Virus record (IMG/VR): IMGVR_UViG_3300047091_000002
Coordinates: 1 to 64,000 of that record
Direction: 5' to 3' (one strand)
DNA length: 64,000 nt
Origin: a virus
Position 1 is the stretch's first letter. Every line of letters starts with the position of its first letter. The notes under the pieces are model-generated. The model was not told the DNA's origin. It was given only the letters and a program-made list of their open reading frames with translations, and did not search any database. Made by a program: the position numbers and the translations under genes. Positions 1-64,000 of this stretch are shown in pieces.

Positions 1-231
1 AGCTCCTTCGATGATGAACGAGCGTATAAGAAACTTAAACCACAAGTAGTCGAATTCCTAAAAGAGATGTTCGAGAAAACTCCAAAAAGAAATCTTACAA
101 ATTTTATTGATAATGTATTTATTCCTAAGTGGATGGGATTAATAACGTCAGAACCAAAGAAAACTCCTTACACTGGCATTGCATATGCGGCAGTGGAATA
201 TATTCCGGTAGATGAGGATTTTCCATTCTAA
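1..231 (+). CDS. C-terminal end of an unidentified early gene, cut by the window edge
   Basis: The frame is open from base 1 and ends at TAA 229-231, so only the last 76 residues are seen. The protein ends in DEDFPF, which resembles the acidic C-terminal tip of single-stranded DNA-binding proteins (DDDIPF type) that docks replication partners. Recombination and replication genes follow, so an SSB-like role is possible, but no OB-fold segment is recognisable in the visible part. The stop overlaps the next start as TAATG, which suggests coupled translation. Confidence 0.75.
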   Translation, partial: SSFDDERAYKKLKPQVVEFLKEMFEKTPKRNLTNFIDNVFIPKWMGLITSEPKKTPYTGIAYAAVEYIPVDEDFPF

Positions 232-614
232 TGATAGAACAAGAATCCAAAAAAATAGCCGAATATTTAATCTCTTTAGCTAAAGAGATAGGTTCTGAAC
301 CAGTTCGTTTAGCTTGTCGTCAAGTCCTAAAGCAAAGAAATTTAGGATCAGACCCTACTCCTAGAAAGCCAGTGAAAAAGGAATGGACTAAAAAAGCTTG
401 GAAAAAAGCAAGTGGTACTTGTCCTAGATGTAACCTTTATATTAAGGAATCAGAAGCAACGGCAGATCACTTGGTAGCTTTACACGATGGAGGAGAACAC
501 TCGGAAAAGAATTTGCGATTATTATGCAAACGCTGCAATAGTAGTAAAGGCAGTAATTCGTTAATTAAAGAAAGTAAACGATTAGGAAAAACAATTCTTG
601 AACAAATTAGTTAG
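231..614 (+). CDS. HNH endonuclease
   Basis: 127 residues. The C-terminal half has the HNH layout: a CPRC pair, then DHL, DGG, HSEKN and LLCKRCNSSKG. The two Cys pairs would bind a structural zinc and the His/Asn residues would form the beta-beta-alpha-metal nuclease site. The N-terminal 55 residues are helical and basic, probably DNA-binding. Such small phage HNH proteins act as nicking or homing enzymes or as packaging helpers. Being in the early cluster and far from any terminase, a homing or host-DNA role is more likely here. The start is fixed by the TAATG overlap with the preceding stop. Confidence 0.85.
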   Translation: MIEQESKKIAEYLISLAKEIGSEPVRLACRQVLKQRNLGSDPTPRKPVKKEWTKKAWKKASGTCPRCNLYIKESEATADHLVALHDGGEHSEKNLRLLCKRCNSSKGSNSLIKESKRLGKTILEQIS

Positions 615-623
615 GAGAACTAC

Positions 624-779
624 ATGAGAGATAGAGAACAGATCGAGCAAGATAAACTTAGTGCAATGCAGGACTATTCGTACAAACTCGAAAATACGAT
701 ACTTTCAAGATTACAAATTGAACTTCTACTAGATATTAGGCAATTTCTATTAGATATTAAATTTCGTGATGTAGAATGA
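624..779 (+). CDS. Small helical protein, unknown
   Basis: 51 codons, ATG preceded by AGGAG at good spacing (613-617). The product is highly charged and probably all-helical, with repeated LLLDI/FLLDI heptad-like segments that could form a short coiled coil. Its stop overlaps the next ATG (ATGA). No family recognised. Confidence 0.65.
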   Translation: MRDREQIEQDKLSAMQDYSYKLENTILSRLQIELLLDIRQFLLDIKFRDVE

Positions 780-919
780 ATGGCATATGTCCTATATGTG
801 TTCCAGAAAATCTTGATAAATTGCCAGAGATACATATATGGAAATGTTCTGAATGTCGAGAAATCTATATAAAAAGTGATTGCTCGGATGAATGCGAATT
901 AGGTTGGCAAAAACAATAA
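776..919 (+). CDS. Small zinc-ribbon protein
   Basis: 47 codons, start overlapping the preceding stop as ATGA. Two Cys pairs (CPIC near residues 5-8, CSEC near 24-27) plus C36 and C40 point to a zinc-binding ribbon. It is one of about a dozen tiny Cys-pair proteins in the early region. Function unknown. Confidence 0.65.
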   Translation: MNGICPICVPENLDKLPEIHIWKCSECREIYIKSDCSDECELGWQKQ

Positions 920-932
920 TTTATGGTATAAT
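904..932 (+). promoter_or_regulatory. Sigma-70-type promoter for a leaderless transcript
   Basis: TTGGCA (904-909), exactly 17 bp, then TATAAT (927-932) with an extended TGG just before it. The next ATG lies only 6 bases after the -10 box (939), so the predicted +1 falls at or next to the ATG. The -35 box lies inside the end of the upstream small gene. Confidence 0.75.
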
Positions 933-938
933 ATAAAT

Positions 939-1121
939 ATGATAAAAGATGATAAATTTATTAATCACACAGTTAGATTAGATTTTAACGTAGCGGAAGC
1001 AGATTTTAAGGAATTCTATACCACTGGTATAGATGATGTATGTATGCTAGATGCGGCAACAAAACTACTTGCTTGTTATGGAATAACTGGTATAAAAGGA
1101 CTAACGATAAATAAAATATGA
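939..1121 (+). CDS. Small acidic protein, unknown, leaderless start
   Basis: 60 codons. No Shine-Dalgarno sequence is possible because the promoter ends 6 bases before the ATG. Mixed alpha/beta composition with a central Cys. Its last codons overlap the next ATG (ATGA at 1118-1121). No family recognised. Confidence 0.65.
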   Translation: MIKDDKFINHTVRLDFNVAEADFKEFYTTGIDDVCMLDAATKLLACYGITGIKGLTINKI

Positions 1122-1222
1122 TAGAAACAACATTAAAATTTGGAATAATTTTACTTGGTGCTGGAATAGGCATTAAGGGTATTAAAGATTATCTAACCTA
1201 CGAGATTCAGGAATTATTCTAA
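1118..1222 (+). CDS. Small single-span membrane protein
   Basis: 34 codons. A hydrophobic, glycine-rich stretch (FGIILLGAGIGIKGI) covers residues 8-22 and is followed by a charged tail. Start by ATGA overlap with the preceding gene, stop by TAATG overlap with the next. Function unknown; typical of phage early inner-membrane micropeptides. Confidence 0.6.
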   Translation: MIETTLKFGIILLGAGIGIKGIKDYLTYEIQELF

Positions 1223-1413
1223 TGAATAGATCACTAGTAGAATTTAAGCAAGGTATGAAACAATTAATGTTGCTTCATAATGTTGAACTTCTTATGTCAA
1301 TGGAATACGTTAGTCCTAATGATAACGAGGCAACTCCTATATACAGATTTTCAATTCCAGGTTTCAAGGATACTTTTGAGATTGATGATCTTATAGAAGA
1401 TTTGGAAATTTAG
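1222..1413 (+). CDS. Small acidic protein, unknown
   Basis: 63 codons, start overlapping the upstream stop (TAATG). Ends in an acidic segment (EIDDLIEDLEI). No family recognised. Confidence 0.6.
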   Translation: MNRSLVEFKQGMKQLMLLHNVELLMSMEYVSPNDNEATPIYRFSIPGFKDTFEIDDLIEDLEI

Positions 1414-1415
1414 AT

Positions 1416-1691
1416 ATGCATAAGTTAGATGGATTAGAACAAATTATTGGTGCTGGCGAGGTAGTTAGAATAGTAGGACTTCCTTTTAAAGAAAGGTTCG
1501 CTAGAAAAGAATCGATACAAGCTCAATACATTCTATTCTCAGATCAAGAAACTATTCTTGAGTTAGAAGAACAGGATTATCGCAGTTACCACGATTGCGC
1601 TAATTACGCTAGAATATTACAAACACATAGAGATAAAGATTTCTGGCAACAACTGAACAATCTTCCTTACAAAGATGCGGAGCATTTTTAG
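1416..1691 (+). CDS. Unknown early protein
   Basis: 91 residues, starting 2 bases after the preceding stop and probably co-translated with it. Charged, mixed alpha/beta composition with one Cys; no motif recognised. Confidence 0.65.
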   Translation: MHKLDGLEQIIGAGEVVRIVGLPFKERFARKESIQAQYILFSDQETILELEEQDYRSYHDCANYARILQTHRDKDFWQQLNNLPYKDAEHF

Positions 1692-1728
1692 CAAGTTAAT
1701 ATCGAACAAAGGAATACGGTAAAGCAAC

Positions 1729-2346
1729 TTGGAAGAAAATCGAATACTTATATATACTGATGGCTCCTGTTTCCTAAAAAGAAAAGGATTGGGTGGACCA
1801 TCCGGTATAGGAGTAGTATTAATTCAAGGAGAAAATGTTACGGAAATATCTAAATATTTAGGAAACGACTTAACTTGTAATCAGGCAGAACTTTTAGCTA
1901 TAGAAAGGGCTATAGATGAATCTCGTGGTCAAAATATATTGATCTATACGGACTCTAATATCAGTAGAAATTGTATTACTGGAAAATGGAATCCTCGTAA
2001 GAATCTTAATATAATTGGTAGAATAAAAACCAAATTATTGATGAAAATCATGAGGAAAGAATCTGTAGAGATTCGTAGAGTTCCTGCCCATAAAGGTATA
2101 TGGGGTAATGAACGGGCAGACTATTTAGCAAAACAAGGGGCTAAGGGACAATCAATTAAATTTGAGTATAAAAAGGAAATGTTACATGGGAATAAAAGAA
2201 GTAATCGAAGAGTTATCAAAACCTCTTCCAGAAGAAGTAATAAAGCAACGTCCGCAAGGACAGGGCGAGGTAGATTTCTTGGAGTGGACAACTGTAGCCA
2301 GCATGCTGGATCGAATATGTCCAACATGGCAGTGGTTCATTCGTAA
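1729..2346 (+). CDS. Ribonuclease H (type 1-like)
   Basis: Cleaves RNA in RNA-DNA hybrids, for primer removal. Motifs: IYTDGSC (first catalytic Asp, near residue 10), NQAELLAIERA (catalytic Glu), IYTDS (third acidic residue) and VPAHKG...NERADYLAK (the His loop and last Asp). The recognisable domain ends near residue 140. The start is TTG at 1729 with no strong SD, so the exact start is uncertain. The frame then runs about 160 bases into the next gene, giving a basic Arg/Ser/Asn-rich tail of roughly 50 residues that has no counterpart in RNase H. That long overlap is unusual and may be real or a mutated stop. Confidence 0.85.
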   Translation: MEENRILIYTDGSCFLKRKGLGGPSGIGVVLIQGENVTEISKYLGNDLTCNQAELLAIERAIDESRGQNILIYTDSNISRNCITGKWNPRKNLNIIGRIKTKLLMKIMRKESVEIRRVPAHKGIWGNERADYLAKQGAKGQSIKFEYKKEMLHGNKRSNRRVIKTSSRRSNKATSARTGRGRFLGVDNCSQHAGSNMSNMAVVHS

Positions 2347-2872
2347 TATAGAGATAATAAAAGATGAAGTGATTGTCACCGGCTCACTGACAATAGATGG
2401 AATTACTCGTGACGGAGTAGGCTCCGAGAAATTAGACACTAAAAGTCAAGCCCCTCCAGTAAAAACTGCCGAACGCGATGCCCTAAAACGAGCAGCTACT
2501 TGGTTTGGAGTTGCAAGAGAACTTTATCATAAAACGGTAGACAAATCCGATATGATATTTCCTCCAAAATCTAAATCAAATCTTCCTACTAGAAATACCG
2601 ATGGTATTTGCGAAAAAGTCCCGGCAAGTGTTATTAGTAAAGAGGAGAAAAGTAATTATACTGCCCTTCTTTTTGCAGTAAATGGAATTAAATTTCCTAT
2701 CAAGGTATTTGTAGGAGGAAAGAATAATCCTACTACAGAAGAAGTAGCAGATGATCTTAATATTCCTGACGGACAGGGGTTTCCTTGGCAATGTCTGGTA
2801 GATGTTAAACCTAGAGATACTGATGTAGGACATAAATACGATACTATAGTTAAATTCTATCCTGCTGACTAA
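2186..2872 (+). CDS. Rad52-like single-strand annealing protein
   Basis: 228 residues. The N-terminal half fits the Rad52/Sak-like phage recombinase family: an EVIKQRPQGQGEVDFLEW segment, WTTVASMLDRICP, a beta-rich core with DGITRDGVGSEK, then KTAERDALKRAATWFGVAREL. These proteins anneal complementary single strands in phage recombination and repair. The C-terminal 90 residues are less conserved and could dock an SSB. The start at 2186 is preceded by AAAAGGA at 8-base spacing; a TTG 24 bases upstream is less likely. It lies between RNase H and a RuvC-like resolvase, a coherent recombination group. Confidence 0.82.
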   Translation: MGIKEVIEELSKPLPEEVIKQRPQGQGEVDFLEWTTVASMLDRICPTWQWFIRNIEIIKDEVIVTGSLTIDGITRDGVGSEKLDTKSQAPPVKTAERDALKRAATWFGVARELYHKTVDKSDMIFPPKSKSNLPTRNTDGICEKVPASVISKEEKSNYTALLFAVNGIKFPIKVFVGGKNNPTTEEVADDLNIPDGQGFPWQCLVDVKPRDTDVGHKYDTIVKFYPAD

Positions 2873-2882
2873 TTTAGTCAGC
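2864..2882 (+). other. 19-bp palindrome over a stop codon
   Basis: GCTGACTAA, one T, TTAGTCAGC: a perfect 9-bp inverted repeat that contains the TAA of the Rad52-like gene. In RNA it would form a tight hairpin. No T-run follows, so a standard intrinsic terminator is unlikely; an RNase site or protein-binding operator is possible. Confidence 0.5.
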
Positions 2883-2892
2883 GAAAGGGAAG

Positions 2893-2958
2893 GCGGGACT
2901 GATTCAACATAGTTGCTTGCGACCCCCGCAGTAGTGATCTTGCTTAGATCAGTCTCGC
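2893..2958 (+). ncRNA. Compact tRNA-like folded element
   Basis: A 7-bp outer stem (2893-2899 with 2952-2958, one G-U) closes 66 bases. A perfect 6-bp hairpin TGATCT-TGCTT-AGATCA (2935-2951) directly abuts its 3' strand, as a T-arm abuts an acceptor stem. A 4-bp hairpin TGCG/CGCA (2918-2930) lies inside. The D-arm is not recognisable and the element is shorter than a tRNA. It fills the 103-base gap between two genes. It may be a structured small RNA or a degenerate tRNA. Confidence 0.35.
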
Positions 2959-2975
2959 TGATTTTAAACTACTAT

Positions 2976-3278
2976 ATGAAAGTTTTATTGAATCTAATCA
3001 CATTTATATATGACCAATTTATTATACTAGGCTTTATAATTGTAGTATCAACCTTTGGTGCCTTTGCTTACTGCCAAACAAACTGGCAAAGAGAACATCC
3101 AAAACCAACGCCGCTATATTATCATTATCAAATAATACAGGATAAACTTACAGGACAAAAAGGTAGAATAGTCAATATTCAATGTAACTTCGGGGACGAG
3201 TTTTGCAAATACTGTATTGATTCAGGCTTCCAATCTCCTAAATGGGTATGGGAAAATACTATTGAGGCGATACGATGA
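2976..3278 (+). CDS. Small membrane-anchored protein
   Basis: 100 residues from ATG 2976. Residues 1-30 are a long hydrophobic segment (single membrane anchor), followed by a soluble part with CQTNW and a KLTGQKGRI stretch that looks like a small beta domain, and a CKYC pair. The frame is open further upstream, but that would read through the folded element at 2893-2958, so the later ATG is preferred. The stop overlaps the next ATG (ATGA). Function unknown. Confidence 0.65.
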   Translation: MKVLLNLITFIYDQFIILGFIIVVSTFGAFAYCQTNWQREHPKPTPLYYHYQIIQDKLTGQKGRIVNIQCNFGDEFCKYCIDSGFQSPKWVWENTIEAIR

Positions 3279-3754
3279 AAAAACATTATTTTTTAGGCAT
3301 TGATCCCGGTAAAACCGGCGCTGTAGCGGTTATAAATTCTTCTAAAATTATATGGATATACGATATGCCAATAACTGATGGTGATTTAGATGGAAAAAGG
3401 TTGGCAGAGTTTATAAAAACCATACGATACGATCACTTCCCATATATAAATTATGGTATAGAATATGTTCATTCCATGCCTAAACAAGGTGTAGCAAGCA
3501 CCTTTAATTTTGGAAAGAATTACGGTATTTGTTTAGGTATATTAAACGCATTTAAATGCAACTATGATTTAGTTTCTCCGCAAAAATGGAAGAAGTATTT
3601 TAATATTCCTCCAAAATCTGATAAATCTATTACCTTAGACATAGCAAAAAAACTTTATCCGCAGTCTATTGATTATTTTCTAAGAAAGAAAGATCATAAT
3701 AGAGCAGATGCAATCTTAATTGCAACTTATTTACGAGATACCTATAGTAAATAG
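3275..3754 (+). CDS. RuvC-like Holliday junction resolvase
   Basis: 159 residues, RNase H-fold nuclease that cuts four-way junctions and would debranch phage DNA before packaging. The first catalytic Asp is D10 in GIDPGKTG, the Glu is E63 in IEYVHSMPKQG, and the last acidic residues are in DHNRADA (D140, D145). Length fits the short phage RuvC family. ATGA overlap with the upstream membrane gene. It follows the Rad52-like and RNase H genes, so a recombination module is likely. Confidence 0.88.
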   Translation: MKKHYFLGIDPGKTGAVAVINSSKIIWIYDMPITDGDLDGKRLAEFIKTIRYDHFPYINYGIEYVHSMPKQGVASTFNFGKNYGICLGILNAFKCNYDLVSPQKWKKYFNIPPKSDKSITLDIAKKLYPQSIDYFLRKKDHNRADAILIATYLRDTYSK

Positions 3755-3961
3755 GTAAAAGAAAGTGGGAGTTCGATTCTCCATCGCTCATCGAGGACTG
3801 GCGTGAAGGGAGTTGGGTTCAATTTCCCAATGATATGTGTTTTGGACAATAATCCGAAACTAACTCTGGTATAGACAAATGATGCGGGCGATCCCACCCG
3901 TTAAAGTATAGGCGGAATCTTATACAGGGGATAATATCAATAGTATAAAGGAATTAATAAT
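3755..3961 (+). ncRNA. 207-bp gap with four hairpins, two T-arm-like
   Basis: No gene is seen. GGAG-TTCGATT-CTCC (3768-3782) has the loop sequence of a tRNA T-arm and is followed by ATCGCTC. TTGGG-TTCAATTT-CCCAA (3813-3830) is a second T-arm-like hairpin. GTTTTGGA-CAATAA-TCCGAAAC (3839-3860) and GTATA/TATAC (3906-3925) also fold. The 5' half of a tRNA matching the first T-arm is not clear; GAGC-A-GATG at 3704, inside the resolvase gene, could pair with CATCGCTC through one bulge. Degenerate tRNAs or one structured RNA are both possible. Confidence 0.35.
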
Positions 3962-4183
3962 ATGAAAAAACAATTCAAACGAATATTTATAGTTGGTCCT
4001 TCTCACGGTGATTGGGAAAATGCTATGGAATATTGGGACATTTGCGGTACTAATGATACTAAAACACCACTATTAGATATATATCTCAAAGATGATTATG
4101 TATTCATAGATGTAAAATTTACTAAAAAATCTGCAATAGAGAGGGCTAAGGAGCTTGGATGTTTACGTCCTACAATATTATGA
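3962..4183 (+). CDS. Unknown small protein
   Basis: 73 residues. AAGGA lies about 10 bases upstream of the ATG. Begins with a basic strand-forming segment (KRIFIVGPSHGDW). Its stop overlaps the next ATG (ATGA). No family recognised. Confidence 0.65.
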   Translation: MKKQFKRIFIVGPSHGDWENAMEYWDICGTNDTKTPLLDIYLKDDYVFIDVKFTKKSAIERAKELGCLRPTIL

Positions 4184-4530
4184 AAATATATAAATTGCCA
4201 AAAATATGGAATTACTATAACTATTCCTCTGAAAACTATGGCGTAAACGCTATGGCAATGTCCATAGGACCGCTGATTCTCTACTTTTCATATGAAACTG
4301 TAATAGGAATTTCCTATAAAGGAAAAGAATTCTACTCGGAAAATTGTTGGGGAATGACTACTGGAAAACATCTTAATCAACTTTGTCCTGATAAGAAATC
4401 CAGACTTCTTAGAATCGAATTCGAGCAGAAATTGAATCAAATAACATCTGAATTATTTAAGGAAGAGAAAGAACAACAAATTCTTGAATTTCCTATAGAA
4501 CAGGATATAATTGATTATTATGAAACTTAA
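4180..4530 (+). CDS. Conserved phage protein, DUF8033-like
   Basis: 116 residues from ATG 4180, which overlaps the previous stop. The order YGVNAMAM, ILYFSYETVIGI, then WGMTTGKHLNQL resembles a family of small phage proteins of unknown function with a YFSYDT...TTGKHLN signature (DUF8033 type, from memory). An in-frame upstream ATG at 4159 would add seven residues inside the preceding gene and is less likely. Confidence 0.65.
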   Translation: MKIYKLPKIWNYYNYSSENYGVNAMAMSIGPLILYFSYETVIGISYKGKEFYSENCWGMTTGKHLNQLCPDKKSRLLRIEFEQKLNQITSELFKEEKEQQILEFPIEQDIIDYYET

Positions 4531-4666
4531 CATCTATATAGACAACAATGAATTAGATCCAATAGATGACAGGGAAGCCGATTTTGCAAATTATGTAAGG
4601 TTTATCGCCGACCTCATTTCAAGTGGATACACCTCTGGAGAAGGATGGAATCTAGAAGAGAATTAA
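4520..4666 (+). CDS. Small conserved phage protein (SGYTSGEG motif)
   Basis: 48 codons, start overlapping the previous gene by 11 bases. The C-terminus (FIADLISSGYTSGEGWNLEE) matches a recurrent pattern of tiny phage proteins with an LI-SGYTSG motif and a following W-L. Acidic. Function unknown. Confidence 0.6.
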   Translation: MKLNIYIDNNELDPIDDREADFANYVRFIADLISSGYTSGEGWNLEEN

Positions 4667-4673
4667 GTTTAAT

Positions 4674-5018
4674 ATGAAGATAATACTCGCGGGAAGCAGG
4701 TCAATCATTGATCGTAAGCACGTAGTAAAAGTCATAATAAAGGCAGACTGGCATATTACAGAAGTTGTATCTGGAGGAGCAAAAGGAGTAGATACACTTG
4801 GGGAAGATTGGGCAAAGATTAATGAGATTCCGATAAAGTGCTTTCCAGCAGAATGGTCGAAGTATGGTAAAAGTGCTGGCTATAAACGAAATGAGCAGAT
4901 GGCAGATTATGCGGAGGCTCTTATAGCGATTTGGGACGGAAAAAGTAGAGGAACTTTTCACATGATAAACATTGCCCGAAAGAAGAAATTAAGAGTTTGT
5001 GTTTATATAGTTGATTAA
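4674..5018 (+). CDS. SLOG-family protein (YspA/DUF2493-like)
   Basis: 114 residues with a Rossmann-like core: start MKIILAGSRS, central VSGGAKGVDTLGEDWA (nucleotide or ligand-binding loop of SLOG proteins), and a C-terminal ADYAEALIAIWDGKSRGT. SLOG proteins bind nucleotides or nucleotide-derived ligands; in phages this type is widespread with unknown substrate. Tightly followed by a tRNA-like sequence. Confidence 0.8.
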   Translation: MKIILAGSRSIIDRKHVVKVIIKADWHITEVVSGGAKGVDTLGEDWAKINEIPIKCFPAEWSKYGKSAGYKRNEQMADYAEALIAIWDGKSRGTFHMINIARKKKLRVCVYIVD

Positions 5019-5027
5019 AATAGTTAT

Positions 5028-5148
5028 GGAGTTGGGTACTGATCAGAGGTTAGATCACCGGAGGCATCCGGGCTGGGAACGATTCGATTCCGTCGCCCTT
5101 TCGGTAAAGGCTGGCAAAGTCGCAGGTTCAAATCCTGCCCCAACTCCA
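5028..5148 (+). tRNA. tRNA-like gene with expanded core, anticodon not assignable
   Basis: A perfect 9-bp end stem GGAGTTGGG (5028-5036) / CCCAACTCC (5139-5147). A D-arm-like hairpin TGATC-AGAGGTTA-GATCA (5040-5057) begins two bases and one C later. A textbook T-arm GCAGG-TTCAAAT-CCTGC (5122-5138) abuts the 3' strand. Between the D- and T-arms about 64 bases fold as CCGGA-GGCA-TCCGG, GGGC..GGAA/TTCC..GCCC and CCTTT-CGGT-AAAGG instead of one anticodon arm. No standard anticodon loop is visible. It may be a tRNA with an intron or long variable region, or a tRNA mimic. An apparent 73-codon frame here is a shadow of the RNA. Confidence 0.55.
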
Positions 5149-5151
5149 ATC

Positions 5152-5274
5152 AGCTTATGGCTGTGGCGGTACGAAAAACGTAACGGGCGCTCGAACAATA
5201 TCGGGAATGTCGAAAGACTATACGTGATGTAATCCGACGTTGAATCCCTTTTAGGATATAAGCTACAGCCTCCA
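5152..5274 (+). ncRNA. Second tRNA-like/pseudoknot element ending in TCCA
   Basis: GGCTGTG (5159-5165) pairs with TACAGCC (5264-5270, one G-U), and TCCA follows directly, as after a tRNA acceptor stem. Inside are TACG-AAAAA-CGTA, a GNRA hairpin GTC-GAAA-GAC and ATCC-CTTTTA-GGAT. AGCTTAT (5152-5158) is also complementary to ATAAGCT (5258-5264), so the two pairings cross as a pseudoknot or alternate as a switch. No normal T-arm is seen. It sits 4 bases after the first tRNA-like gene. Confidence 0.4.
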
Positions 5275-5279
5275 AGTAA

Positions 5280-5444
5280 ATGCCTATAATTTTTGTAGAA
5301 CGTACTGAGAAAAGATTGCTGGTTCAAGGAATTCTTAAAAGAAATCCTGATCCTAATCTCCTCTTTTGTATACGATATACTACAAAGGCATACGTAAGAA
5401 TCTTAAAAGATGGTAGATATGAATTATTGGCAGAGGTAGATTAA
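5280..5444 (+). CDS. Unknown small protein
   Basis: 54 codons, ATG 5280 directly after the folded RNA region; stop abuts the next ATG. Basic, beta-rich composition, one Cys. No family recognised. Confidence 0.6.
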   Translation: MPIIFVERTEKRLLVQGILKRNPDPNLLFCIRYTTKAYVRILKDGRYELLAEVD

Positions 5445-5696
5445 ATGGAATCAAAATATTGTAAAAAATGTAACTCTAATACTAAAGATTTATATTATGT
5501 ATACGATCCAACGGATGGTGATATTTGCATAGGTGTATGCGAATCATGTAGAGATTTTGTTATATCGGAACGACACCGACGTAAAAACTGCTCTTGGTGT
5601 GGTAAGCCAAAAACTGAACATTACGGCTTTGGGCGTTGCAGATTTTATAGAAAAGCTGTAACAGGAGGTCCAGACTTTGAACGTGGTTGGCGATGA
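5445..5696 (+). CDS. Multi-Cys zinc-binding protein
   Basis: 83 residues. Cys pairs CKKC (6-9), CESC, then CSWCGKPKTEH with a following C, fit two small zinc knuckles, the second rich in Arg/Lys. Probably nucleic-acid or protein-binding. Start abuts the preceding stop. Function unknown. Confidence 0.65.
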   Translation: MESKYCKKCNSNTKDLYYVYDPTDGDICIGVCESCRDFVISERHRRKNCSWCGKPKTEHYGFGRCRFYRKAVTGGPDFERGWR

Positions 5697-5697
5697 T

Positions 5698-5871
5698 GTG
5701 ACAGGTAAGTGAAAGTTCTGTAGTAATATTTCTGAAAATCTTTCTAGATGTACAGAAGCATGCGTAGATTGTCTTAATAAATGGAAAGAAGATGCTAAGA
5801 TTAATAATTCTATCTTAGATAACTTAAATAATTTAATGGATAAAATATTGGAGAAATTAAATGAAAGATAA
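5698..5871 (+). pseudogene. Cys-rich helical gene interrupted by an in-frame TGA
   Basis: From GTG 5698 the frame reads four codons, then TGA (5710-5712), and continues open for 52 codons to TAA 5869-5871. After the TGA it reads KFCSNISENLSRC, then CVDCLNKWKEDAK, and a leucine/asparagine-rich helix. The ordered Cys spacing and clean overlap with the next start suggest a real gene with a nonsense change (TGG to TGA would restore Trp), readthrough, or a sequence error. No good internal start exists. Confidence 0.4.
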
Positions 5872-6046
5872 ACATGCCTTAACTATAGCGGCTGCAATAC
5901 TTATGCAACCTATTCTACAGCGAGCGGCAGAGGGCGATGAAACTTGTAGATATGATATAGTTACCGGAGTTGCAGAAAATAATTGTATCAAAATTGCTTG
6001 TGATATTATGCATGAAATTATAAATCATTGCGGAGAAACCGACTAA
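5861..6046 (+). CDS. Unknown small protein
   Basis: 61 residues. Starts 11 bases inside the interrupted gene, with GGAG at suitable spacing. Alanine- and Cys-containing helical product. TAATG overlap with the next gene. Confidence 0.65.
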   Translation: MKDKHALTIAAAILMQPILQRAAEGDETCRYDIVTGVAENNCIKIACDIMHEIINHCGETD

Positions 6047-6240
6047 TGATAAGAGATATTTGTTTTACAGATGAGGAAATACAAGTATTAGAGTTCTTCA
6101 TTAATTCTGGGATTGCTCCCAATAATCAAACTTGGCCGGAATATTTTGCAGAGAATAACTTGTCAATGGATGATTTAGCCACCGCCAGAGATAAAATTCT
6201 TGATGTAATTATAAAAGAGGATTATATATGGCGGGAATAA
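6046..6240 (+). CDS. Unknown small acidic protein
   Basis: 64 residues from ATG 6046, coupled by TAATG. All-helical composition, acidic; contains FFINSGIAPNNQTWPEYFA. An in-frame ATG at 6028 lies inside the preceding gene and is not preferred. Confidence 0.65.
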   Translation: MIRDICFTDEEIQVLEFFINSGIAPNNQTWPEYFAENNLSMDDLATARDKILDVIIKEDYIWRE

Positions 6241-6248
6241 TGTTTGAA

Positions 6249-6267
6249 ATCATGTCCCCCATGTGAT
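6249..6267 (+). promoter_or_regulatory. Hairpin and possible promoter before tnpB
   Basis: ATCATG-TCCCC-CATGTGAT can fold as a small imperfect hairpin, the kind of subterminal structure expected at the left end of an IS200/IS605-type element. GATAAT (6265-6270) with TG before it and TTTGAA 16 bp upstream could be a promoter whose transcript would start almost at the tnpB ATG. Both readings are tentative. Confidence 0.3.
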
Positions 6268-6278
6268 AATATATTTTT

Positions 6279-7385
6279 ATGCGGGCATACAAATTCAAGA
6301 TTCGTAATCCATCTAGAAAAATAGTTCAAAAATTTGAATTCACCCTCGATATATGCCGCGAACTTTATAACGCCGCGCTTCAAGAAAGGCGCGATGCTTA
6401 CAGACAAGCGAGAAGTCATATCAATTACTATGACCAGTCTCGACAGTTGAAAGAGATTCGGTGTATACGAGAAGACTTCGCTTGTGTACACGCTCAGATT
6501 TCACAGGATGTTTTGCGAAGGGTAGATAAAACATTTAAAAGTTTCTTTTCGAGACTTAGAAAAAGTGGAAAATTTGGGTATCCACGATTTAAAAGCAGAC
6601 TTCGATTTAACTCCTTTACATATCCTCAACATGGATTTAGGCTTATAGATAATAAATTAACTCTCTCAAAAATAGGCTCCTGTCGCATTCATCTTAGTCG
6701 AGAAATGATGGGTAAAGTTAAGACCTGCACCATAAAGAAACAAGTGGATGGATGGTTTGTAATTTTTGTAGTAGAGGAAACCAGTTCTCCTTATTTCCCC
6801 AAGACTAGGAATTCAGCAGGTATTGATCTTGGAGTAGAAAATTTTGTAACACTTTCTACCGGCGAAGTGATAGAAAACCCGAAATTCTTTCATAGGGTTG
6901 AACGAGATTTAAAAATTCAGCAACGTAAGGTCAGTAAAAAGAAGTTGCATGGCTCTAATTGGAAGAAGGCAGTTATCCTACTTAGTAAAAAACACTTAAA
7001 AGTTCATAACCAACGTCGAGATTTCTTTCATAAGTTGAGCCTTCAATTAATCAAGGAATTTGATGAGATAGCAGTTGAGAATTTAAACATTGCCGGAATG
7101 GTTAGGAACCATCATCTAGCAAAAAGTATTAGTGATGTGAGTTGGGGTACATTCCTCCAAATACTTACCTTCAAGGCTGAAAGTGCCGGTAGGAAAGTCT
7201 GGAAAGTCCCCTCCCAATATACATCGCAAGATTGTAGCAAGTGTGGCAATAGAGTACGAAAATCTCTTTCCGAGCGAGAACATTCTTGTTTGAACTGCGG
7301 TTACGTTACTCATCGTGACCATAATGCTGCTCAAAACATACTGGCTCGGACAGCGCCAGTGGCGAGACTTAACGAGGTGATTTGA
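6279..7385 (+). mobile_element. tnpB: TnpB-like RNA-guided nuclease (IS200/IS605 OrfB), no TnpA
   Basis: 368 residues, full family length. N-terminal wedge/helix-turn-helix region (MRAYKFKIRNPS, LELYNAAL-type segment), then a RuvC nuclease split in the usual way: D183 in GIDLGVENF, E267 in AVENLNIAGM and D347 in HRDHNAAQNIL. A zinc ribbon lies between the last two (C319/C322 and C337/C340). All catalytic and zinc residues are present, so nuclease activity is plausible. TnpB proteins cut DNA guided by an RNA from the element's 3' end; CGCC-AGT-GGCG near 7352 could belong to it. No TnpA is nearby, so it may be domesticated or act like a homing nuclease. Confidence 0.9.
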
Positions 7386-7630
7386 TGACCCAAGAATTTT
7401 CAAAAATGGAAAGTGTCAAGGCGGGAATAGATTGGAACGAATTAGCTAGACAGGCATATACTACCTATTCTATATCAACTGGTAACAAAAACTTTTTGGG
7501 TAAACAAATGCCCTATTTCGATGATTTATCTGCTGAACAGATAGATACTTGGGGAATAGCTGCAAGAAGGGCAATATTTGTATATAAAGAACAGTTAGAG
7601 ATAATAGATATTAAGTCTAGGATGCCTTGA
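7385..7630 (+). CDS. Small conserved phage protein
   Basis: 81 residues. Start ATG 7385 overlaps the tnpB stop (TGATG) with a strong GAGGTG 5 bases upstream, located inside the last tnpB codons. WNELARQAYTTYSISTGNKNF, then MPYFDDLSAEQIDTWGIAARRAI resembles a common small phage protein with the pattern W-LA-AY...LP--I--AW-AAA. Function unknown. Confidence 0.7.
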   Translation: MTQEFSKMESVKAGIDWNELARQAYTTYSISTGNKNFLGKQMPYFDDLSAEQIDTWGIAARRAIFVYKEQLEIIDIKSRMP

Positions 7631-7679
7631 ATTTAATGTTAGCCAAATTGTTCCAAACTCGATCTCTCATAGGTGTAAT

Positions 7680-7775
7680 ATGGATACAATTCAATGGACG
7701 ATTTTAATTATTTGTTTCGTTACCGTTGTTGCATGCTTCTTCCTATGCCGCTTGCACACTGATATAGCAGAATGA
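7680..7775 (+). CDS. Micro membrane protein
   Basis: 31 codons with AGGTG 6 bases before the ATG. Residues 7-24 are a hydrophobic span (WTILIICFVTVVACFFLC). Unknown role, one of several tiny membrane proteins. Confidence 0.5.
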   Translation: MDTIQWTILIICFVTVVACFFLCRLHTDIAE

Positions 7776-7850
7776 CAGTCAAAACGCAATAAGAAAGCCT
7801 GAAAGCAAAAAAGCGACTTTAGGTGCAAAGCCAGTCTAGGATAACAAAAT
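7776..7850 (+). other. Short A-rich gap with an imperfect hairpin
   Basis: CCTGAAAG and CTTTAGG flank an A-rich loop and can pair with one bulge. GACT/AGTC could extend a second fold just downstream. No promoter or gene recognised. Confidence 0.25.
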
Positions 7851-7952
7851 ATGGAAAATATAAATAATTATCCCCAGGCAATTATTATAGTTGCTGTGGC
7901 ATTCTGTATAGCATGGATACTAACAACTCTACTCAAACAACTTACCGAATAA
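7851..7952 (+). CDS. Micro membrane protein
   Basis: 33 codons: a polar start, one hydrophobic span (AIIIVAVAFCIAWILTTLL) and a short tail. It overlaps the next gene by 40 bases, so either this or the start of the next gene could be misassigned. Weak SD. Confidence 0.4.
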   Translation: MENINNYPQAIIIVAVAFCIAWILTTLLKQLTE

Positions 7953-8116
7953 TTGCTCCTCATTTCTGTGCTGGTGTAATTATTAAAGGTGGAAGAGTTA
8001 TAAAAACGGCTCCGATTCTTAAATATATGTATAACTGGAGCTTATTTGATATTCAATCGTATTGCGATAAGAAGAATTGGAAAATGGAGATACTAAATGA
8101 CATGTACAAGTTGTAA
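7913..8116 (+). CDS. Conserved small phage protein (FCAGVI / APILKYM motif)
   Basis: 67 residues. The order HFCAGVIIKGGRVIKTAPILKYM, then WSLFDIQSYCDKKNWKMEIL is a recurrent pattern in many unrelated phages, usually annotated hypothetical. Probably a small alpha/beta fold. Start inside the preceding micro-ORF. Confidence 0.65.
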   Translation: MDTNNSTQTTYRIIAPHFCAGVIIKGGRVIKTAPILKYMYNWSLFDIQSYCDKKNWKMEILNDMYKL

Positions 8117-8257
8117 GGTTGGAGAATCTTTTTTTCTCTAATAGAAACTAATGACGATTATCAAGATGGTTATGTAGAATGTAATAATTGTGGGGAACAG
8201 GTAGCATCATTCGATTTTAGAGTTTTTTTAGATTTTGAAGATCCGAGAATAGATTAG
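8097..8257 (+). CDS. Zinc-ribbon protein split by a -1 frameshift at a T7 heptamer
   Basis: ATG 8097 reads MTCTSCKVGESFF and then stops at TAA 8139-8141. The -1 frame continues SLIETNDDYQDG, then VECNNCGEQ to TAG 8255-8257. Joined, the product is 53 residues with CTSC and CNNC pairs spaced as in a zinc ribbon. The switch point is T TTT TTT (8129-8135), a perfect slippery heptamer in exactly the right phase, with the zero-frame stop two codons later. Programmed frameshifting fits; a homopolymer sequencing error or a decayed gene fits too. Confidence 0.55.
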
Positions 8258-8267
8258 CATTTTTCTC

Positions 8268-8296
8268 TTGACAAAACTCGTACCATCTGTTAAAAT
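8268..8296 (+). promoter_or_regulatory. Strong sigma-70-type promoter, leaderless transcript
   Basis: TTGACA (8268-8273), 17 bp, TAAAAT (8291-8296) with TGT directly before it (extended -10). ATG 8304 follows after 7 bases, so the message should start at or next to the ATG. The -35 box is perfect consensus. Confidence 0.85.
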
Positions 8297-8303
8297 ATAA
8301 AGA

Positions 8304-8924
8304 ATGGATGATTTAATTATAATATCTCGACAAGAAACAGCTACAGAATGCCATGAAAAAGCTATAGTAGCTGCCGATAATATAACATCTTCTGTTCATG
8401 CTATTAGAACTTATTGGCTTGAACTAGCAGAAGCCCTTGCTCCAATATATGAAAATGAATATTGGCACGAACTAGGTTTTAATTCTTGGGGAGCCTATAT
8501 AAAAGCGATAGGAATGCGAGTTACTACTGCTATGAATTCAGTTCGTCCTTATATAGAATTGATGAAGGCTAATATTAGTCCTCGCCTTTTAGAAGAAGTA
8601 CCTCAGAATCGCGCTGTAGAGCTTGCTGTGGTGGCAAAAGCCTCTGGAGGTAAGTTAGAGCCTTCTTTGATAGAAAAAGCCAAGGATACGGGTTCTAGGC
8701 TCAAGGCGCAGGCTTTTAGAGAAGCTATAGAAGTAGAAAAGGATAAATACGGAATAGAAAACTTCCGTACTATCAAATTAACCGTTCCTAAATCTCTTTA
8801 TGAAATGTGGTCGGCAATGGTAAATCATTTTGCTGGAAAGACAGAACCAACACCCGCAGATATGACCCATTTATTTGAAATTTGTTTAAGTGCAGCAACA
8901 CCGGAGGTTTACGGAGAGGGATAA
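8304..8924 (+). CDS. Helical protein, possible DNA-binding regulator or replication factor
   Basis: 206 residues and leaderless. The central WLELAEALAPIYENEYWHELGFNSW-type segment, followed by AYIKAIGM and a helix-turn-helix-like stretch, resembles the start of DUF3102/KfrA-like phage proteins, but identification is weak. The rest is alanine-rich and helical with a LTVPKSLYEMWSAMV segment like ribbon-helix-helix proteins. Head of an operon that leads to the DNA polymerase, so a replication or control role is inferred. Confidence 0.6.
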   Translation: MDDLIIISRQETATECHEKAIVAADNITSSVHAIRTYWLELAEALAPIYENEYWHELGFNSWGAYIKAIGMRVTTAMNSVRPYIELMKANISPRLLEEVPQNRAVELAVVAKASGGKLEPSLIEKAKDTGSRLKAQAFREAIEVEKDKYGIENFRTIKLTVPKSLYEMWSAMVNHFAGKTEPTPADMTHLFEICLSAATPEVYGEG

Positions 8925-9164
8925 ATGAAAACAATTCGTACGATTGCAATCTTACTAATTTTTATTTTTGTAGGTATTATTATTATTTGGATAGGCAATT
9001 CTGCTAATGTTGCCCCAGGACAGCAAATTGTAACTCTTACTATCAAAGGAATTACTGCTAATCCTATTACAGCCAAACAATTTATTGGGGATTCAATAAA
9101 AATTATCGATCCAAATAATTTTGATCATATTATTTGTGAAATAAAAATTGATAAGGTAGAATAA
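8925..9164 (+). CDS. Membrane-anchored small protein
   Basis: 79 residues, start abutting the upstream stop. Residues 5-25 are a hydrophobic signal-anchor (TIAILLIFIFVGIIIIWIG), followed by a soluble beta-rich tail. No Cys lipobox. Function unknown. Confidence 0.65.
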   Translation: MKTIRTIAILLIFIFVGIIIIWIGNSANVAPGQQIVTLTIKGITANPITAKQFIGDSIKIIDPNNFDHIICEIKIDKVE

Positions 9165-9203
9165 ATATATAATAAGTATAACACTAAAGGTTTATGGAAA
9201 ATA

Positions 9204-9506
9204 ATGATTGAATATTTTGTAAAATATAAAACTGATAATGGTGTGGGTTACTTTTCTGACACGGTTCGATCTGCTATCGACGTTCTTGATTTACTATCTC
9301 CGCAAAAATTAAAAAATTGCTCAAATGTTGTTCTTATGCAAAGAGAAGTTATAGAAAAACCTATAACAGGGGAACAACTAAGTGCTTTATTTTATGAACT
9401 TTATGCAAAACTAGCGATGTGTAAAGAAGAATTATTGAAACTTACGGCAGAATATCATATTCTAAAGGAATCATTGATGCCAGCAAAAGCTATGGAGAAT
9501 AAATAA
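9204..9506 (+). CDS. Unknown protein
   Basis: 100 residues; the last 50 are helical and could form a coiled coil. AAAGG lies somewhat far (about 13 bases) upstream. Abuts the next gene. Confidence 0.65.
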   Translation: MIEYFVKYKTDNGVGYFSDTVRSAIDVLDLLSPQKLKNCSNVVLMQREVIEKPITGEQLSALFYELYAKLAMCKEELLKLTAEYHILKESLMPAKAMENK

Positions 9507-9749
9507 ATGGTTGAATTAGGAAAGAAATATAAGGATAAGATTACTCAATTTGAAGGTATTTGTACTGGATATGTTAAATATATATCCGGCTGTAATCAAG
9601 CATTACTTGTACCAAAAGTACTAAAGGATGGTTCACTACCCGAACCTGTGTGGTTTGATGAACAGAGATTGAAAAAAATATCTGATGTTAAAATTAAATT
9701 AGATAATTCAAAAAGTCCCGGATTTGATAAACAAGCACCTATAAGGTAA
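9507..9749 (+). CDS. Conserved small phage protein (GKKYKDK...GYV motif)
   Basis: 80 residues. LGKKYKDKITQFEGICTGYV, then SGCNQALLVPK, then EPVWFDEQRLKKI is a widespread small phage family, probably a short SH3/KOW-like beta barrel. Function unknown. Start abuts the upstream stop. Confidence 0.7.
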   Translation: MVELGKKYKDKITQFEGICTGYVKYISGCNQALLVPKVLKDGSLPEPVWFDEQRLKKISDVKIKLDNSKSPGFDKQAPIR

Positions 9750-9751
9750 TT

Positions 9752-9988
9752 ATGGCAGAAGAAAAGATACTAGAACTACTTGATGCAGCAATTGTACAGT
9801 TAAATTCTTTAGGAAAACAGGTGGAAGTAGGCGATTATTTTGAGTATAAGGTCGGTATACGAGTATTTCGAGTTATTGTAGAAGGTGCTAAAGATCAAGC
9901 GCATCTACTAATTGCGGAACGAGATTCTTTAGTTGAACGAGAAGAATTTTTGGAAAAGCAAATTATTGATAGTAGACGATGTACCTGA
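9752..9988 (+). CDS. Unknown helical protein
   Basis: 78 residues, acidic, helical at both ends; starts 2 bases after the preceding stop. No family recognised. Confidence 0.6.
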   Translation: MAEEKILELLDAAIVQLNSLGKQVEVGDYFEYKVGIRVFRVIVEGAKDQAHLLIAERDSLVEREEFLEKQIIDSRRCT

Positions 9989-10016
9989 AATTATTTTAGT
10001 TATTGAATAAGGGTTT

Positions 10017-10295
10017 ATGGAACAACAGATAAAAACTTGTACTAATTGTGATCACTGTATGGTCACATTAAGAATAAATAAAACTCCAGAAGATCTTCTT
10101 AAGGAGGAACCTGGTCCTCTCTCTCTATTCGGAGAGTTAGATTCTAAGATAAAGAAAGTGTATTGCAGAGTCGGTTTATGGACAAATAATTACGGAGGTT
10201 CATTCGATTTTCCTTCTCTAAAGGTATTAAATGCAACCCGTGTAGCCGAAAAATACGCAAAAGATTGTCCTTTATATTCTCCAGAGGAGAAGTAA
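10017..10295 (+). CDS. Cys-containing protein, possible metal binder
   Basis: 92 residues with CTNCDHC near residues 8-14, a single C near 52 and CPLY near the end. The spacing could hold zinc or an iron-sulfur cluster. Directly precedes the DNA polymerase (stop abuts its start). Function unknown. Confidence 0.65.
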   Translation: MEQQIKTCTNCDHCMVTLRINKTPEDLLKEEPGPLSLFGELDSKIKKVYCRVGLWTNNYGGSFDFPSLKVLNATRVAEKYAKDCPLYSPEEK

Positions 10296-12230
10296 ATGTC
10301 GTTTGAACGGTTTATTATCCAGCCATCTTGGGTTAATAGAGTTACAGAACGGATAAGTAATGCTGATATAGTTGGAATAGATTTAGAAACTTATCCGAAG
10401 CCCTCATTTAAGAATCATTCTAAGGGTGGATTAGATCCTTATCTAAGCGAGATTCGCAGTATTACTTTAGCTATTGCCGGATATTCTTTCTTTATAGATT
10501 TGCAAAAGATCAGAGATATTGAACCTCTATTAAAGGCTTTTCGAGACCGGAAGATAACGTATGTTAGTCACAATCAACGTTTTGAAGTTTCTCATCTACT
10601 AAATAAATACGATACTTTCTTTGAAAGAGGTTTTTGTACTTTTTTAGCTTCGCAAATGTTAACACCTGTATATACTTATGCAAAACATTCATTAGAAGCC
10701 TGCGTTGATAAATGGTTGGGTATAAAACTGGATAAAACATCCCAGAAATCTGACTGGTCTGGAGAATTAAGTCAGGAACAAATAGATTATGCCTTTACTG
10801 ATGCGGAGATTCTTCTACCACTATATGATAAATTTCACGGATTATTAGATCGGGCAGGAATGATGAAGGCTGCCCAAATCGAGTTCGATTGCATACTAGC
10901 TATTGCAGATATGGAACTTACGGGAGTTTGCAGAGATTTAGATATGATAAAAGAACTTGATGCTGTTTTAAATACGCGAATAAATATTCTTAAAGAATAC
11001 CTTCAATATGAATTCCCTAAATCTCTTTTAGGGAAACAACAGAGGAGTTTTCTCTTAGATGATCCTATCAATATTGATTCTCCGTTGCAGTTGAAAAAAG
11101 CGTTCAAAGAAAAAACTGGAATAAGTCTCGAAATTCCTGATGAATACGATAATTCAGGAAAGAAAAAAAAGAAGCCGGGGCTATCTTCTGTAATAGTAAA
11201 ACATAGACACCTATATCCTAAATTAATTGATGCTATTATAGACTATGGCTCATTATCTCATATGAAAGCAAGTTTTGCAGAACCACTTCTTTCGGATGAA
11301 CATATCCATCCTGTATCTGGTAGAATTCATCCCGATTATATGCAATTAGGACAACAGACAGGCAGATGCGCTATGAAGAATCCTAATTTTAACTTTCCTG
11401 CTCCCTATAAGTTCGGACCTGCCGTAAAAGCATCTGATCCTATTTTTGGTCCTAACTATTACTACCCAAAGAGTTTTCGTAATACTATAATTCCGCAAGA
11501 AGGGAATTTATATTCCATAGTAGATTTTGCTAATAGTCAACTGAGAATAATAGCAGATACGCCTTTTGCTAATGAAAAGGCGTTGCAGGAAGAATTCGCT
11601 CTTTCTACGGGTGCTGATCCTTATAGCAGAATCGGAGCAATTGGAATGACTCTACGAGACGGCAGAGAATGGACAAAGCAAGAAATTAAGGCAAGTGGTA
11701 TCAGGCAAAAATACAAAACTTTAACATTAGCCTTAGCTTTTATCTGTTCTGCAAAAAGATTTCAAAGTCAGCAATTGGATGATACTCGCATCGAACCACC
11801 CCTAGATCAATGCGAACAGGAAATCGCTAATTTTTATCAAGCACTTCCGGGGATGAAGAAGTGGCAAAGGGACTTTCCTCCAATTGTTAGGGAACAAGGC
11901 TATGTCCGTACTAAAGCAGGAAGAAAGATATTTATACCACCTGAATACTGCACTGCAAATAGAGCAGTAAATTTTGGAGTAGTCGGTACTGAATGTGACG
12001 GAGCAAAATTAGCTCTAGGAAGATTTTCAAGAGAATTAAGAAAAAAGAATTACGCATCACGACCTGTACTATTTCTATACGATGAAATTATAGCCGATAC
12101 TCCCTCTTCCGAGATAGATGATATAAGAATATTACAGGAAAAAATAATGCTTGATTCCATGCAAGAACAACTGGTAGATGTTCCAGCAGGTGTAGATGGA
12201 CATATGGGAGACTCTTGGGCAAGTAAATAA
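10296..12230 (+). CDS. polA: Family A DNA polymerase with 3'-5' exonuclease domain, divergent active site
   Basis: 644 residues: exonuclease domain, then polymerase domain; no 5' nuclease. Exo I is D29/E31 (GIDLETY), Exo II HNQRFE (N93; E97 where Asp is usual), Exo III Y165-D169. TGRCAMKNPNFNFP marks the start of the polymerase core. Motif A reads D410-FANSQLR: the catalytic Asp is kept but the usual Glu of DYSQIELR is Gln. Motif B reads R470-QKYK474-TLTLALAF, keeping Arg and Lys but changing the usual Phe and Tyr to Leu and Phe. Motif C is Y595-D-E rather than HDE. Probably active, the phage replicase. Confidence 0.93.
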   Translation: MSFERFIIQPSWVNRVTERISNADIVGIDLETYPKPSFKNHSKGGLDPYLSEIRSITLAIAGYSFFIDLQKIRDIEPLLKAFRDRKITYVSHNQRFEVSHLLNKYDTFFERGFCTFLASQMLTPVYTYAKHSLEACVDKWLGIKLDKTSQKSDWSGELSQEQIDYAFTDAEILLPLYDKFHGLLDRAGMMKAAQIEFDCILAIADMELTGVCRDLDMIKELDAVLNTRINILKEYLQYEFPKSLLGKQQRSFLLDDPINIDSPLQLKKAFKEKTGISLEIPDEYDNSGKKKKKPGLSSVIVKHRHLYPKLIDAIIDYGSLSHMKASFAEPLLSDEHIHPVSGRIHPDYMQLGQQTGRCAMKNPNFNFPAPYKFGPAVKASDPIFGPNYYYPKSFRNTIIPQEGNLYSIVDFANSQLRIIADTPFANEKALQEEFALSTGADPYSRIGAIGMTLRDGREWTKQEIKASGIRQKYKTLTLALAFICSAKRFQSQQLDDTRIEPPLDQCEQEIANFYQALPGMKKWQRDFPPIVREQGYVRTKAGRKIFIPPEYCTANRAVNFGVVGTECDGAKLALGRFSRELRKKNYASRPVLFLYDEIIADTPSSEIDDIRILQEKIMLDSMQEQLVDVPAGVDGHMGDSWASK

Positions 12231-12244
12231 ATTCAAATTCCTTT

Positions 12245-12460
12245 ATGAAATATACAATTAGAAATTGTAATCAAATATGGACTGTAGATGCAGAAGATAA
12301 AGATTCTGCAATTAAGCAGGCTTTTAAACAAGAACCACCTAAAAATGTAGGGCTATTAGTAGAAATTAAAGAGGGAGAAAATCCTACAGATAATGATATA
12401 TATTTAATATCGGGCCATGATGCGCTAGAGATAGCAGAAATTTCTGTATTGAGAGGTTAA
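12245..12460 (+). CDS. Unknown small protein
   Basis: 71 residues. Begins like a small alpha/beta domain (MKYTIRNCNQIWTVDAEDKDSAI). Weak SD. Follows the polymerase by 14 bases. Confidence 0.65.
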   Translation: MKYTIRNCNQIWTVDAEDKDSAIKQAFKQEPPKNVGLLVEIKEGENPTDNDIYLISGHDALEIAEISVLRG

Positions 12461-12461
12461 T

Positions 12462-12962
12462 ATGATAATAGAAGAAAAAGATTTTGATGCTTCGGAAAAT
12501 ATTTTACCTGTCTATCTTGGAGATGACAAACCATCATACGTAAATAAAATTAGGACTAATTTTATTAATCCAGAGTCGGAAGAGATTATTCCAAGGGTTC
12601 CGCATAAAAACGATATAGAGTTAGTAAAATCTGACCTTTCATATAAAGGACTTAGTTATAAAAGTCAAGAACTTCTGCATACTTTAGCGGAATTGGGCGC
12701 AGGTCAAACAGAGTTCTCTTTAACATTTACCCATCTTTATGATAAGATAAAAACTTCTAGTAAGCACAAAAGCTTAAAGAAGCAATTTGAATACGTTTTA
12801 AACGCATTTACTAGATTGTTCTTAGAGCAATTAAGGTCGGGTACTACGTATTTAGTAGCAGAATTTGGTGAAGGTATGAATATTAAAATTAAATTACCAT
12901 TTCTATCCGTAACAACTAAAATAGTTGAAGAAACAAACTCTTTAAATGTGAATCCTGAATGA
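12462..12962 (+). CDS. Unknown protein
   Basis: 166 residues, acidic N-terminus, helical middle with several Lys-rich turns. Stop overlaps the next ATG (ATGA). Lies between the polymerase and the exonuclease, so possibly linked to replication. No family recognised. Confidence 0.65.
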   Translation: MIIEEKDFDASENILPVYLGDDKPSYVNKIRTNFINPESEEIIPRVPHKNDIELVKSDLSYKGLSYKSQELLHTLAELGAGQTEFSLTFTHLYDKIKTSSKHKSLKKQFEYVLNAFTRLFLEQLRSGTTYLVAEFGEGMNIKIKLPFLSVTTKIVEETNSLNVNPE

Positions 12963-13438
12963 TAATAACTTTATTCTCTCAACCACTTGTTCAAACTGAT
13001 GTTGCAGTTGTTACTCATCATTTAGTAAGTAAATACGGATTCATAAAAGAATCTTTTATGGCTCCCTATTATGCGTTTAAGGCTGCGTTAGATTCCGTTG
13101 ATCCTGTCGGATATAAACTAGAAGTATCTCCTACGTTCTGGGAACAAGCTTTAGAGATTAGACTTCAACCTCACATTCATTATGGAAATGATGTGGTAAT
13201 TGTTGATGGGCAGGAATCCCCTACCTTTTTCCAGACTACAGAATTTTGTGAATCTGCAATAAATTTTGATGTGGAAATTCGCCGGGAAATAAATACTAGA
13301 AATTTTGTAGTAGATTATCTTCTGGTAAACAATGGAACATTACCAGATTTTCTAGACAAAATAGATAAGATGGTAGTTGCATTAGCAGAATGCGCTGGAA
13401 CAGTTAGTACAAAACTCAGAAGCGGCATATCATCATGA
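12959..13438 (+). CDS. Unknown protein
   Basis: 159 residues, globular composition, two Cys. Coupled at both ends by ATGA-type overlaps (12959-12962 and 13435-13438). No motif recognised. Confidence 0.65.
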   Translation: MIITLFSQPLVQTDVAVVTHHLVSKYGFIKESFMAPYYAFKAALDSVDPVGYKLEVSPTFWEQALEIRLQPHIHYGNDVVIVDGQESPTFFQTTEFCESAINFDVEIRREINTRNFVVDYLLVNNGTLPDFLDKIDKMVVALAECAGTVSTKLRSGISS

Positions 13439-13644
13439 AGGGAAAACTTGATTCCTATAAACCCTGTGACTGTGGAGATGACTGCGATTATGCAAAAGAT
13501 AACGAACCTTGTTGGGGAGAGGTTCATGTTGTGCAAGAAATAACTTGGGAAGATGGTTGGGATTACGAACATGCTTGCGAAGGACATTCAAATTGTTGTT
13601 TTTTCGGTTCTTATATTTACTATGATTTTTTAAACATTTTATGA
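13435..13644 (+). CDS. Cys/acidic small protein
   Basis: 69 residues. CDCGDDCDYAKDNEPCWGEV, then HACEGHSNCC: eight Cys and a CEGH motif seen in other small phage proteins near replication genes. Probably binds a metal. Overlaps the next gene by 4 bases. Confidence 0.65.
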   Translation: MKGKLDSYKPCDCGDDCDYAKDNEPCWGEVHVVQEITWEDGWDYEHACEGHSNCCFFGSYIYYDFLNIL

Positions 13645-14495
13645 ATTATGACCCAAATACTAATTTACCAGAAGCCCTTTATCATGCTCTCATAGATAAT
13701 GAATATTCCAGAGGAGAATCTAAATATTCTGCGACAGATCTAATTAGTCCTCCACAAATAGTACAATTAACTAGGAGACATTCAGATGAGATTACGATTA
13801 ATCCGACTTCTAATTTTCACTCTATGTTGGGTTCTGCTATCCATGACTTGTTGGATAGAAAAAGTAAGCAGTTAAATCTTCCCCATGAAATAGCGGAACA
13901 AAGGTTAATCCAAGAAGTATTGGGAATTCCTATATCAGGAGAACCTGATGTATTTTGCACCCTCGAAGATGGTCAAATAGATGATTATAAGCTGGTAAAA
14001 GTAGATGCTCTTTATTTCTTTCCTAAAGTAGAGCATGAACAACAATTAAATATCTACAGCTTTTTTCGCAGAATGAATGGTGATAAGGTATCTAGATTAA
14101 GAATTATAGCATTGCTTAAAGATTGGTCTGAGGTAAAAGTAGGGACTAAAAAAGAATACCCGTCAGAACCTATTAAGATATATAATATTCCTCTCTGGTC
14201 AGAAGAACAAGCAATTCAATTCATAGAAGAAAGAATTAAAATTCATGAAGCGGCAGAACTACTTCCTGACGATCAATTATTTGAATGCACTGATGAAGAA
14301 CGTTGGAGAAAGTGGCTGGTAAGAGAAAAAGGAACCTCCAAAATAAAGAAGTTCTCTTCTAGAAAATTAGCCGCCGAATTTATTGACGCAAATCCTGATA
14401 AAAAGTACATTATGAAACCGGATATAGCATTGCGTTGCAGTATATATTGCAGGGTTTCAAAATATTGCCAGCAACTTAAACGAGAGGTACAATAA
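13641..14495 (+). CDS. PD-(D/E)XK exonuclease, Cas4/RecB-like
   Basis: 284 residues. GSAIHDLLDRK (His of motif I), ISGEPDVF (GxxD, first metal-binding Asp), then DDYKLVK (the D-x-K pair) and HEQQLNIYSFF (QxxxY helix) match the RecB/Cas4 nuclease family. Near the C-terminus the Cys set RCSIYCRVSKYC could hold an iron-sulfur cluster as in Cas4/AddB-type nucleases. Such phage enzymes resect DNA ends and partner with annealing proteins such as the Rad52-like one here. Confidence 0.82.
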   Translation: MNYDPNTNLPEALYHALIDNEYSRGESKYSATDLISPPQIVQLTRRHSDEITINPTSNFHSMLGSAIHDLLDRKSKQLNLPHEIAEQRLIQEVLGIPISGEPDVFCTLEDGQIDDYKLVKVDALYFFPKVEHEQQLNIYSFFRRMNGDKVSRLRIIALLKDWSEVKVGTKKEYPSEPIKIYNIPLWSEEQAIQFIEERIKIHEAAELLPDDQLFECTDEERWRKWLVREKGTSKIKKFSSRKLAAEFIDANPDKKYIMKPDIALRCSIYCRVSKYCQQLKREVQ

Positions 14496-14499
14496 AGTA

Positions 14500-14751
14500 A
14501 TGGATGAACTAGAGATGTGGAAATATGCAATGGAACAGGGACGTATTGCTGGCGATGCGAGGATGCAATCTGAGAAACGAGATAAATGGAATCCATTAGA
14601 TTTTGCAGAAGCGATGAACATTACGGAAAAAACAATGGATCAGTTTATGAATCAGTTTGCAGGCCCATTTCTGTGTCAATATTCATCTGAATATAAAAAT
14701 GGACAAATTGTAATAATTGCTGGAGATAATGTGATGAATGGAGTAATCTAA
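14500..14751 (+). CDS. Unknown small protein
   Basis: 83 residues, helical N-terminal half rich in Met. TAATG overlap with the next gene. No family recognised. Confidence 0.6.
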   Translation: MDELEMWKYAMEQGRIAGDARMQSEKRDKWNPLDFAEAMNITEKTMDQFMNQFAGPFLCQYSSEYKNGQIVIIAGDNVMNGVI

Positions 14752-14906
14752 TGGGTATTCAAAACAAACATATACTAGAATGTGATGGTTATAATTGTCA
14801 AGGTAGTAGGTACGACCCTTACTTTTGCGGGACATCGGAGTACGAGAAGGATATTTTTTATTTACAGCAAGTAATTTATCAAGATAAAGAAAACAATAAT
14901 GGATGA
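14751..14906 (+). CDS. Small Cys-containing protein
   Basis: 51 codons, coupled by TAATG. Three spaced Cys (CDGYNC, then FC) and a helical C-terminus. Overlaps the next start by 8 bases. Confidence 0.5.
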   Translation: MGIQNKHILECDGYNCQGSRYDPYFCGTSEYEKDIFYLQQVIYQDKENNNG

Positions 14907-15081
14907 TTGCCCAAACTGTAGCTATCCAACATTTAACGGTTGGGAATGTAAGAAATGCGGATATGAAATACCACAAAAAGCTCGTAAAGCTTACGGTAAA
15001 CTTTTAACAGAGGAGGAGGCTAAAGAAGCTCGAAAGAAATTAGATATTCCAGAGAAGGGAAATGAAATGGAAACTGACTAA
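14899..15081 (+). CDS. Zinc-ribbon protein
   Basis: 60 residues. CPNCSYPTFNGWECKKCGY is a clear rubredoxin-type zinc knuckle with two CxxC pairs, followed by a charged helix. Likely nucleic-acid or protein-binding. Confidence 0.7.
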   Translation: MDDCPNCSYPTFNGWECKKCGYEIPQKARKAYGKLLTEEEAKEARKKLDIPEKGNEMETD

Positions 15082-15241
15082 AAAATCAAATTATTATCAA
15101 CCTTTTCTTACGAACATTGATAATTCAGTACAATGTATCGTATGTATTGATTCTAAAGAAGTTTTAACAGATAAAAATATTTGGATTTCGTGTCCAAAAT
15201 GTAATTCTATTGATTTAAATAAGAACAAAGAACTAGAATAG
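15062..15241 (+). CDS. Zinc-ribbon protein
   Basis: 59 codons. Two Cys pairs (CIVC and CPKC) spaced by about 20 residues. Starts 20 bases inside the preceding gene in another frame. Function unknown. Confidence 0.55.
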   Translation: MKWKLTKKSNYYQPFLTNIDNSVQCIVCIDSKEVLTDKNIWISCPKCNSIDLNKNKELE

Positions 15242-15271
15242 TCATTAGCGAGCAAGGGGTAACGGGTAAGT

Positions 15272-16753
15272 ATGGAATTACGACCATATCAAATAGAAGC
15301 TATCGAAAAATTAAGACAAAAATTTAGAGAAGGAAAAAGGAGAATTGTATTACAACTTCCGACAGGATCAGGAAAAACTATTCTCTCGGCAGAAATGATT
15401 AGAGCATGTTTGGCGAAGAAAAACAAATGCATATTTACGGCAGACCTTATAACATTAATCGAACAAACAAGCACGAGATTTGATGAATATGGTCTTTCTC
15501 ATGGTATTATTCAAGGAAAACATGAGAAATTTGATCCGAATCAACCCTTACAAATATGTTCTATACAGACTTTAAATAAAAGAGAGTTTCCTCCTGCCGA
15601 TTTTATAGTTATAGATGAAGTTCATACATTGCATAAAGCCCACATAAGATTGATGGAGGCTAATCCTGGTATTCCTGTTGTAGGACTTTCTGCGACACCT
15701 TGGACAAAAGGTTTAGGTAGATATTTTGATGATCTTGTAGTTGGTTGCACTACACAAGAACTTGTAGATATGGGATTTCTTGTAGATACAAGAGTATTTG
15801 CTCCAACTATTCCCGATCTTTCAAAGGTTGGAATTAGGGCAGGGGATTATATCGAAAAGCAATTAGCAGAAACAATGGATACTAAACTTTTAAATGGTGA
15901 TATTGTTGACCATTGGCTACGCTTAGGAGAAAATAGACAAACGATTAGTTTTGGAGTAAATGTAGCGCACTCAAAACATATAGCAAGACAATTTCAAGAA
16001 GCTGGAATTTCTGCTGCTCACATAGATGGTTACATGACTGCCCCAAAAGCTGCCGAAGAACGTAAACAAATTCTAGAAAATTTTAGAAATGGAAAAATTA
16101 AAATTCTTTCAAGTGTAGGTGTATTAACTAAGGGTTTTGATTACCCTGGTGCCAGTTGCATTGTAATGGCGAGACCTACTCGATCTTTAATGCTTTTTAT
16201 CCAATGTCTTGGAAGAGGAATACGTAGTTTTCCAGGGAAGTTAGATTGTCTTATATTGGATCATTCTGGTAATACTCTTAGACACGGATTTATTACTGAT
16301 CCCCTACCCTGTGAATTAGATGATGGAAAAAAGAAAGAAACGCCTTTAGTTAAACCAAAGACAGAAGAGAAACTGCCAAAAGTTTGTCCAGTATGTAAAT
16401 TTGTAAAACCGGCAGGCTTAAGAACTTGTCCGGTATGCAGCTTTACTCCCGAAAAACAAAGCGATATAGTACATACAGACGAACAACTAGTAGAAGTAAA
16501 AAAGAGTAAGATAAGCCGTGAGATGAAACAGAATTTTTATTCAGAATTACTAAAAATACAAATAGAAAATAACTATAAAGCCGGATGGGTAGCAAACTGT
16601 TTTAAGGATCGTTTCGATATTTGGCCTCGCAAACTATTAAAAATACCCGCAGTTGACGTAAGTATTGAAACATATAATTATGTACAGGCTAAGAAAATTA
16701 AATATTCAAAAGATATGAGAGGAAAAACTGTAGCGGCCAGTTGCGAACAATAA
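15272..16753 (+). CDS. SF2 DNA/RNA helicase with C-terminal zinc finger
   Basis: 493 residues. Motif I GSGKT (32-36), motif II DEVH (115-118), motif III SATP (140-143), and the second RecA-like domain with TKGFDYPG and QCLGRGIRS (motif VI). This is the SSL2/UvsW-like helicase type used for branch migration or origin melting in phages. C-terminal CPVC pairs at 372-375 and 386-389 form a zinc ribbon, followed by a helical tail. It is the only helicase visible in the window. Confidence 0.92.
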   Translation: MELRPYQIEAIEKLRQKFREGKRRIVLQLPTGSGKTILSAEMIRACLAKKNKCIFTADLITLIEQTSTRFDEYGLSHGIIQGKHEKFDPNQPLQICSIQTLNKREFPPADFIVIDEVHTLHKAHIRLMEANPGIPVVGLSATPWTKGLGRYFDDLVVGCTTQELVDMGFLVDTRVFAPTIPDLSKVGIRAGDYIEKQLAETMDTKLLNGDIVDHWLRLGENRQTISFGVNVAHSKHIARQFQEAGISAAHIDGYMTAPKAAEERKQILENFRNGKIKILSSVGVLTKGFDYPGASCIVMARPTRSLMLFIQCLGRGIRSFPGKLDCLILDHSGNTLRHGFITDPLPCELDDGKKKETPLVKPKTEEKLPKVCPVCKFVKPAGLRTCPVCSFTPEKQSDIVHTDEQLVEVKKSKISREMKQNFYSELLKIQIENNYKAGWVANCFKDRFDIWPRKLLKIPAVDVSIETYNYVQAKKIKYSKDMRGKTVAASCEQ

Positions 16754-16755
16754 TT

Positions 16756-17076
16756 ATGGCAATTATCAATTTTGGTAATGTTAAATTCTGCGGAGAGTCG
16801 AATACCGCATGCAAGTTGATGCTGAATGTATACACAAATAAGATACTTGAAGTATTTGCAAATTATAATTCTAAACACAAATATGATGATTTGACAGAAT
16901 ATAAACATTACAATACTTATCTAGATCACAAAATATTTCCAAAATTAGAAAATGCAAACTTTGAACTAGGCTATAAAGGTAGTTGGGATACTAAAACTTG
17001 GGTACAAATTGATAAAACTCCATTGAAACAGGCAATGCTATTTCCAGATGATTTGGAGGAAAATCAGTGCTTGTAA
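16756..17076 (+). CDS. Unknown protein
   Basis: 106 residues from ATG 16756; an in-frame ATG at 16741 overlaps the helicase gene and is less likely. Acidic C-terminus (FPDDLEENQ). Overlaps the next gene by 10 bases. Confidence 0.65.
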   Translation: MAIINFGNVKFCGESNTACKLMLNVYTNKILEVFANYNSKHKYDDLTEYKHYNTYLDHKIFPKLENANFELGYKGSWDTKTWVQIDKTPLKQAMLFPDDLEENQCL

Positions 17077-17417
17077 GAATAATAGTAAATAGACATAACG
17101 TTCTACGAAATAAGAAACACGGTACCAGATTACCAATATTTTCAATTCATAAAAGTGGACAAAAGGTAGAACGTTCTAACAGTATAAACCTACCTGAAGG
17201 TGCCAAACTTATTTATAGTCCAGGTAAACCACTTAACTGCGGTGCTACAGTTTGGATAGAATATGACGATAACTGTAAATCTACAGCCGAATCAGATTCC
17301 AATATATCAGAACTTTTCCATAAGTTATGGGGAAATGCAATTGTAACAAATCATTATATTAAATCTAATTGGACATCGCTGCAAAAACTGCTACAAAAAA
17401 GAGGTATCAAAGTTTAA
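17067..17417 (+). CDS. Conserved phage protein (NRH...HGTR...PLNCGA motif)
   Basis: 116 residues from GTG 17067 with GGAGGA 6 bases upstream. VNRHNVLRNKKHGTRLPIF, then LIYSPGKPLNCGATVWIEY is a very widespread small phage family of unknown function. Near replication genes in many phages, as here. Confidence 0.75.
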   Translation: MLVRIIVNRHNVLRNKKHGTRLPIFSIHKSGQKVERSNSINLPEGAKLIYSPGKPLNCGATVWIEYDDNCKSTAESDSNISELFHKLWGNAIVTNHYIKSNWTSLQKLLQKRGIKV

Positions 17418-17825
17418 ATGCCAGCTATTTCATTTGGTTCAGACGAATATACTGCTCCAGCTTTCTCGTGTACTATAGTAACACATTTCGTAATGCTTTC
17501 TGAGGAAGAGATTATTCGAGATGGCATAAAACTTTTAAGTAATTTTAATGATATTAAAGCTCCTCTAGTATACGGGTCATTTGATGAACTCTGCCAACAG
17601 GTACAAGGCACGTTAAATCAATACTTAGCCAAATTCTTAGTTAAACAACAAATTCCAGCAGGGGACGTATTCTTATTTCAATATGAAAATCATTATGGAT
17701 TTTACTTAGAGTTAAATGATTTAGCTTCTATAATCTACGATGGTATACAAGAAGCTTATCAAATGATATTTGAACGAATGCAGGAGAAATCAGATGCAGG
17801 AGTTACTAATAAAGATTCCGAATAG
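17418..17825 (+). CDS. Unknown protein
   Basis: 135 residues, start abutting the preceding stop. Mixed alpha/beta, acidic. No family recognised. Confidence 0.65.
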   Translation: MPAISFGSDEYTAPAFSCTIVTHFVMLSEEEIIRDGIKLLSNFNDIKAPLVYGSFDELCQQVQGTLNQYLAKFLVKQQIPAGDVFLFQYENHYGFYLELNDLASIIYDGIQEAYQMIFERMQEKSDAGVTNKDSE

Positions 17826-17961
17826 ATGTGTAACTATATATTCTGATAAATATAATAGACTTATTGAAGAGGTTCTAAAATATCAAAAGAAACAGCAAGA
17901 CGATGATATAAATCAGTGGGCAAATACATTAGCAAACCAAGTATGTGATTTAGTTGATTAA
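17794..17961 (+). CDS. Small helical protein
   Basis: 55 residues from ATG 17794, preceded by AGGAGA at 6-base spacing inside the end of the upstream gene; an ATG at 17770 is possible but lacks an SD. Central helix with a QKKQQDDD turn. Unknown. Confidence 0.55.
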   Translation: MQELLIKIPNRCVTIYSDKYNRLIEEVLKYQKKQQDDDINQWANTLANQVCDLVD

Positions 17962-17968
17962 AGCTATT

Positions 17969-18151
17969 ATGAAATGGATTAAAGATTTTGTAAAAACGTA
18001 TCTTCAATATATGAAACTATCTATAATTTCAATGTTAATAGTTATTCTTGTACTCACTGCCATACTTGGCTCTCCGATGCAGAGTTTCATTGCAATTTTA
18101 TTACTTATCAGTTGGCTGTATTGGATGATTTACAACGGAAAGGCTTATTAG
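17969..18151 (+). CDS. Two-span membrane protein
   Basis: 60 residues from ATG 17969 (a TTG at 17954 is an alternative). Two hydrophobic spans, LSIISMLIVILVLTAIL and FIAILLLISWLYWMI, separated by a short polar loop. Stop overlaps a GTG start of the primase as TAGTG. Confidence 0.6.
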   Translation: MKWIKDFVKTYLQYMKLSIISMLIVILVLTAILGSPMQSFIAILLLISWLYWMIYNGKAY

Positions 18152-19125
18152 TGTCTTGGACATTTGTAAATAACTACGGTGGCTGCAAAATATGTGGGAA
18201 ACCGGATTGGTGTAGAGTTGGCAGAAATTCAAAAGGTGAATTGATGTATGCCTGTAAACGTAGGACCGAAGGAGCAATCAAGATAAATCCAAATGGCTCA
18301 GGACTTTATAAAATGGAAGAACTAACTAACTTAGTCATTCCTTCTAGAGAAAAAGATACTAAGGCTTCTATTAAAATTAGGGATAAAGTATATTCGGAGA
18401 TGTTAAACAGACTTACATTATTTGATATAGATAAAGAAAGTCTTTTATCTAGAGGATTTACAAAAAAAGAAATAGAATTTTTAACCTACAAAAGTGTTGG
18501 AAAAATAGCCAATTCGCTTTATATATCCGGTTTTGATCTAACGCAAGTTCCGGGGTTTTATAAATTAGCTGGTGAATGGTGTATGAATTCCTCCGAAGGA
18601 TTTTTTATTCCTGCTAGAGATAGAAAAGGATATATTCAAGGTCTGCAAATAAGAACTAGAACCGGAAAATCTAAATATAAATGGTTTTCAAGTCGAGGAT
18701 ATTATTCTAAGAGTAGACAAACTTACATAAAGTATGATTGCGGAGCCTCCAGTGGGTCGCCAGCGCATTTTCGAGATGGCAATGGAGAAAACCTCTGGAT
18801 AACAGAAAGTCTTCTTAAAACGGACGTAACGTGGCTTAGAATGGATTTCCCGCATTTGGTGGGCATGGGGGGTACGAAAGCTGCTCACGAAGATGCTATA
18901 GAAAGGGCAAAATGTATCGATATAAGACAAATCGTAATAGCTTTTGATGTAGAGGACAATAAGTTCGTTAACAAAGATATAGATAATCTTTATCATAAAC
19001 TTATTAAAGAAACTGGAAAACCAACTAAAATAGCTGTTTGGGATGAAGTAAAAGGCATAGATGATGCTTTATTTGCTGGAAAAAAAATAGAGATAATTAG
19101 TTATGAAGACTGGATCAAACAATAA
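18151..19125 (+). CDS. TOPRIM DNA primase with zinc finger
   Basis: About 324 residues, taking GTG 18151 (TAGTG overlap) as start; a TTG at 18112 would add 13. N-terminal zinc finger: CKIC at 12-15, C20 and a further Cys in YACKR. The middle is variable. The TOPRIM fold has E219 in WITESLLK and the D266-V-E-D269 motif in IAFDVEDNK. This zinc plus TOPRIM layout without a helicase domain fits phage primases of the DUF3854/CHC2 type. It would prime synthesis for the family A polymerase. Confidence 0.82.
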   Translation: MSWTFVNNYGGCKICGKPDWCRVGRNSKGELMYACKRRTEGAIKINPNGSGLYKMEELTNLVIPSREKDTKASIKIRDKVYSEMLNRLTLFDIDKESLLSRGFTKKEIEFLTYKSVGKIANSLYISGFDLTQVPGFYKLAGEWCMNSSEGFFIPARDRKGYIQGLQIRTRTGKSKYKWFSSRGYYSKSRQTYIKYDCGASSGSPAHFRDGNGENLWITESLLKTDVTWLRMDFPHLVGMGGTKAAHEDAIERAKCIDIRQIVIAFDVEDNKFVNKDIDNLYHKLIKETGKPTKIAVWDEVKGIDDALFAGKKIEIISYEDWIKQ

Positions 19126-19384
19126 ATATCATTGCCCTTATTGTAATTCCGATTTTATAAAAGCAGTAGTATGGGACGGAGAAATATGGGCACCGTCTCT
19201 TTTATGTTCATATCTACATAGCGGAATTCTTTTCTCAACCACCTTGGATAGAGTTACGTATCTCGACGACTATGATAATATAGAGAAAATTTCAGAATAT
19301 AAAGGAATGAAAATTCGATATAGAATTCTCGATGCTGGTGGAAAAGAAATGCAGATACCGGAAGAGTTTATATTATGGGGATAA
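19103..19384 (+). CDS. Zinc-binding small protein
   Basis: 93 residues overlapping the primase end by 23 bases. CPYCNSDF near residues 11-14, then C35; beta-rich remainder. Unknown. Confidence 0.6.
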   Translation: MKTGSNNKYHCPYCNSDFIKAVVWDGEIWAPSLLCSYLHSGILFSTTLDRVTYLDDYDNIEKISEYKGMKIRYRILDAGGKEMQIPEEFILWG

Positions 19385-19393
19385 CTATTTACT

Positions 19394-19651
19394 ATGACTA
19401 ATAAAGAACTTTTGAATGTTGTTCAAATTTTATCTAAAGAGTTGGATAACTTTCTATCCAGTCATCCAACACATCCTACTAGAGATTATCCAAATCTACC
19501 GCATCTTAGTTGGATGTTGGATCAAATTCCTGACTTTTTGTTAGAAGGAAAACGCGAAAAGGCAATGCGGTGGTTAGGATTTGTTCAAGGAGCATTGTGG
19601 TGGTTAGGTATGATGACAATTGATGAACTGAAAAATATGAACAAACCTTAA
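19394..19651 (+). CDS. Conserved small phage protein (REKAMRWLGFVQG motif)
   Basis: 85 residues. HLSWMLDQIPDFLLEGKREK, then AMRWLGFVQGALWWLG and IDELKNMNKP form a strongly conserved pattern in many phages. All-helical, function unknown. Confidence 0.75.
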   Translation: MTNKELLNVVQILSKELDNFLSSHPTHPTRDYPNLPHLSWMLDQIPDFLLEGKREKAMRWLGFVQGALWWLGMMTIDELKNMNKP

Positions 19652-19659
19652 AATAACAC

Positions 19660-19688
19660 TTGCTTTTTTGAAAGAAACGGTGTATAAT
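19660..19688 (+). promoter_or_regulatory. Sigma-70-type promoter, leaderless transcript
   Basis: TTGCTT (19660-19665), 17 bp, TATAAT (19683-19688) preceded by TG. ATG 19695 follows after 6 bases. Marks the start of the accessory island. Confidence 0.72.
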
Positions 19689-19694
19689 ATAAAA

Positions 19695-19775
19695 ATGGGT
19701 GTTAGAATATCCGATAAAAATTCATTAATTATAAGAAGATTAAAACTTTTATATTTAGTTTATGAAGAAAAATAA
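19695..19775 (+). CDS. Leaderless micro-ORF before the HNH gene
   Basis: 26 codons, basic (RRLKLLYLVY). Its ATG is 6 bases after the -10 box. It overlaps the next start at 19762 by 14 bases and may serve mainly to couple translation of that gene. Confidence 0.4.
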   Translation: MGVRISDKNSLIIRRLKLLYLVYEEK

Positions 19776-20505
19776 TAACAAACCGCATATAATCAAGCAG
19801 TTTAAGAACGGCTCAACAAAGCGGTTCTACTTACATTCTTGTTATACTTGTACTGCGCCACTTAAAATCCCGACCGGAAAAACTAAAATAGGAATTTTTT
19901 ATTGTACTTCTTGTAAATATATTAATGGTTATATAGATAATGCTCCAAACCTAATTGGAATGCGAACGGGAAAACTTGTGGTAAAAGAATTATTACCGCG
20001 AGGAACTCTTAAAAGGGGTAGGGCTTGGCGGTGTGAATGTGATTGTGGGGCAGAAAAAATTCTCATTATCGCCCATTTGTCCGGTAAACGAGCCTTTAAG
20101 AGTTGCGGATGTTCTCAATATATTGGTGGTAAACAAAACGCAAAGCCACCGGGGGTCGCCGCGTTTAATCAGCGTATCAGCCAATATAGATTTGGCGCTA
20201 TTAAGCGAAATTTAGAATTTCAGTTAACCGTTGATCAATGTTATAAGTTATTTACTGATAATTGTTTTTATTGTGGCATTGAACCAAGACAAATAACGAC
20301 AATTACTAACAAATCATCTGAATTCGTATACAATGGTATTGACAGATTGGATAACTTAAAAGGCTATGAATTAGATAATGTTGTTACTTGTTGTAAGTGG
20401 TGCAATAGATGGAAAAATAGCTTGACTAAACTCGCATTCTTAGCTAAGGTTAAAGCTATATACGAACATTTAAACCTTAATCAACTTGGAATAGGGGAAC
20501 TATAG
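19762..20505 (+). CDS. HNH homing-type endonuclease
   Basis: 247 residues. The N-terminal half has Cys pairs (CYTC, CTSC) and a CECDCG...SCGC segment shared by phage HNH proteins. The C-terminal HNH: NCFYCGIEP, GIDRLDN, GYELDNVVTCCKWCNRWK, with the paired CxxC and the D-R-D-N/N-V metal site. Typical free-standing homing endonuclease; adjoins a glycosyltransferase gene. Confidence 0.85.
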   Translation: MKKNNNKPHIIKQFKNGSTKRFYLHSCYTCTAPLKIPTGKTKIGIFYCTSCKYINGYIDNAPNLIGMRTGKLVVKELLPRGTLKRGRAWRCECDCGAEKILIIAHLSGKRAFKSCGCSQYIGGKQNAKPPGVAAFNQRISQYRFGAIKRNLEFQLTVDQCYKLFTDNCFYCGIEPRQITTITNKSSEFVYNGIDRLDNLKGYELDNVVTCCKWCNRWKNSLTKLAFLAKVKAIYEHLNLNQLGIGEL

Positions 20506-21261
20506 ATGCTTTCAGCAGTAATTGGTCTAATTACTTATAACAGACGAGGTTTACTACAAGATTGCTTGGAAAGTATTAATGCTTCAATAAAAAGCAATCG
20601 GAATGCGTTCACTATTATAGTATCCGATGACGGTTCCGTAGATGGAACTATAGAATACCTTGAAACCGAGGCTAAACCATCGCATTTGGTGGATGCGCTT
20701 ATATTAAATATGGGTAGGGGCGGCGTAGCAAGAAATAGTAATAGGATACTAGATTATTATATTGGACTTAAGGTAGATGTGCCATTATTTCTTAGTAACG
20801 ATGATCTCCTTTTTCGTTCATCGGAGCCAAATGTTTTTCAAAGGTATATAGAAGCCGCAGAAAAAACTGGATTTGGGCATTTCGTTTATACTGATCCTAA
20901 ATCTAAATATCCTTATTCATCTGAAATTGTAAATGGAATATCTATTAGAGCTAGAGAACAAGGAGATGGTGTATTTCTAATGTTTTCACGCGAGGCAATT
21001 GAAACATTAGGGGGATTTGATACTGATTTCGGCTTGATGGGAATGGAACACGTATTTTATGCGCGTAGAGCAATTGTAGCAGGCTTGATTCCTTATGTCC
21101 CAGATATTGCTGATTGTGAGTCTTTAGTCTATACTAGACAATACTACGAAAAAGTACCCAACTCTATTCCAAATAAATACGGGCATATGGCAGTTGCTAA
21201 TAAAGTATTTATAGACAAAATGAGTAATCCAGTACGAATATTTGTGCCAATAGAGGTTTAA
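20506..21261 (+). CDS. Family 2 glycosyltransferase
   Basis: 251 residues, GT-A fold. IGLITYNRRGLLQDCLESI at the start, IIVSDDGSVDGT as the nucleotide-sugar binding loop, and FLSNDD as the metal-binding acidic site. C-terminal GGFDTDFGLMGMEHVFYAR matches GT2 acceptor-side motifs. Transfers a sugar from a nucleotide sugar to an unknown acceptor. Start directly after the HNH stop. Confidence 0.85.
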   Translation: MLSAVIGLITYNRRGLLQDCLESINASIKSNRNAFTIIVSDDGSVDGTIEYLETEAKPSHLVDALILNMGRGGVARNSNRILDYYIGLKVDVPLFLSNDDLLFRSSEPNVFQRYIEAAEKTGFGHFVYTDPKSKYPYSSEIVNGISIRAREQGDGVFLMFSREAIETLGGFDTDFGLMGMEHVFYARRAIVAGLIPYVPDIADCESLVYTRQYYEKVPNSIPNKYGHMAVANKVFIDKMSNPVRIFVPIEV

Positions 21262-21263
21262 AG

Positions 21264-21427
21264 ATGGCAGAGTTATTTCCAATTCAGCGTAGAGAGTATT
21301 TTGTACTCGTAGATGACGAAGATATTCCTAGAATGACTACCGTATATGGGCAAAATTAGGCGAGTATGTCGTGACGAATATGGACGGAAAGTTAGTTGGA
21401 ATGCATAGATTCACTTGGGGTGGGTAA
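21264..21427 (+). pseudogene. AP2/homing-endonuclease N-terminal remnant, frame broken
   Basis: ATG 21264 reads 31 codons (ending FVLVDDEDIPRMTTVYGQN) and stops at 21357-21359. In the -1 frame the sequence continues WAKLGEYVVTN, MDGKLVGMHRFTWGG to TAA 21425-21427. The joined pattern VDDED-P...W...GEYVV...GK-V-MHR is that of AP2/HNH homing endonuclease N-termini. The HNH part is absent. Probably a deleted, frameshifted remnant. Confidence 0.5.
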
Positions 21428-21431
21428 TTAT

Positions 21432-22550
21432 TTGATAAAGTTTCTTCCTTCATATATTGGCTCAAAATCTTATTGGGTAAAAAAGTTGGCGAGGTTTGAA
21501 GGTCGCAACTTCGTGGAATTATTCTGCGGTTCAGCCGTTTTATCTGCTAATTTAGCATCTAGCTGTGTTCTAAACGACTTGGACCCGTTTGTTTATAAAA
21601 TTCTATCAAGATTCAACCAACAAATTGTACCTGTTCCGTTTACTGCCGATGATTATTTTCAGGTAAGAAAGTTACCAGATTGGTGGAAATATGCCTATTG
21701 TTTGCAGCGCCTAAGTTTTTCAGGTGTTTTTCGGTATTCAAAAAACGGATTTAACGTTCCTATAAAAAATAAAAATGCCAACATTGACCTATCCGAAGAT
21801 TATACAGAGGCGGTGTATCGTTGGAATCAATTGGCTCCAACTATACTCAATAGGCAATATTTTGCTTTAAATGATTTTATAAATAGTGACGTGGTACTTA
21901 TTTTAGACCCTCCTTATGAGGGGGCTCAAGCTGCCTATAATGAGACTTTCGATTTTCACTATTACTGGGAGTATGTTCGTATGAACGAAGATATTGCAAA
22001 AACTATGGTCTTATTCGACTACGAATCGAATTTACCATTTCCGGCAATGGATAAGAGAACGACACGACCTAATGGGGCAAGGACAAAAAATTCTGAAGGT
22101 ATTTTCATATTTGAAGAGTCATTGAAGTCCGGTGATTATGGAGAGCGATTATTTTTAAGTCTTAATGCTGGCAAGATTAGAAAGTCAGATACACTTTCAG
22201 TAGATTTTATACACGAATCGGGGAAGAGTATAGAGTTAAAAAGTGATTACTATGATATGACTCGTACCGATAATTTTTTTATTGAGCGCTGGTCGGACCT
22301 TAATAGAAAAACTTTAGGTGGTCCTTGGCAGGCACTAAAAAATGATGCGTATTACTATATATACTTCTTTGTAAAAAATAAGCAAGCTTTTATATTCAGG
22401 ACCGACAAATTGGTTGCATTCCTAGATAGAGTGCTTGTCGGAGATATTTATACCTTAATCAACATTCCGAACAAAAAGTGGATCACCGCCGGATATAAGA
22501 TTCCGAGAAGTCAACTTGAATCCATAACGATGGCTGTGATTAAATATTGA
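21432..22550 (+). CDS. D12-class adenine methylase fused to a nuclease-like C-terminal domain
   Basis: 372 residues from TTG 21432 (MIKFLPSYIGSK, the normal start of Dam-like enzymes). Residues 1-215: FVELFCGSAVLSANL (SAM-binding motif I) and LILDPPYEG with D159-P-P-Y (catalytic motif IV), so N6-adenine methylation is predicted. Residues 235-372 do not belong to Dam: SVDF (D258) and IELKSDYYDM (E268, K270) give a D-x9-E-x-K pattern of PD-(D/E)XK nucleases, followed by NFFIERWSD and GGPWQAL. A methylase and a nuclease in one chain suggest a compact restriction-modification enzyme, or a modification-guided nuclease. Confidence 0.75.
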   Translation: MIKFLPSYIGSKSYWVKKLARFEGRNFVELFCGSAVLSANLASSCVLNDLDPFVYKILSRFNQQIVPVPFTADDYFQVRKLPDWWKYAYCLQRLSFSGVFRYSKNGFNVPIKNKNANIDLSEDYTEAVYRWNQLAPTILNRQYFALNDFINSDVVLILDPPYEGAQAAYNETFDFHYYWEYVRMNEDIAKTMVLFDYESNLPFPAMDKRTTRPNGARTKNSEGIFIFEESLKSGDYGERLFLSLNAGKIRKSDTLSVDFIHESGKSIELKSDYYDMTRTDNFFIERWSDLNRKTLGGPWQALKNDAYYYIYFFVKNKQAFIFRTDKLVAFLDRVLVGDIYTLINIPNKKWITAGYKIPRSQLESITMAVIKY

Positions 22551-22568
22551 TGGTTCGCGCAATGTAAT
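22540..22568 (+). promoter_or_regulatory. Weaker promoter of the same 17-bp/6-base design
   Basis: TTAAAT (22540-22545, poor -35), 17 bp, TGTAAT (22563-22568), then 6 bases to an ATG (22575). That ATG opens an 8-codon leader (MSYDGGV, stop) whose Gly-Gly codons form the GGAGGTG Shine-Dalgarno of the next gene. Confidence 0.4.
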
Positions 22569-22598
22569 ATAACTATGAGTTATGACGGAGGTGTTTGA

Positions 22599-22946
22599 GT
22601 GTTACTTAGCGACAGAGAACAAGTAATAGAGAACGTAATAGAAAAATGCAAAAAAGTTCTTTTTGCAAAGGGAAAAGACTATAGCGGAGAAGAAGACTCT
22701 TTATCTAATTTCAAACGCAACGGGGATAGAATAGGACTTACAAAATATCAGGTGTGGAGTTGTTATGCAAATAAACATATAGATTCTATAAATAATTCAA
22801 TTAAGCTTAATCCAATTTTTCCGCAAGTAGAAAGCGAACCTTTGGAAAGTCGGATTATTGATGTGGTAAATTACATGTTGATTTTAGCAGCACTTCTCGA
22901 AGAAGATAAGCAAGCACAACTTGTAAAGGATCAAATAAAAGTATGA
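22599..22946 (+). CDS. Nmad1-like protein (nucleotide modification-associated domain 1, DUF1599)
   Basis: 115 residues from GTG 22599 with GGAGGTG 5 bases upstream. KGKDYSGEEDSLSNFKRNG, then CYANKHIDSI and ESRIIDVVNYMLILAALLEE match the all-helical Nmad1 family, which occurs beside phage DNA-modification genes. It resembles MazG-like folds but lacks obvious catalytic acids. Adjacent to an adenine methylase and an HD phosphohydrolase. Confidence 0.75.
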   Translation: MLLSDREQVIENVIEKCKKVLFAKGKDYSGEEDSLSNFKRNGDRIGLTKYQVWSCYANKHIDSINNSIKLNPIFPQVESEPLESRIIDVVNYMLILAALLEEDKQAQLVKDQIKV

Positions 22947-23470
22947 AAAGAAACGGCGATTGGCTCCAGACTTATACTGGAGGAGCATTTTATCCGTTAG
23001 ATCCTCATATTGATGATATTTGTATTGAGGATATAGCGCACAGCTTGAGCCAACAATGCAGATTTGGTGGACATTGCAAATTACCCTACTTCGTTGGACA
23101 TCACTCAATACTCGTATCCCAATATTGCAAGCCAGAAGATGCTTTATGGGGACTACTTCACGATGCAAGCGAAGCATATGTTGTTGACGTTCCTCGACCT
23201 TTAAAGAATCACTTGGCAAACTACGAAGAGATAGAACAAAGAGTGCAAGAAGTTATTGCCCAGAAATTCGATTTATCTATGCCTATCCCTGATTCTGTTC
23301 ACCACGCAGATCAAGTTGTTCTAGCAACCGAGGCTCGTGACTTGATGTGTGTTCCTCCAAAAATGTGGAAAATTCGGGAAATACCTATACAAAATATTAT
23401 TATTAAACCGCTAACTTCTTTAGAAACAGAGCAGGTTTTTTTAAAAAGATTTTACGAGTTGATAAAATGA
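22943..23470 (+). CDS. HD-domain nucleotide phosphohydrolase (YfbR-like)
   Basis: 175 residues. GHHSILVSQYC gives the first metal His, LLHDASEAYVVDVPRPLK the HD pair, and VHHADQVVLATEARDLM the final Asp. This is the phage 5'-deoxynucleotidase type that can adjust dNMP pools or remove host nucleotides. Coupled by ATGA to the Nmad1 gene and to the next gene. Confidence 0.82.
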   Translation: MKRNGDWLQTYTGGAFYPLDPHIDDICIEDIAHSLSQQCRFGGHCKLPYFVGHHSILVSQYCKPEDALWGLLHDASEAYVVDVPRPLKNHLANYEEIEQRVQEVIAQKFDLSMPIPDSVHHADQVVLATEARDLMCVPPKMWKIREIPIQNIIIKPLTSLETEQVFLKRFYELIK

Positions 23471-23691
23471 TACACATAACTAAAATGCCACACGAATATA
23501 TCCCTATGCTTAGAACCACAGAAAGAAGGGGTTGGTTAACCCGTAAGCATGGGTTTTATAAACACAATAAAGACTGCAAAAGATGCTATGCTGAAAGATT
23601 TGTAGCAGGATTAAAAAGAGGAGACCAAATAGTAAGAATGCCTTCTACTGGGATGGCAGAACAAGTAAGAAAGGCTTTAGGAATAAAATGA
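23467..23691 (+). CDS. Small basic protein
   Basis: 74 residues, Arg/Lys-rich, with a CKRCYAERF knuckle and several His that could hold zinc. Coupled to both neighbours by 4-base overlaps. Unknown. Confidence 0.6.
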   Translation: MIHITKMPHEYIPMLRTTERRGWLTRKHGFYKHNKDCKRCYAERFVAGLKRGDQIVRMPSTGMAEQVRKALGIK

Positions 23692-24239
23692 AACTACTAA
23701 CATCTGGAATGCTCTCTGGTCCAACTTATTCGGGTATTAGAGATTTACAATTTATAGCCGAATCATCAGACGATGAACGAGTTTTGAAAATCTTGTTTGA
23801 ATACTATACAAATTTAATTAACAAGTCAAATTCTATCGAGGAAAAATCTTGGTTATCCTTACATACCTTTCTTTACGGTAGACATAATCTGTACGATTTC
23901 CAAGAAATCTTATTAGTTATTGATGGAATTCTTACCTATGATGAGGTGAGTAGAGCAAGCGGATGTCTCGGGTATGCTCTTAGAGAGGTTTTATCGGGAG
24001 AAGATTTGAGTGGGCCGTCTCTACATGCAGAAAATAATTATAGTAAACTTTCCTACTACTATGATTCGACCAAATCTCGCAGAGATGATATTGATTATAT
24101 TGAGGTTTTTACTAAATCTCTCACTTATATTGAACATGGATCTCCTATACGAAAAACTAATCGTGCTGGAATAGATACAAAAGGAACTCGACTTGTTGAC
24201 GGCATAGGTAAGAGAAATATTAAAATATTCTTGAGATAG
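23688..24239 (+). CDS. Unknown protein
   Basis: 183 residues. Helical first half, tyrosine-rich segment (YSKLSYYYDS), basic tail. No family recognised. Confidence 0.65.
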   Translation: MKLLTSGMLSGPTYSGIRDLQFIAESSDDERVLKILFEYYTNLINKSNSIEEKSWLSLHTFLYGRHNLYDFQEILLVIDGILTYDEVSRASGCLGYALREVLSGEDLSGPSLHAENNYSKLSYYYDSTKSRRDDIDYIEVFTKSLTYIEHGSPIRKTNRAGIDTKGTRLVDGIGKRNIKIFLR

Positions 24240-24256
24240 AACATGGATAAAACGAT

Positions 24257-24577
24257 ATGTCAAGAGGAGAAGGAAATCCGTATATAGCTGAGTCTAAATG
24301 CCCGACGGGTAAGTTACCATACCTAACTTATCGAAGCGCATTACGAGCAATTAAAGCATTTAAACGACCTAGAAGACATGGCTTTCAACTTAAAGATTAT
24401 CATTTGAGTATATATAAATGTAGTGAATGTCCCTATAATCACGTAGGTAATGCCGAGATAATGAAAGAAGTTGAAATTAATACTCGCCATAAAAAGCAAT
24501 ACAAATCTAACAAACCGATTAGTATAGAAGAATTTATTAAATTAAAAACAAGGGGAACAGCGATCAAACTAAGTTAG
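24257..24577 (+). CDS. Small zinc-finger protein
   Basis: 106 residues. SKCPTGKLPYLTYRSALRAIKA, then YKCSECPYNHVG: a Cys early, then CxxC and His, a pattern of phage zinc-finger proteins that resemble bacterial DksA-like or ribosomal-type fingers. Basic. Unknown role. Confidence 0.6.
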   Translation: MSRGEGNPYIAESKCPTGKLPYLTYRSALRAIKAFKRPRRHGFQLKDYHLSIYKCSECPYNHVGNAEIMKEVEINTRHKKQYKSNKPISIEEFIKLKTRGTAIKLS

Positions 24578-24579
24578 TT

Positions 24580-24717
24580 ATGACAAAAATCCAAGAAGAT
24601 GAAATTTTACGAGAATACACAGAAGATTTAATTCGTGATGTTGACGATTTTAATGATGAACTTTCTATAGAACCATACAGGCAGCGTTGGGAGATACTTA
24701 AACAAGAAGAAGAATAA
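24580..24717 (+). CDS. Small acidic protein
   Basis: 45 codons, strongly acidic helix (LIRDVDDFNDELSIEP). TAATG overlap with the next gene. Unknown. Confidence 0.5.
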   Translation: MTKIQEDEILREYTEDLIRDVDDFNDELSIEPYRQRWEILKQEEE

Positions 24718-25037
24718 TGTTAATAAGATCCACACCAAAAAGAATATTTTGTATTCCTTGTAAACAATCAACATTAAGAAAAGGATCTAAGCAAATAGGA
24801 AACATATGGTTTTGTAAGGATTGCTTTTCACTTGTTCCAAAATCACCTAAAAAACAAAGACCTGAATTACGACAGGACAACACTACAGGCACTACTGGAG
24901 TAACACACGGTAAAACCAGAACAAGTTTTAGATCATACATAGATATAAATAAAAAAAGAACAGGTCTAGGACATTTTAAAACTTTAGAAGAAGCTGTAAT
25001 AGCCAGAAAAGAGGCGGAGAAATTATATAAATGTTGA
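24717..25037 (+). CDS. AP2-domain DNA-binding protein with zinc knuckle
   Basis: 106 residues. N-terminal CIPC and CKDC pairs form a zinc ribbon. The C-terminal half TGTTGVTHGKTRTSFRSYI, then GLGHFKTLEEAVIARKEAE follows the AP2 domain pattern (three strands and a helix) used by homing endonucleases to bind DNA. No nuclease domain is attached. It may be a stand-alone DNA-binding protein or a remnant of a homing enzyme. Confidence 0.72.
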   Translation: MLIRSTPKRIFCIPCKQSTLRKGSKQIGNIWFCKDCFSLVPKSPKKQRPELRQDNTTGTTGVTHGKTRTSFRSYIDINKKRTGLGHFKTLEEAVIARKEAEKLYKC

Positions 25038-26011
25038 CAATACTGTACTTGGGAAATTTTTCTCTAGATTATTGTACCGAGTTCCAGATTGCCGCAACGC
25101 TGGAATCAATGGGACACTCTGTAATTAGGTTACAAGAAGATATTTATAACAATACAGATGTCTTATATCAAGAAACACTAGCTAATCCTGATGTATTTTT
25201 ATATACTCGTACCCCCGGATTTTATAAAGATAATGCATTTCTTCTTCTAGAAGAATTAACTAGGAGGAATATACCAACAGTATCGTTGCATTTAGATCTT
25301 TACAATGGTTTAAAACGAGGCGAATTACTAAGCTCAGATCCTTTTTGGGCTACTGCTTTTTGCTTTTCGGCGGATGGCGGTAGCGAAGAATTTTTTAAAT
25401 CTTGGGGAGTAAATCATTTTTGGTTAAAGCCGGGGGTATACGATAAAGAATGTTACATAGCAGCCGCCGATAGAGATAGATTTCCCCATGATATAATCTT
25501 TGTAGGCAATGATGGTTCTGGGTATCACCCCGAATGGGAATACCGGAGGACTCTAACTAATTGGTTAAAAAATACGTATGGAGAAAGATTTGCGGTATAT
25601 CCCGGTACGGGGAATTCGGCTATTAGAAGTCACGATCTCAATGTTTTATACGCAAGTGCAAAAATTGCAGTGGGCGATAGTTTATGTTTAGGATTCACGC
25701 ACGAAAAATATGTATCAGACCGATTACCGGAGGGAAACTCTAGGGGCGCTTTTCAGATTTTCCCAAGAATTAAGGGAATCACAGATGAATTTGAAGATGG
25801 GAAAAATATAGTTCTTTATACATTTGGAGATTTCGACGATTTAAAATCTAAAATAGATTACTATCTTCTACACGATGAAGAAAGAGAATCAATACGAAAA
25901 GCGAGTCAACTTTATACAAGCGAAAATTGGAATTACCAGATAAGGATGACGGAGATGTTTAAAGTTTTATCAGAACAACTTCCGCAGATACGTTTAAAAT
26001 TAAGGAATTAG
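25031..26011 (+). CDS. Glycosyltransferase, CgeB/GT4-like
   Basis: 326 residues, GT-B layout. N-terminal Rossmann start TILYLGNFSLDY; second half DIIFVGNDGSGYHPEW, LNVLYASAKIAVGDSL and the donor region YVSDRLPEGNSRGAFQIFP with KGITDEFEDGKNIV, matching CgeB-like glycosyltransferases (Glyco_trans_1_2). Acceptor unknown. Overlaps the AP2 gene by 7 bases. Confidence 0.78.
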   Translation: MLTILYLGNFSLDYCTEFQIAATLESMGHSVIRLQEDIYNNTDVLYQETLANPDVFLYTRTPGFYKDNAFLLLEELTRRNIPTVSLHLDLYNGLKRGELLSSDPFWATAFCFSADGGSEEFFKSWGVNHFWLKPGVYDKECYIAAADRDRFPHDIIFVGNDGSGYHPEWEYRRTLTNWLKNTYGERFAVYPGTGNSAIRSHDLNVLYASAKIAVGDSLCLGFTHEKYVSDRLPEGNSRGAFQIFPRIKGITDEFEDGKNIVLYTFGDFDDLKSKIDYYLLHDEERESIRKASQLYTSENWNYQIRMTEMFKVLSEQLPQIRLKLRN

Positions 26012-26012
26012 T

Positions 26013-27143
26013 GTGCCTTATAAAGATAAAAGAAAGCAGCAAGAACACAGTAAGGCGTATTATTCCGCGAATCGAGAAGAAATTCGTAGAAAATATAGGC
26101 TTTATGACGACCGGATTCGGGCAATCCGAGGTACTCCTCGAAGAGAACCAAGAATTAAATCGGATGATACAATAAAGTGTTATTGTTGTAAATTGTACCT
26201 GCCAAGAGATTTCTTTAGTTCTTTAAATAATTCAAAATGCCCCGATTATTGCAAATCATGCATAAGAATTAGAAATAAAATCTTTAGAAAAAATAGAAAA
26301 ATAAGGTTGGGATTGCCGGATACATATGAGGGTAGAGATAATGGAAGATTTACATCTGCTGGAGTAAAGAGGCAATGGGAAGATTCAGATTATAGAGAAA
26401 AGATGCGATTAGCAACATCAGGTGCAAAAAATAAAAATTTTAAAGATGCAAAAAAGCAGTCACAATGTATAATATGTGGGACTTCATTTTTCTATTATCC
26501 ATCTACTAAAAATTCTACGGGCGAGTATTGCTCAAGAAATTGTATGCATAAATCCCCAAAACGTCGTGCAGCAGTTGCAAGAGCTTTAACTGGTAAGAAA
26601 TTATCCCCATCCCATATCAAATCATTACATGATTCACACGTTGGTAAATTTTTAGGTCCGAATAGCCCCACTTGGAAGGGCGGTGTCGCAAAGATGAACT
26701 GCCATATCAGAGGCTCATTCGAGTATGATAGGTGGAGAACGAGAATATTTGAACGAGATTTATATACATGCCGAGACTGCGGGGTAGTTGGTAAGAACAT
26801 TATCGTCCATCACATTATGAGGTATGCTACTATTATCGCTAAGTATAAAATTACAAATTATGCGGAGGCGGTAAAATGTAATCAGTTATGGGACATAGAT
26901 AATGGATTAACTCTTTGTAAACCTTGTCATAAGAAACTTCACACAAAAGAAACAGAAGAAAAAAGAATGTTGAAATGCATAAATGCCAGAAAATATAAGG
27001 GTATCAGGAAACCAAATTGTAACAAAGGTAATCCATGTAAATGGTGTTTGGGCATTTGGCACGAAAAACATTCTGAAATGTTATCTATTCTTTCTATATA
27101 TGAATCCAATATTGCGGAGAAATTAAATGCAGTATCAACCTGA
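26013..27143 (+). CDS. HNH homing-type endonuclease with NUMOD3-like and zinc segments
   Basis: 376 residues from GTG 26013. Modules in order: basic N-terminus, zinc knuckles (CYCC, CKSC; CIICG and CSRNC), a NUMOD3-like LSPSHIKSLHDSH, a conserved NSPTWKGG, then the HNH: FERDLYTCRDCG, IVHHIMRY, DNGLTLCKPCHKKLH. A C-terminal NCNKGNPCKWC finger follows. It sits between a glycosyltransferase and a methyltransferase gene and overlaps the latter by 17 bases. Confidence 0.83.
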   Translation: MPYKDKRKQQEHSKAYYSANREEIRRKYRLYDDRIRAIRGTPRREPRIKSDDTIKCYCCKLYLPRDFFSSLNNSKCPDYCKSCIRIRNKIFRKNRKIRLGLPDTYEGRDNGRFTSAGVKRQWEDSDYREKMRLATSGAKNKNFKDAKKQSQCIICGTSFFYYPSTKNSTGEYCSRNCMHKSPKRRAAVARALTGKKLSPSHIKSLHDSHVGKFLGPNSPTWKGGVAKMNCHIRGSFEYDRWRTRIFERDLYTCRDCGVVGKNIIVHHIMRYATIIAKYKITNYAEAVKCNQLWDIDNGLTLCKPCHKKLHTKETEEKRMLKCINARKYKGIRKPNCNKGNPCKWCLGIWHEKHSEMLSILSIYESNIAEKLNAVST

Positions 27144-27585
27144 TTGGGAAGAAAGAATGGCATTAGCCGCCAAGTGGATTCCAGAATACTCGATAGTGGT
27201 AGATTTTGGCGCTGGTAGTGGTAAATTACTTAATTATTTACCAAAAAGATGCTCGTATACTCCTTTGGATAAACTAGATTTGAATTTTAATATTGATAGT
27301 CTACCTAATATTTGTAACGATGCAACAATCGGAGTTTGTCTAGGACTACTTGAATGGTTAGATAATCCTAAAGAATTTCTTTCTAAAATGATTGCCGATA
27401 CCTTGATAGTATCTTATGCAATATTCGGACTAGATCATAATCTAGAACCTAGAGTAGAAAATGGTTGGAAAAATCATTTTAGATTAGCAGAATTAATGGA
27501 AATATTTAGAGATATAGGATATAATATAGAAGAATTTACGTGGTGGAAAGACCAGATATTGTTTAAATTAGAGAGAAAGAAATGA
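27127..27585 (+). CDS. Class I SAM-dependent methyltransferase
   Basis: 152 residues. VVDFGAGSGKLLNYL is motif I, TPLDKLDLNFN the acidic loop, and GVCLGLLEWLDNPKEFL the motif IV region of small-molecule or sugar methyltransferases. Short for the family, with a minimal C-terminal part. It lies in the sugar island, so a sugar or nucleotide acceptor is inferred. Confidence 0.78.
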   Translation: MQYQPDWEERMALAAKWIPEYSIVVDFGAGSGKLLNYLPKRCSYTPLDKLDLNFNIDSLPNICNDATIGVCLGLLEWLDNPKEFLSKMIADTLIVSYAIFGLDHNLEPRVENGWKNHFRLAELMEIFRDIGYNIEEFTWWKDQILFKLERKK

Positions 27586-28217
27586 AAACACCAAATGTAG
27601 AAATATGGAAAGATGTTATTACCTACGAAGGTATATACAGCGTTAGTTCCTTTGGAAATATTAGACGAGATTTATATTCTGGAAAAAATACAAAGGCGGG
27701 GAGAATACTTAAGCCAAGACTCAACAAATATGGGTATCCCTATTTAAACCTGTATAAAGATAAAATTCGTACCTCTATTTGTATACATAAACTTGTTACA
27801 CGAGCATTTCTTGGGGAACCCCCACAAAATTATGTGGTAAATCACAAAGATGGCAGTAAAATAAATAACACTATAGAAAACTTGGAATATTGTACGCAAA
27901 AACAAAATGTTAAACATTCTTATGACACTGGATTAAAATTTGGAAATTTTGGAGAGCGCCACGGCTCAAAAACTCATCCTGAGCGGGTGGCTAGAGGCGA
28001 AAAAAGTAGATTGAGTAAGATTAAAGAATGCGATATTCCCGTAATCTTTTCTCTTAGACGCAATGGAATGAAATTACATCAAATCGGCAATTTATTCGGA
28101 GTAAAATATCAACAAATTAGTCGGATATTGTCGGGAAAGAGCAGAAATACTTTAAACATTTACACTCCGATGTCACCACATAAAAGAAGTTATATCTCCA
28201 TACTGGAAAAGAGATGA
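27582..28217 (+). CDS. NUMOD4-HNH homing endonuclease
   Basis: 211 residues. NUMOD4 start EIWKDVITYEGIYSVSSFG with GNIRR, then KYGYPYLNLYKD, the HNH_3 core IHKLVTRAFLG, VNHKDGSKINNTIENLEYC with His, Asp and Asn in place, and a C-terminal helix-turn-helix (LHQIGNLFGVKYQQISRIL). A classic phage homing endonuclease. Coupled by ATGA to the methyltransferase. Confidence 0.88.
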   Translation: MKTPNVEIWKDVITYEGIYSVSSFGNIRRDLYSGKNTKAGRILKPRLNKYGYPYLNLYKDKIRTSICIHKLVTRAFLGEPPQNYVVNHKDGSKINNTIENLEYCTQKQNVKHSYDTGLKFGNFGERHGSKTHPERVARGEKSRLSKIKECDIPVIFSLRRNGMKLHQIGNLFGVKYQQISRILSGKSRNTLNIYTPMSPHKRSYISILEKR

Positions 28218-28225
28218 GGATATAA

Positions 28226-28363
28226 ATGTACGAGTATACAACTGTTACACTCACAATTTCTAAACCTCTTTTAGAAGCTAAGATAAAACAGAATATAAAT
28301 CCCGCTCCGACTGTCCCGCGTCCAAATATAAAACCCGTGGCAATAAGGAACACTATAAAATGA
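28226..28363 (+). CDS. Unknown small basic protein
   Basis: 45 codons, GAGGA 5 bases before the ATG. Proline-rich C-terminus. ATGA overlap with the next frame. Confidence 0.5.
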   Translation: MYEYTTVTLTISKPLLEAKIKQNINPAPTVPRPNIKPVAIRNTIK

Positions 28364-28509
28364 ATACTGTAGAATACCTTCTTTCTTGTTTAGCAGAAGA
28401 ATGCGTAGAAGTAGCGCAAAGATGTGAAAAGCTAAGAGGAGTGCCTCCGCTTGATGCACTAACCAACCCATCAAGATATAGACATCAAAAACATGATCAG
28501 CTTATATAG
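28360..28509 (+). CDS. Truncated MazG-like fragment
   Basis: 49 codons. YLLSCLAEECVEVAQRCEKL matches the first helix pair of phage MazG-like pyrophosphohydrolases (LAEECVEV-QR), including the two metal-binding Glu. The usual second half with the E--D motif is missing: the frame stops at 28509 after running 17 bases into the next gene. Probably truncated when the pyruvyl transferase gene was inserted. Confidence 0.5.
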   Translation: MNTVEYLLSCLAEECVEVAQRCEKLRGVPPLDALTNPSRYRHQKHDQLI

Positions 28510-29314
28510 AACTTTTTGCGGATATTTGTGCGGAAATTCAGGAGATCTTTCGACAGAAATACTTATTGAAAAACTGTTTGGGTTGCGTGTTCACGCGCAC
28601 GAAGATCCTCTACAATTTTCCTCTACACACATAATTGGGGCAGGTTCAGTTGCCGAAAAAATTCCGTATGGATACACTGGCTTTATTTGGGGTTCCGGTG
28701 TAATGTTCGAGAATTCTCGACCCGATACTCCAGAGGCTACTGTAATTGCCGTTAGAGGACATTTAACCAAAAGAAGGTGGTTGGGGCATCAGGCAGATAA
28801 TGCAATGGTTGGAGATATAGGGTTACTCGTAGATCGTATATTTGATAAATCTAATATTACTAAGAGATACGTAGTAGGGCTATTACCTCATTACATTGAT
28901 AGAGAAAATATGGAGGTCAGGGAATTCTTAAGAAAAAATCCAGAAACTACCAGTATTGATATATGCGGACGGTTAGATGACGTATTAAGGGCTATATGTG
29001 AATGTGAATTTATAATGTCTAGTTCCTTGCACGGATTGATATTCGCAGATGCTTTAAATACCCCTAATCATTGGATGTATCTTTCAGATCGAATCAGCGG
29101 TGGCTCATTTAAATATAAAGATTATTATTCAATTTTTAATGACTATGATCCTCTACCTTGTCTATTTAATTCTGGAATGTCAATTACAGATTTACAATGG
29201 TATGTAAGAAACTATCAGCAAGAAAGACCAAGGATAGATAAAATTAAATATGATTTGGAAAAATCCTTTCCCAGAGAACAATTATTAGAGATGATAAATG
29301 AAGACAATGATTGA
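28493..29314 (+). CDS. Polysaccharide pyruvyl transferase family protein
   Basis: 273 residues. GNSGDLSTEILIEKLFG near the start, FIWGSGVMF, AVRGHLTKRRW and the hallmark SSSLHGLIFADAL fit the family that transfers pyruvate or related groups onto sugars, with a GT-B-like fold. Rare in phages; supports a role in building or changing glycans. Starts inside the truncated MazG-like fragment. Confidence 0.82.
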   Translation: MISLYRTFCGYLCGNSGDLSTEILIEKLFGLRVHAHEDPLQFSSTHIIGAGSVAEKIPYGYTGFIWGSGVMFENSRPDTPEATVIAVRGHLTKRRWLGHQADNAMVGDIGLLVDRIFDKSNITKRYVVGLLPHYIDRENMEVREFLRKNPETTSIDICGRLDDVLRAICECEFIMSSSLHGLIFADALNTPNHWMYLSDRISGGSFKYKDYYSIFNDYDPLPCLFNSGMSITDLQWYVRNYQQERPRIDKIKYDLEKSFPREQLLEMINEDND

Positions 29315-30038
29315 TATTAGTAATTCAACAATCGAGCAACTAGGGCGGTATTTATCTAGAAAGATACGAAGAACAAAAAACAAGAAGTTAGGTCCGGGTG
29401 TATTGGCTTTTAGCCTCCCGCACGGCAGAAAAGCATCTTGTCCTTTTGCTACTGATATATGCGAATCAATTTGTTATGTAGATAATTATTCTTTTCGCTC
29501 TCCTTTAATACCAGCAAGTTATGACGAGAATTTTCAAATAGCAAAACGTAAAGACTTTGGAGAAATACTAAAACTTGCACTTTCTTATTTACCACCCTGT
29601 ATATTAAGAATACATGTATCAGGAGATTTCTTTTCCGTTGAATACATAGTAGCTTGGGCAGAAGCATTAGAGGCAAATCAACATATCAAACCTTTTGGCT
29701 TTACTCGTTCTTGGAGAGATCCGGGAATGAGAAAAACTTTTGAACGATATAATATGAATCGTTATATACTTGCCTCAACTGACTCTGAAACAGGTCCGGC
29801 TCCTAGCAACTGGAGGGCTGCTGTAATGAATCTTGATGTAAAATTAAATCAGTTGAGTAAAGGAATTCAAACTATGCCCAAATTTCTTTGTAATGAGCAA
29901 AATTTCAAGTTACAAAATACTTGTGCTGACTGCGGCAGATGTGGCTTGGTTAAGCAATCAATTAAAAATGGTAATAAACAATTTATACAACTTAGACCAA
30001 ACGCAATAAAATATGGAGTTGTATTTGCCGCACATTGA
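29298..30038 (+). CDS. GP88-like phage protein
   Basis: 246 residues. GVLAFSLPHGRKASCPFA, then ICESICYV (Cys group), LRIHVSGDFFSVEYIVAW, FGFTRSWRDP, and a late CADCGRCGL match the phage Gene product 88 family. The Cys groups suggest metal or iron-sulfur binding. Function unknown; often early or middle in phage genomes. Confidence 0.75.
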   Translation: MKTMIDISNSTIEQLGRYLSRKIRRTKNKKLGPGVLAFSLPHGRKASCPFATDICESICYVDNYSFRSPLIPASYDENFQIAKRKDFGEILKLALSYLPPCILRIHVSGDFFSVEYIVAWAEALEANQHIKPFGFTRSWRDPGMRKTFERYNMNRYILASTDSETGPAPSNWRAAVMNLDVKLNQLSKGIQTMPKFLCNEQNFKLQNTCADCGRCGLVKQSIKNGNKQFIQLRPNAIKYGVVFAAH

Positions 30039-30056
30039 GCTATTTAAGGTTAATCT

Positions 30057-30269
30057 ATGAAATCTAATAACTTACAGCGAGTAACTAGGGCTGACGCTCC
30101 TATAAAAATAGGAGAAGTTGCAGTTGTTTACTATAAATTTAATGGACTAGAAATAGATTGGGACTGTAAAATTCCGTGTGTTTGCGATGGATTCACATAC
30201 CATCATATTCACCGCGACGGGTCTACTAAATTACTACCCGAATTTATTAAATTCGGTGGACTTTATTAG
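30057..30269 (+). CDS. Unknown small protein
   Basis: 70 residues, beta-rich, with CVCDGFTYHHIH that could bind a metal. Start 18 bases after the GP88-like stop. Confidence 0.6.
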   Translation: MKSNNLQRVTRADAPIKIGEVAVVYYKFNGLEIDWDCKIPCVCDGFTYHHIHRDGSTKLLPEFIKFGGLY

Positions 30270-30270
30270 C

Positions 30271-30825
30271 ATGTTGGAATTGATCAAAACTAAAAGAACT
30301 GATGAACGATTACTTTTGAGGATGAAAAATCACTATTCCCATCCTAAAGGATTTGTGGGGCGAAATATTTGTTACGCAATAACCTATAATTCACTGTACT
30401 ACGGGCATATTGTTGGCGGATCAGCTACAAAGTTTTTAAAAGGCAGGCATGAGTTTTTAGGTACATCAAAAAATCAGTTAAACAACATTGTTAATAATAT
30501 ATTCTATAATGTAACAAAGGTGGATGGAAGTTATCCTCTTTATAACTTCACTACGCATGTGCTAAAATACTTTATAGAGAGAATATCATATGATTGGGAA
30601 GAAAAATACGGAGATGACGTACTGGGTTTTGAAACATTAATTGAAAAACCTCGTACTGGAGAGTTATATATTAAAGCTGGCTGGACAAAAGTGGGAGAAA
30701 CAATAGGCTATACTTGCAAACGAGTAGGCGGTCACGGAACTGATTCTTGGACTGGTAAAAGAATTTGGGAGACAAGATTAGAATATCTACGACCAAAGAA
30801 TATCTTATGTTTTAGAAGGATTTAA
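30271..30825 (+). CDS. DUF4338/Mom-like acyltransferase-fold protein
   Basis: 184 residues from ATG 30271, just after the previous stop. NHYSHPKGFVGRNICYAI, then YYGHIVGGSAT, LNNIVNNIFYNV, FIERISYDWEEKYG, LGFETLIEKPRTGELY and KAGWTKVGETIGYT follow the conserved order of DUF4338 (DruA-like) and Mom-type GNAT-fold proteins. Mom modifies adenine in phage DNA; DruA is part of a defence system. Next to DNA-modification and sugar genes, DNA modification is the preferred inference. Confidence 0.65.
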   Translation: MLELIKTKRTDERLLLRMKNHYSHPKGFVGRNICYAITYNSLYYGHIVGGSATKFLKGRHEFLGTSKNQLNNIVNNIFYNVTKVDGSYPLYNFTTHVLKYFIERISYDWEEKYGDDVLGFETLIEKPRTGELYIKAGWTKVGETIGYTCKRVGGHGTDSWTGKRIWETRLEYLRPKNILCFRRI

Positions 30826-30827
30826 TT

Positions 30828-31103
30828 ATGAAAGATATATGGGAGTATAAACGTAAATTTAATTCTGATGGGACTGAAAAGCATGTAGTTAAAGAGGGTG
30901 CAAGATACCATGTTATAGCTTATGATACATTAGGACGTATATGCTCTGAATCTAATTGCGAAATAAATAAAGAACGAAAGAAAGTCGAAAATAAAATCAT
31001 ACCAAGAATGGTTGGCGGCGGGGAAATTTCGTGGGATTGTAGTAGACCTAACTGCAAAATAGACCACATAACTAAAAATAATGCCGTAAAGTGTAGAAAT
31101 TAG
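30828..31103 (+). CDS. Unknown small Cys-containing protein
   Basis: 91 residues, basic, with CSESNC, CSRPNC and a late C. Probably metal-binding. Abuts the next gene. Confidence 0.6.
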   Translation: MKDIWEYKRKFNSDGTEKHVVKEGARYHVIAYDTLGRICSESNCEINKERKKVENKIIPRMVGGGEISWDCSRPNCKIDHITKNNAVKCRN

Positions 31104-31292
31104 ATGAATTGGATAGAAGCATATAATAGAGGACCTATTCCTTGTACTGGAAGGCATTGTGACATTTGCGGTAAGGGTGCAAGTGATATTTTTGACCACG
31201 TTTTCTGTTTAAATTACCTGGAGCGATTGGCAATATACTGGGAAAAATTTGAAAAAGATCCAACACAAAGGACTGCCATTATAAATGAATAA
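31104..31292 (+). CDS. Small Cys-rich zinc-type protein
   Basis: 62 residues. CTGRHCDICGKGA, then DHVFC: four Cys and one His spaced as a small zinc finger. Overlaps the next gene by 8 bases. Confidence 0.6.
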   Translation: MNWIEAYNRGPIPCTGRHCDICGKGASDIFDHVFCLNYLERLAIYWEKFEKDPTQRTAIINE

Positions 31293-32211
31293 AATACCTG
31301 TACTATGGCTTTATTCAAGAGGATTTGGTGATCAAGGACTGCTGATGCATCTTTTTCGAGGAGATCTTTGGAATACCCCTATAGAATTTGACGAATATAT
31401 AGTTACTCCAGATTCTCAATTGGGGGATTATATTAAATCTGAAGGTGCAATTTTAATTATTCCGGGTGGTTATGCTGCAAGTAAGGGTCAGGAATCTACA
31501 GATTTTGTGAAATCCTTACTACAACGGTATTTCTGGACGATTATTATCCATACTTCAGATGAAGAGATGGCTTTTAATAGCGAACAATTTCGTTCTGGAA
31601 ACGTAAAAACCTGGATGCAAATGTATAATCCTACTAAACATCAAGACTGTGATAGAAAAATTCTCTATTCTTGGTGGGATAATACACTAGAAACTCTAAA
31701 GAATATTCCTAGAAAACCTCTTAATGAAAGAAAACTCTGGGGGTTTGCTGGTCAAGTTACCCATAAAACTCGCAGAGAATTAGTTCAAGAATTAAGTATA
31801 AGACCAAAGGGAGAGGGAATTCTTTATTCCACAGAAGGCTTTGCTCAAGGATTACCGCAAGAAGAGTATCTTAAATTATTAACAGACGTGGCAATAGCAC
31901 CCTGCCCTTCGGGGCCATTGCACCCAGAGAGTTTCAGATGTTTTGAGGCACTGGAAACGGGTTGCCTACCCGTAGTTCAGAAAAGAGCAGAGCAATGGAA
32001 TTCGGAGTATAATTATTGGCGTTACCTAAATATTGATTCTATTATAATTCCTCAAGTAGATTCGTGGGATGAAGTTCACGATATATTGGATTTTTATAAA
32101 AATAATCCCGTAAAATTGCAACAAGCTGCAAATTTAGCAGGTTCTTGGTGGCTCAACTATAAAAGAAATCTCGTAAATAATTTGATATGCGACATAAATC
32201 AACTAAAGTAA
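31285..32211 (+). CDS. Glycosyltransferase, exostosin/GT47-like
   Basis: 308 residues, GT-B-like. WGFAGQVTHKTRRELV begins the donor domain, and CPSGPLHPESFRCFEALE with GCLPVV is the nucleotide-sugar binding region typical of exostosin-like transferases. Acceptor unknown. Overlaps the next homing endonuclease by 25 bases. Confidence 0.75.
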   Translation: MNKIPVLWLYSRGFGDQGLLMHLFRGDLWNTPIEFDEYIVTPDSQLGDYIKSEGAILIIPGGYAASKGQESTDFVKSLLQRYFWTIIIHTSDEEMAFNSEQFRSGNVKTWMQMYNPTKHQDCDRKILYSWWDNTLETLKNIPRKPLNERKLWGFAGQVTHKTRRELVQELSIRPKGEGILYSTEGFAQGLPQEEYLKLLTDVAIAPCPSGPLHPESFRCFEALETGCLPVVQKRAEQWNSEYNYWRYLNIDSIIIPQVDSWDEVHDILDFYKNNPVKLQQAANLAGSWWLNYKRNLVNNLICDINQLK

Positions 32212-32954
32212 ATAAAAACATTATATACTTACTCAGAAATAATCTAAATGGCAAATTATACATTGGGCAAACTGTTCAAGGATTTTCTGAAAGATGGTCA
32301 AAACATAAAAACGCTGCTTTTGGTTCTAGGGGTAGGTCTCTAATACACAAAGCAATTAGGAAGTATGGAAGTGAAAATTTCTCCTCAAGAGAACTTGCTA
32401 CCGTAGTATCTACTAATCCTTGTGAGTGGTTGAATATTTTAGAGGTATTTTTTATAAAATATTTTAACAGCGTCCATCCTAATGGATATAACCTACCCTA
32501 TGGTGGTAAAAATGAACAGAGAAGTCAAAAAACTAAACAAGCTCTCAGTAAGTCTTTACGTGGAAATACTAATCGAGTAGGAAAGCATCATTCTGAAGAA
32601 TCAAAAGAGAAGATAAGAATCTCCAATACTGGGAAAAGGCGGTCTTTACAGGCTCGATTAAATATAAGCAAGGCTCATATCGGATTACCGAGTAACTGGA
32701 AGGGCAGAAAACACTCGGAAGAAACTCGTTTAAAAATGAGTAGAGACAGAAAAGGTAAACGGATTGGAGAAAAACGAAAACCGCATACAGCAGAAACAAA
32801 AGCCCTGTTAAGAAGCTTAAATCTTGGTAGAGTCCCACCTAATAAAGGTGTTCCCATGTCACCGGAACAGAGATTAAAGGTAAGCATTGCAAAGAAGAAA
32901 TATTTTGCTGAGAAACGACTGCGGGAGCAACTAGATGCAAATTCAAAATCCTAA
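32187..32954 (+). CDS. GIY-YIG homing endonuclease with NUMOD3 repeats
   Basis: 255 residues. GIY-YIG nuclease: IIYLLRNN, GKLYIGQT, FSERWSKHK and a Glu in LEVFFIKYF. Then several NUMOD3-type DNA-binding repeats (GKHHSEESKEKIRIS, GRKHSEETRLKMS, KPHTAETKALLRS, PMSPEQRLKVS). A classic phage homing endonuclease wedged between two glycosyltransferase genes, overlapping both. Confidence 0.9.
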   Translation: MRHKSTKVNKNIIYLLRNNLNGKLYIGQTVQGFSERWSKHKNAAFGSRGRSLIHKAIRKYGSENFSSRELATVVSTNPCEWLNILEVFFIKYFNSVHPNGYNLPYGGKNEQRSQKTKQALSKSLRGNTNRVGKHHSEESKEKIRISNTGKRRSLQARLNISKAHIGLPSNWKGRKHSEETRLKMSRDRKGKRIGEKRKPHTAETKALLRSLNLGRVPPNKGVPMSPEQRLKVSIAKKKYFAEKRLREQLDANSKS

Positions 32955-33717
32955 GTTATCAATCATTATGCCCTGTTCGCCAATCATCAGCCACCCTAGT
33001 ACAGAGATAATAGAAGAATCTATACGACGTATTAGAGCCTATCCTGAATTAAAAGATGTAGAGATTTTAATATGTTGTGATGGAATCCGAGCAGAGCAGG
33101 AACATTATAGAGAAAATTACGAAGAATATAAACGCCGATTAATTGATCTATGTAAATTCGATTCTGATTTTAAGGGCTGTTTACCTATTATCTTTCAAGA
33201 ACATTATCACCAGGTAAAGATGCTTACAGAGGCTTTAAAGATGGTAAAAACTCCTCTTATATTCTTTGTAGAGGCAGATACTTTCCCTATAAGAGAGATA
33301 GATTTCTCAAGTATTATTAACTCATTTGAAGACCCTAGAGTTAATTATATTAGATTAAGTATCTTCGACCATATTCTAGGTGAACACTCACATTTATATT
33401 TTGGAGAATTGGAAAGTATCCAGGGATGTCCTTTACTAAAGACCTCTCAATTTTCGGCTCGTCCTAATATAGCAAGAAAAGAATGGTACGAGAAACTTAT
33501 AGAAGAATACTTTGATGGTGATTGTATCTGTTTTGTAGAAGATATAATAGACCCCCAAGCTCAAATCTCTATTAGAGACAGTACAAAACCATTTGATTAT
33601 TGGGGAATGTATCTATATCATCCAGATACAAAAGATATTACCCGTTCTGCGACTAATAACGGAAGAGGATCAGAGTCGAAGTATTTCCAAAGATTTCCAA
33701 ATAAGGTTGACAAATAA
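32935..33717 (+). CDS. Glycosyltransferase, GT2/GT-A-like
   Basis: 260 residues. LSIIMPCSPI start, ILICCDGIRAEQEHY, and FFVEADTFP as the probable metal site fit a GT-A transferase. The rest is divergent. The promoter -35 box of the next gene lies in its last codons. Confidence 0.7.
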   Translation: MQIQNPKLSIIMPCSPIISHPSTEIIEESIRRIRAYPELKDVEILICCDGIRAEQEHYRENYEEYKRRLIDLCKFDSDFKGCLPIIFQEHYHQVKMLTEALKMVKTPLIFFVEADTFPIREIDFSSIINSFEDPRVNYIRLSIFDHILGEHSHLYFGELESIQGCPLLKTSQFSARPNIARKEWYEKLIEEYFDGDCICFVEDIIDPQAQISIRDSTKPFDYWGMYLYHPDTKDITRSATNNGRGSESKYFQRFPNKVDK

Positions 33718-33735
33718 AGAAAATTCTGATACAGT
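33707..33735 (+). promoter_or_regulatory. Sigma-70-type promoter, very short leader
   Basis: TTGACA (33707-33712), 17 bp, TACAGT (33730-33735) with TGA before it. ATG 33745 lies 9 bases after the -10 box, giving a leader of only about 3 bases. Confidence 0.65.
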
Positions 33736-33744
33736 GATAGTACC

Positions 33745-33951
33745 ATGCAAAATATAGATACAGTTTATATAATATTTCGAGAAAGTTATATGGGGTATCC
33801 TGCTGCTATCCATTCAATATGGCTTTCTAGAGAAGACGCTGATAAAGAATTTGAAAAAATAAAGACATCTGCATATTCTGATGCAGATTATAACTGTTAT
33901 TACAGAGATATAATCCCTATAGGAGAACCTAAAGAGTGGTGGAATGTATAA
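33745..33951 (+). CDS. Unknown small protein
   Basis: 68 residues, aromatic-rich (VYIIFRESYMGYP; WLSREDADKEF). Transcribed from its own near-leaderless promoter. Confidence 0.65.
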   Translation: MQNIDTVYIIFRESYMGYPAAIHSIWLSREDADKEFEKIKTSAYSDADYNCYYRDIIPIGEPKEWWNV

Positions 33952-33997
33952 GATTAATGCAACGCAAGCACCTATACTTTAGAATTTAAAAGCCTTT

Positions 33998-34312
33998 ATG
34001 AAAATAGAAACACAAAAAGATTTAGCTGATTTAATAGAATCTGGAACAATGGGTAGATTTGGAAAAATATGCCAAGTTGATCCACGGATAATGGAAAAAC
34101 TCTTTAAATCTGAACAAGAAATTCAAGATTTCTGTAAGCAATACGGATATAGAGCTAATAATGGTAGGTTAGGTCTTCCACTATCACGGGAGTTCTTTTT
34201 TAGAGATTTCTGTAGAGATTGGTATAAAGATGGTAATATTGAGAGATCCTGGCAAATAAGAGAAGAATGGGAGCAAAATAAACATATGTCCAATACGTGG
34301 AAAAATGAGTAG
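33998..34312 (+). CDS. Unknown protein
   Basis: 104 residues, charged and helical, many aromatic residues. Weak SD. No family recognised. Confidence 0.6.
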   Translation: MKIETQKDLADLIESGTMGRFGKICQVDPRIMEKLFKSEQEIQDFCKQYGYRANNGRLGLPLSREFFFRDFCRDWYKDGNIERSWQIREEWEQNKHMSNTWKNE

Positions 34313-34314
34313 GC

Positions 34315-34503
34315 ATGATTAAAAATATAAAATCATTATGGAAACAACTACGCTGTCCGCACACTAGAACAATTAAATATTATCCCGTAAATGATAGCGT
34401 AGATTGGCGTTCTTTTGGAAAATCAATGGGTAAAATTCGCGGCGTACTGTTTGAAGGATGTTTAAATTGCTATAAAGTATCTGTAAGAAATTATATGGAG
34501 TAA
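34315..34503 (+). CDS. Unknown small basic protein
   Basis: 62 residues with CPHT and CLNC, a possible zinc site. Starts 2 bases after the previous stop. Confidence 0.55.
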   Translation: MIKNIKSLWKQLRCPHTRTIKYYPVNDSVDWRSFGKSMGKIRGVLFEGCLNCYKVSVRNYME

Positions 34504-34504
34504 C

Positions 34505-34750
34505 ATGAATAACAGATTTTTAACAATGGCTAAACAATTAGCAAAATCAGAAATGCCTTTATGCGGATGCGATCATCAATTAGGTTGTCTTCTATGTGAT
34601 TTTGATTTTAATTATGGTGAAATTAGTGGTTACTACAAAAATGATATATTGTACAATAGCATAGATTCAATGGCAGGGGTAGTAGAAAATCATAACGAAG
34701 ATTGTCCTTGGAGATTAGCTAAAGAACTGCAAAAAGAAGAATTAATTTAA
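34505..34750 (+). CDS. Small Cys/His protein
   Basis: 81 residues. CGCDHQLGCLLCDF, then HNEDCPWRLA: a recurrent phage zinc-type pattern with a terminal H...CPW motif. Function unknown. Confidence 0.6.
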   Translation: MNNRFLTMAKQLAKSEMPLCGCDHQLGCLLCDFDFNYGEISGYYKNDILYNSIDSMAGVVENHNEDCPWRLAKELQKEELI

Positions 34751-34752
34751 TT

Positions 34753-35184
34753 ATGAAACCAACAAAAAATACAATAGCATATAATGGATTAGGGTTTCTC
34801 GGATTAATTACCAAAGATGAACAACAAGAAGTAGAATTTCCAGATGGTACTAAGGCTCTAGCTTGGGTAGGTATACATCTTACTGATACTAAAGACCATT
34901 TTCCAGGAGATTTTTGGTACAGTAGAGGTCCAGAAATTGTAGGATTTTTACCTGAACCGGAAAGGTATAAGTTTGAGAGCGACGGTGATGGGCATCGATA
35001 TTTAATTCCGATTGAAAAATCCGAAGAATTTGATAGATGGACAGATCATGAATCACGCCTCTGGTATCCTGGAATATCCGATGAAGACTTTGAAAAAGAA
35101 AAAGAATCGTATAACGGAGAAGATTTTAATAATTTTGTTATAGATAGCGTAAATGATTATACATTTGAAAATCCAAAGAAATAG
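34753..35184 (+). CDS. Unknown acidic protein
   Basis: 143 residues, strongly acidic, with WVGIHLTDTKDHFPGDFW and GPEIVGFLPEPERY, a pattern met in other phages but without known function. Starts 2 bases after the preceding stop. Confidence 0.6.
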   Translation: MKPTKNTIAYNGLGFLGLITKDEQQEVEFPDGTKALAWVGIHLTDTKDHFPGDFWYSRGPEIVGFLPEPERYKFESDGDGHRYLIPIEKSEEFDRWTDHESRLWYPGISDEDFEKEKESYNGEDFNNFVIDSVNDYTFENPKK

Positions 35185-35186
35185 AA

Positions 35187-35360
35187 ATGATAGAAGATAA
35201 AGATAATTTATTTTATAAATGTCCTTCTTGCGACGACGTATATGGCAGTTGGCTCGAAGGTAGAAACTGCTGTGATGTCATTTTAGTATATCAATGTAGA
35301 AACTGCGAAATGCTGTACGAAGATTCAGATAAAGCAGAAGAATGTTGTCAAGATAAATAA
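35187..35360 (+). CDS. Zinc-ribbon protein
   Basis: 57 codons. CPSC, CC, CRNC and a terminal CC in an acidic protein; two CxxC pairs form a likely zinc ribbon. Starts 2 bases after the preceding stop. Confidence 0.55.
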   Translation: MIEDKDNLFYKCPSCDDVYGSWLEGRNCCDVILVYQCRNCEMLYEDSDKAEECCQDK

Positions 35361-35373
35361 TAAAAGGAAAATA

Positions 35374-35571
35374 ATGCCACACGATAAAAATGGAAATAGT
35401 TTAGAAGTTGGAGATCACATAATAATAGAGGGAATAATTTCTCAAGTTTTTACCGGGGAGGAATATTGCAATATTAATGTAGAAACACTTGAGCCGATGT
35501 TTCCCGGAACTAATAAATCATTGTTAACACTCAATGCAAAACAAGTTAAACGGGTTGTCAACGGCGCTTAG
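35374..35571 (+). CDS. Small conserved phage protein, SH3/KOW-like
   Basis: 65 residues with AAAAGGA before the ATG. PHDKNGNSLEVGDHIIIEG, then GEEYCNINVETLEPMFPG is a common small phage beta-barrel pattern. Function unknown. Confidence 0.7.
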   Translation: MPHDKNGNSLEVGDHIIIEGIISQVFTGEEYCNINVETLEPMFPGTNKSLLTLNAKQVKRVVNGA

Positions 35572-35584
35572 ATAAAATTAATAA

Positions 35585-36499
35585 ATGCTCATTACTATAA
35601 TAAGTAATTTACAATCGAATAAAGGCTTGTCAGTTGATTGTAGACTTGTCAGAGGGCTTCTAGAAGAATGGGGACATACTATAACAGAATGGGATTTTAG
35701 ATCTACTCAATTACCACTTACAGCAGATCTTAACATATTTCTGGAAGTAGTGGTTCCCTTCTTCTTTTCTTCTGCTCAAAGAAACTGGCTATTTGTAAAT
35801 CCTGAATGGGTAGTAGAAGATTATATTCCTCATTTGCCTAGACTAGATAAAATACTTTGTAAAACCAGATACGCGGAACGACTTCTATCTCCTAAATATC
35901 CAGAACAAGTATTTTACACTGGCTTTATAGCGGAAGACCACTTAGATTCGGAGATATATAAGTCACGGATATTCTTTCATAATGCCGGAGATTCTATTAT
36001 TCGTGGAACCGATGAATTAATACAGGCGTGGGAAAAATATAAATTTTCTTACCCTTTAATTATTGCCTCGCAGAATCATCACGGACCCAGTACAAATCCA
36101 AATATTAAATTTGTAGGAAGATTAGAAAGACAAGAATTGCTGGATAAACAAAATAGCTGTTTATTCCACGTTTTAATGTCAGAAAGTGAGGGATTTGGAC
36201 ACTCGCTGCACGAGGGTCTAGGATGTTCTGCAATTGTAATTACTACGAATGCCGCTCCAATGGCCGAATTCTGGGGATGCCCTAAAGAATTAATGGCTGA
36301 ACCAGTTTCCTCTTATAAACTTAGGATGGCAGATGCTTATAAAGTTTCTGCTGATAACATAGCAATTGCAGTAGAAAGAACTTGGTATCTAAATTCTGAT
36401 TTTATCAAACTGTATCAGCAGCAGGCTAGAGAATACTTTCTTCAAACTAACGGCACATTTAAGGAAAACTTCAAGAGATTAATTGACGAGATATGCTAG
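35585..36499 (+). CDS. Family 4-type glycosyltransferase
   Basis: 304 residues, GT-B. IFFHNAGDSIIRGTDELIQAW opens the donor domain, NIKFVGRLERQEL follows, and SESEGFGHSLHEGLGC with VITTNAAPMAEF is the classic E-x7-E nucleotide-sugar site. Acceptor unknown. Overlaps the next gene by 7 bases. Confidence 0.85.
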   Translation: MLITIISNLQSNKGLSVDCRLVRGLLEEWGHTITEWDFRSTQLPLTADLNIFLEVVVPFFFSSAQRNWLFVNPEWVVEDYIPHLPRLDKILCKTRYAERLLSPKYPEQVFYTGFIAEDHLDSEIYKSRIFFHNAGDSIIRGTDELIQAWEKYKFSYPLIIASQNHHGPSTNPNIKFVGRLERQELLDKQNSCLFHVLMSESEGFGHSLHEGLGCSAIVITTNAAPMAEFWGCPKELMAEPVSSYKLRMADAYKVSADNIAIAVERTWYLNSDFIKLYQQQAREYFLQTNGTFKENFKRLIDEIC

Positions 36500-36684
36500 A
36501 AGATAAAGAAACAGTTTCTACAATAGCGAAACGATATTTTTATCCTTGGGATCACAAGAAGAATGGAAATTTTCCTAAACAAGAAATACGAGATATTCAT
36601 GCATTAATAGATACTATTTTCATACAAGAAGAAATAATTAAGAGATTGCAGGAATTACTAGGAGATACAAATTATGGGAGATAG
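36493..36684 (+). CDS. Unknown small protein
   Basis: 63 residues, helical, charged. Overlaps both neighbours by a few bases. Confidence 0.6.
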   Translation: MLEDKETVSTIAKRYFYPWDHKKNGNFPKQEIRDIHALIDTIFIQEEIIKRLQELLGDTNYGR

Positions 36685-37039
36685 GGCAAACGTAAAATTT
36701 ATAGAACAAGATGGAACTAGTTTATTTTTATATACGCATTGGCGCGGTAGTGATTTACCTGAAATAATACAATCGGCATTAAGTCACAAACAACGTTGGG
36801 ATGATGAACAATACTTAGCGCGTATAATATTTTGCGAAATGATAAAAGGCGATGAGTCTGGGCATTCCGGCTTTGGTATTTCCACATATTGTGGCGATGG
36901 AGATGATAAAATACTTGAAATAAACGTTTCTAACCAACAGGTTGGTATTAATGAAAATCTATATAGTTTCAATGATTATGTTAAATTAAAATTATCTGGA
37001 AATAGGGGATGGAGTGTTCTACGAGGTTGCAGAAAATGA
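36674..37039 (+). CDS. MGDRANV-family conserved protein
   Basis: 121 residues. Begins MGDRANVKFIEQDGTSLFLYT, the hallmark of a small family in phages, bacteria and archaea, continuing with HWRGSDLP and FGISTYCGDGDD. Function unknown. Confidence 0.75.
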   Translation: MGDRANVKFIEQDGTSLFLYTHWRGSDLPEIIQSALSHKQRWDDEQYLARIIFCEMIKGDESGHSGFGISTYCGDGDDKILEINVSNQQVGINENLYSFNDYVKLKLSGNRGWSVLRGCRK

Positions 37040-37800
37040 ACTTGATTGTAATTCCTTGTTTTCGTAGACCGGAATTCTTGGCAATATGTCTCGAAGAAAT
37101 AGCTAAAGCTGAGAACTCTAATCAATACTACTATTTATTTTGTGCTGATGAAGGCTATGATCCGACTATAAGAGATGTGCTTAAAAATTTTCCTCTCAAA
37201 TGGAAATTTAGCGAATTACGAGATAAAATTGATATTGGTAATAATCAAAACGTCTTGGAAGGACTTCGTTGGGGATTTCTATGCGCTTTAAATAGTGGGG
37301 CTTCTACAGTACATTTAATAGAAGAGGATGTGATTATCTCTAAAGACTATTTTACATTTCATGAAGAGGCTCAAAAAAGATTTGAGAATAATCTAGCTAT
37401 TTTTGCTATAATAGGCTCTACTTCGCAACAAGCAACAGATCTATACTTTGATCCTAAATATTCTGATAGTTCAAGGTATCAAGGAATAGGAGTATCCTTT
37501 AATCTAAAAAATCTTAATAAAGTTATTCGACATTGTAATAATTTCTATTATGAAGATCCTCAAAACTATTTAAGAGCTACATTTCCCAGCAGTAAATATC
37601 CTCTTAATCTATATACTCAAGATAGACTTATAGATAGAATAATTGAAAGAAATAATATGCATTGTATTTATCCTGGTTTATACCCCGCAGTAGCAAAGCA
37701 TTGCGGTTATTACGGAATGAACCATTCCGGTTGTGAATTACAGGGAACTTTAGAGCAGAAAATAAATCAATTTAGAAATTATGTTAACGGTAAATTATAA
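37036..37800 (+). CDS. Glycosyltransferase, GT2/GT13-like
   Basis: 254 residues from ATG 37036 (ATGA overlap). LIVIPCFRRPEFLAICLEEI start, FCADEGYD, and HLIEEDVIISKDYFTF as the acidic metal site resemble GnT-I-like GT-A enzymes. Last carbohydrate gene of the island. Confidence 0.75.
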   Translation: MNLIVIPCFRRPEFLAICLEEIAKAENSNQYYYLFCADEGYDPTIRDVLKNFPLKWKFSELRDKIDIGNNQNVLEGLRWGFLCALNSGASTVHLIEEDVIISKDYFTFHEEAQKRFENNLAIFAIIGSTSQQATDLYFDPKYSDSSRYQGIGVSFNLKNLNKVIRHCNNFYYEDPQNYLRATFPSSKYPLNLYTQDRLIDRIIERNNMHCIYPGLYPAVAKHCGYYGMNHSGCELQGTLEQKINQFRNYVNGKL

Positions 37801-37965
37801 ATGGAATATCAAGGTATAAAAGAATCTCTAGACGCAATAAGAGTATTTCAACTTATCGGCTACTTGGCGCAAATGTTTGTAACGCTTATACTTTTCTGCG
37901 CAGTATTTTATGGTATTCGATGCGGTAGAGAAGCCATTATAAAGAAACTTGAGGATAGTAAATAA
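37801..37965 (+). CDS. Small membrane protein
   Basis: 54 codons, directly after the glycosyltransferase. One hydrophobic span (GYLAQMFVTLILFCAVFYGI). TAATG overlap with the next membrane gene. Confidence 0.6.
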   Translation: MEYQGIKESLDAIRVFQLIGYLAQMFVTLILFCAVFYGIRCGREAIIKKLEDSK

Positions 37966-38159
37966 TGGAAGACATCTTATTTAAACTATTTATAGGACTA
38001 CAAAAATATATATTTGTATTTTTTATTATTGGATATATAACTATGGGAATAGGATTCTTTGTTTCCTTTAAACTAATGGCATCATATAGAGACGATATTA
38101 TGGAAAAGTTGGAACTACTTAAATCTTATGAACGATATTCTAGAAACTCAAATAATTAA
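37965..38159 (+). CDS. Small membrane protein
   Basis: 64 residues with one strong hydrophobic span (YIFVFFIIGYITMGIGFFV) and a charged helical tail. Overlaps the next gene by 32 bases. Paired with the upstream membrane gene. Confidence 0.6.
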   Translation: MEDILFKLFIGLQKYIFVFFIIGYITMGIGFFVSFKLMASYRDDIMEKLELLKSYERYSRNSNN

Positions 38160-38556
38160 ACTTTGTGCTTTAAATAAGAAACATTTTGCTGCTCAAGATT
38201 TTCTTATATCTGAACCCATGATTTCAATTGCAAGTATTGATTCTGCAAAAATCATAGGAAATATAAACCGGAAATTCGTGAATTTATGCAGTCTGCAAGA
38301 TTGGGGAGCAATTTCTGATTTGCCAGAAATAACCTTAGACATGGCTACTAGAGCAGCAAATGTTAAAATAAATTTTTCCAGAATAGAGCCATTGAGTATA
38401 CCTTTATCTCCATTTGATTCTGCTGGCTCTTATATTAATGCTATATCTTATAACTGCTTATTATACAAAACCGATTCAAGTAATATAACACTTAGAAAAA
38501 TATTAAATCTATACCGTTCCTTTATTAATTACGTCTACGTATATTACAAATTATAA
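38128..38556 (+). CDS. Unknown protein, last gene of the + strand block
   Basis: 142 residues, no recognisable motif. Its stop (38554-38556) abuts the stop of the convergent late gene with no intergenic base, and no T-run terminator is visible. Confidence 0.6.
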   Translation: MNDILETQIIKLCALNKKHFAAQDFLISEPMISIASIDSAKIIGNINRKFVNLCSLQDWGAISDLPEITLDMATRAANVKINFSRIEPLSIPLSPFDSAGSYINAISYNCLLYKTDSSNITLRKILNLYRSFINYVYVYYKL

Positions 38557-39381
38557 TTACGGAACTCTTTTAAGTATAAAGTACAATTTGCCAAATTGGT
38601 ATGCTGGCTCTAAAATATATTTAACTGCTCTCCAAGTTTTATTCCAGAAACCATGCACCGGGACTGGATAAAAACTGTCATGTATAAATTTTCTTGTATC
38701 TGTACTTATTCCATGTAAATCTTCTGTAACTCCCGATAGATTAGTTCCTATAGGAGTATAGGCTTTAATTAATCCGTCTGAGTCAATAACGACTGCATTG
38801 AGATTTGAGAGAAGTTCTGCGACTTGGGGTGTCGTAGCCTCGACTAGAGTAGAAAATCCCTTAGAACCCCGTTCTAGCGCCATTACAGCCCCTTGTAGAT
38901 GCGGAGTAGTTTCTTCTATAGCCCGATCTACGTGAAGTATTACTCCAGTCAGGGCTGTACCGTTATTATTTAGTTGTTTAGTTCCCTCTTCTATAAGATT
39001 ACGACTGGCAACTAAATTAGTATCTAAAGTCAACATTCTTTGCTGAACACTGAATGAAATTGATCTGAGTTCAATTCTAGCATCACCTACAAAACCAACT
39101 AATTCGTTTTCTACACGGGTAAGACCTTCTACAGTATCACGACTTCCTTTAGCAACGGCACGAACCTCCTGAATAGTTCCCGTAAGTTCATCTAGGGCAA
39201 TATTTAATTTGGCTGAACTTGCTCCTGCAATATTATTGGCATTACGCCAAGACCATAATGCCCATATCAGCATCAAGCCAATCAAAACAGTTATAGCAAA
39301 ATATCCAGCTTCTCTATAAGTCCGAAATCTCTGTTTGCTTGTCTCAAGATGTTCTCTAACTAAATCTGTATTCTCGCTCAT
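38557..39381 (-). CDS. Membrane protein with long coiled coil
   Basis: 274 residues. One N-terminal span near 28-46 (FAITVLIGLMLIWALW), then about 180 residues of helical heptads with repeated LTGTIQEV/LSNL segments resembling methyl-accepting or DUF948-type stalks. The C-terminal FYPVPVHGFWNKTWRAVKYI with a basic end recurs in other phage proteins of this type. The last late gene; possible lysis or envelope role. Confidence 0.7.
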   Translation of the reverse strand: MSENTDLVREHLETSKQRFRTYREAGYFAITVLIGLMLIWALWSWRNANNIAGASSAKLNIALDELTGTIQEVRAVAKGSRDTVEGLTRVENELVGFVGDARIELRSISFSVQQRMLTLDTNLVASRNLIEEGTKQLNNNGTALTGVILHVDRAIEETTPHLQGAVMALERGSKGFSTLVEATTPQVAELLSNLNAVVIDSDGLIKAYTPIGTNLSGVTEDLHGISTDTRKFIHDSFYPVPVHGFWNKTWRAVKYILEPAYQFGKLYFILKRVP

Positions 39382-40661
39382 TATAACTCCAATTTGTACT
39401 GAAATGCCGGAATAACCCTATTATACGTAGGATCATTATCTGCCTCTTTAAGACTGGATAATCTCATATCTCCTACTGGATATTGACGAGTGGATTCAAC
39501 AATCCACTGCGCTATCGGAGTTTGCAATTGCCCAATCGATTGGGCAAAAGTATCAGCTCCATTCATAGGAGGATTGATAAATAAATGTACTCCATTAGAT
39601 AGCAAGGCATAAAGTCCAAAATGTACGTGCCCTACATAAACAATTTGAGCCTTTTCCGCATCGTTTCTACAAGCATTGAATTTATCTATTTGCGTAGAGA
39701 TTGCCTCAATAGGAACTACCTTAGCAGGATTCCCAGTATTAAACACTGTATCCCCGTGCAGAATTAATACATTATGATCAAAGACTTTATAAGTAGTATA
39801 AGGAGTTAAGGGTTGATGAAAATAAAGTCTTTCTTCTTTACGAAATGCTTCTCTAACTATTTCCATTATAATAGTTAAAAAAGAATCGTACTTTTGGCTT
39901 CTGGCTCTTTCCCTACCTTTAACAGTGGTAATCATTCTATCGTGATTACCCGGAGATACAAATACATTGATCTGCGGATAATAATCTAATTCATAATCTA
40001 ATAGAGCAATAAGGTATCTAGCAGTACCTAGAACTTGCCAAGTAATAGGATCAATATTATGATCTTCTGCATGAATTAGACCTTGTATTTGATCTCCGTC
40101 AATATTTAGATTGAGTCCACCGCATTCTTTTCTATGATCTAACTTATAATTCGCAAGTTCAACTGCAAATTTTCCTAGTCTTCGAGCAGCAATTTCCCAA
40201 TTAAAAGCATTTCCTTCTACTTCTCTAGGATCTATAGTGCAACCAAAATGATTATCCGATAAATGTCCCGTAACAAATCTTTCCACTTTTTCCGGTTTAG
40301 GAATATAGACTTTTTTTCTAGTAGATACTTGTATGGGCTGCTCTTTAAGAGCATCAATAACGGATTGTTTAAATTTATCTAATCTATGAAGCTCAGTTCC
40401 AAGTTCCTTTTCAAGTCTGCTTACGTACTTATTTCTTTCCTGAGTACCTCTAATAGCTCCAAGATCCTTAAGACATTCACTACCAAACACGTCTTTTACA
40501 AATGAACTAAAGCTACCGAACCTCTTCCTAAATTCCCATTCTCCATATTGCCCTCCACCTTTTTCATATCTGGAAAAAGTCATATCATAAGATTCAAATT
40601 CAATTGCTTTTGCAGATTTACGTACATCCTCGATAAGATTTTCGTATGTAACTTTACTCAT
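39381..40661 (-). CDS. Calcineurin-like metallophosphoesterase
   Basis: 426 residues. N-terminal 110 residues look like a small DNA-binding domain (KRFGSFSSFVKDVFG). The phosphoesterase motifs follow: HLSDNHFG, NIDGDQIQG, SPGNHDRM, ILHGDT and YVGHVHFG, giving the full dimetal site. Mre11/SbcD-like nuclease or phosphatase; the target is unknown. AGGAG 5 bases before ATG 40661. Start coupled to the next gene. Confidence 0.85.
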   Translation of the reverse strand: MSKVTYENLIEDVRKSAKAIEFESYDMTFSRYEKGGGQYGEWEFRKRFGSFSSFVKDVFGSECLKDLGAIRGTQERNKYVSRLEKELGTELHRLDKFKQSVIDALKEQPIQVSTRKKVYIPKPEKVERFVTGHLSDNHFGCTIDPREVEGNAFNWEIAARRLGKFAVELANYKLDHRKECGGLNLNIDGDQIQGLIHAEDHNIDPITWQVLGTARYLIALLDYELDYYPQINVFVSPGNHDRMITTVKGRERARSQKYDSFLTIIMEIVREAFRKEERLYFHQPLTPYTTYKVFDHNVLILHGDTVFNTGNPAKVVPIEAISTQIDKFNACRNDAEKAQIVYVGHVHFGLYALLSNGVHLFINPPMNGADTFAQSIGQLQTPIAQWIVESTRQYPVGDMRLSSLKEADNDPTYNRVIPAFQYKLEL

Positions 40662-40682
40662 TTTTCTCCTGAGTAGCTGAAA

Positions 40683-41237
40683 TTAATACTTGATTCTATC
40701 GGCAAGTCCTAATTTAACAGCCGATTCGGAATCCATATATGTATCAACATCAAATCTCTTAAGGAATTGTTTTATGGTAACGGGAGGAGTCATTCTACGA
40801 CAAAGAATTTCCCAAGCCCTATTACGAATCCTTTCAGATTCACGGGCATAAGCCGAAACCTCTCGTATTCGAGATTCTGTTATTTTACTATAACCTTCAT
40901 GAAGCATTATAGTAGCATTCGGAGAAAGCTCTCTAATATCGCCTGCTTGTAGAATGACCGTGCCCATAGACATTATATCCCCATAACCAACGATTCTGAC
41001 TCGGTTATTCTTACAATGTCTAATAGCATCATAAATTGCCAAACCATTAGACATGCATCCACCGGGACTATTTAATATTAATGTAATATCGCCAGCGGTA
41101 GAACTTAAAACATGCAAAGCGGATATAATTTTGCTGAATGCTTTTTGTGTTACTTCTCCAGTATAAATAACTGTCCTCGTAGGTATATATAAACCATTAA
41201 TAAACAAATGATCTATATAATCATGCTTTGTTGCCAT
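40683..41237 (-). CDS. ClpP-like serine protease
   Basis: 184 residues. Nucleophile S90 in GDIMSMG, H113 in MLHEGY and an Asp in FDVDTYM complete the catalytic triad; ILNSPGG is the oxyanion-side motif. In phages such proteins are often prohead proteases beside the portal; here it sits after the endolysin, far from any head gene in view. Peptidase role on an unknown substrate is inferred. Confidence 0.85.
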   Translation of the reverse strand: MATKHDYIDHLFINGLYIPTRTVIYTGEVTQKAFSKIISALHVLSSTAGDITLILNSPGGCMSNGLAIYDAIRHCKNNRVRIVGYGDIMSMGTVILQAGDIRELSPNATIMLHEGYSKITESRIREVSAYARESERIRNRAWEILCRRMTPPVTIKQFLKRFDVDTYMDSESAVKLGLADRIKY

Positions 41238-41242
41238 AAAAT

Positions 41243-41749
41243 CTAACTATTGAATAATAATGATTCCGCCGCCCGTCTTCGCACTAATCCCTTCAACGTT
41301 TTTCCACCAGCTTTTGACCACTTGCCAAATTCTTGACTTGCTCCAGAATAATCACCTTTGTTAATCTTCTTAAGCAACGTAGAATTTCTAAGAGAATTTA
41401 CACCAAGATTAAACGCGAAAGATACAAGTGCGGCAAATTGATTATCTGTTACTGGAACTTTAACTAGATTCTCAACAGGTATTGAATGTATTTTAATATC
41501 CACCCTAAGTAACTCGTTTGCTTCATCTAAAGTAATTCCATTGGGATACAAATCATGCGCTATCATTCCGGCATTAGGAATTTTAGTAGTTAGAAACCCA
41601 TTTCCATACTTGATTGCGTGCCCAAATCCTATCGTATAAATCCCAACCGCGTCAATATATGGATCTAGATTAACCGTTTTAGGATTACCATCTGCAATAC
41701 CTTCAAAACTTTTAATAAGATCGATACCAGCTTGATTTACTTCTCTCAT
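41243..41749 (-). CDS. Endolysin, GH24 lysozyme
   Basis: 168 residues. Catalytic Glu E16 in KSFEG, then PYIDAVGIYTIGFGH with D33 and T39 as the T4-lysozyme-type D and T. The stretch between the Glu and the Asp is longer than usual. Hydrolyses peptidoglycan. No signal peptide, so it needs a holin. Stop of the upstream gene overlaps its ATG region. Confidence 0.9.
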   Translation of the reverse strand: MREVNQAGIDLIKSFEGIADGNPKTVNLDPYIDAVGIYTIGFGHAIKYGNGFLTTKIPNAGMIAHDLYPNGITLDEANELLRVDIKIHSIPVENLVKVPVTDNQFAALVSFAFNLGVNSLRNSTLLKKINKGDYSGASQEFGKWSKAGGKTLKGLVRRRAAESLLFNS

Positions 41750-42060
41750 TACGGTTCCTTAATAGCTTCTTTATTCATAATATCATTGTGTAATCGGATA
41801 TTTATTCCCTTTTTATCGGGAGTAGGAAAACACTCCAATTCAGTTAATTTATGATTACTTAATATTCTAAAGTAAGTAGCTGCAAAAGCGTTGCGATCAG
41901 ATATTACTTGAGTTTGTATAGTTTGAATTTGAGCTATTAAAAGTTCATTATTCTTGATTGCCTGTTCCGCAATTTCCAAGGATCTTGCAGCAGATTCTAA
42001 TTGAACTTGCTCATCTTCAGTTAGTTCGAGGGAAATTATTTCGTTTAATCCATTATCCAT
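41749..42060 (-). CDS. Coiled-coil protein in the lysis cassette
   Basis: 103 residues, strongly helical (ELTEDEQVQLESAARSLEIA), no membrane span. Possibly a small structural or lysis-accessory protein. Directly upstream of the endolysin. Confidence 0.65.
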   Translation of the reverse strand: MDNGLNEIISLELTEDEQVQLESAARSLEIAEQAIKNNELLIAQIQTIQTQVISDRNAFAATYFRILSNHKLTELECFPTPDKKGINIRLHNDIMNKEAIKEP

Positions 42061-42088
42061 TAACTATTATACACTCCAATCTCAAAAT

Positions 42089-42190
42089 TTAATTTTCCAG
42101 CAATACAGGAAGACATAATACACAAAATAATATCAGCAAAGCCAATATCTGTATACCTACTTCACGCAGAGTAAATGTTTTATACCTCAT
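42089..42190 (-). CDS. Micro membrane protein
   Basis: 33 codons with GAGAAAA before the ATG. One hydrophobic span (QILALLILFCVLCLPVLL). In the lysis cassette, so a small holin, antiholin or spanin partner is possible. Confidence 0.5.
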   Translation of the reverse strand: MRYKTFTLREVGIQILALLILFCVLCLPVLLEN

Positions 42191-42196
42191 TTTTCT

Positions 42197-42637
42197 CTAT
42201 TTAATCCTTTGAATAAGTCTCTTCAACCTATCAAACCAATAGTATACACTAAATCTATGCACTTTGTCAAGTCTTTTCTTTCCTACTGGGTGATATATTT
42301 TTTGCAAGTCGCGATGCAGTAAGTGTCTACTGATTATAAAACAGATAAGTGTTGCTATAGGCGGTCCCAATGCAGTAACATAATGGATAAGATTTACTGG
42401 AATAGTAATATACATACCTAAGATTGGTATAGTGATATAGGCATGGTTTGCCATAGGAGGTAATATTAAAGCCACCATTAATCTTAGTACCAAGCCCAAC
42501 AAAGATACGCTAAAAGCTGCTATTTCCCATTTCCAAGTAGGTGAAGAAAGTTGCTTCTTAAGAGACCATTCTTGGTAGATAAGAAACCCGAATAATAGAA
42601 AATAACCAATTAACCATATTACTACAACAATATCCAT
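42197..42637 (-). CDS. Polytopic membrane protein
   Basis: 146 residues with about four hydrophobic spans (VVVIWLIGYFLLFGFLIY; AAFSVSLLGLVLRLMVAL; YITIPVNLIHYVTAL; LICFIIS) and a basic C-terminus. A holin-like role is inferred from location. Confidence 0.65.
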   Translation of the reverse strand: MDIVVVIWLIGYFLLFGFLIYQEWSLKKQLSSPTWKWEIAAFSVSLLGLVLRLMVALILPPMANHAYITIPILGMYITIPVNLIHYVTALGPPIATLICFIISRHLLHRDLQKIYHPVGKKRLDKVHRFSVYYWFDRLKRLIQRIK

Positions 42638-43020
42638 TATATCGCCTGTATATCTAATTTATATTTATGAATAACCGCAGTTAGCATAAATGATGCCGCC
42701 AGTCGCTCTCCAGACGCTTGAGATGGATCGGAAATAAGCGAGTTAAGATCTTTTGCAAATAATTTAGCATCGTCTGTACTTAAAGTTCCCGCTAAATAAC
42801 CGTCAATAAGTTTATCTCTGTCAGGGGTTATTGGATGATGGAGTATAGCAGCGGCATGTTGTTCCATCATGGACCAAAACAAACCTACCTTAGTCTCTAC
42901 CTCTTTAAGTCTATCTAAAACATTACGGGAATCCTGCGACTTATTAAAAAAAGCCTGATACAGGATTCCCAAGACGGTTACTACAATCGCTGCTGTGGCG
43001 AGTATATCAGTTATAGACAT
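42637..43020 (-). CDS. Membrane-anchored helical protein
   Basis: 127 residues. N-terminal span (ILATAAIVVTVLGILYQAFF), then helices with LSTDDAKLFAKDLNSLISD. Start abuts the next gene's ATG region. Unknown; possible lysis helper. Confidence 0.65.
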   Translation of the reverse strand: MSITDILATAAIVVTVLGILYQAFFNKSQDSRNVLDRLKEVETKVGLFWSMMEQHAAAILHHPITPDRDKLIDGYLAGTLSTDDAKLFAKDLNSLISDPSQASGERLAASFMLTAVIHKYKLDIQAI

Positions 43021-43035
43021 AAACTAAATTAGTTG

Positions 43036-43260
43036 TTATTCGATTTCTACACCATTAAGAATATCTTCATTAATGGAATCGTAACAGTGTAGAAGTAGAT
43101 TAAGACAATCAATACCAGCTTCTTGCTGTTGAGAAGTAAGAACCCCATCAATACGGGTTTGTAGATCAGTTTCACCCATCGAATTATTGATAGATGCTGA
43201 TACTGCACTAGCAGCTAATTTATTGGAGCAGATTAAAAGTTTGCAAGATGCGTTCGCCAC
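43036..43260 (-). CDS. Small protein, unknown
   Basis: 74 residues taking GTG 43260 as start, preceded by AAAGGA at 9 bases; the frame is open further upstream across the divergent promoter, which is less plausible. Helical, three Cys, acidic C-terminus. Confidence 0.55.
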   Translation of the reverse strand: MANASCKLLICSNKLAASAVSASINNSMGETDLQTRIDGVLTSQQQEAGIDCLNLLLHCYDSINEDILNGVEIE

Positions 43261-43289
43261 TTGACATTTTCCTTTCTTTATGTTAAAAT
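43261..43289 (+). promoter_or_regulatory. Strong + strand promoter inside the late region, leaderless
   Basis: TTGACA (43261-43266), 17 bp, TAAAAT (43284-43289) preceded by TGT. ATG 43296 is 6 bases later. Near-identical design to the promoter at 8268-8296. Confidence 0.85.
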
Positions 43290-43295
43290 AATTAT

Positions 43296-43946
43296 ATGAA
43301 TAACATAAAACCAAATTATGGCCGTTTGAAAATTATAAAAGAAGCGCCAATTCGTAAGAATCATAGATATATGCTATGTCAATGCGAATGTGGAACAATA
43401 AAAGAAGTTGCGTTAACTTCTCTGAAACAAGGATTCACTCTGTCTTGCGGTTGTTTTGGTAAAGAACAACGTCGAAAAGCACTTACAACTCACGGTCTTA
43501 CGAAAACTCCTGAATACTGGGTATTTCAACACATGCATCAAAGATGCGAAAATCCCAAAGATGCGGAATACCACAATTATGGCAAACGCGGAATATGTGT
43601 ATCCCCTAGGTGGAAAACTGTTGATGTTTTCTATAAAGATATGGGACCACGCCCATCTCCGCAACATTCTTTAGACCGCATTGATAACAATAAAGGATAT
43701 TATCCTGAGAACTGTAGGTGGACAACATCGCAGACCCAGAACAATAATAAACGGGTTAATAAAATTATCTCCTTTCAAGGAGAATCATTAACTGTTACTC
43801 AATGGGCTACTAAACTCGGATGGAATCCAAGTATTATATACTCTCGCTTACGAGATAATTGGAATATTGACGATACATTATCCTATCCAATTATTAGAGG
43901 TGGTTGGGCTGCTCGTCGTGCAAGGGGTTGGAACCCAAACATTTAA
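43296..43946 (+). CDS. HNH-like/homing-type endonuclease island on the opposite strand
   Basis: 216 residues. CQCECGTIKEVALTSL, then LSCGCFG, EYWVFQHMHQRCENP, HNYGKRGICVSPRW, HSLDRIDNNKGYYPENCRW: the pattern of phage HNH proteins of the YGGRGI/DRID type. The C-terminal helix-turn-helix WATKLGWNPSIIYSRL binds DNA. Own leaderless promoter and opposite orientation to all neighbours mark it as a mobile gene. Confidence 0.8.
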   Translation: MNNIKPNYGRLKIIKEAPIRKNHRYMLCQCECGTIKEVALTSLKQGFTLSCGCFGKEQRRKALTTHGLTKTPEYWVFQHMHQRCENPKDAEYHNYGKRGICVSPRWKTVDVFYKDMGPRPSPQHSLDRIDNNKGYYPENCRWTTSQTQNNNKRVNKIISFQGESLTVTQWATKLGWNPSIIYSRLRDNWNIDDTLSYPIIRGGWAARRARGWNPNI

Positions 43947-43949
43947 AAT

Positions 43950-43963
43950 AAAATAATTATTTT
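43950..43963. other. AT-only palindrome between convergent stops
   Basis: AAAATAATTATTTT is a perfect 14-bp palindrome covering the end region between the + strand HNH-like gene and the - strand gene. It could act as a weak two-way transcription end, but the stem is AT-only. Confidence 0.35.
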
Positions 43964-44256
43964 CTAGTACGTTTTTCAGCATTTTGTAATCCTTGCATTT
44001 CAGCTACAGTTGTAGCTAGAATTTGATATTGCGCGCTAAGATATTCAAGTTTTTGTTGTAGTTGTTGTATGGATTCTTTTTGGCTCTCTTGTCCACGAGA
44101 TATTCCACCGGACCAGTACCCTCCAGCGAGGGTCTGTGCAAAAATAAATATTAAAATAGTTACGCAGATTGCGTATATTCCAACTAAATCCTTCTTATCG
44201 TTATTCCTGATCTCGCTATGAACCGTTGGATGAGTAGAAGAAAGGTGTTGATCCAC
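43957..44256 (-). CDS. Membrane protein with coiled coil
   Basis: 99 residues. One span (LVGIYAICVTILIFIFAQTL) and a C-terminal coiled coil (QQLQQKLEYLSAQYQIL). In the lysis/membrane row. Confidence 0.65.
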   Translation of the reverse strand: MDQHLSSTHPTVHSEIRNNDKKDLVGIYAICVTILIFIFAQTLAGGYWSGGISRGQESQKESIQQLQQKLEYLSAQYQILATTVAEMQGLQNAEKRTRK

Positions 44257-44270
44257 TAACGAGTCTCCTC

Positions 44271-44699
44271 TTACTTTTTAGTTCGCAGAATAGTTGCGAC
44301 AGCGCATCTTTCTCCATTAAACATCCGAGGATGTAAGCCTATGGCTACCGGAAATTCAGAACCATCTTTATGTTGTGCTACCAAGTTCATATCGGTAGTT
44401 CCCATAGGGCGGGACGATGGGAGATGAGAATAGCTGCCAAAATGTTTATCATGATTAGTGTGAAATCTTTCTGGTATAAGAAAATTTAAAGATTTTCCAA
44501 AGAGTTCACCCTCTATATAGCCGAACATTGTATCTGCTAAAGGTGTTGAGTAAACTATCACCCCCTCATCTAACAATACAATGATAGCTGGGACGCATTG
44601 AGAAATAGCATCACTAGCTGCGCTTTTATCAAGCGTGGCTCTTAATGCACTTGCTCTATTTTTAAGATCTTCTAATGAGCTTGTCTCTGAATTAACCAT
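44271..44699 (-). CDS. PAS-domain protein
   Basis: 142 residues from ATG 44699; an earlier in-frame ATG would overlap the next gene further. VPAIIVLLDEGVIVYSTPLA, then FGYIEGELFGKSLNFLIPERF, MNLVAQHKDGSEFPVAIGL follow the PAS fold from first strand to last. No output domain is attached. PAS domains bind haem, flavin or small ligands, or pair with other proteins. Sits between small membrane proteins. Confidence 0.82.
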   Translation of the reverse strand: MVNSETSSLEDLKNRASALRATLDKSAASDAISQCVPAIIVLLDEGVIVYSTPLADTMFGYIEGELFGKSLNFLIPERFHTNHDKHFGSYSHLPSSRPMGTTDMNLVAQHKDGSEFPVAIGLHPRMFNGERCAVATILRTKK

Positions 44700-44929
44700 A
44701 TAATAATTCCCGTTATTAACGCAAGTCCTTCCAGTCCTATAGCCCCCATACAACCGTAAACTATAGTCTGTAGTCGCCCGACTTTCTCTTTCTCAACTGC
44801 TGAGTCAACTTCGAGTTTAGATACTCGTAATTCTTGCAATGTATCTAACTTTTTAGAAACTACCTGTAGTTCCTTAACGATATTTTCCATAATGACCGCG
44901 AGTTCGGTCATCTGATCACGTTCTGGCAT
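44672..44929 (-). CDS. XhlA-like holin accessory protein
   Basis: 85 residues: amphipathic coiled-coil N-terminal part (VVSKKLDTLQELRVSKLEVD) and one C-terminal span (AIGLEGLALITGIIIWLI), the layout of haemolysin XhlA/holin-type proteins. Overlaps the PAS gene by 28 bases. Confidence 0.6.
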   Translation of the reverse strand: MPERDQMTELAVIMENIVKELQVVSKKLDTLQELRVSKLEVDSAVEKEKVGRLQTIVYGCMGAIGLEGLALITGIIIWLIQRQAH

Positions 44930-45214
44930 TTATGATCTTCTTCCACTAAAATAGTAAGCTAAATAGAATAGTATTATAGCAGTTCCCGCAGTTAAAAAGG
45001 CTCTGAGAATCCAAAAATTATCTCCTTCTGGAAATATAGAAATATAAAATCCTAATATTCCAGATGTAATAAAGGTGAAAAGAGGAAGAAGTCTAAGTCT
45101 GCTGGCGATTGGATTAGTTTTATATTTTTGCAGACTAAGAAGTAAAGCTATCGACCCTCCAGCTACACAAAACGACACAATTCCATTAATTACTCCTACC
45201 AGATCATTTTTCAT
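44930..45214 (-). CDS. Three-span membrane protein
   Basis: 94 residues with spans IVSFCVAGGSIALLLSL, LLPLFTFITSGILGFYI and AFLTAGTAIILFYLAYYF and a basic end. Holin-like topology. ATG start overlaps the upstream stop. Confidence 0.6.
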   Translation of the reverse strand: MKNDLVGVINGIVSFCVAGGSIALLLSLQKYKTNPIASRLRLLPLFTFITSGILGFYISIFPEGDNFWILRAFLTAGTAIILFYLAYYFSGRRS

Positions 45215-45528
45215 TTTCTTCTTACCTCTTGTGCCAAATTCTCGAAAACACTCTTCATATTATCGGTCCCTTTTTCAACCGCGCTCGCTGTCTGTTGAAG
45301 CGCGGTTTCAAGTTTCATTAAATCCTCACGTCGAGCATTCATCGAAGATAATAACTGCTCATCTTTTTTATCAATTCGTTGCATTAGCCATCGAACAATC
45401 AATCCAAATGCTGTAATGAGAAATAAAAGGACTATTAAGATTAATGTAGCACTTAATCCTACTTCCTTTACTGCTTGTGTAGCATCTGAGATAGATTGAA
45501 AAAAATTAAATATATAATAAATATTCAT
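45211..45528 (-). CDS. Membrane-anchored coiled-coil protein
   Basis: 105 residues. One span (LSATLILIVLLFLITAFGLI) then a charged helical domain (KLETALQQTASAVEKGTD). Directly after the tail-fibre gene. Confidence 0.6.
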   Translation of the reverse strand: MNIYYIFNFFQSISDATQAVKEVGLSATLILIVLLFLITAFGLIVRWLMQRIDKKDEQLLSSMNARREDLMKLETALQQTASAVEKGTDNMKSVFENLAQEVRRK

Positions 45529-48500
45529 TATATCAAATATCCGAATAAATCTACTTTTAGTGTTGCTGCACTACCAAATGCACTATTTACTTTTAATTGA
45601 ACCTTAAATCCAGAATTAATTAATTCTCCAGTTGCTATATTAGCAGAAGTATCCGTGTATATAATTTGTTTATATACTGCGCTGCTTGTAAAATATGCTG
45701 CTATATCAGCATTCGTTAAATTACTCGATGTTTCTTCATTTACGGTTCTGAATGATGCGGAAAGAGTCGTGAGATCTGTACTGGGACTTCGTAGAATTAT
45801 TCTAGTTAATACAAGTGTTTTTCCAATCGGCACTGTATAGGCATCCTGCAAGGATGTGGTATTAACATCCAAAATAAATCCGTTTACTAAAATTTGCTCT
45901 GTTGGCGTATCAGACCAGGATAAAATTACATCCCCACTAGATGGTGCAGCAGCCTTGAGAAATTGTCCTGCGGACGGATCATTTGTAGGTAATGTAAAAA
46001 TTAATGCGTTGGTAGCATTTCCGGCTCGGATTGATGTTAAATTAGTTGTTGACGAATTAGCTAACTTAAGTAAACCTGTCTGGGTTGATACTACTCCAAC
46101 CTGGATTGAGGTATTGATTGTCGGAGTCTGAGAAAAACTAGGCGCTCCTGCGTTAGCTGTTAATATACTATTAGCAGCACCTTGAGAAGTAACTTGAATT
46201 GCCGAGGTAGAATTACCATATAAAACACCATTAGATGTAAATGTGGTAGTTCCAGTACCACCTTGTCCTACTACGATACCAGCAGTAGCAGACAACTCAG
46301 TTGTAGTAATTGCCGATAATCTCGCCAGTGGAACAGTGCCCGATCCTAGATCAGATGCAGAAAGAATCGCCCATAAAGCATCTGTTCCATCACTTCTTAA
46401 ATACCTTGCGCTAGAACCTAATGCAAGTCTAACATCATTAGTGCCATCATTAACTATTAAATCACCACGAGTAGTAGTAGGACTTAATGCATCGAATGCA
46501 GCAGTTTGAGTAGATTGACCAGTTCCACCACGAGAAATTGCTAATTGCCCTGACCAACCTAACGTATGCGTAGAGCTAACACTTGTTATAGTAACATTTG
46601 TATCATCTACAAATGTTTGAGTAGATGCAGTTAAACCGTTGAAACTTGTAACTATTGAACTTGCGCCTACAATTATTTCCGAAGAATCGGAAAATAACAT
46701 AACAGCTTCTGTAGCACCTCCCCCATCATCTCTAATAAAAAATCTAGCTTTATTAGCTGCTGGAGCAGATGGAGTAGACATTTCAGTAAACTCTAATGCT
46801 GCACCTGCTACGGCTGGATTCGTAAGAGCAAGAATGCCGGCAGCACTTCGGATAAGTCGCAAGTCAGAACTTCCACCCGAAGCAGATGTAGAACTCCATT
46901 GGAAGTAGGCTGCCGCTTTCTGGGCTATTCCACTTGCATCAATTCTTACATCATCTCCACCAGCAGTTCCTATATTAAAAAAATTAGTTATTACTGACGA
47001 AACGCCCACAAAAGAATATGCATAAGCAGAACAATAATCGCTATCATCAGCAAGTCTAAACCATATAGTAGCAGATTCTCTTTTTATTGCAGGAAACGCA
47101 CTTGATGTACCACCAAATAGTAGCATATCAAAATTGTTACCCGCGTTATTTAACAGGGTTAATTTACTATCAGCAGAGGATTTAATCTGGGATCTGGATG
47201 AAAATATAGATGCTCCGGTAGAAGCCAATGTAAGACTAGAAAATGTAGGAGAGCTAGAAGTTCCAATATCTTGCGAGGTGCCGATAACTACCGACCCTCC
47301 TAAAGATACTGGACTTCCAGAAATCGAAATTTGATTTGTTACTCCCGTTATTGTAATACTAGAGTTTGCAAGTTTAGAGTTGGCTATTGCAGCACTGGAA
47401 TTAATATCCGCATTAAGTATAGAATTTCCTAAACTTAATTTTGAGTAAGCTATCGCAGCGGAAGCACTTACATCAACATTTACTACTGATTTATTCAATA
47501 TAGATGTATAATCTATAGTACCAGTAACAATTACTCCATCGGCATCCACTATAAACTTATCTACTGGGCTGCCAGCCATATCAGTAATATGTATAAGATT
47601 TCCTGTAAATCCTCCTATAGGCACTCTACCACTGAAAAGTGGTCCCGTAGTAAGACTATTACCTATTAAATCGAAGACTGGTTCATCTGTTGCGCTGCCA
47701 TGAATAATCAAAACATCTGCTAATCCGCCCTTAACTATTTTAAAGTATTCTCCATAGTATATCAAATCCATTCCAATAGGGCTATATGACCATAACAAGT
47801 CCTTGAAGGTTGATCCTAAACTATTATAGATAATTAGTTGAGAACCTCCTCCAATACTAATAGAGAAGTCTGTATTAGCAACAGCACTTAATAGATTGGC
47901 TGTGATGCCAGTCTTATCGTTAAGTTTGATTAAATCCAGATATGTAGAGTCATCGAAACTATATTGAAATTTCCACGTTACGTGCTGCTCTCCACCCTCT
48001 ACAACCGGAACAAGATACGTTCTAACATATGAAGTTGTATCGGCGGCTGGACTACCTTCTACATTCCAAGCATGCCCTGTAAATTTAATTGCTGGAGAAT
48101 ATTGCTGATCTACTAACGCCGTAGAAGGAGTATTATTTTCAAGAGATAGTGCATACGTGGGAGTTTCAGCAATTGCATTTTTTATAATAGTTTGAACTAG
48201 ATTAAATACATTAGCAGTGTTCTCAAAAGCTACATTTGAACTAAGTCTTGCATCTGCGAGAGTTCCAGTAGTTAAATCAGTGGCACTACGAGTTGCTAAA
48301 TCGGCTAAACTAGATCCAGATTTAGATATTTTAGTCCAGGCTATTGCGGCTGCGTTATCTATTTGACTATTAGTAATTCCAGCTAAACGATTTACACTTA
48401 AAGTTCCAGATTGAATATCCGCTGCATCTATAGCAGTCCAAGCAGATGTACCTGTTCCAGTTCCCTTTAAGAATATTCCAGAGGTAGGAGTAGAACTTCC

Positions 48501-48854
48501 TGTGCCTAATTTAGTTTCTGCTGCGATAATCGCAAGAGAATGAATCATATGATGAACAGATACTATAAATAACTCTACCGAAACACCGGATGCGTGACTT
48601 ACTACTGTCGTACTATCTCTACCCCTAACAACATCTAAAAAGTGCGTAGAATCTTTTGATCCATAATAACAGATTTCAGTATTATTTATAGTAATTGCAC
48701 CAGTAGCAGGAAATGAAGACGTGCTGGATACTGTAATAATGGTATCAGTATCGCTATGAGAACCATTAAGCGTAGTAGTAGCATTATTACGAGTCTCTTG
48801 CAGCGATGAATTAGTATCAAGAGAGGTCGGGAAATTAGGAGTATCTGTTGGCAT
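45528..48854 (-). CDS. Tail fibre / receptor-binding protein
   Basis: 1,108 residues, low complexity in Ser/Thr/Ala/Gly. N-terminal 110 residues form a distinct attachment-like domain (SSFPATGAITINNTEICYYG). The middle holds repeated IQSGTLSVNRLAG and SAAIAYSKLS, SAAIANSKLA units typical of beta-helical phage fibres, with QLAISRGGTGQST motifs further on. The C-terminal 100 residues are a compact beta domain likely to bind the host. The last late structural gene before the lysis row. Confidence 0.85.
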   Translation of the reverse strand: MPTDTPNFPTSLDTNSSLQETRNNATTTLNGSHSDTDTIITVSSTSSFPATGAITINNTEICYYGSKDSTHFLDVVRGRDSTTVVSHASGVSVELFIVSVHHMIHSLAIIAAETKLGTGSSTPTSGIFLKGTGTGTSAWTAIDAADIQSGTLSVNRLAGITNSQIDNAAAIAWTKISKSGSSLADLATRSATDLTTGTLADARLSSNVAFENTANVFNLVQTIIKNAIAETPTYALSLENNTPSTALVDQQYSPAIKFTGHAWNVEGSPAADTTSYVRTYLVPVVEGGEQHVTWKFQYSFDDSTYLDLIKLNDKTGITANLLSAVANTDFSISIGGGSQLIIYNSLGSTFKDLLWSYSPIGMDLIYYGEYFKIVKGGLADVLIIHGSATDEPVFDLIGNSLTTGPLFSGRVPIGGFTGNLIHITDMAGSPVDKFIVDADGVIVTGTIDYTSILNKSVVNVDVSASAAIAYSKLSLGNSILNADINSSAAIANSKLANSSITITGVTNQISISGSPVSLGGSVVIGTSQDIGTSSSPTFSSLTLASTGASIFSSRSQIKSSADSKLTLLNNAGNNFDMLLFGGTSSAFPAIKRESATIWFRLADDSDYCSAYAYSFVGVSSVITNFFNIGTAGGDDVRIDASGIAQKAAAYFQWSSTSASGGSSDLRLIRSAAGILALTNPAVAGAALEFTEMSTPSAPAANKARFFIRDDGGGATEAVMLFSDSSEIIVGASSIVTSFNGLTASTQTFVDDTNVTITSVSSTHTLGWSGQLAISRGGTGQSTQTAAFDALSPTTTRGDLIVNDGTNDVRLALGSSARYLRSDGTDALWAILSASDLGSGTVPLARLSAITTTELSATAGIVVGQGGTGTTTFTSNGVLYGNSTSAIQVTSQGAANSILTANAGAPSFSQTPTINTSIQVGVVSTQTGLLKLANSSTTNLTSIRAGNATNALIFTLPTNDPSAGQFLKAAAPSSGDVILSWSDTPTEQILVNGFILDVNTTSLQDAYTVPIGKTLVLTRIILRSPSTDLTTLSASFRTVNEETSSNLTNADIAAYFTSSAVYKQIIYTDTSANIATGELINSGFKVQLKVNSAFGSAATLKVDLFGYLI

Positions 48855-49327
48855 TAATGTTCTCCAGTGCGTCTAAAAGGTTTAGCTAAAAGCGCTTTAG
48901 CTCTGGAAATTTCCGAAGGCGTAAATTTATTAATCAATTTTTTCCTATTAGTTGATTGTGGTATAAGTGCTAAAACTAGAAATAAGAATTCATCTCCAGA
49001 GTCTCCTACGTTTAATCCATTTAAAAAAGAGCAATCTAAAATCATTGCTACTCCAGTCCAATTACATCTCTTTGCTGAACACGGCGCAGCGCCAGAAGTA
49101 AGAGAAAATCTAACATCGGCAGATGAAAAATCCGCATCGTCAAAAATCGTATCGAAAATTTTACAATCAATCAAGGATCGAATTTTACAATTAGATAAAT
49201 TACAAGAATACAATTCACATGAATAAAAATCAGGCAACGGATCGGAGAATCTGCAATTTACGAAAATCGTATCTCTATATACTCTCGCAATATGTTTAGA
49301 AATTGTCTCGCCCTCTATTCGTTCCAT
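48854..49327 (-). CDS. Pentapeptide-like repeat protein
   Basis: 157 residues from ATG 49327 (TAATG overlap); earlier ATGs lie inside the upstream gene. Residues 20-75 carry degenerate pentapeptide repeats (TIFVNCRFSD, FYSCELYSCNLSNCKI, TIFDDADFSSADVRF) forming a short beta-helix, then a helical tail. Role between tail tip and fibre unknown. Confidence 0.65.
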   Translation of the reverse strand: MERIEGETISKHIARVYRDTIFVNCRFSDPLPDFYSCELYSCNLSNCKIRSLIDCKIFDTIFDDADFSSADVRFSLTSGAAPCSAKRCNWTGVAMILDCSFLNGLNVGDSGDEFLFLVLALIPQSTNRKKLINKFTPSEISRAKALLAKPFRRTGEH

Positions 49328-49809
49328 TAGATTTCGCCGCGTTCTCGCTGATATTTTCTTTGTATAATAATGGGGTTCGCTAGTTCCCGACATTGCGTTA
49401 AAACATTCTTTTTTGTTAATCCGGTTAATTCTATCCAATCTCCAGTAGCATTATCCACTTTTCCGAACATTGAAGTGGTAAGAACAATTCTTACGAAAGT
49501 CCTGAATTCACAAGCTGTCGGAGTTTTACTTTCTATTTCAATATTCAAAATATTACCGAACTCTAGTTGTCCTTCCTTCGGGTTTAACTTATTACATTCT
49601 TCCTGCAATCTCAATAACCTCTCGTGAAAGATTCGCAATCTACCTAAAACTTCAATATACTTTTTGGAATCTATAGAAGACTCGTGTGTAAAATACGATA
49701 CCATTCGCATTCCACCTGGATAGTGAATGGCTAACTCTCTCATTATAGATTGTTTATTGCAGGTATCACATTTTACTTCTCGCTCTTTATCTTGTTTTAA
49801 TTCTATCAT
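49327..49809 (-). CDS. Unknown protein with N-terminal zinc knuckle
   Basis: 160 residues. CDTCNKQS near residue 14, helical middle (RLRIFHERLLRLQEECNKL), beta-rich second half. Lies between the tail tip and the pentapeptide gene. No family recognised. Confidence 0.6.
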   Translation of the reverse strand: MIELKQDKEREVKCDTCNKQSIMRELAIHYPGGMRMVSYFTHESSIDSKKYIEVLGRLRIFHERLLRLQEECNKLNPKEGQLEFGNILNIEIESKTPTACEFRTFVRIVLTTSMFGKVDNATGDWIELTGLTKKNVLTQCRELANPIIIQRKYQRERGEI

Positions 49810-49811
49810 AA

Positions 49812-52800
49812 TTAATAAACTGGATAATTATTAGGATAATTATTAGTTGCTTCCAAATCTCCATTAATAGGATTACCGGGATTATACGGAGGTGGAAATT
49901 GGCTGCTTGGTGGTAGAGGAACGTAATTACTAAAACTACTCCAACCATCACTTCCGGCACCTCTATACATATTTCTATATCTAATTCGTAAAGATCTAGT
50001 TAATGTTCCAGCAGGAGAAATCTTATAAAGAACTCCCGGTCTAAAGGGAATTATTTCACTTGTTTGTAGCGATCCGGGGCTAGTAAACTTCTGAAATTGA
50101 ATATCGGTTACAGAAAATGCATTTACTCCACTTGGAACCTGGACTTCTATAACATTTACAGGAGAACCGGATTCATCTACCCCCCGTGTAACTCGCATCG
50201 GACCTGTACCAGCGGGAACGGTTAAGGCGGTATCGGAAAAAACATTATCAAACCCGTTAAGAATCGTTATATCAATAACACTATTTCCTATAACGTCTTC
50301 TAATGGTCTCGAATAAGTTGAAAGTGGTCCAACCGTAGTCCATACACTAAAAGTTCCACGGTTCTGCATATTTTGAACTCTAGCATGAAACCATAGATTT
50401 TCTAGCACATCTGTCTTTCTTTTAAACGTAATTGGACCAGATCCGGTTTTCTCTTTACGAACATTCACTCCGGGAGTGGCAGAATTCGCCATTTGCACTT
50501 GCCATTCAAGTTGAGAATTAACATTCGATAGCGGAATAACTGGAGTAACAATAAATACTCCAAAATATTCTTGTACGTCTATTGATTGCGGTGCCGAAGG
50601 TGCTGCAATATCACCGGGAATATTGTCTGCCTCATTCGGTAATATTGTAGATGTAACGGCGGCAGTACCGTTGGTCTCCACCCCAGAAACTATGTTAACC
50701 GCCAATACTGTAGCGAACACCCCGTTAGTAATAAATGTAGATGCTATTTCGGATCGCTTTAAATGTGTAGTATGATGCGTATCGGTAACTAAAATAGTTG
50801 CAGCAGCTTGGGAAGCTGCAATTTGTCCGGTGTGAGGATCCATGAAAGTCCCCCCTAACCCAGATGTATAAAATATCTTATATCCTATTAAAGATTTAAC
50901 ATTGGAACTAGATCTAATCCATGTAGTTTTCCAACCCCTCTTATTGGTAAAGGTTAAATTTAAATTAGTTACAGCATTCGCGGCAGCAGTATCCTCTGTT
51001 TGAGCGTCATCTCTTATTGGAATTACTAACGGGGATGTAGTAGATGTTCCATCGGTTTCTACTCCGTTTACTACATTTACCGGAATTACTTTAATTCTTA
51101 CACCTGCTTGAAATTGCAATGCTATCTCAGAAAATTTCAAATGCGTTGTATGGTGGGTATCAGTAACTAAAATAGTTGCACCAATTTCAGTATTAGGAGA
51201 TGCTAGTTGTCCTGTATTAGCATTCATAAAATTCGTACCTAAAATATCTACATAGGAAATTTTATATCCTTTTATTGAACTTATATTAGATGCTGGTCTA
51301 ATCCACGTACCCTTCCACCCCTTACGATTTGTCCAAGTAAGTGCTATATTACCTACTACAGATGCAGCCGCCGTATCTTCTGAAATAGCATCTCCGGGTA
51401 AAGTTTGAGTAGTCGAATACTCAGTAAATGGTCCAGCACTTAATGTTCCGGTTGTTTGATTAAAATTATAGGATCGCACTGCTATTTTTAATCCATTAAT
51501 CTGAAATATACTGGCTAATTCCAATCTTAAAATATTTAAATTAATTTCATTTGGTTCAGTAAAAAATTCAGAATTAGCATCTGTAGTTATTGGTGTTCCC
51601 GGATTATTAATATCAACCCAATTATTTGAATCATTTCCGGCACGAATTTTAAAGCCGTACTTGGCTATTGCTTTAGGAGATTCGTCTGGACTAGACTGTA
51701 TGTGAGTCGGAGTATCCCACCGAGCTTTTGTTAACTTTTTATTTACTTTAAACGTAAGTCCAGCTTGCACTGCGGTTGCTTGGGAAGTTGAATTCACCCA
51801 ATTTGCCGCATCTCTATCGAATACGAAATCCGAATTTCCAGTAAGTGCTGCAATAGATGTAGTTGTTCCTGACGAGCCGAATCCTATATTAGAAGAAGGA
51901 TTCGTAGTTTCTATCGGACCTGTCGAGCCATTAGTAAAATTATATATGCGAGCTATTATCCCTATTCCCCCAGTAATAGCTCCGGCAGGAAGCGTTGCCT
52001 TGGTAACATGTCCGTGAAATCTAGATGGGCCAAAAAATCCCGAATTTCCGCCCCTTCCGAATGTTGCCGTAGTTGATGCAGTCGAAACGATACCAATATC
52101 CGCACCAGTATCAGGATTAAAGAGATTTCTTGCTACAGTAGTTCCGTTAGCAGTTGCGGGATAGAAGAAGCCGAATTCGTGGTCATGCACAGTATTATTG
52201 TTATTTGCAGATTGATTTAATTTAACAATAATTCCTTTGGAATTTTTCCAAGTCGCCGTTCCTGTAGCAACATCTGGGGCACCAACATCTACCGCGCCAC
52301 CACTAGAATCCGAACCCGGCGTTATTAACGAACTTGTTGATGTATTAGTCGATTCAGTCAATACTCCACCAACAATATTAGTTCCCCAAATCCGAAGCCT
52401 TACTCCAGAAGCTAAAAATATAGGATCAACTTGAGAACGTTTCAATTTAAGATGAAGGTGGCTACCTTCTACCTTGAATTTTGCTTGATTCTCCGTAGTT
52501 CCAGATGCAAAGGCTACTCCGGTATCAGGATCCATAAATCTAGCAGGTACGGAATCATTGAAAATTGATGCGTAATAAAATTGATGCGATGTTGCGTTAG
52601 TTGCAGGTCTATCCCACGTACCTTTAAATCCGAATCCATCTTTCCATCTTAATAAAATATTTTGCGGTGCGGATTCCATCGCAAGATCTCCGGTTGTAAC
52701 AGGAAGCCCCGAAGTAGTATTTAAAACAGTGGAAAAGTTAGTAGACCAACGCCCGTTTTTCTTTTGAGCTAGTACGGATACGAAATATGTTTGACCGGAT

Positions 52801-55800
52801 GTAATTGTTATTCCGCCGAATACCTCATCATTATAAAATCTTCTATGCGATACCGATTGAACATCTATAGCCTGAACATCTACATTTTTCGCAGTATTTC
52901 CAACATTATAAACCGTAACAATACCATTTCCTCGAATGGCATTAAGAGTTTTCGATACCCCCGGTGTATCGGTTCCATCAGTTGCTATAGTTATATCTTG
53001 TCCCGGTCCTTTTGTTCCGAATGGAACAGTAGATATAAGAACTAAGTATCTACGAACGGAGACTTCTTCTATAGCATCCCAATCGAATAAATATCCATCA
53101 TTTTTCTGTCTTATACTTCCACCAATTACAGTTTGTAATGTGTTTGTGAGTCCTGCTATACCGGGATGAAATTGAAAAGGTGCGGCATCGAATATAGCAT
53201 CTGTTTTGAAACTTTCTATTGGAGGCGGAGTACCAATATATCCTATTAAATATACTTTTTCAACAGTTTGTTGTTGCCCTACTTCTCGAATTTTAGGTCC
53301 ATAAAATACTATATCAGATGGAAAATAAGTACGATGTTTCTTTTTAGCCCACCTGAAATCTCGATTCATTATGATGTCTACATAACCATTTGCTAAATCC
53401 TCATCACTTACGTCTTGCAGATGGGAGTGAACTATTCGATTATCATCATAATTTCCTATAGAGTAATCTTCTACAGGATCAGATTCTTTCATCCGCATCT
53501 TTATAGCAGAATTACTTTGCCCAAGATGGATTCTATATTTACCTGAAAACTCTACTCCAGCAGTTTGATCATCATCATCCTCTATTGCTCCTCCTAAAAC
53601 TTGCGGAGCGGATTGGAAGAAATCAACAAGTGATATAGATCCTACAGTAACAGTTGGATTTGTTGCATCAAAGGGGGTTACAATAGTTCCCTCATCACCA
53701 AATCTATCTACCCAAGCAGCGGATGCCCATATAATATCATCTTTATCGGTATCTTTAAAATCCAAATGATACCGAGATATTCCAGTATCGGAAACTATTT
53801 TATGTGTTACAATAACTCCATCATCACTATCCTGATTGAATTCACTTCTTAATGTAACATCAGAAGTTCCAACATCCTTTCTTAATACGAAAAATCTAAT
53901 AAACTCTGCTCTACCAGTTATTTCCTTACCTGTAGGTGGTGGTCCCACACGAACTACTAATCTGCCACCGGGTTTAATTTTTACTACTTCAAATGGTGTA
54001 GGTGCTGGAAGTGTAGGAAGAGTACAAGCAAGTTCAAGAAAATCGCCACTATATTTATCTCCCATTCCTTGAACTCTAACTTTAATTGATTTAGACAATG
54101 GTTCATAAGGAAGAGGATACGATTCGTTGAATATCTCATCCACTTGCCTCCATATAGGAGGTGTTATAGGATCATTATCTTCATCAAGCAATCGTTGTAT
54201 TTGATAGATTTGGGCACCAGAAGGTCTACCCCAAGTATAAGTGATTAAATTAGTTTTTGCAGAATAGTGACAATGTACTGTAGATGTATCAATAGATAGG
54301 GGCGGATAAATCACCTCAACAAATAATTTATGCACCTTACTACCATCAGAAACAGTACCTCCAATAAATACTGGGGCTTCATGCAAATCTCCAGTAGCAT
54401 AATCAGCAGGATCAAATGATGAAGATGCCGGTTTTCCTGCTAAAGTAATCGAACCTCCAGAAATTCCCAAGGTAACATTATCAATATCATTCCAAGTACC
54501 GGAAGATATTCTAGGTCCGGTAGCCATTAAAGGTCTAAATCCAGGTCCGAAATCTTCTTGTTTTGCTAAGAGTTCTCGGTTAATTAACTCTACAGAATCC
54601 GGTTCTCCCAAAGTAATATGATAGTTGAGTACGCATACAATACTATTTGTCGAAGGATCATAATCACCGCCTAAAAATTCAACACTTACCTCACTTATGG
54701 GGACTGTAGCCGGTTCAATTAAATATTCGCTAGGTACATCTACAGCGAAAGTCTTAGGAGGAATAGGAAAATGACTTGTAAATATCGATTCTCTAAGTAT
54801 AGTTCCTTTAGGAAGAGGGAAAGCAAAATCATTTATAATTGCTTGACCTATAGAAGTACATTCCGCCTCGGTAATGGCAGTTTCGGATTGTATTAAATCT
54901 CCTTGACGAACTCCGAATACTGCCTGACTCGCCGCATCCTCTACAACAACATCGGCTTGTTTAGCCTCGTCATAATTAAGAAGAAGTCTAATAACTCCTC
55001 TAAGAGGTAATCTATCCCCAACGAAAGTGGCTATAGCACCATTCCCCGATTTGGATATTGAAATATCGGCAGTAGTACCCTGCCCAGTATCTACTCTAAG
55101 TCTTCTTCCCGGTTCTCCAGTATAAGGATTGGCTAAAAGTACAACATCAATTGCAGGACCGTAACTTGCGCTCCAACCCCTTGCGCTTATTCCCGATCCC
55201 CCGGAAATAATTAATTTAGGTTTCCCAAATCTATTACTTGGAGCCGCACCAGAATAAACTATCTTTTCTGTAACTATTACAGTTGTTCCATCGCCAGAAG
55301 CAATTTGATCCGTTACCAAGAGCCCGTCCGGTATAGGATCTATTTCTATCGTATTTCCACTTCGAGATTTTATAGTTACAAATCCTCGAATATCTTCTGG
55401 ATCTCCATTAGAAAATATTCTTATAGAATCGGGTAAATCATTTACAGTGTGTCCAGAAGGAAAAGAAAGAGTTAGTATATTACTCGATATTCCAGTAATA
55501 GTAGCTAAGACAGTAGATCCAGCATCCGCATTTAATAGACTTTCTGCTATTGTTACTTGCAATCCACCGGGGGTAAATTGAGCTAACCAATTGTACGAAT
55601 ATTGAATTGTGCCAGAAGGTGCGGGACCTCCTTGCATAAATGGTGTTGCCTGAGAAAAAGTTGCTCCTCCTACTACTGCACCCATCGAGCCTGGGTTTAC
55701 TGAAACTCCTAATACAGTGATATTATTTCTACCAATAAATCCGCATACTACGCCTGATCCAGTATTATGAATATCCGATACTTCAACAGTAGTGGGATAG

Positions 55801-56708
55801 TGAATAGGAGTTATTTTCGGTAAGGTAGTTTCATCAGTAGCACCTATATCCCCACCATCCATTGAGACATTAAGTAACTCGGCAGCATCAAGTCCGTAAG
55901 GCGTAGCTCCTAATTTAAATGATGAATCTAAAGCATCTATCTCTCTAAATTCCATTACAGTAGAGTTAGGACCACCGGCAACATTTCCCTTAATTCTTTG
56001 GTAATTGATTATTTGCTCAGAAGGAACAATAGGTTCTTTAAACGGTGAAAAATCGTGATCATCTTTATCTACTGAAAGTCCCGATATGCCAAAACTCGAT
56101 TCATAATTAGCAGTAATTCCCAATCCACCGGGACTAGATGGATCTAATATAGCGATATAATTACCGGCAGCTACATTTTGTTGTCTTAATATATCCGATA
56201 ATTTGCCAAAATCCTCTGTATTAAGATATGGTACGCTATTACCATCAACTATATTGGTTACAACTAACGTAGAATCAAGAAGTGGAATAAGAGTTCTTAA
56301 AATCTCCCCAGATGTAGATTCAATAAATTCCATCTTCGGAAGAGGAATTCTATCGCAAGCCGTCAATCTATCAATTAAATCATACGTATAAACAACGATA
56401 GGTGCGGAAGCCGCTCCAGCATAAAAAGTAGTCTGGGTAGTTACGGGAATCATTTGAAACACCTCTCCCGTAGGAACTACTATACTGAATGCACTTTGAA
56501 CTCCCGGAGCGGCTTCTGGATTATCGGTAGCATCAATCATTACAGAAGCTACAGCACCTAATCCTTTTCTTACGGTTAATTGAAATTTCTCCCACACGAC
56601 GGAATGAGAAAAATCCGAGTTTCCACCAATTAACCGAAGATCGGTCTTTGTACTAGCCGTTGCTCCATACAGAGCAACTCCATATTTTTTCGTGTTATAT
56701 TTCGCCAT
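49812..56708 (-). CDS. Large tail-tip / central hub protein with repeated C-terminal modules
   Basis: 2,298 residues, immediately after the beta-barrel gene that follows the tape measure in transcription order, as expected for the tail hub. Residues 1-750 are the hub-like part (phage tail lysin/gp27-type folds are possible but not shown). Then come fibronectin-like beta modules beginning near YPPLSIDTS, and several about 126-residue repeats (e.g. NRKGWKGTWIRPASN and NKRGWKTTWIRSSSN). The C-terminus is Pro/Tyr-rich (PPPYNPGNPINGD). Probably forms the adsorption tip. Confidence 0.8.
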   Translation of the reverse strand: MAKYNTKKYGVALYGATASTKTDLRLIGGNSDFSHSVVWEKFQLTVRKGLGAVASVMIDATDNPEAAPGVQSAFSIVVPTGEVFQMIPVTTQTTFYAGAASAPIVVYTYDLIDRLTACDRIPLPKMEFIESTSGEILRTLIPLLDSTLVVTNIVDGNSVPYLNTEDFGKLSDILRQQNVAAGNYIAILDPSSPGGLGITANYESSFGISGLSVDKDDHDFSPFKEPIVPSEQIINYQRIKGNVAGGPNSTVMEFREIDALDSSFKLGATPYGLDAAELLNVSMDGGDIGATDETTLPKITPIHYPTTVEVSDIHNTGSGVVCGFIGRNNITVLGVSVNPGSMGAVVGGATFSQATPFMQGGPAPSGTIQYSYNWLAQFTPGGLQVTIAESLLNADAGSTVLATITGISSNILTLSFPSGHTVNDLPDSIRIFSNGDPEDIRGFVTIKSRSGNTIEIDPIPDGLLVTDQIASGDGTTVIVTEKIVYSGAAPSNRFGKPKLIISGGSGISARGWSASYGPAIDVVLLANPYTGEPGRRLRVDTGQGTTADISISKSGNGAIATFVGDRLPLRGVIRLLLNYDEAKQADVVVEDAASQAVFGVRQGDLIQSETAITEAECTSIGQAIINDFAFPLPKGTILRESIFTSHFPIPPKTFAVDVPSEYLIEPATVPISEVSVEFLGGDYDPSTNSIVCVLNYHITLGEPDSVELINRELLAKQEDFGPGFRPLMATGPRISSGTWNDIDNVTLGISGGSITLAGKPASSSFDPADYATGDLHEAPVFIGGTVSDGSKVHKLFVEVIYPPLSIDTSTVHCHYSAKTNLITYTWGRPSGAQIYQIQRLLDEDNDPITPPIWRQVDEIFNESYPLPYEPLSKSIKVRVQGMGDKYSGDFLELACTLPTLPAPTPFEVVKIKPGGRLVVRVGPPPTGKEITGRAEFIRFFVLRKDVGTSDVTLRSEFNQDSDDGVIVTHKIVSDTGISRYHLDFKDTDKDDIIWASAAWVDRFGDEGTIVTPFDATNPTVTVGSISLVDFFQSAPQVLGGAIEDDDDQTAGVEFSGKYRIHLGQSNSAIKMRMKESDPVEDYSIGNYDDNRIVHSHLQDVSDEDLANGYVDIIMNRDFRWAKKKHRTYFPSDIVFYGPKIREVGQQQTVEKVYLIGYIGTPPPIESFKTDAIFDAAPFQFHPGIAGLTNTLQTVIGGSIRQKNDGYLFDWDAIEEVSVRRYLVLISTVPFGTKGPGQDITIATDGTDTPGVSKTLNAIRGNGIVTVYNVGNTAKNVDVQAIDVQSVSHRRFYNDEVFGGITITSGQTYFVSVLAQKKNGRWSTNFSTVLNTTSGLPVTTGDLAMESAPQNILLRWKDGFGFKGTWDRPATNATSHQFYYASIFNDSVPARFMDPDTGVAFASGTTENQAKFKVEGSHLHLKLKRSQVDPIFLASGVRLRIWGTNIVGGVLTESTNTSTSSLITPGSDSSGGAVDVGAPDVATGTATWKNSKGIIVKLNQSANNNNTVHDHEFGFFYPATANGTTVARNLFNPDTGADIGIVSTASTTATFGRGGNSGFFGPSRFHGHVTKATLPAGAITGGIGIIARIYNFTNGSTGPIETTNPSSNIGFGSSGTTTSIAALTGNSDFVFDRDAANWVNSTSQATAVQAGLTFKVNKKLTKARWDTPTHIQSSPDESPKAIAKYGFKIRAGNDSNNWVDINNPGTPITTDANSEFFTEPNEINLNILRLELASIFQINGLKIAVRSYNFNQTTGTLSAGPFTEYSTTQTLPGDAISEDTAAASVVGNIALTWTNRKGWKGTWIRPASNISSIKGYKISYVDILGTNFMNANTGQLASPNTEIGATILVTDTHHTTHLKFSEIALQFQAGVRIKVIPVNVVNGVETDGTSTTSPLVIPIRDDAQTEDTAAANAVTNLNLTFTNKRGWKTTWIRSSSNVKSLIGYKIFYTSGLGGTFMDPHTGQIAASQAAATILVTDTHHTTHLKRSEIASTFITNGVFATVLAVNIVSGVETNGTAAVTSTILPNEADNIPGDIAAPSAPQSIDVQEYFGVFIVTPVIPLSNVNSQLEWQVQMANSATPGVNVRKEKTGSGPITFKRKTDVLENLWFHARVQNMQNRGTFSVWTTVGPLSTYSRPLEDVIGNSVIDITILNGFDNVFSDTALTVPAGTGPMRVTRGVDESGSPVNVIEVQVPSGVNAFSVTDIQFQKFTSPGSLQTSEIIPFRPGVLYKISPAGTLTRSLRIRYRNMYRGAGSDGWSSFSNYVPLPPSSQFPPPYNPGNPINGDLEATNNYPNNYPVY
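50620..51375 (-). repeat. Tandem 378-bp (126-residue) repeats in the tail-tip gene
   Basis: Two adjacent modules share ILVTDTHHTTHLK and GWK-TWIR segments. On the + strand an identical 18-bp block containing TAACTAAAATAGTTGCA recurs at 50785 and 51163, exactly 378 bases apart. More diverged copies lie upstream in the protein (51400-52700). Boundaries are approximate. Confidence 0.7.
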
Positions 56709-56722
56709 ACAAGATTAATTAT

Positions 56723-57340
56723 TTAAAATTTCACAAACAATCCAACTTTACCACCATACGATTCTCCAATGTAGTGCTTACTAGGATCGAATGTAGCGAC
56801 AAATCTAGCTATAGAAACTCTGCCCGAACTATAAAATCCTATATTACCTATTATAGGTTTAAAATATTCTACAACTACTGTCATACCCTTCAATGAATTC
56901 GGATCAGCTAGGGTCCCGCGTATAGGTCCAAGAAAGCTAAGAGTTCCTACAAAATCACTTGCTTTAATTCCTATTCCTACTGAATCACGAGATACGGTTT
57001 TGGTGTACTTGGAATTTCTATGGCTTGTAATTGATCCACTTCCTAATATAAATATATTATCGGTTAGATAGAACCTAGCACCTATTCCACATACTAAAGT
57101 ATGCCCATCAGATAAGAAAGTTTTTTCTGATGCCAACCACTCAGTATTAAGGATGCCTTCCCAACGAGGTGAGAATTTATAATATCCTGTTAAACTAGCC
57201 CCGCTGGTAGGTGCTTTATAGGAAAATTGAGAATTATCTGCAATATCATATGCAACAACTATTTTAGCTTTCTCCTGCGCTCCGCAAGAAAGACTAACTA
57301 AACATAATAGAATGAAAGAATAAAGAATCTTTCTAAACAT
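56723..57340 (-). CDS. Secreted outer-membrane beta-barrel-like protein
   Basis: 205 residues with AAGGAG 5 bases before the ATG. N-terminal signal: basic MFRK, hydrophobic ILYSFILLCLVSLS, then CGAQ; cleavage after Ala21 is plausible, a lipoprotein Cys (C19) less so because the lipobox is non-standard. The mature part is strand-rich with alternating residues and ends in GLFVKF, a C-terminal Phe as in outer-membrane barrels. Very unusual between tape measure and tail hub; may be cargo that alters the host surface or blocks superinfection. Confidence 0.7.
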   Translation of the reverse strand: MFRKILYSFILLCLVSLSCGAQEKAKIVVAYDIADNSQFSYKAPTSGASLTGYYKFSPRWEGILNTEWLASEKTFLSDGHTLVCGIGARFYLTDNIFILGSGSITSHRNSKYTKTVSRDSVGIGIKASDFVGTLSFLGPIRGTLADPNSLKGMTVVVEYFKPIIGNIGFYSSGRVSIARFVATFDPSKHYIGESYGGKVGLFVKF

Positions 57341-57348
57341 TTTTCTCC

Positions 57349-60300
57349 TTATTGATTTACAGTTCTATACCTTGATAGAAGACTTGGATTAATACGTCCC
57401 GAAAGTTGTAATTGCTTACTCGCGTCGATCCCAACTTTTTGAGTCTCAACGGGTTGCCCATTTACTCTTAAATTAAGATTAATATCCTGCGTAGCTCCGA
57501 TAGAACGAGTTAAACTGGGTAACTTATCAACCACTCCTTGCCAAGCAAGAGCGGCTTGAGTTAGTTTATCCGCTGCAAGTCCTAAATCAGCGGCGGAATC
57601 TCGACTTAATTTGCGGATGAATTTTTCTATATCGAGCCTTTGGTTAACAAAATCGAGTTTTTGTTTTTCTCCGGCTAACTGATCTTCTATTTCTTTTTGC
57701 TGTTTGCGAAAATCTCTTTCGAGTTCTACAAGACGTTTTCGTTTGCTTTCCGCTTCGGAAACTTTAGGATCGATTCTACCCTCTAATAGTATATCTCTCT
57801 GACTTTTAGCAAAATCATCGGCACTCTTTTTTAATTGATCAAGCAAATCGGCTTGAGTCTTTTTAATCTCATCCGTAATTTCACCAATGGATAGTTTTAA
57901 GAAATCTCGAATATCTCCTATAGCATTTAAGGCATCTTGAGGATTTTCAAAAGAATCGAAAAATTCCTTAACTTGTTTTTTAAGATCCGTTATTTGTTTA
58001 GCAAAATCTCTAACATTTGCCGGAAGTTTTAGAAGTTCTAACGCAGTTCTAAAATTATCCTGAACTTCCTTCGCTTTATCTCTAAGATTAGCTATCTCAT
58101 CATTTATATCCTTTGTTATTTGTTTTAACTGATCTGCACCACCTTTACGACCACTTAATTGTCTACGAGCATCTTCAAGTTTTGTCTGTAATTGTCGTAT
58201 CCCATCACCTAAACCAATAGCTCCATTAGAGATAGCTTTTTTAAGATCATCTATTCCAGCAGTAATCGCTTCCGCCATCTCTTTGGTTTTTTGTTTAGCT
58301 CTAGCTCCAAAGAAGGAAACGATTCCTCCGACAGTTTCTACTATAGCGCCTATAGTCTTAGCTACTGGATGTGGTATTTGCGATATGCCACGACCAATAG
58401 TAGAAATTATTTGTCCCTTATCTCCGCTTCCTATAGCCCCTATTATATCCGCCGCAACATTTAAAGCTGTAAGAGCAAAAGCACCAACTTTTTGTACGAC
58501 ATTTGCTTTTCCGGGCGTGGCAAAACGACCAAGTATATCATCTACACTAGATCCAAATTCACTAGTATCCGCACCATTGAGTAAATCTCCCCCGATACTA
58601 GGCGTAACTCTTCTAGGTCTTGTTTCTTCTCCAGATACAACTTGCTTAAATCCTAAAGCTGCTTTAATTATTATATCTAGAAATTGATTTCCAGTAACTA
58701 AAAGCCTATCATCGAAGTTTTTTCCAGCATTTTCTATTGTTCCAGCAGCTTTCTCTAATGCCTCCGCCGGAGATTTAGGTCTTCCACGCTTGGAAAGAGT
58801 TTCTAATAAGTTCGCAAGTCCTTCAAATACACCGGATAATTTATTAAAAGGAAGTCCCTTAAATTTCTTAGTAAACTCGTCAAATTCTGGGTCCGGTAAA
58901 GACTTGATAGCATCAGCAACTTTTCTAAGTCCTTGAGATGTAAGAAATAAGGGGTTAGAAAGTTCAAAAGCACGATTCTTTAATTCAAATAATTTCTCAT
59001 TCAAATCATCTATTTGAGATTTAAGATCTAGTTGTTTACGAGCTACTTCTGGATTTTGATTCGCGGTCCCAACATTAGGAAATTCAGTATTTAATCTCTG
59101 TTGTAATCCTGCTTTTTGTTGTTCAAGTAATTGAAGTCTTTCCTGAGTTATTCTAAGTAACGCATTACGAGATTCATTCTCATTTAAAATCCCGATCTCT
59201 TTTTGCTTTTCAACAATACGTTCTATAATGTCAAGTCGCTTAAGATCGAATTCGTTTAATTCATTTTGGAGTTTTAACTGATCTAGCTGGATGTCTCTTT
59301 GCTCTACAAGATGCTTTAATAGCGCTACAGCGCTCTCTCTGCGATTTTTATCAAGTTCTAATAGTAACTCAGCCTTCTTACTTTGATCAACATTTAAATC
59401 GATTAGAACCTGCGTAGCTTCTGCAACCTGTTTGACTTTTTCAGGATCGAGTTTTAGCTGACCACCAACAGTTATTATTGAAGCTTGGAGATCTACAATC
59501 TGCCGCTGTATTTCTCGTCCTTGGTTGGCTAGATCATCAAGAATAGCCTTACTTGCTTTCGGAGAAGTAGCACGTTTCTTATCTAAATCAACTAATTTAG
59601 TTTTTAATTCTGCAATTTTATCTGCAATTTGAAAGAATAAATCAAAGCCTCCAGCAGAATTAAAGAATTGAGTAAATTCATCTTCGGAAGTAAGTTTCTG
59701 AACTCCAATTGCTTCCTTAAAGGAGCCTACAAGATTTTTGATTCGTTCTCTGGCAGTTAGAATTTCTTGTTCAAAATCAGCGTTTAGAAAAGGAAATAAT
59801 TGTTCCTTTAACTGCTGTTCTCTTATTTCTCTTTGTTTTTTACTCGCCTCGAATTGCGCTTGCTCGTTTTGTCCACCACTGAATATACCTAATCCAAATA
59901 AAATATCGGTGATTTGAGCGCGAGATTGTTCTGCTCTATTAAGTAATTCAAAATTGGCATCAACCTCTTTTTTCTTTAGATCAAGTCTTTCCTTTGTAGC
60001 TTTACGAACTGTATCCGTAATTTGATCTTCGGCTTTTCCTAAATCTTCTACTCTTTTAATAAAAACATCTATCTTTTCGCCAGTTAACTTCTCGAAAGAT
60101 TCTAAGTCTCTATCTCGAAGATCGGTTTTCTTTTTGTCTTTCTTTTTATCTCTTGGACCTTGTTTTTGATCTGCGATTAATTTAGCAAAACCAATGTTTG
60201 CATCAATTAACTCTTGTCTAGCTCTCGAAACTTGATCATTAAGATTAAAGGCATTCTCTATCAGTTGAGATTCAAACTCCGATGCTGCTTGAAAAGGAAT

Positions 60301-63060
60301 CTCTCCTGCCTGCGCTAATTCCTGAATAATTTTACGACGGCGATTTACGTATCTCTCGGATTCTTTCTCGACTAAATCTCCAACTTTTTTAAGTAAAGAA
60401 AGTTGTCTCTCTACTTCCTTTAAGAAATCGGAAAGTTGATCTCGCTCTCCACCTTTTTTCTTTTTCCCTTCTGTAGATGGAAGTTTGGTAGGAGTTTTTA
60501 ACAAAGAGGCTATAACAGTTTTCTTGCGCTCTAAATCAGCAATCTCTTCTTCTGTTTTAGCTTGCGCTATTTGGGCTGCAAGCGCAGCGTCGGCATTAAG
60601 AAAAAATGCCCCACTTGTTGCTGCAAGTGCTACTGCTAATTGCTGTTCAGCAAAGATTTTTTGTTTTGTTGCAATCGTACTATCAATAGTAGCAATTGAT
60701 TGTTTAACTATCTGGGCAGTAGTATATCCCGTAGCTTGGGATAATAAATTAAGTCGATTGATTGCCTCTGTTCTTTCTAATCCAGAAATTTGAAGTATTT
60801 TATTATATTCTCGTAATTTAATGGTGGCATCATCACCAAGGGCATTTGCCCCACGAAGTTCTACTCTATATTCCTCTAGTATTTTTTGATTTTTAGCTAA
60901 TTCACCAGCCTGATTCTCAAAAGATTTATTACTAAAATTTATAAGCTCAGCAAGTTTTTGGATTTCAGGATTAAAATCCTTAACTTTTTCTAGAAATGCT
61001 TCTGGATTTTTTAATATTTCATCAAATGTAACACCGAGCGCCTGCCCCGCTATTTTAAGATCTTCAATAGTCTTTTGAAATTTTTCTATATCGGCTTGAT
61101 CAAGTGCAGATCCTAGTGTTTCTTTTGGATCTATGATAGGTTTTCTGGAAAGAAAATTTTCAAGTTCATCTTTTAAATTTTTAGTTTTCTTTGCAAAATC
61201 CGAATTAATTAATCTTCCAAATGCATCTGCTTGTTTTTGTGTCCTAGCACTTAATTTTTCAAGAGCTTGGTCAATATCTTCAAGTCCCTTTTTAGTTAAT
61301 TTACCCGTTTCAAGCGCTTTAACAGTAGAATCATCAAGTAATTGAAGAAGCGTATCTCGAAGTTTAATTAATTCCTGCTCTTGTTCTTTAGTTCTATTTT
61401 TTATATCCGAGAGAGCTTTTAATTCAAGCGCCTCATTTAAGATATTATAAGATTTAGCTAAATCACTTATATGTTGCTCGCTTTTTTGAAGTTGTTTATC
61501 TAATTCTTCTTCGCCTTTTCTTCGTTCATCGGCACTGCCTGACCATTCATCAATAAGACTTTTAATAAATATTATTGCCGCTATAATTAATGCTGCTCTA
61601 CTTAAAAACCCCACTATAGCAGTTGTGACTACCCTTGTTCCTGCTGCAACACCAATTAAAGCAGCCTGAGAACCTTTCATAGCAGCAGCATAAGCTAATT
61701 GTCCGGCAGTAGCCGCCTCTGTAGCAGTGGCACCGGCTGCGAGCGCAGCAGTTTCAGCTTCCGTTAGCGCAGTTAAAGCCCCTGTTTGAATCACAACTTG
61801 CTTAATGGCCTCTGCATAAGCAAGTTTTGCAGATGTTATAATACCTAAAGGTGCCCGAAGTCTTATTAAAGATGCAAATACTCCATTAATTAAGCCAGTA
61901 AAAATTTTTATAATTAGAATAAACGATACAAAATTTGCAAGTGGACCACTTACTAAAGTTGAAAGTGTTCTAAGAAATGCGTTAAGAACCTTTAACAGGG
62001 TCCCAAGACTTATTACTCCAGTATCGAGTCTTTCTCCAAATGCGGTAAACAGATTAACTAATTCTCTAATTACCCCTCTAACATCCGGCAATAATTTGGT
62101 TAAAGCATCTTGGATCTTATTTACATCTTTATTAAATACGGCACTGAAAGGACTGAAGGAATTATCATCATTAATAAATTTATCTCGAATGTTAATTAAT
62201 TCTCTTCGTAATGTTTCAAATATAGGTTGAACTGCTCTAGCCCCACCTATTTGAAAAATATCCGCAATAGATGCCTTAACATTGATAAAATTATCCGAAA
62301 CTTCTTTAGCTAATGCTCCGAAAGATCGAGTTTTAGCTTCGATGAATTCAAATACTGTTCCAGTGCGTATCGCTTCTTTTAATAATTTTCTTTGCTCTGC
62401 GGTAACTAAACCAAGATTTCTTCCTAGTTGATTGGTTGCTCGAACTGTGCCCGTAAGAATCTGAGCAATGGATGTTCCTACCTTACTCTGCTCTATGCCA
62501 AAAGCACCTGCCGCTAGAACAAGTCTTTTGGTGATTATCTCTATTTGTTCTTGGGAAAGTCCTATTTGCTGTCCCACTGCTAACGCAGTTTGTAGAGTTT
62601 GAACATATTCTTTAGTGGTAGTTACAGTTTGAACTGCCGAAATTTGTGCAGCTTGAAAAAGTCGTTCGGATTCTATTCTTAAGGCGGCTAAAAGATCAGG
62701 AGTTAATTGTCCTTTTCTTTCTGCTATTGGTGCAGCTAAAATAGCTACGAAGGATGTTGAAAGTCTTTGGAATTCAGCGGCATTTCCTATACTCTCCTTT
62801 AAAAGAGTGTTGAATAATCTTAAAGCGCCGAATACGCCTGCCGCACCTAATCCAATTCCTAAAGCAGCTAAAAATCTACCTCCAAATCTAGTTACAGAAT
62901 TTCCAAGTGTGTTAAAACCTTGAGAAGCTGCAATAGCACCTTGCTTCACAGAGACTAATCGTATGTTACCCTGCTGAAGACTTCCCAACATTTGATTCAT
63001 AGCGCCAATGAATTGTTGGGCATTGCCTACAAAATTGAAAGTAACTGTGAAATTAGCCAA
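57349..63060 (-). CDS. Tape measure protein
   Basis: 1,903 residues, mostly helical with extended Lys/Glu/Gln coiled coils (e.g. ELDKQLQKSEQHISDLA). Hydrophobic spans near residues 370-400 and 470-490 (LANFVSFILIIKIFTGL; ALIIAAIIFIKSLI). N-terminal FNFVGNAQQFIGAMNQML and the Phe/Gly-rich region match siphophage rulers. By the common rule of about 0.15 nm per residue, the tail would be near 285 nm. It sets tail length and is ejected at infection. Confidence 0.93.
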   Translation of the reverse strand: MANFTVTFNFVGNAQQFIGAMNQMLGSLQQGNIRLVSVKQGAIAASQGFNTLGNSVTRFGGRFLAALGIGLGAAGVFGALRLFNTLLKESIGNAAEFQRLSTSFVAILAAPIAERKGQLTPDLLAALRIESERLFQAAQISAVQTVTTTKEYVQTLQTALAVGQQIGLSQEQIEIITKRLVLAAGAFGIEQSKVGTSIAQILTGTVRATNQLGRNLGLVTAEQRKLLKEAIRTGTVFEFIEAKTRSFGALAKEVSDNFINVKASIADIFQIGGARAVQPIFETLRRELINIRDKFINDDNSFSPFSAVFNKDVNKIQDALTKLLPDVRGVIRELVNLFTAFGERLDTGVISLGTLLKVLNAFLRTLSTLVSGPLANFVSFILIIKIFTGLINGVFASLIRLRAPLGIITSAKLAYAEAIKQVVIQTGALTALTEAETAALAAGATATEAATAGQLAYAAAMKGSQAALIGVAAGTRVVTTAIVGFLSRAALIIAAIIFIKSLIDEWSGSADERRKGEEELDKQLQKSEQHISDLAKSYNILNEALELKALSDIKNRTKEQEQELIKLRDTLLQLLDDSTVKALETGKLTKKGLEDIDQALEKLSARTQKQADAFGRLINSDFAKKTKNLKDELENFLSRKPIIDPKETLGSALDQADIEKFQKTIEDLKIAGQALGVTFDEILKNPEAFLEKVKDFNPEIQKLAELINFSNKSFENQAGELAKNQKILEEYRVELRGANALGDDATIKLREYNKILQISGLERTEAINRLNLLSQATGYTTAQIVKQSIATIDSTIATKQKIFAEQQLAVALAATSGAFFLNADAALAAQIAQAKTEEEIADLERKKTVIASLLKTPTKLPSTEGKKKKGGERDQLSDFLKEVERQLSLLKKVGDLVEKESERYVNRRRKIIQELAQAGEIPFQAASEFESQLIENAFNLNDQVSRARQELIDANIGFAKLIADQKQGPRDKKKDKKKTDLRDRDLESFEKLTGEKIDVFIKRVEDLGKAEDQITDTVRKATKERLDLKKKEVDANFELLNRAEQSRAQITDILFGLGIFSGGQNEQAQFEASKKQREIREQQLKEQLFPFLNADFEQEILTARERIKNLVGSFKEAIGVQKLTSEDEFTQFFNSAGGFDLFFQIADKIAELKTKLVDLDKKRATSPKASKAILDDLANQGREIQRQIVDLQASIITVGGQLKLDPEKVKQVAEATQVLIDLNVDQSKKAELLLELDKNRRESAVALLKHLVEQRDIQLDQLKLQNELNEFDLKRLDIIERIVEKQKEIGILNENESRNALLRITQERLQLLEQQKAGLQQRLNTEFPNVGTANQNPEVARKQLDLKSQIDDLNEKLFELKNRAFELSNPLFLTSQGLRKVADAIKSLPDPEFDEFTKKFKGLPFNKLSGVFEGLANLLETLSKRGRPKSPAEALEKAAGTIENAGKNFDDRLLVTGNQFLDIIIKAALGFKQVVSGEETRPRRVTPSIGGDLLNGADTSEFGSSVDDILGRFATPGKANVVQKVGAFALTALNVAADIIGAIGSGDKGQIISTIGRGISQIPHPVAKTIGAIVETVGGIVSFFGARAKQKTKEMAEAITAGIDDLKKAISNGAIGLGDGIRQLQTKLEDARRQLSGRKGGADQLKQITKDINDEIANLRDKAKEVQDNFRTALELLKLPANVRDFAKQITDLKKQVKEFFDSFENPQDALNAIGDIRDFLKLSIGEITDEIKKTQADLLDQLKKSADDFAKSQRDILLEGRIDPKVSEAESKRKRLVELERDFRKQQKEIEDQLAGEKQKLDFVNQRLDIEKFIRKLSRDSAADLGLAADKLTQAALAWQGVVDKLPSLTRSIGATQDINLNLRVNGQPVETQKVGIDASKQLQLSGRINPSLLSRYRTVNQ

Positions 63061-64000
63061 TTATATAATGACTCCGATATTCGCTAAAAAGGTTTGAAAG
63101 TTAGGATCCGCTAGAAGAACGAATCCGCCTCTAACAGTTCCACCTGATGCTGGCGGTAGGGCAGCCAAAGCACCTCCAGAATAAATTGCTTTGAATCTTA
63201 ATGTAGATTTCCTAGAAGGAGATGCTTGAATATAAGGAACAACTTGGTCTTTTCCTACTCCTAAAAATATTCCTGAAATAATAGACCAATTAGGAAGTCT
63301 AATTAATTTATTCCAAAATGGATCATTCGGTTGAATACTTGACGGGCCTTGAGCATTTAAATTACCAAGAGCTAAACCCTGACTCAAATTAGGAATTAAG
63401 CCCTTTATCTGTCTCAAAGTACCGCCTATAACAGTTTTTAATTGCGCTTGGGTCCCTGCAACTTGAGCAACTTTCAGCAATTGGGCATGATTAATTCTTC
63501 CTTTTTGAGTTATACTCGTAATAACTCGTCTTGCTCCAAAACTATTTTCTAGATCTTGTTGATTGGTATTGATCGGAGAAATAGGAATTGGAGAAGTTCC
63601 AGATCTAAGAACTGGAATATCTTTTGGATTAGGAGAACTTCCTCCAACTATAGATAATTGAATTCCTATTCCGCGATCAACACCGCCGGATTTCTTAAAT
63701 TTCGTACTGGCCCGTGTAGTTCTAAAATTCTTTTTTATTCTCCCAGCAGTAAATGATCTTGTAATTATTGGATTAGCCCGTGAAATAGGATTATTTCTAG
63801 GTAAAACATCTTTATCGTCCGTAGAAGTATTTGCCCAAGCTCCAAATAAAGATTGAACTTCTTGATCTAGTTGGGCCTGAACGGCGGCGTTACCTCGTGT
63901 GATTATATCATATCCTTTAGCTGCCCTAACTCCAAAAGAAAGATTAAGATCAGGACTTGTAGTGATAAATGCTAATGCTTTTCCTTTCGGAGCAGCAAAA
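63061..64000 (-). CDS. Tail-assembly region protein, start beyond the window
   Basis: The frame is open without any stop from 63061 to the window end, giving at least 313 residues. No ATG or GTG start occurs in it, so the true start lies outside. A TTG at 63480 is not a credible start because the upstream part is coding-like (FGVRAAKGYDIITRGNAAV; SIVGGSSPNPKDIPVL). Its stop directly precedes the tape-measure start. Probably a tail or head-tail protein; family not recognised. Confidence 0.7.
   Translation of the reverse strand, partial: FAAPKGKALAFITTSPDLNLSFGVRAAKGYDIITRGNAAVQAQLDQEVQSLFGAWANTSTDDKDVLPRNNPISRANPIITRSFTAGRIKKNFRTTRASTKFKKSGGVDRGIGIQLSIVGGSSPNPKDIPVLRSGTSPIPISPINTNQQDLENSFGARRVITSITQKGRINHAQLLKVAQVAGTQAQLKTVIGGTLRQIKGLIPNLSQGLALGNLNAQGPSSIQPNDPFWNKLIRLPNWSIISGIFLGVGKDQVVPYIQASPSRKSTLRFKAIYSGGALAALPPASGGTVRGGFVLLADPNFQTFLANIGVII

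Follow-up and report, generated by a model that had tools for sequence, protein, structure and literature searches.

The window, meaning the whole stretch of 64,000 nucleotides analysed here (positions 1 to 64,000 of the IMG/VR record IMGVR_UViG_3300047091_000002), belongs to a phage genome that is complete at 119 kb, as judged by its 127-b terminal repeat. In its early arm, distant from the head genes, carbohydrate genes, a small methyltransferase gene and homing-type endonuclease genes lie close together in the following order.

19762..20505, + strand: HNH/endonuclease VII-like homing-type endonuclease (PHROG 1035, E 1.8e-16; Pfam marginal)
20506..21261, + strand: GT-A (GT2) glycosyltransferase (PF00535, E 1.5e-9)
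24717..25037, + strand: HNH/AP2-type endonuclease fragment (PHROG 99, E 5.6e-13, C-terminal half only)
25031..26011, + strand: glycosyltransferase of GT-B fold, opening the conserved core (PF13524, E 1.9e-16)
26013..27143, + strand: HNH homing-type endonuclease (PHROG 1271, E 3.8e-12; PF13391, E 7.8e-4)
27127..27585, + strand: small SAM methyltransferase (PF13489, E 2e-5, just under the cut-off)
27582..28217, + strand: NUMOD4 and HNH_3 homing endonuclease (PF07463, E 1.4e-12; PF13392, E 1.9e-10)
28493..29314, + strand: polysaccharide pyruvyl transferase family protein (PF04230, E 5.4e-10)
31285..32211, + strand: first (N) half of a glycosyltransferase pair, GT-B, exostosin/A075L-like (PF24785, E 8e-7)
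32187..32954, + strand: free-standing GIY-YIG/NUMOD3 homing endonuclease (PF07460, E 3e-19; PF01541, E 6e-6)
32935..33717, + strand: second (C) half of the pair, GT-A with an ExD motif (profile of relatives, GT-A model)
35585..36499, + strand: GT-B (GT4-like) glycosyltransferase, first of a second conserved pair (PF00534, E 3e-7)
37009..37800, + strand: glycosyltransferase of GT-A type, downstream member of the second conserved pair (JustBecause gp48, E 4e-34)

All seven carbohydrate ORFs, namely six glycosyltransferases (GTs) and the pyruvyl transferase, are open and on the + strand, and the original prediction that such genes occupy these positions is upheld by the ORFs, Pfam, homology and a GT-A model. 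The same prediction spoke of at least four fold types; four Pfam families are indeed represented, but the GT folds number only two (GT-A and GT-B), to which the pyruvyl transferase is to be added. No mutual kinship among the seven was detectable by blastp, and small unrelated genes are scattered among them. A recent foreign origin of the GTs was rejected on compositional grounds, their GC and GC3 agreeing with those of adjoining genes.

Several of these genes have recognisable counterparts in known phages. Relatives of GT 20506 occur in 321 phage records, 314 of them Mycobacterium, with Doug gp97 of a Cheoctovirus mycobacteriophage as one match (blastp, E 2e-13), and the pyruvyl transferase has relatives in phages Tunturi_5, Carin-5 and Lak. 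GT 25031 resembles gp32 of Streptomyces phage Wentworth (E 9e-42) and GT 35585 resembles gp47 of Streptomyces phage JustBecause (E 5e-38), next to which lies gp48, the counterpart of GT 37009; in Streptomyces phages the two form an adjacent pair directly before tail genes. The assignment of GT 37009, which has only a weak Pfam match (PF13641, E 0.024), rests on homology, over nearly its full length, to annotated GTs of Streptomyces phages, and position 37036, earlier taken as its start, is an in-frame internal Met and a possible start. At the level of DNA, megablast against phages gave no match to the window, nor did tblastn with the terminase, and single-protein scans of IMG/VR with the polymerase, GT 25031 and the terminase found no relatives; the IMG/VR relatives described below came from alignment-based scans.

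What is new here is the recognition that 31285 and 32935 are, as comparison with these relatives indicates, two halves of one conserved unit, which in the window are kept apart by an endonuclease. GT 31285 passes PF24785 (RXYLT1_C; 29.1 against a cut-off of 27) and stays under that of PF03016 as an exostosin/GT47 protein (21 bits against 33.4); it is predicted to adopt a GT-B fold (AlphaFold pLDDT 88.5), and the best solved neighbours of its model in Foldseek are EXT1/EXT2 (E 1.5e-6), followed by AO75L (E 2e-5). The exostosins of the EXT type consist of a GT-B domain and then a GT-A domain, which is the layout of 31285/32935. Unlike in an exostosin, however, GT 32935 finds GT2-like GT-A proteins first and not the exostosin C-terminal domain. 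Its Pfam match is weak (PF00535, E 0.0066; 16.8 bits, not reaching the cut-off of 23.3), and it has 36.5% identity to the C half of a fused ORF in the relative L002; its model is predicted to be GT-A (pLDDT 87) and matches 226 PDB chains at E <= 0.001, nearly all of them GT-A enzymes among the matches listed, and its acidic DxD-like motif is an invariant E113-x-D115. Chlorovirus A075L (GT114), a capsid N-glycan xylosyltransferase (PMC11571054), is likewise GT-B and virus-encoded and is among the best solved neighbours of GT 31285 by both profile and fold; it is, by contrast, a lone enzyme, and because identity by structure alignment is only ~13%, GT 31285 is not placed in its family.

Among the IMG/VR relatives the two halves are joined or adjacent in all 83 of 83 contigs (8 fused, 75 overlapping ORFs), and four phage-like contigs of a genome collection also carry the pair, fused in 2 and with a 62-aa ORF in between in one. 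Neither the N half (queried with the window, L002 and L028) nor the C half had a match in cultured phages, the GT-B plus GT-A pair had none among 50,697 phage records, and the literature searched yielded no description of it. A relative of GT 25031, which matches a profile built from 54 such relatives at E 3.4e-95, stands upstream of the pair in 54 of the 54 contigs having it, and this type of gene precedes the pair in 30/30 contigs with enough sequence. The compact operon of the relatives includes a third GT, to which GT 35585 is weakly similar. Given the conserved pair and the 25031-type gene upstream of it, the 'island' of the window is, at the level of predicted genes, an enlarged version of this compact phage glycan operon. 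The picture of 'shuffled' genes thus needs amending: the order 25031, 31285, 32935 is conserved and not random, although an endonuclease does separate 31285 from 32935. It had also been proposed to look for related phages carrying the same sugar genes without endonucleases, and for the core such phages exist in the 83 IMG/VR contigs with an uninterrupted pair.

An endonuclease at the junction of the pair occurs in the window only, when compared with the 83 IMG/VR and four genome-collection contigs. This protein, encoded from 32187, has four NUMOD3 stretches and matches PHROG 314 (homing endonuclease, E 1.6e-33), and its gene overlaps both halves of the pair, 31285 by 25 b and 32935 by 20 b. 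A group I intron around it was considered and rejected, a Rfam gathering scan of the window giving no match. Both halves are of full length and retain all residues that are invariant in 33 relatives. In a tree of the pair the window clusters with the fused forms, yet on the longest branch, and for that reason a fused ancestor is likely but not proven. Genes split by homing endonucleases are known from Aeh1, with mobE in nrdA, and from T4, with mobA in gene 60, and the free-standing T4 endonucleases segC, mobA and mobC overlap the upstream ORF by ~20 b (PMC2988022). The window resembles these split genes in having an endonuclease ORF between two pieces, here fused into one gene in some relatives and overlapping as separate ORFs in the others, and in the intactness of both pieces; its overlap of ~20 b with the upstream ORF is like that of segC, mobA and mobC. 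It differs in that a GIY-YIG/NUMOD3 enzyme lies in a glycosyltransferase locus, at an inter-domain linker, with the ancestral fusion no more than likely.

The remaining junctions are similarly tight. Endonuclease 19762 abuts GT 20506 with a gap of 0 b, the fragment at 24717-25037 shares 7 b with the start of GT 25031, and endonuclease 26013 follows GT 25031 after 1 b, lies between it and methyltransferase 27127 and overlaps the latter by 17 b, which in turn overlaps endonuclease 27582 by 4 b. The claim that the enzymes at 19762, 26013, 27582 and 32187 adjoin or overlap genes of the sugar locus therefore holds, with 24717-25037 as a fifth piece. Further endonuclease genes lie elsewhere in the genome; five of the nine border on a sugar or methyltransferase gene (P 0.0003 over the whole genome and 0.002 for the early arm), which suggests neighbourhood above chance expectation, the P values being post hoc since the gene sets were picked after the data were seen. 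The view of a multi-enzyme sugar-decoration set closely tied to homing endonucleases is borne out.

What would such a set decorate? We infer that the locus is expressed and active and that it probably coats the phage's own particles with sugar chains. A virion protein appears the likeliest acceptor, with reasonable though far from complete confidence, followed by a host surface glycan and lastly DNA; the preference for a virion protein over DNA stems from gene context and relatives. In the seven relatives checked the operon continues into the terminase, and in L002 it runs past the terminase to the portal and major head protein. The tail-gene setting of the 35585/37009 pair in Streptomyces phages and the 20506-type GT of the Cheoctovirus group point in the same direction. 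Some observations suggest otherwise, namely the early-arm position in the window far from the head genes, and the relative L068, in which the pair lies ~20 kb from the terminase. In addition, the usual substrates of pyruvyl transferases are surface polysaccharides, which counts against a virion acceptor.

Remodelling of a host-surface glycan during infection, blocking superinfection or the rebinding of progeny to debris, is the strongest competitor, albeit a rather unlikely one. Pyruvyl transferase, like FkbM methyltransferases, is a typical component of polysaccharide loci, the window's locus is in the early arm, and for freshwater actinophage GTs a role in superinfection has been suggested (PMC10202952). 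Against this, the scan of the GT proteins revealed no flippase, no polymerase and no GT anchored in the membrane, the operon sits at head genes in close relatives, and the 35585/37009 pair is found among tail genes in Streptomyces phages.

That the sugars are placed on phage DNA as protection from restriction, in the style of T4 or hypermodified phages, is improbable. Virus GTs placing diverse glycans on DNA are on record (Pyle 2024, as cited in PMC12619734), and protection of DNA has been proposed for actinophage GTs (PMC10202952). An adenine methylase and a dNMP phosphatase are close by, in agreement with two of the labels given earlier: the methylase is of the D12 type (E 7e-8), and the HD phosphohydrolase belongs to the deoxyribonucleoside 5'-monophosphate phosphatase family (PHROG, E 7e-68). 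A sub-threshold PF13489 match lends weak support to the small methyltransferase label, whereas Nmad1 (22599) and DUF4338/Mom-like (30178) have no profile support; for the latter, Pfam, NCBIfam, PHROG and phage tblastn were all empty and the PDB matches were antibody noise. The absence of a dedicated base-synthesis enzyme, noted at the outset, extends to the complete genome, in which searches with working positive controls found neither the thymidylate-synthase family including hydroxymethylases (PF00303) nor a C5 cytosine methylase (PF00145); a genome search for TET/JBP oxygenases (PF12851) was also empty, as was its positive control. Among seven large relatives, none has the thymidylate-synthase family and only one a C5 methylase. 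Least probable of all is that GT and endonuclease genes without relation to one another came together by chance in a permissive early region and share no pathway, for although small unrelated genes lie in between, the seven sugar genes show no mutual kinship by blastp and endonucleases occur elsewhere too, the order and strand of 25031-31285-32935 are kept in dozens of phages, a second conserved pair exists, and endonucleases adjoin sugar or methyl genes above the (post hoc) chance expectation.

We favour, somewhat more than we doubt, an expanded phage glycan-assembly locus whose chain would be built on a phage structural protein, with endonucleases homing at its junctions. Its core is GT-B 25031 followed by the 31285/32935 pair, a conserved operon of many uncultured phages, and the set is completed by the 35585/37009 pair, the mycobacteriophage-type GT 20506, the pyruvyl transferase and the methyltransferase, which by position seems to occupy the slot of the relatives' methyltransferases (orthology is not demonstrable; a weak match of E 0.001 links it to one cluster of relatives). 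Nucleotide sugars from the host would be added sequentially to a capsid or tail protein, two successive additions falling to the 31285/32935 pair; pyruvyl and methyl groups would cap or charge the chain, and the resulting coat may shield or tune the particle. The endonucleases, for their part, would cut empty junctions in co-infecting relatives and so spread with flanking sugar alleles. It is conceivable, though we put it forward only tentatively, that the pair represents a new and widespread two-domain GT adding two sugars in turn onto a virion chain, which the endonuclease turned into a two-subunit enzyme, and that the joints of the operon are homing sites. Does a split glycosyltransferase still work, and do homing endonucleases drive the exchange of sugar genes among phages? 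Both questions become directly testable now that a conserved operon for glycans, GT-B plus GT-A pair included, is defined from at least 83 environmental contigs of phages, with the window as a natural experiment in which an endonuclease lies at the linker of the pair.

Among cultured phages, Wentworth and JustBecause, with their relatives of 25031 (gp32) and of 35585/37009 (gp47/gp48), are without the 31285/32935 pair, and no endonuclease separates their GTs. Capsid glycans have been reported for Che8 and Rita, members of Cheoctovirus (Freeman et al. 2023, cited through PMC11256854), the phage group in which relatives of the window's GT 20506 occur. Che8 thus has a reported virion glycan, whereas the window set is known here from its genes; it has three GTs, lacks the 25031 type and the 31285/32935 pair, and blastp links none of its gp108-110 to a GT of the window, the matching protein being Doug gp97. 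Like the window, Che8 carries several GTs in its non-structural arm with an HNH gene nearby (gp108-110, gp112).

The sugar-chain locus in the window is real and conserved among phages, and mobile endonucleases occupy the joints between its genes; of this anatomy we are close to certain. All seven carbohydrate ORFs named in the original prediction, namely six glycosyltransferases (GTs; identified by their starts, 20506, 25031, 31285, 32935, 35585 and 37009) and a pyruvyl transferase (28493), are present where it placed them, as are its four endonucleases; the count rises to five with an endonuclease piece at 24717-25037 that overlaps GT 25031. At the joints between endonucleases and sugar or methyltransferase genes (19762|20506, 25031|26013, 26013/27127, 27127/27582, 31285/32187 and 32187/32935), the neighbours are separated by 0-1 b or overlap by 4-25 b. 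Sugar or methyltransferase genes adjoin 5/9 endonuclease genes genome-wide (P 0.0003, permutation of gene positions) and 5/6 in the early arm alone (P 0.002, permutation), values that are indicative only, because the gene sets were picked after the data had been seen. None of the libraries searched supported the labels Nmad1 (22599) and Mom-like, also proposed originally. Two further genes lie within the sugar stretch:

29298-30038 (+), a member of the GP88 family (PF17338, E 2.5e-18)
30178-30825 (+), orphan 215-aa protein, the supposed Mom-like gene, for which profile and phage searches were empty and PDB gave no credible match

The core of the locus is the pair formed by GTs 31285 and 32935. 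A search with GT 31285 found one contig, L002, with a single 576-aa ORF that joins homologues of both via a short linker (30% identity to 31285 over 327 columns, 36.5% to 32935 over 252). Alignments built from the L002 and window GTs yielded 83 loci in IMG/VR, each on its own contig (some of these near-identical), and the 32935 type lies directly downstream of the 31285 type in every one (83/83), fused to it in eight and encoded by an overlapping ORF in 75, most commonly by 8 b. The family is larger than this set, since the relatives scan reported 124 and 80 of them were kept. No pair was found in cultured phage records; the same arrangement occurs in four genome-collection contigs.

Genome-collection contigs with the GT pair
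L095, Nocardia asiatica: pair present
L096, Acidimicrobiia MAG: pair present
L097, Heimdallarchaeota MAG: pair present
L098, uncultured bacterium: pair present, with a 62-aa ORF (6438-6626) between the halves

L098, which also bears an HNH homing-type endonuclease (3785-4231) elsewhere in its sugar operon, is a second case of insertions in such an operon. Distant cellular proteins on two cellular-looking contigs (L099, Rhodospirillales MAG; L100, Synechococcus) match the first half and lack the second; they are possibly the cellular root of the first-half family.

What does the pair do? Exostosins consist of a GT-B domain followed by a GT-A domain, the very layout predicted here: the 31285 model is GT-B (pLDDT 88.5) and that of 32935 is GT-A (pLDDT 87), with many GT2-like neighbours. 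This likeness suggests that the pair may add two sugars one after the other. Among the best solved neighbours of 31285 are the EXT1/EXT2 heterodimer and A075L, a chlorovirus capsid-glycan xylosyltransferase (PMC11571054).

Among the loci seen, only the window has a GIY-YIG/NUMOD3 homing endonuclease (32187-32954) at the pair junction. Its overlaps with the first and second GTs, 25 b and 20 b respectively, are similar in size to those of the free-standing T4 endonucleases segC, mobA and mobC with their neighbours (20, 23 and 24 b), and insertions of such enzymes are known to split phage genes with activity kept (PMC2988022). Both window GT domains are complete and retain the family's invariant residues. 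In a concatenated tree, the window clusters with the fused forms, so the pair was likely fused before the endonuclease inserted, a history that is likely rather than proven because the window sits on the longest branch. Phage GT clusters and genes split by endonucleases are known in general; no description of the conserved GT-B + GT-A pair or of its interruption seems to exist in the literature searched.

The relatives carry the pair within a compact operon, ordered as a 25031-type GT, an FkbM-type methyltransferase, optional genes (epimerase, de-N-acetylase-like gene, GT2 or additional methyltransferases), the pair and then another GT-B. The 25031 type is upstream of the pair in 54/54 contigs having it, and in 30/30 whose upstream sequence is long enough; the relatives' profile matches window GT 25031 with E 3.4e-95. 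From the start of this gene to the end of the pair, the median is 3.9 kb in relatives; the window, with endonucleases and other genes in between, measures 8.7 kb. Window GT 35585 matches the relatives' last GT weakly (E 4e-5); 35585 and 37009 correspond rather to another pair of neighbouring genes, gp47 (E 5e-38) and gp48 (E 4e-34) of Streptomyces phage JustBecause.

Which acceptor receives the sugars? We moderately favour the virion. The operon continues into the terminase large subunit gene in all seven relatives checked, and in L002 past it to portal and major head protein; the 35585/37009-type pair lies directly upstream of tail genes in Streptomyces phages, and the 25031-type GT of Wentworth, another of these, comes after lysin and a 4.3 kb gene. 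The 20506-type GT occurs in Cheoctovirus phages, whose members Che8 and Rita reportedly bear capsid glycans (PMC11256854). Against a virion acceptor, terminase is about 20 kb from the pair in L068, another contig that carries it, and the window locus is in the early arm; but the GTs of Che8 itself are also placed in its right arm, adjoining an HNH gene. The host surface is a possible alternative. DNA fares worst: the record (119,487 b, of which the window is bases 1-64000), with an exact 127-b repeat at both ends on sequence comparison, is a complete, circularised genome of about 119,360 b. At profile sensitivity, genes missing from it can therefore be read as truly absent, including thymidylate-synthase-family and C5-methylase genes (both searches with working controls; 0/7 and 1/7, respectively, in seven large relatives), while a TET search gave no match and no signal from its control either.

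With ORFs assigned by reading, replication genes and the sugar stretch are encoded on the + strand in the leftmost 38 kb, and - strand late genes run from 38.5 kb onward. The early arm holds an additional mobile element, an IS605/TnpB-type transposase gene (6279-7385 (+), PHROG 506, E 3.6e-104). An ORF at 5055-5327 (-) ends in GAGFEPATLPAFTERATESNRSQPGCLR, a string that spurious translation across an RNA gene typically gives; neither a tRNA nor an Rfam match was found there. Beyond the window, two short SpoU-family RNA methylase-like proteins are encoded at genome positions 95661-96122 (L004:11661-12122) and 115894-116220 (L005:11894-12220), L004 and L005 being further stretches of this genome. 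Proteins at 97514-98404 and 100288-100743 (L004) share a repeated motif, SLAGT...KWQVP, spotted by eye, and are followed by a tyrosine/dual-specificity phosphatase-type gene (100880-102436).
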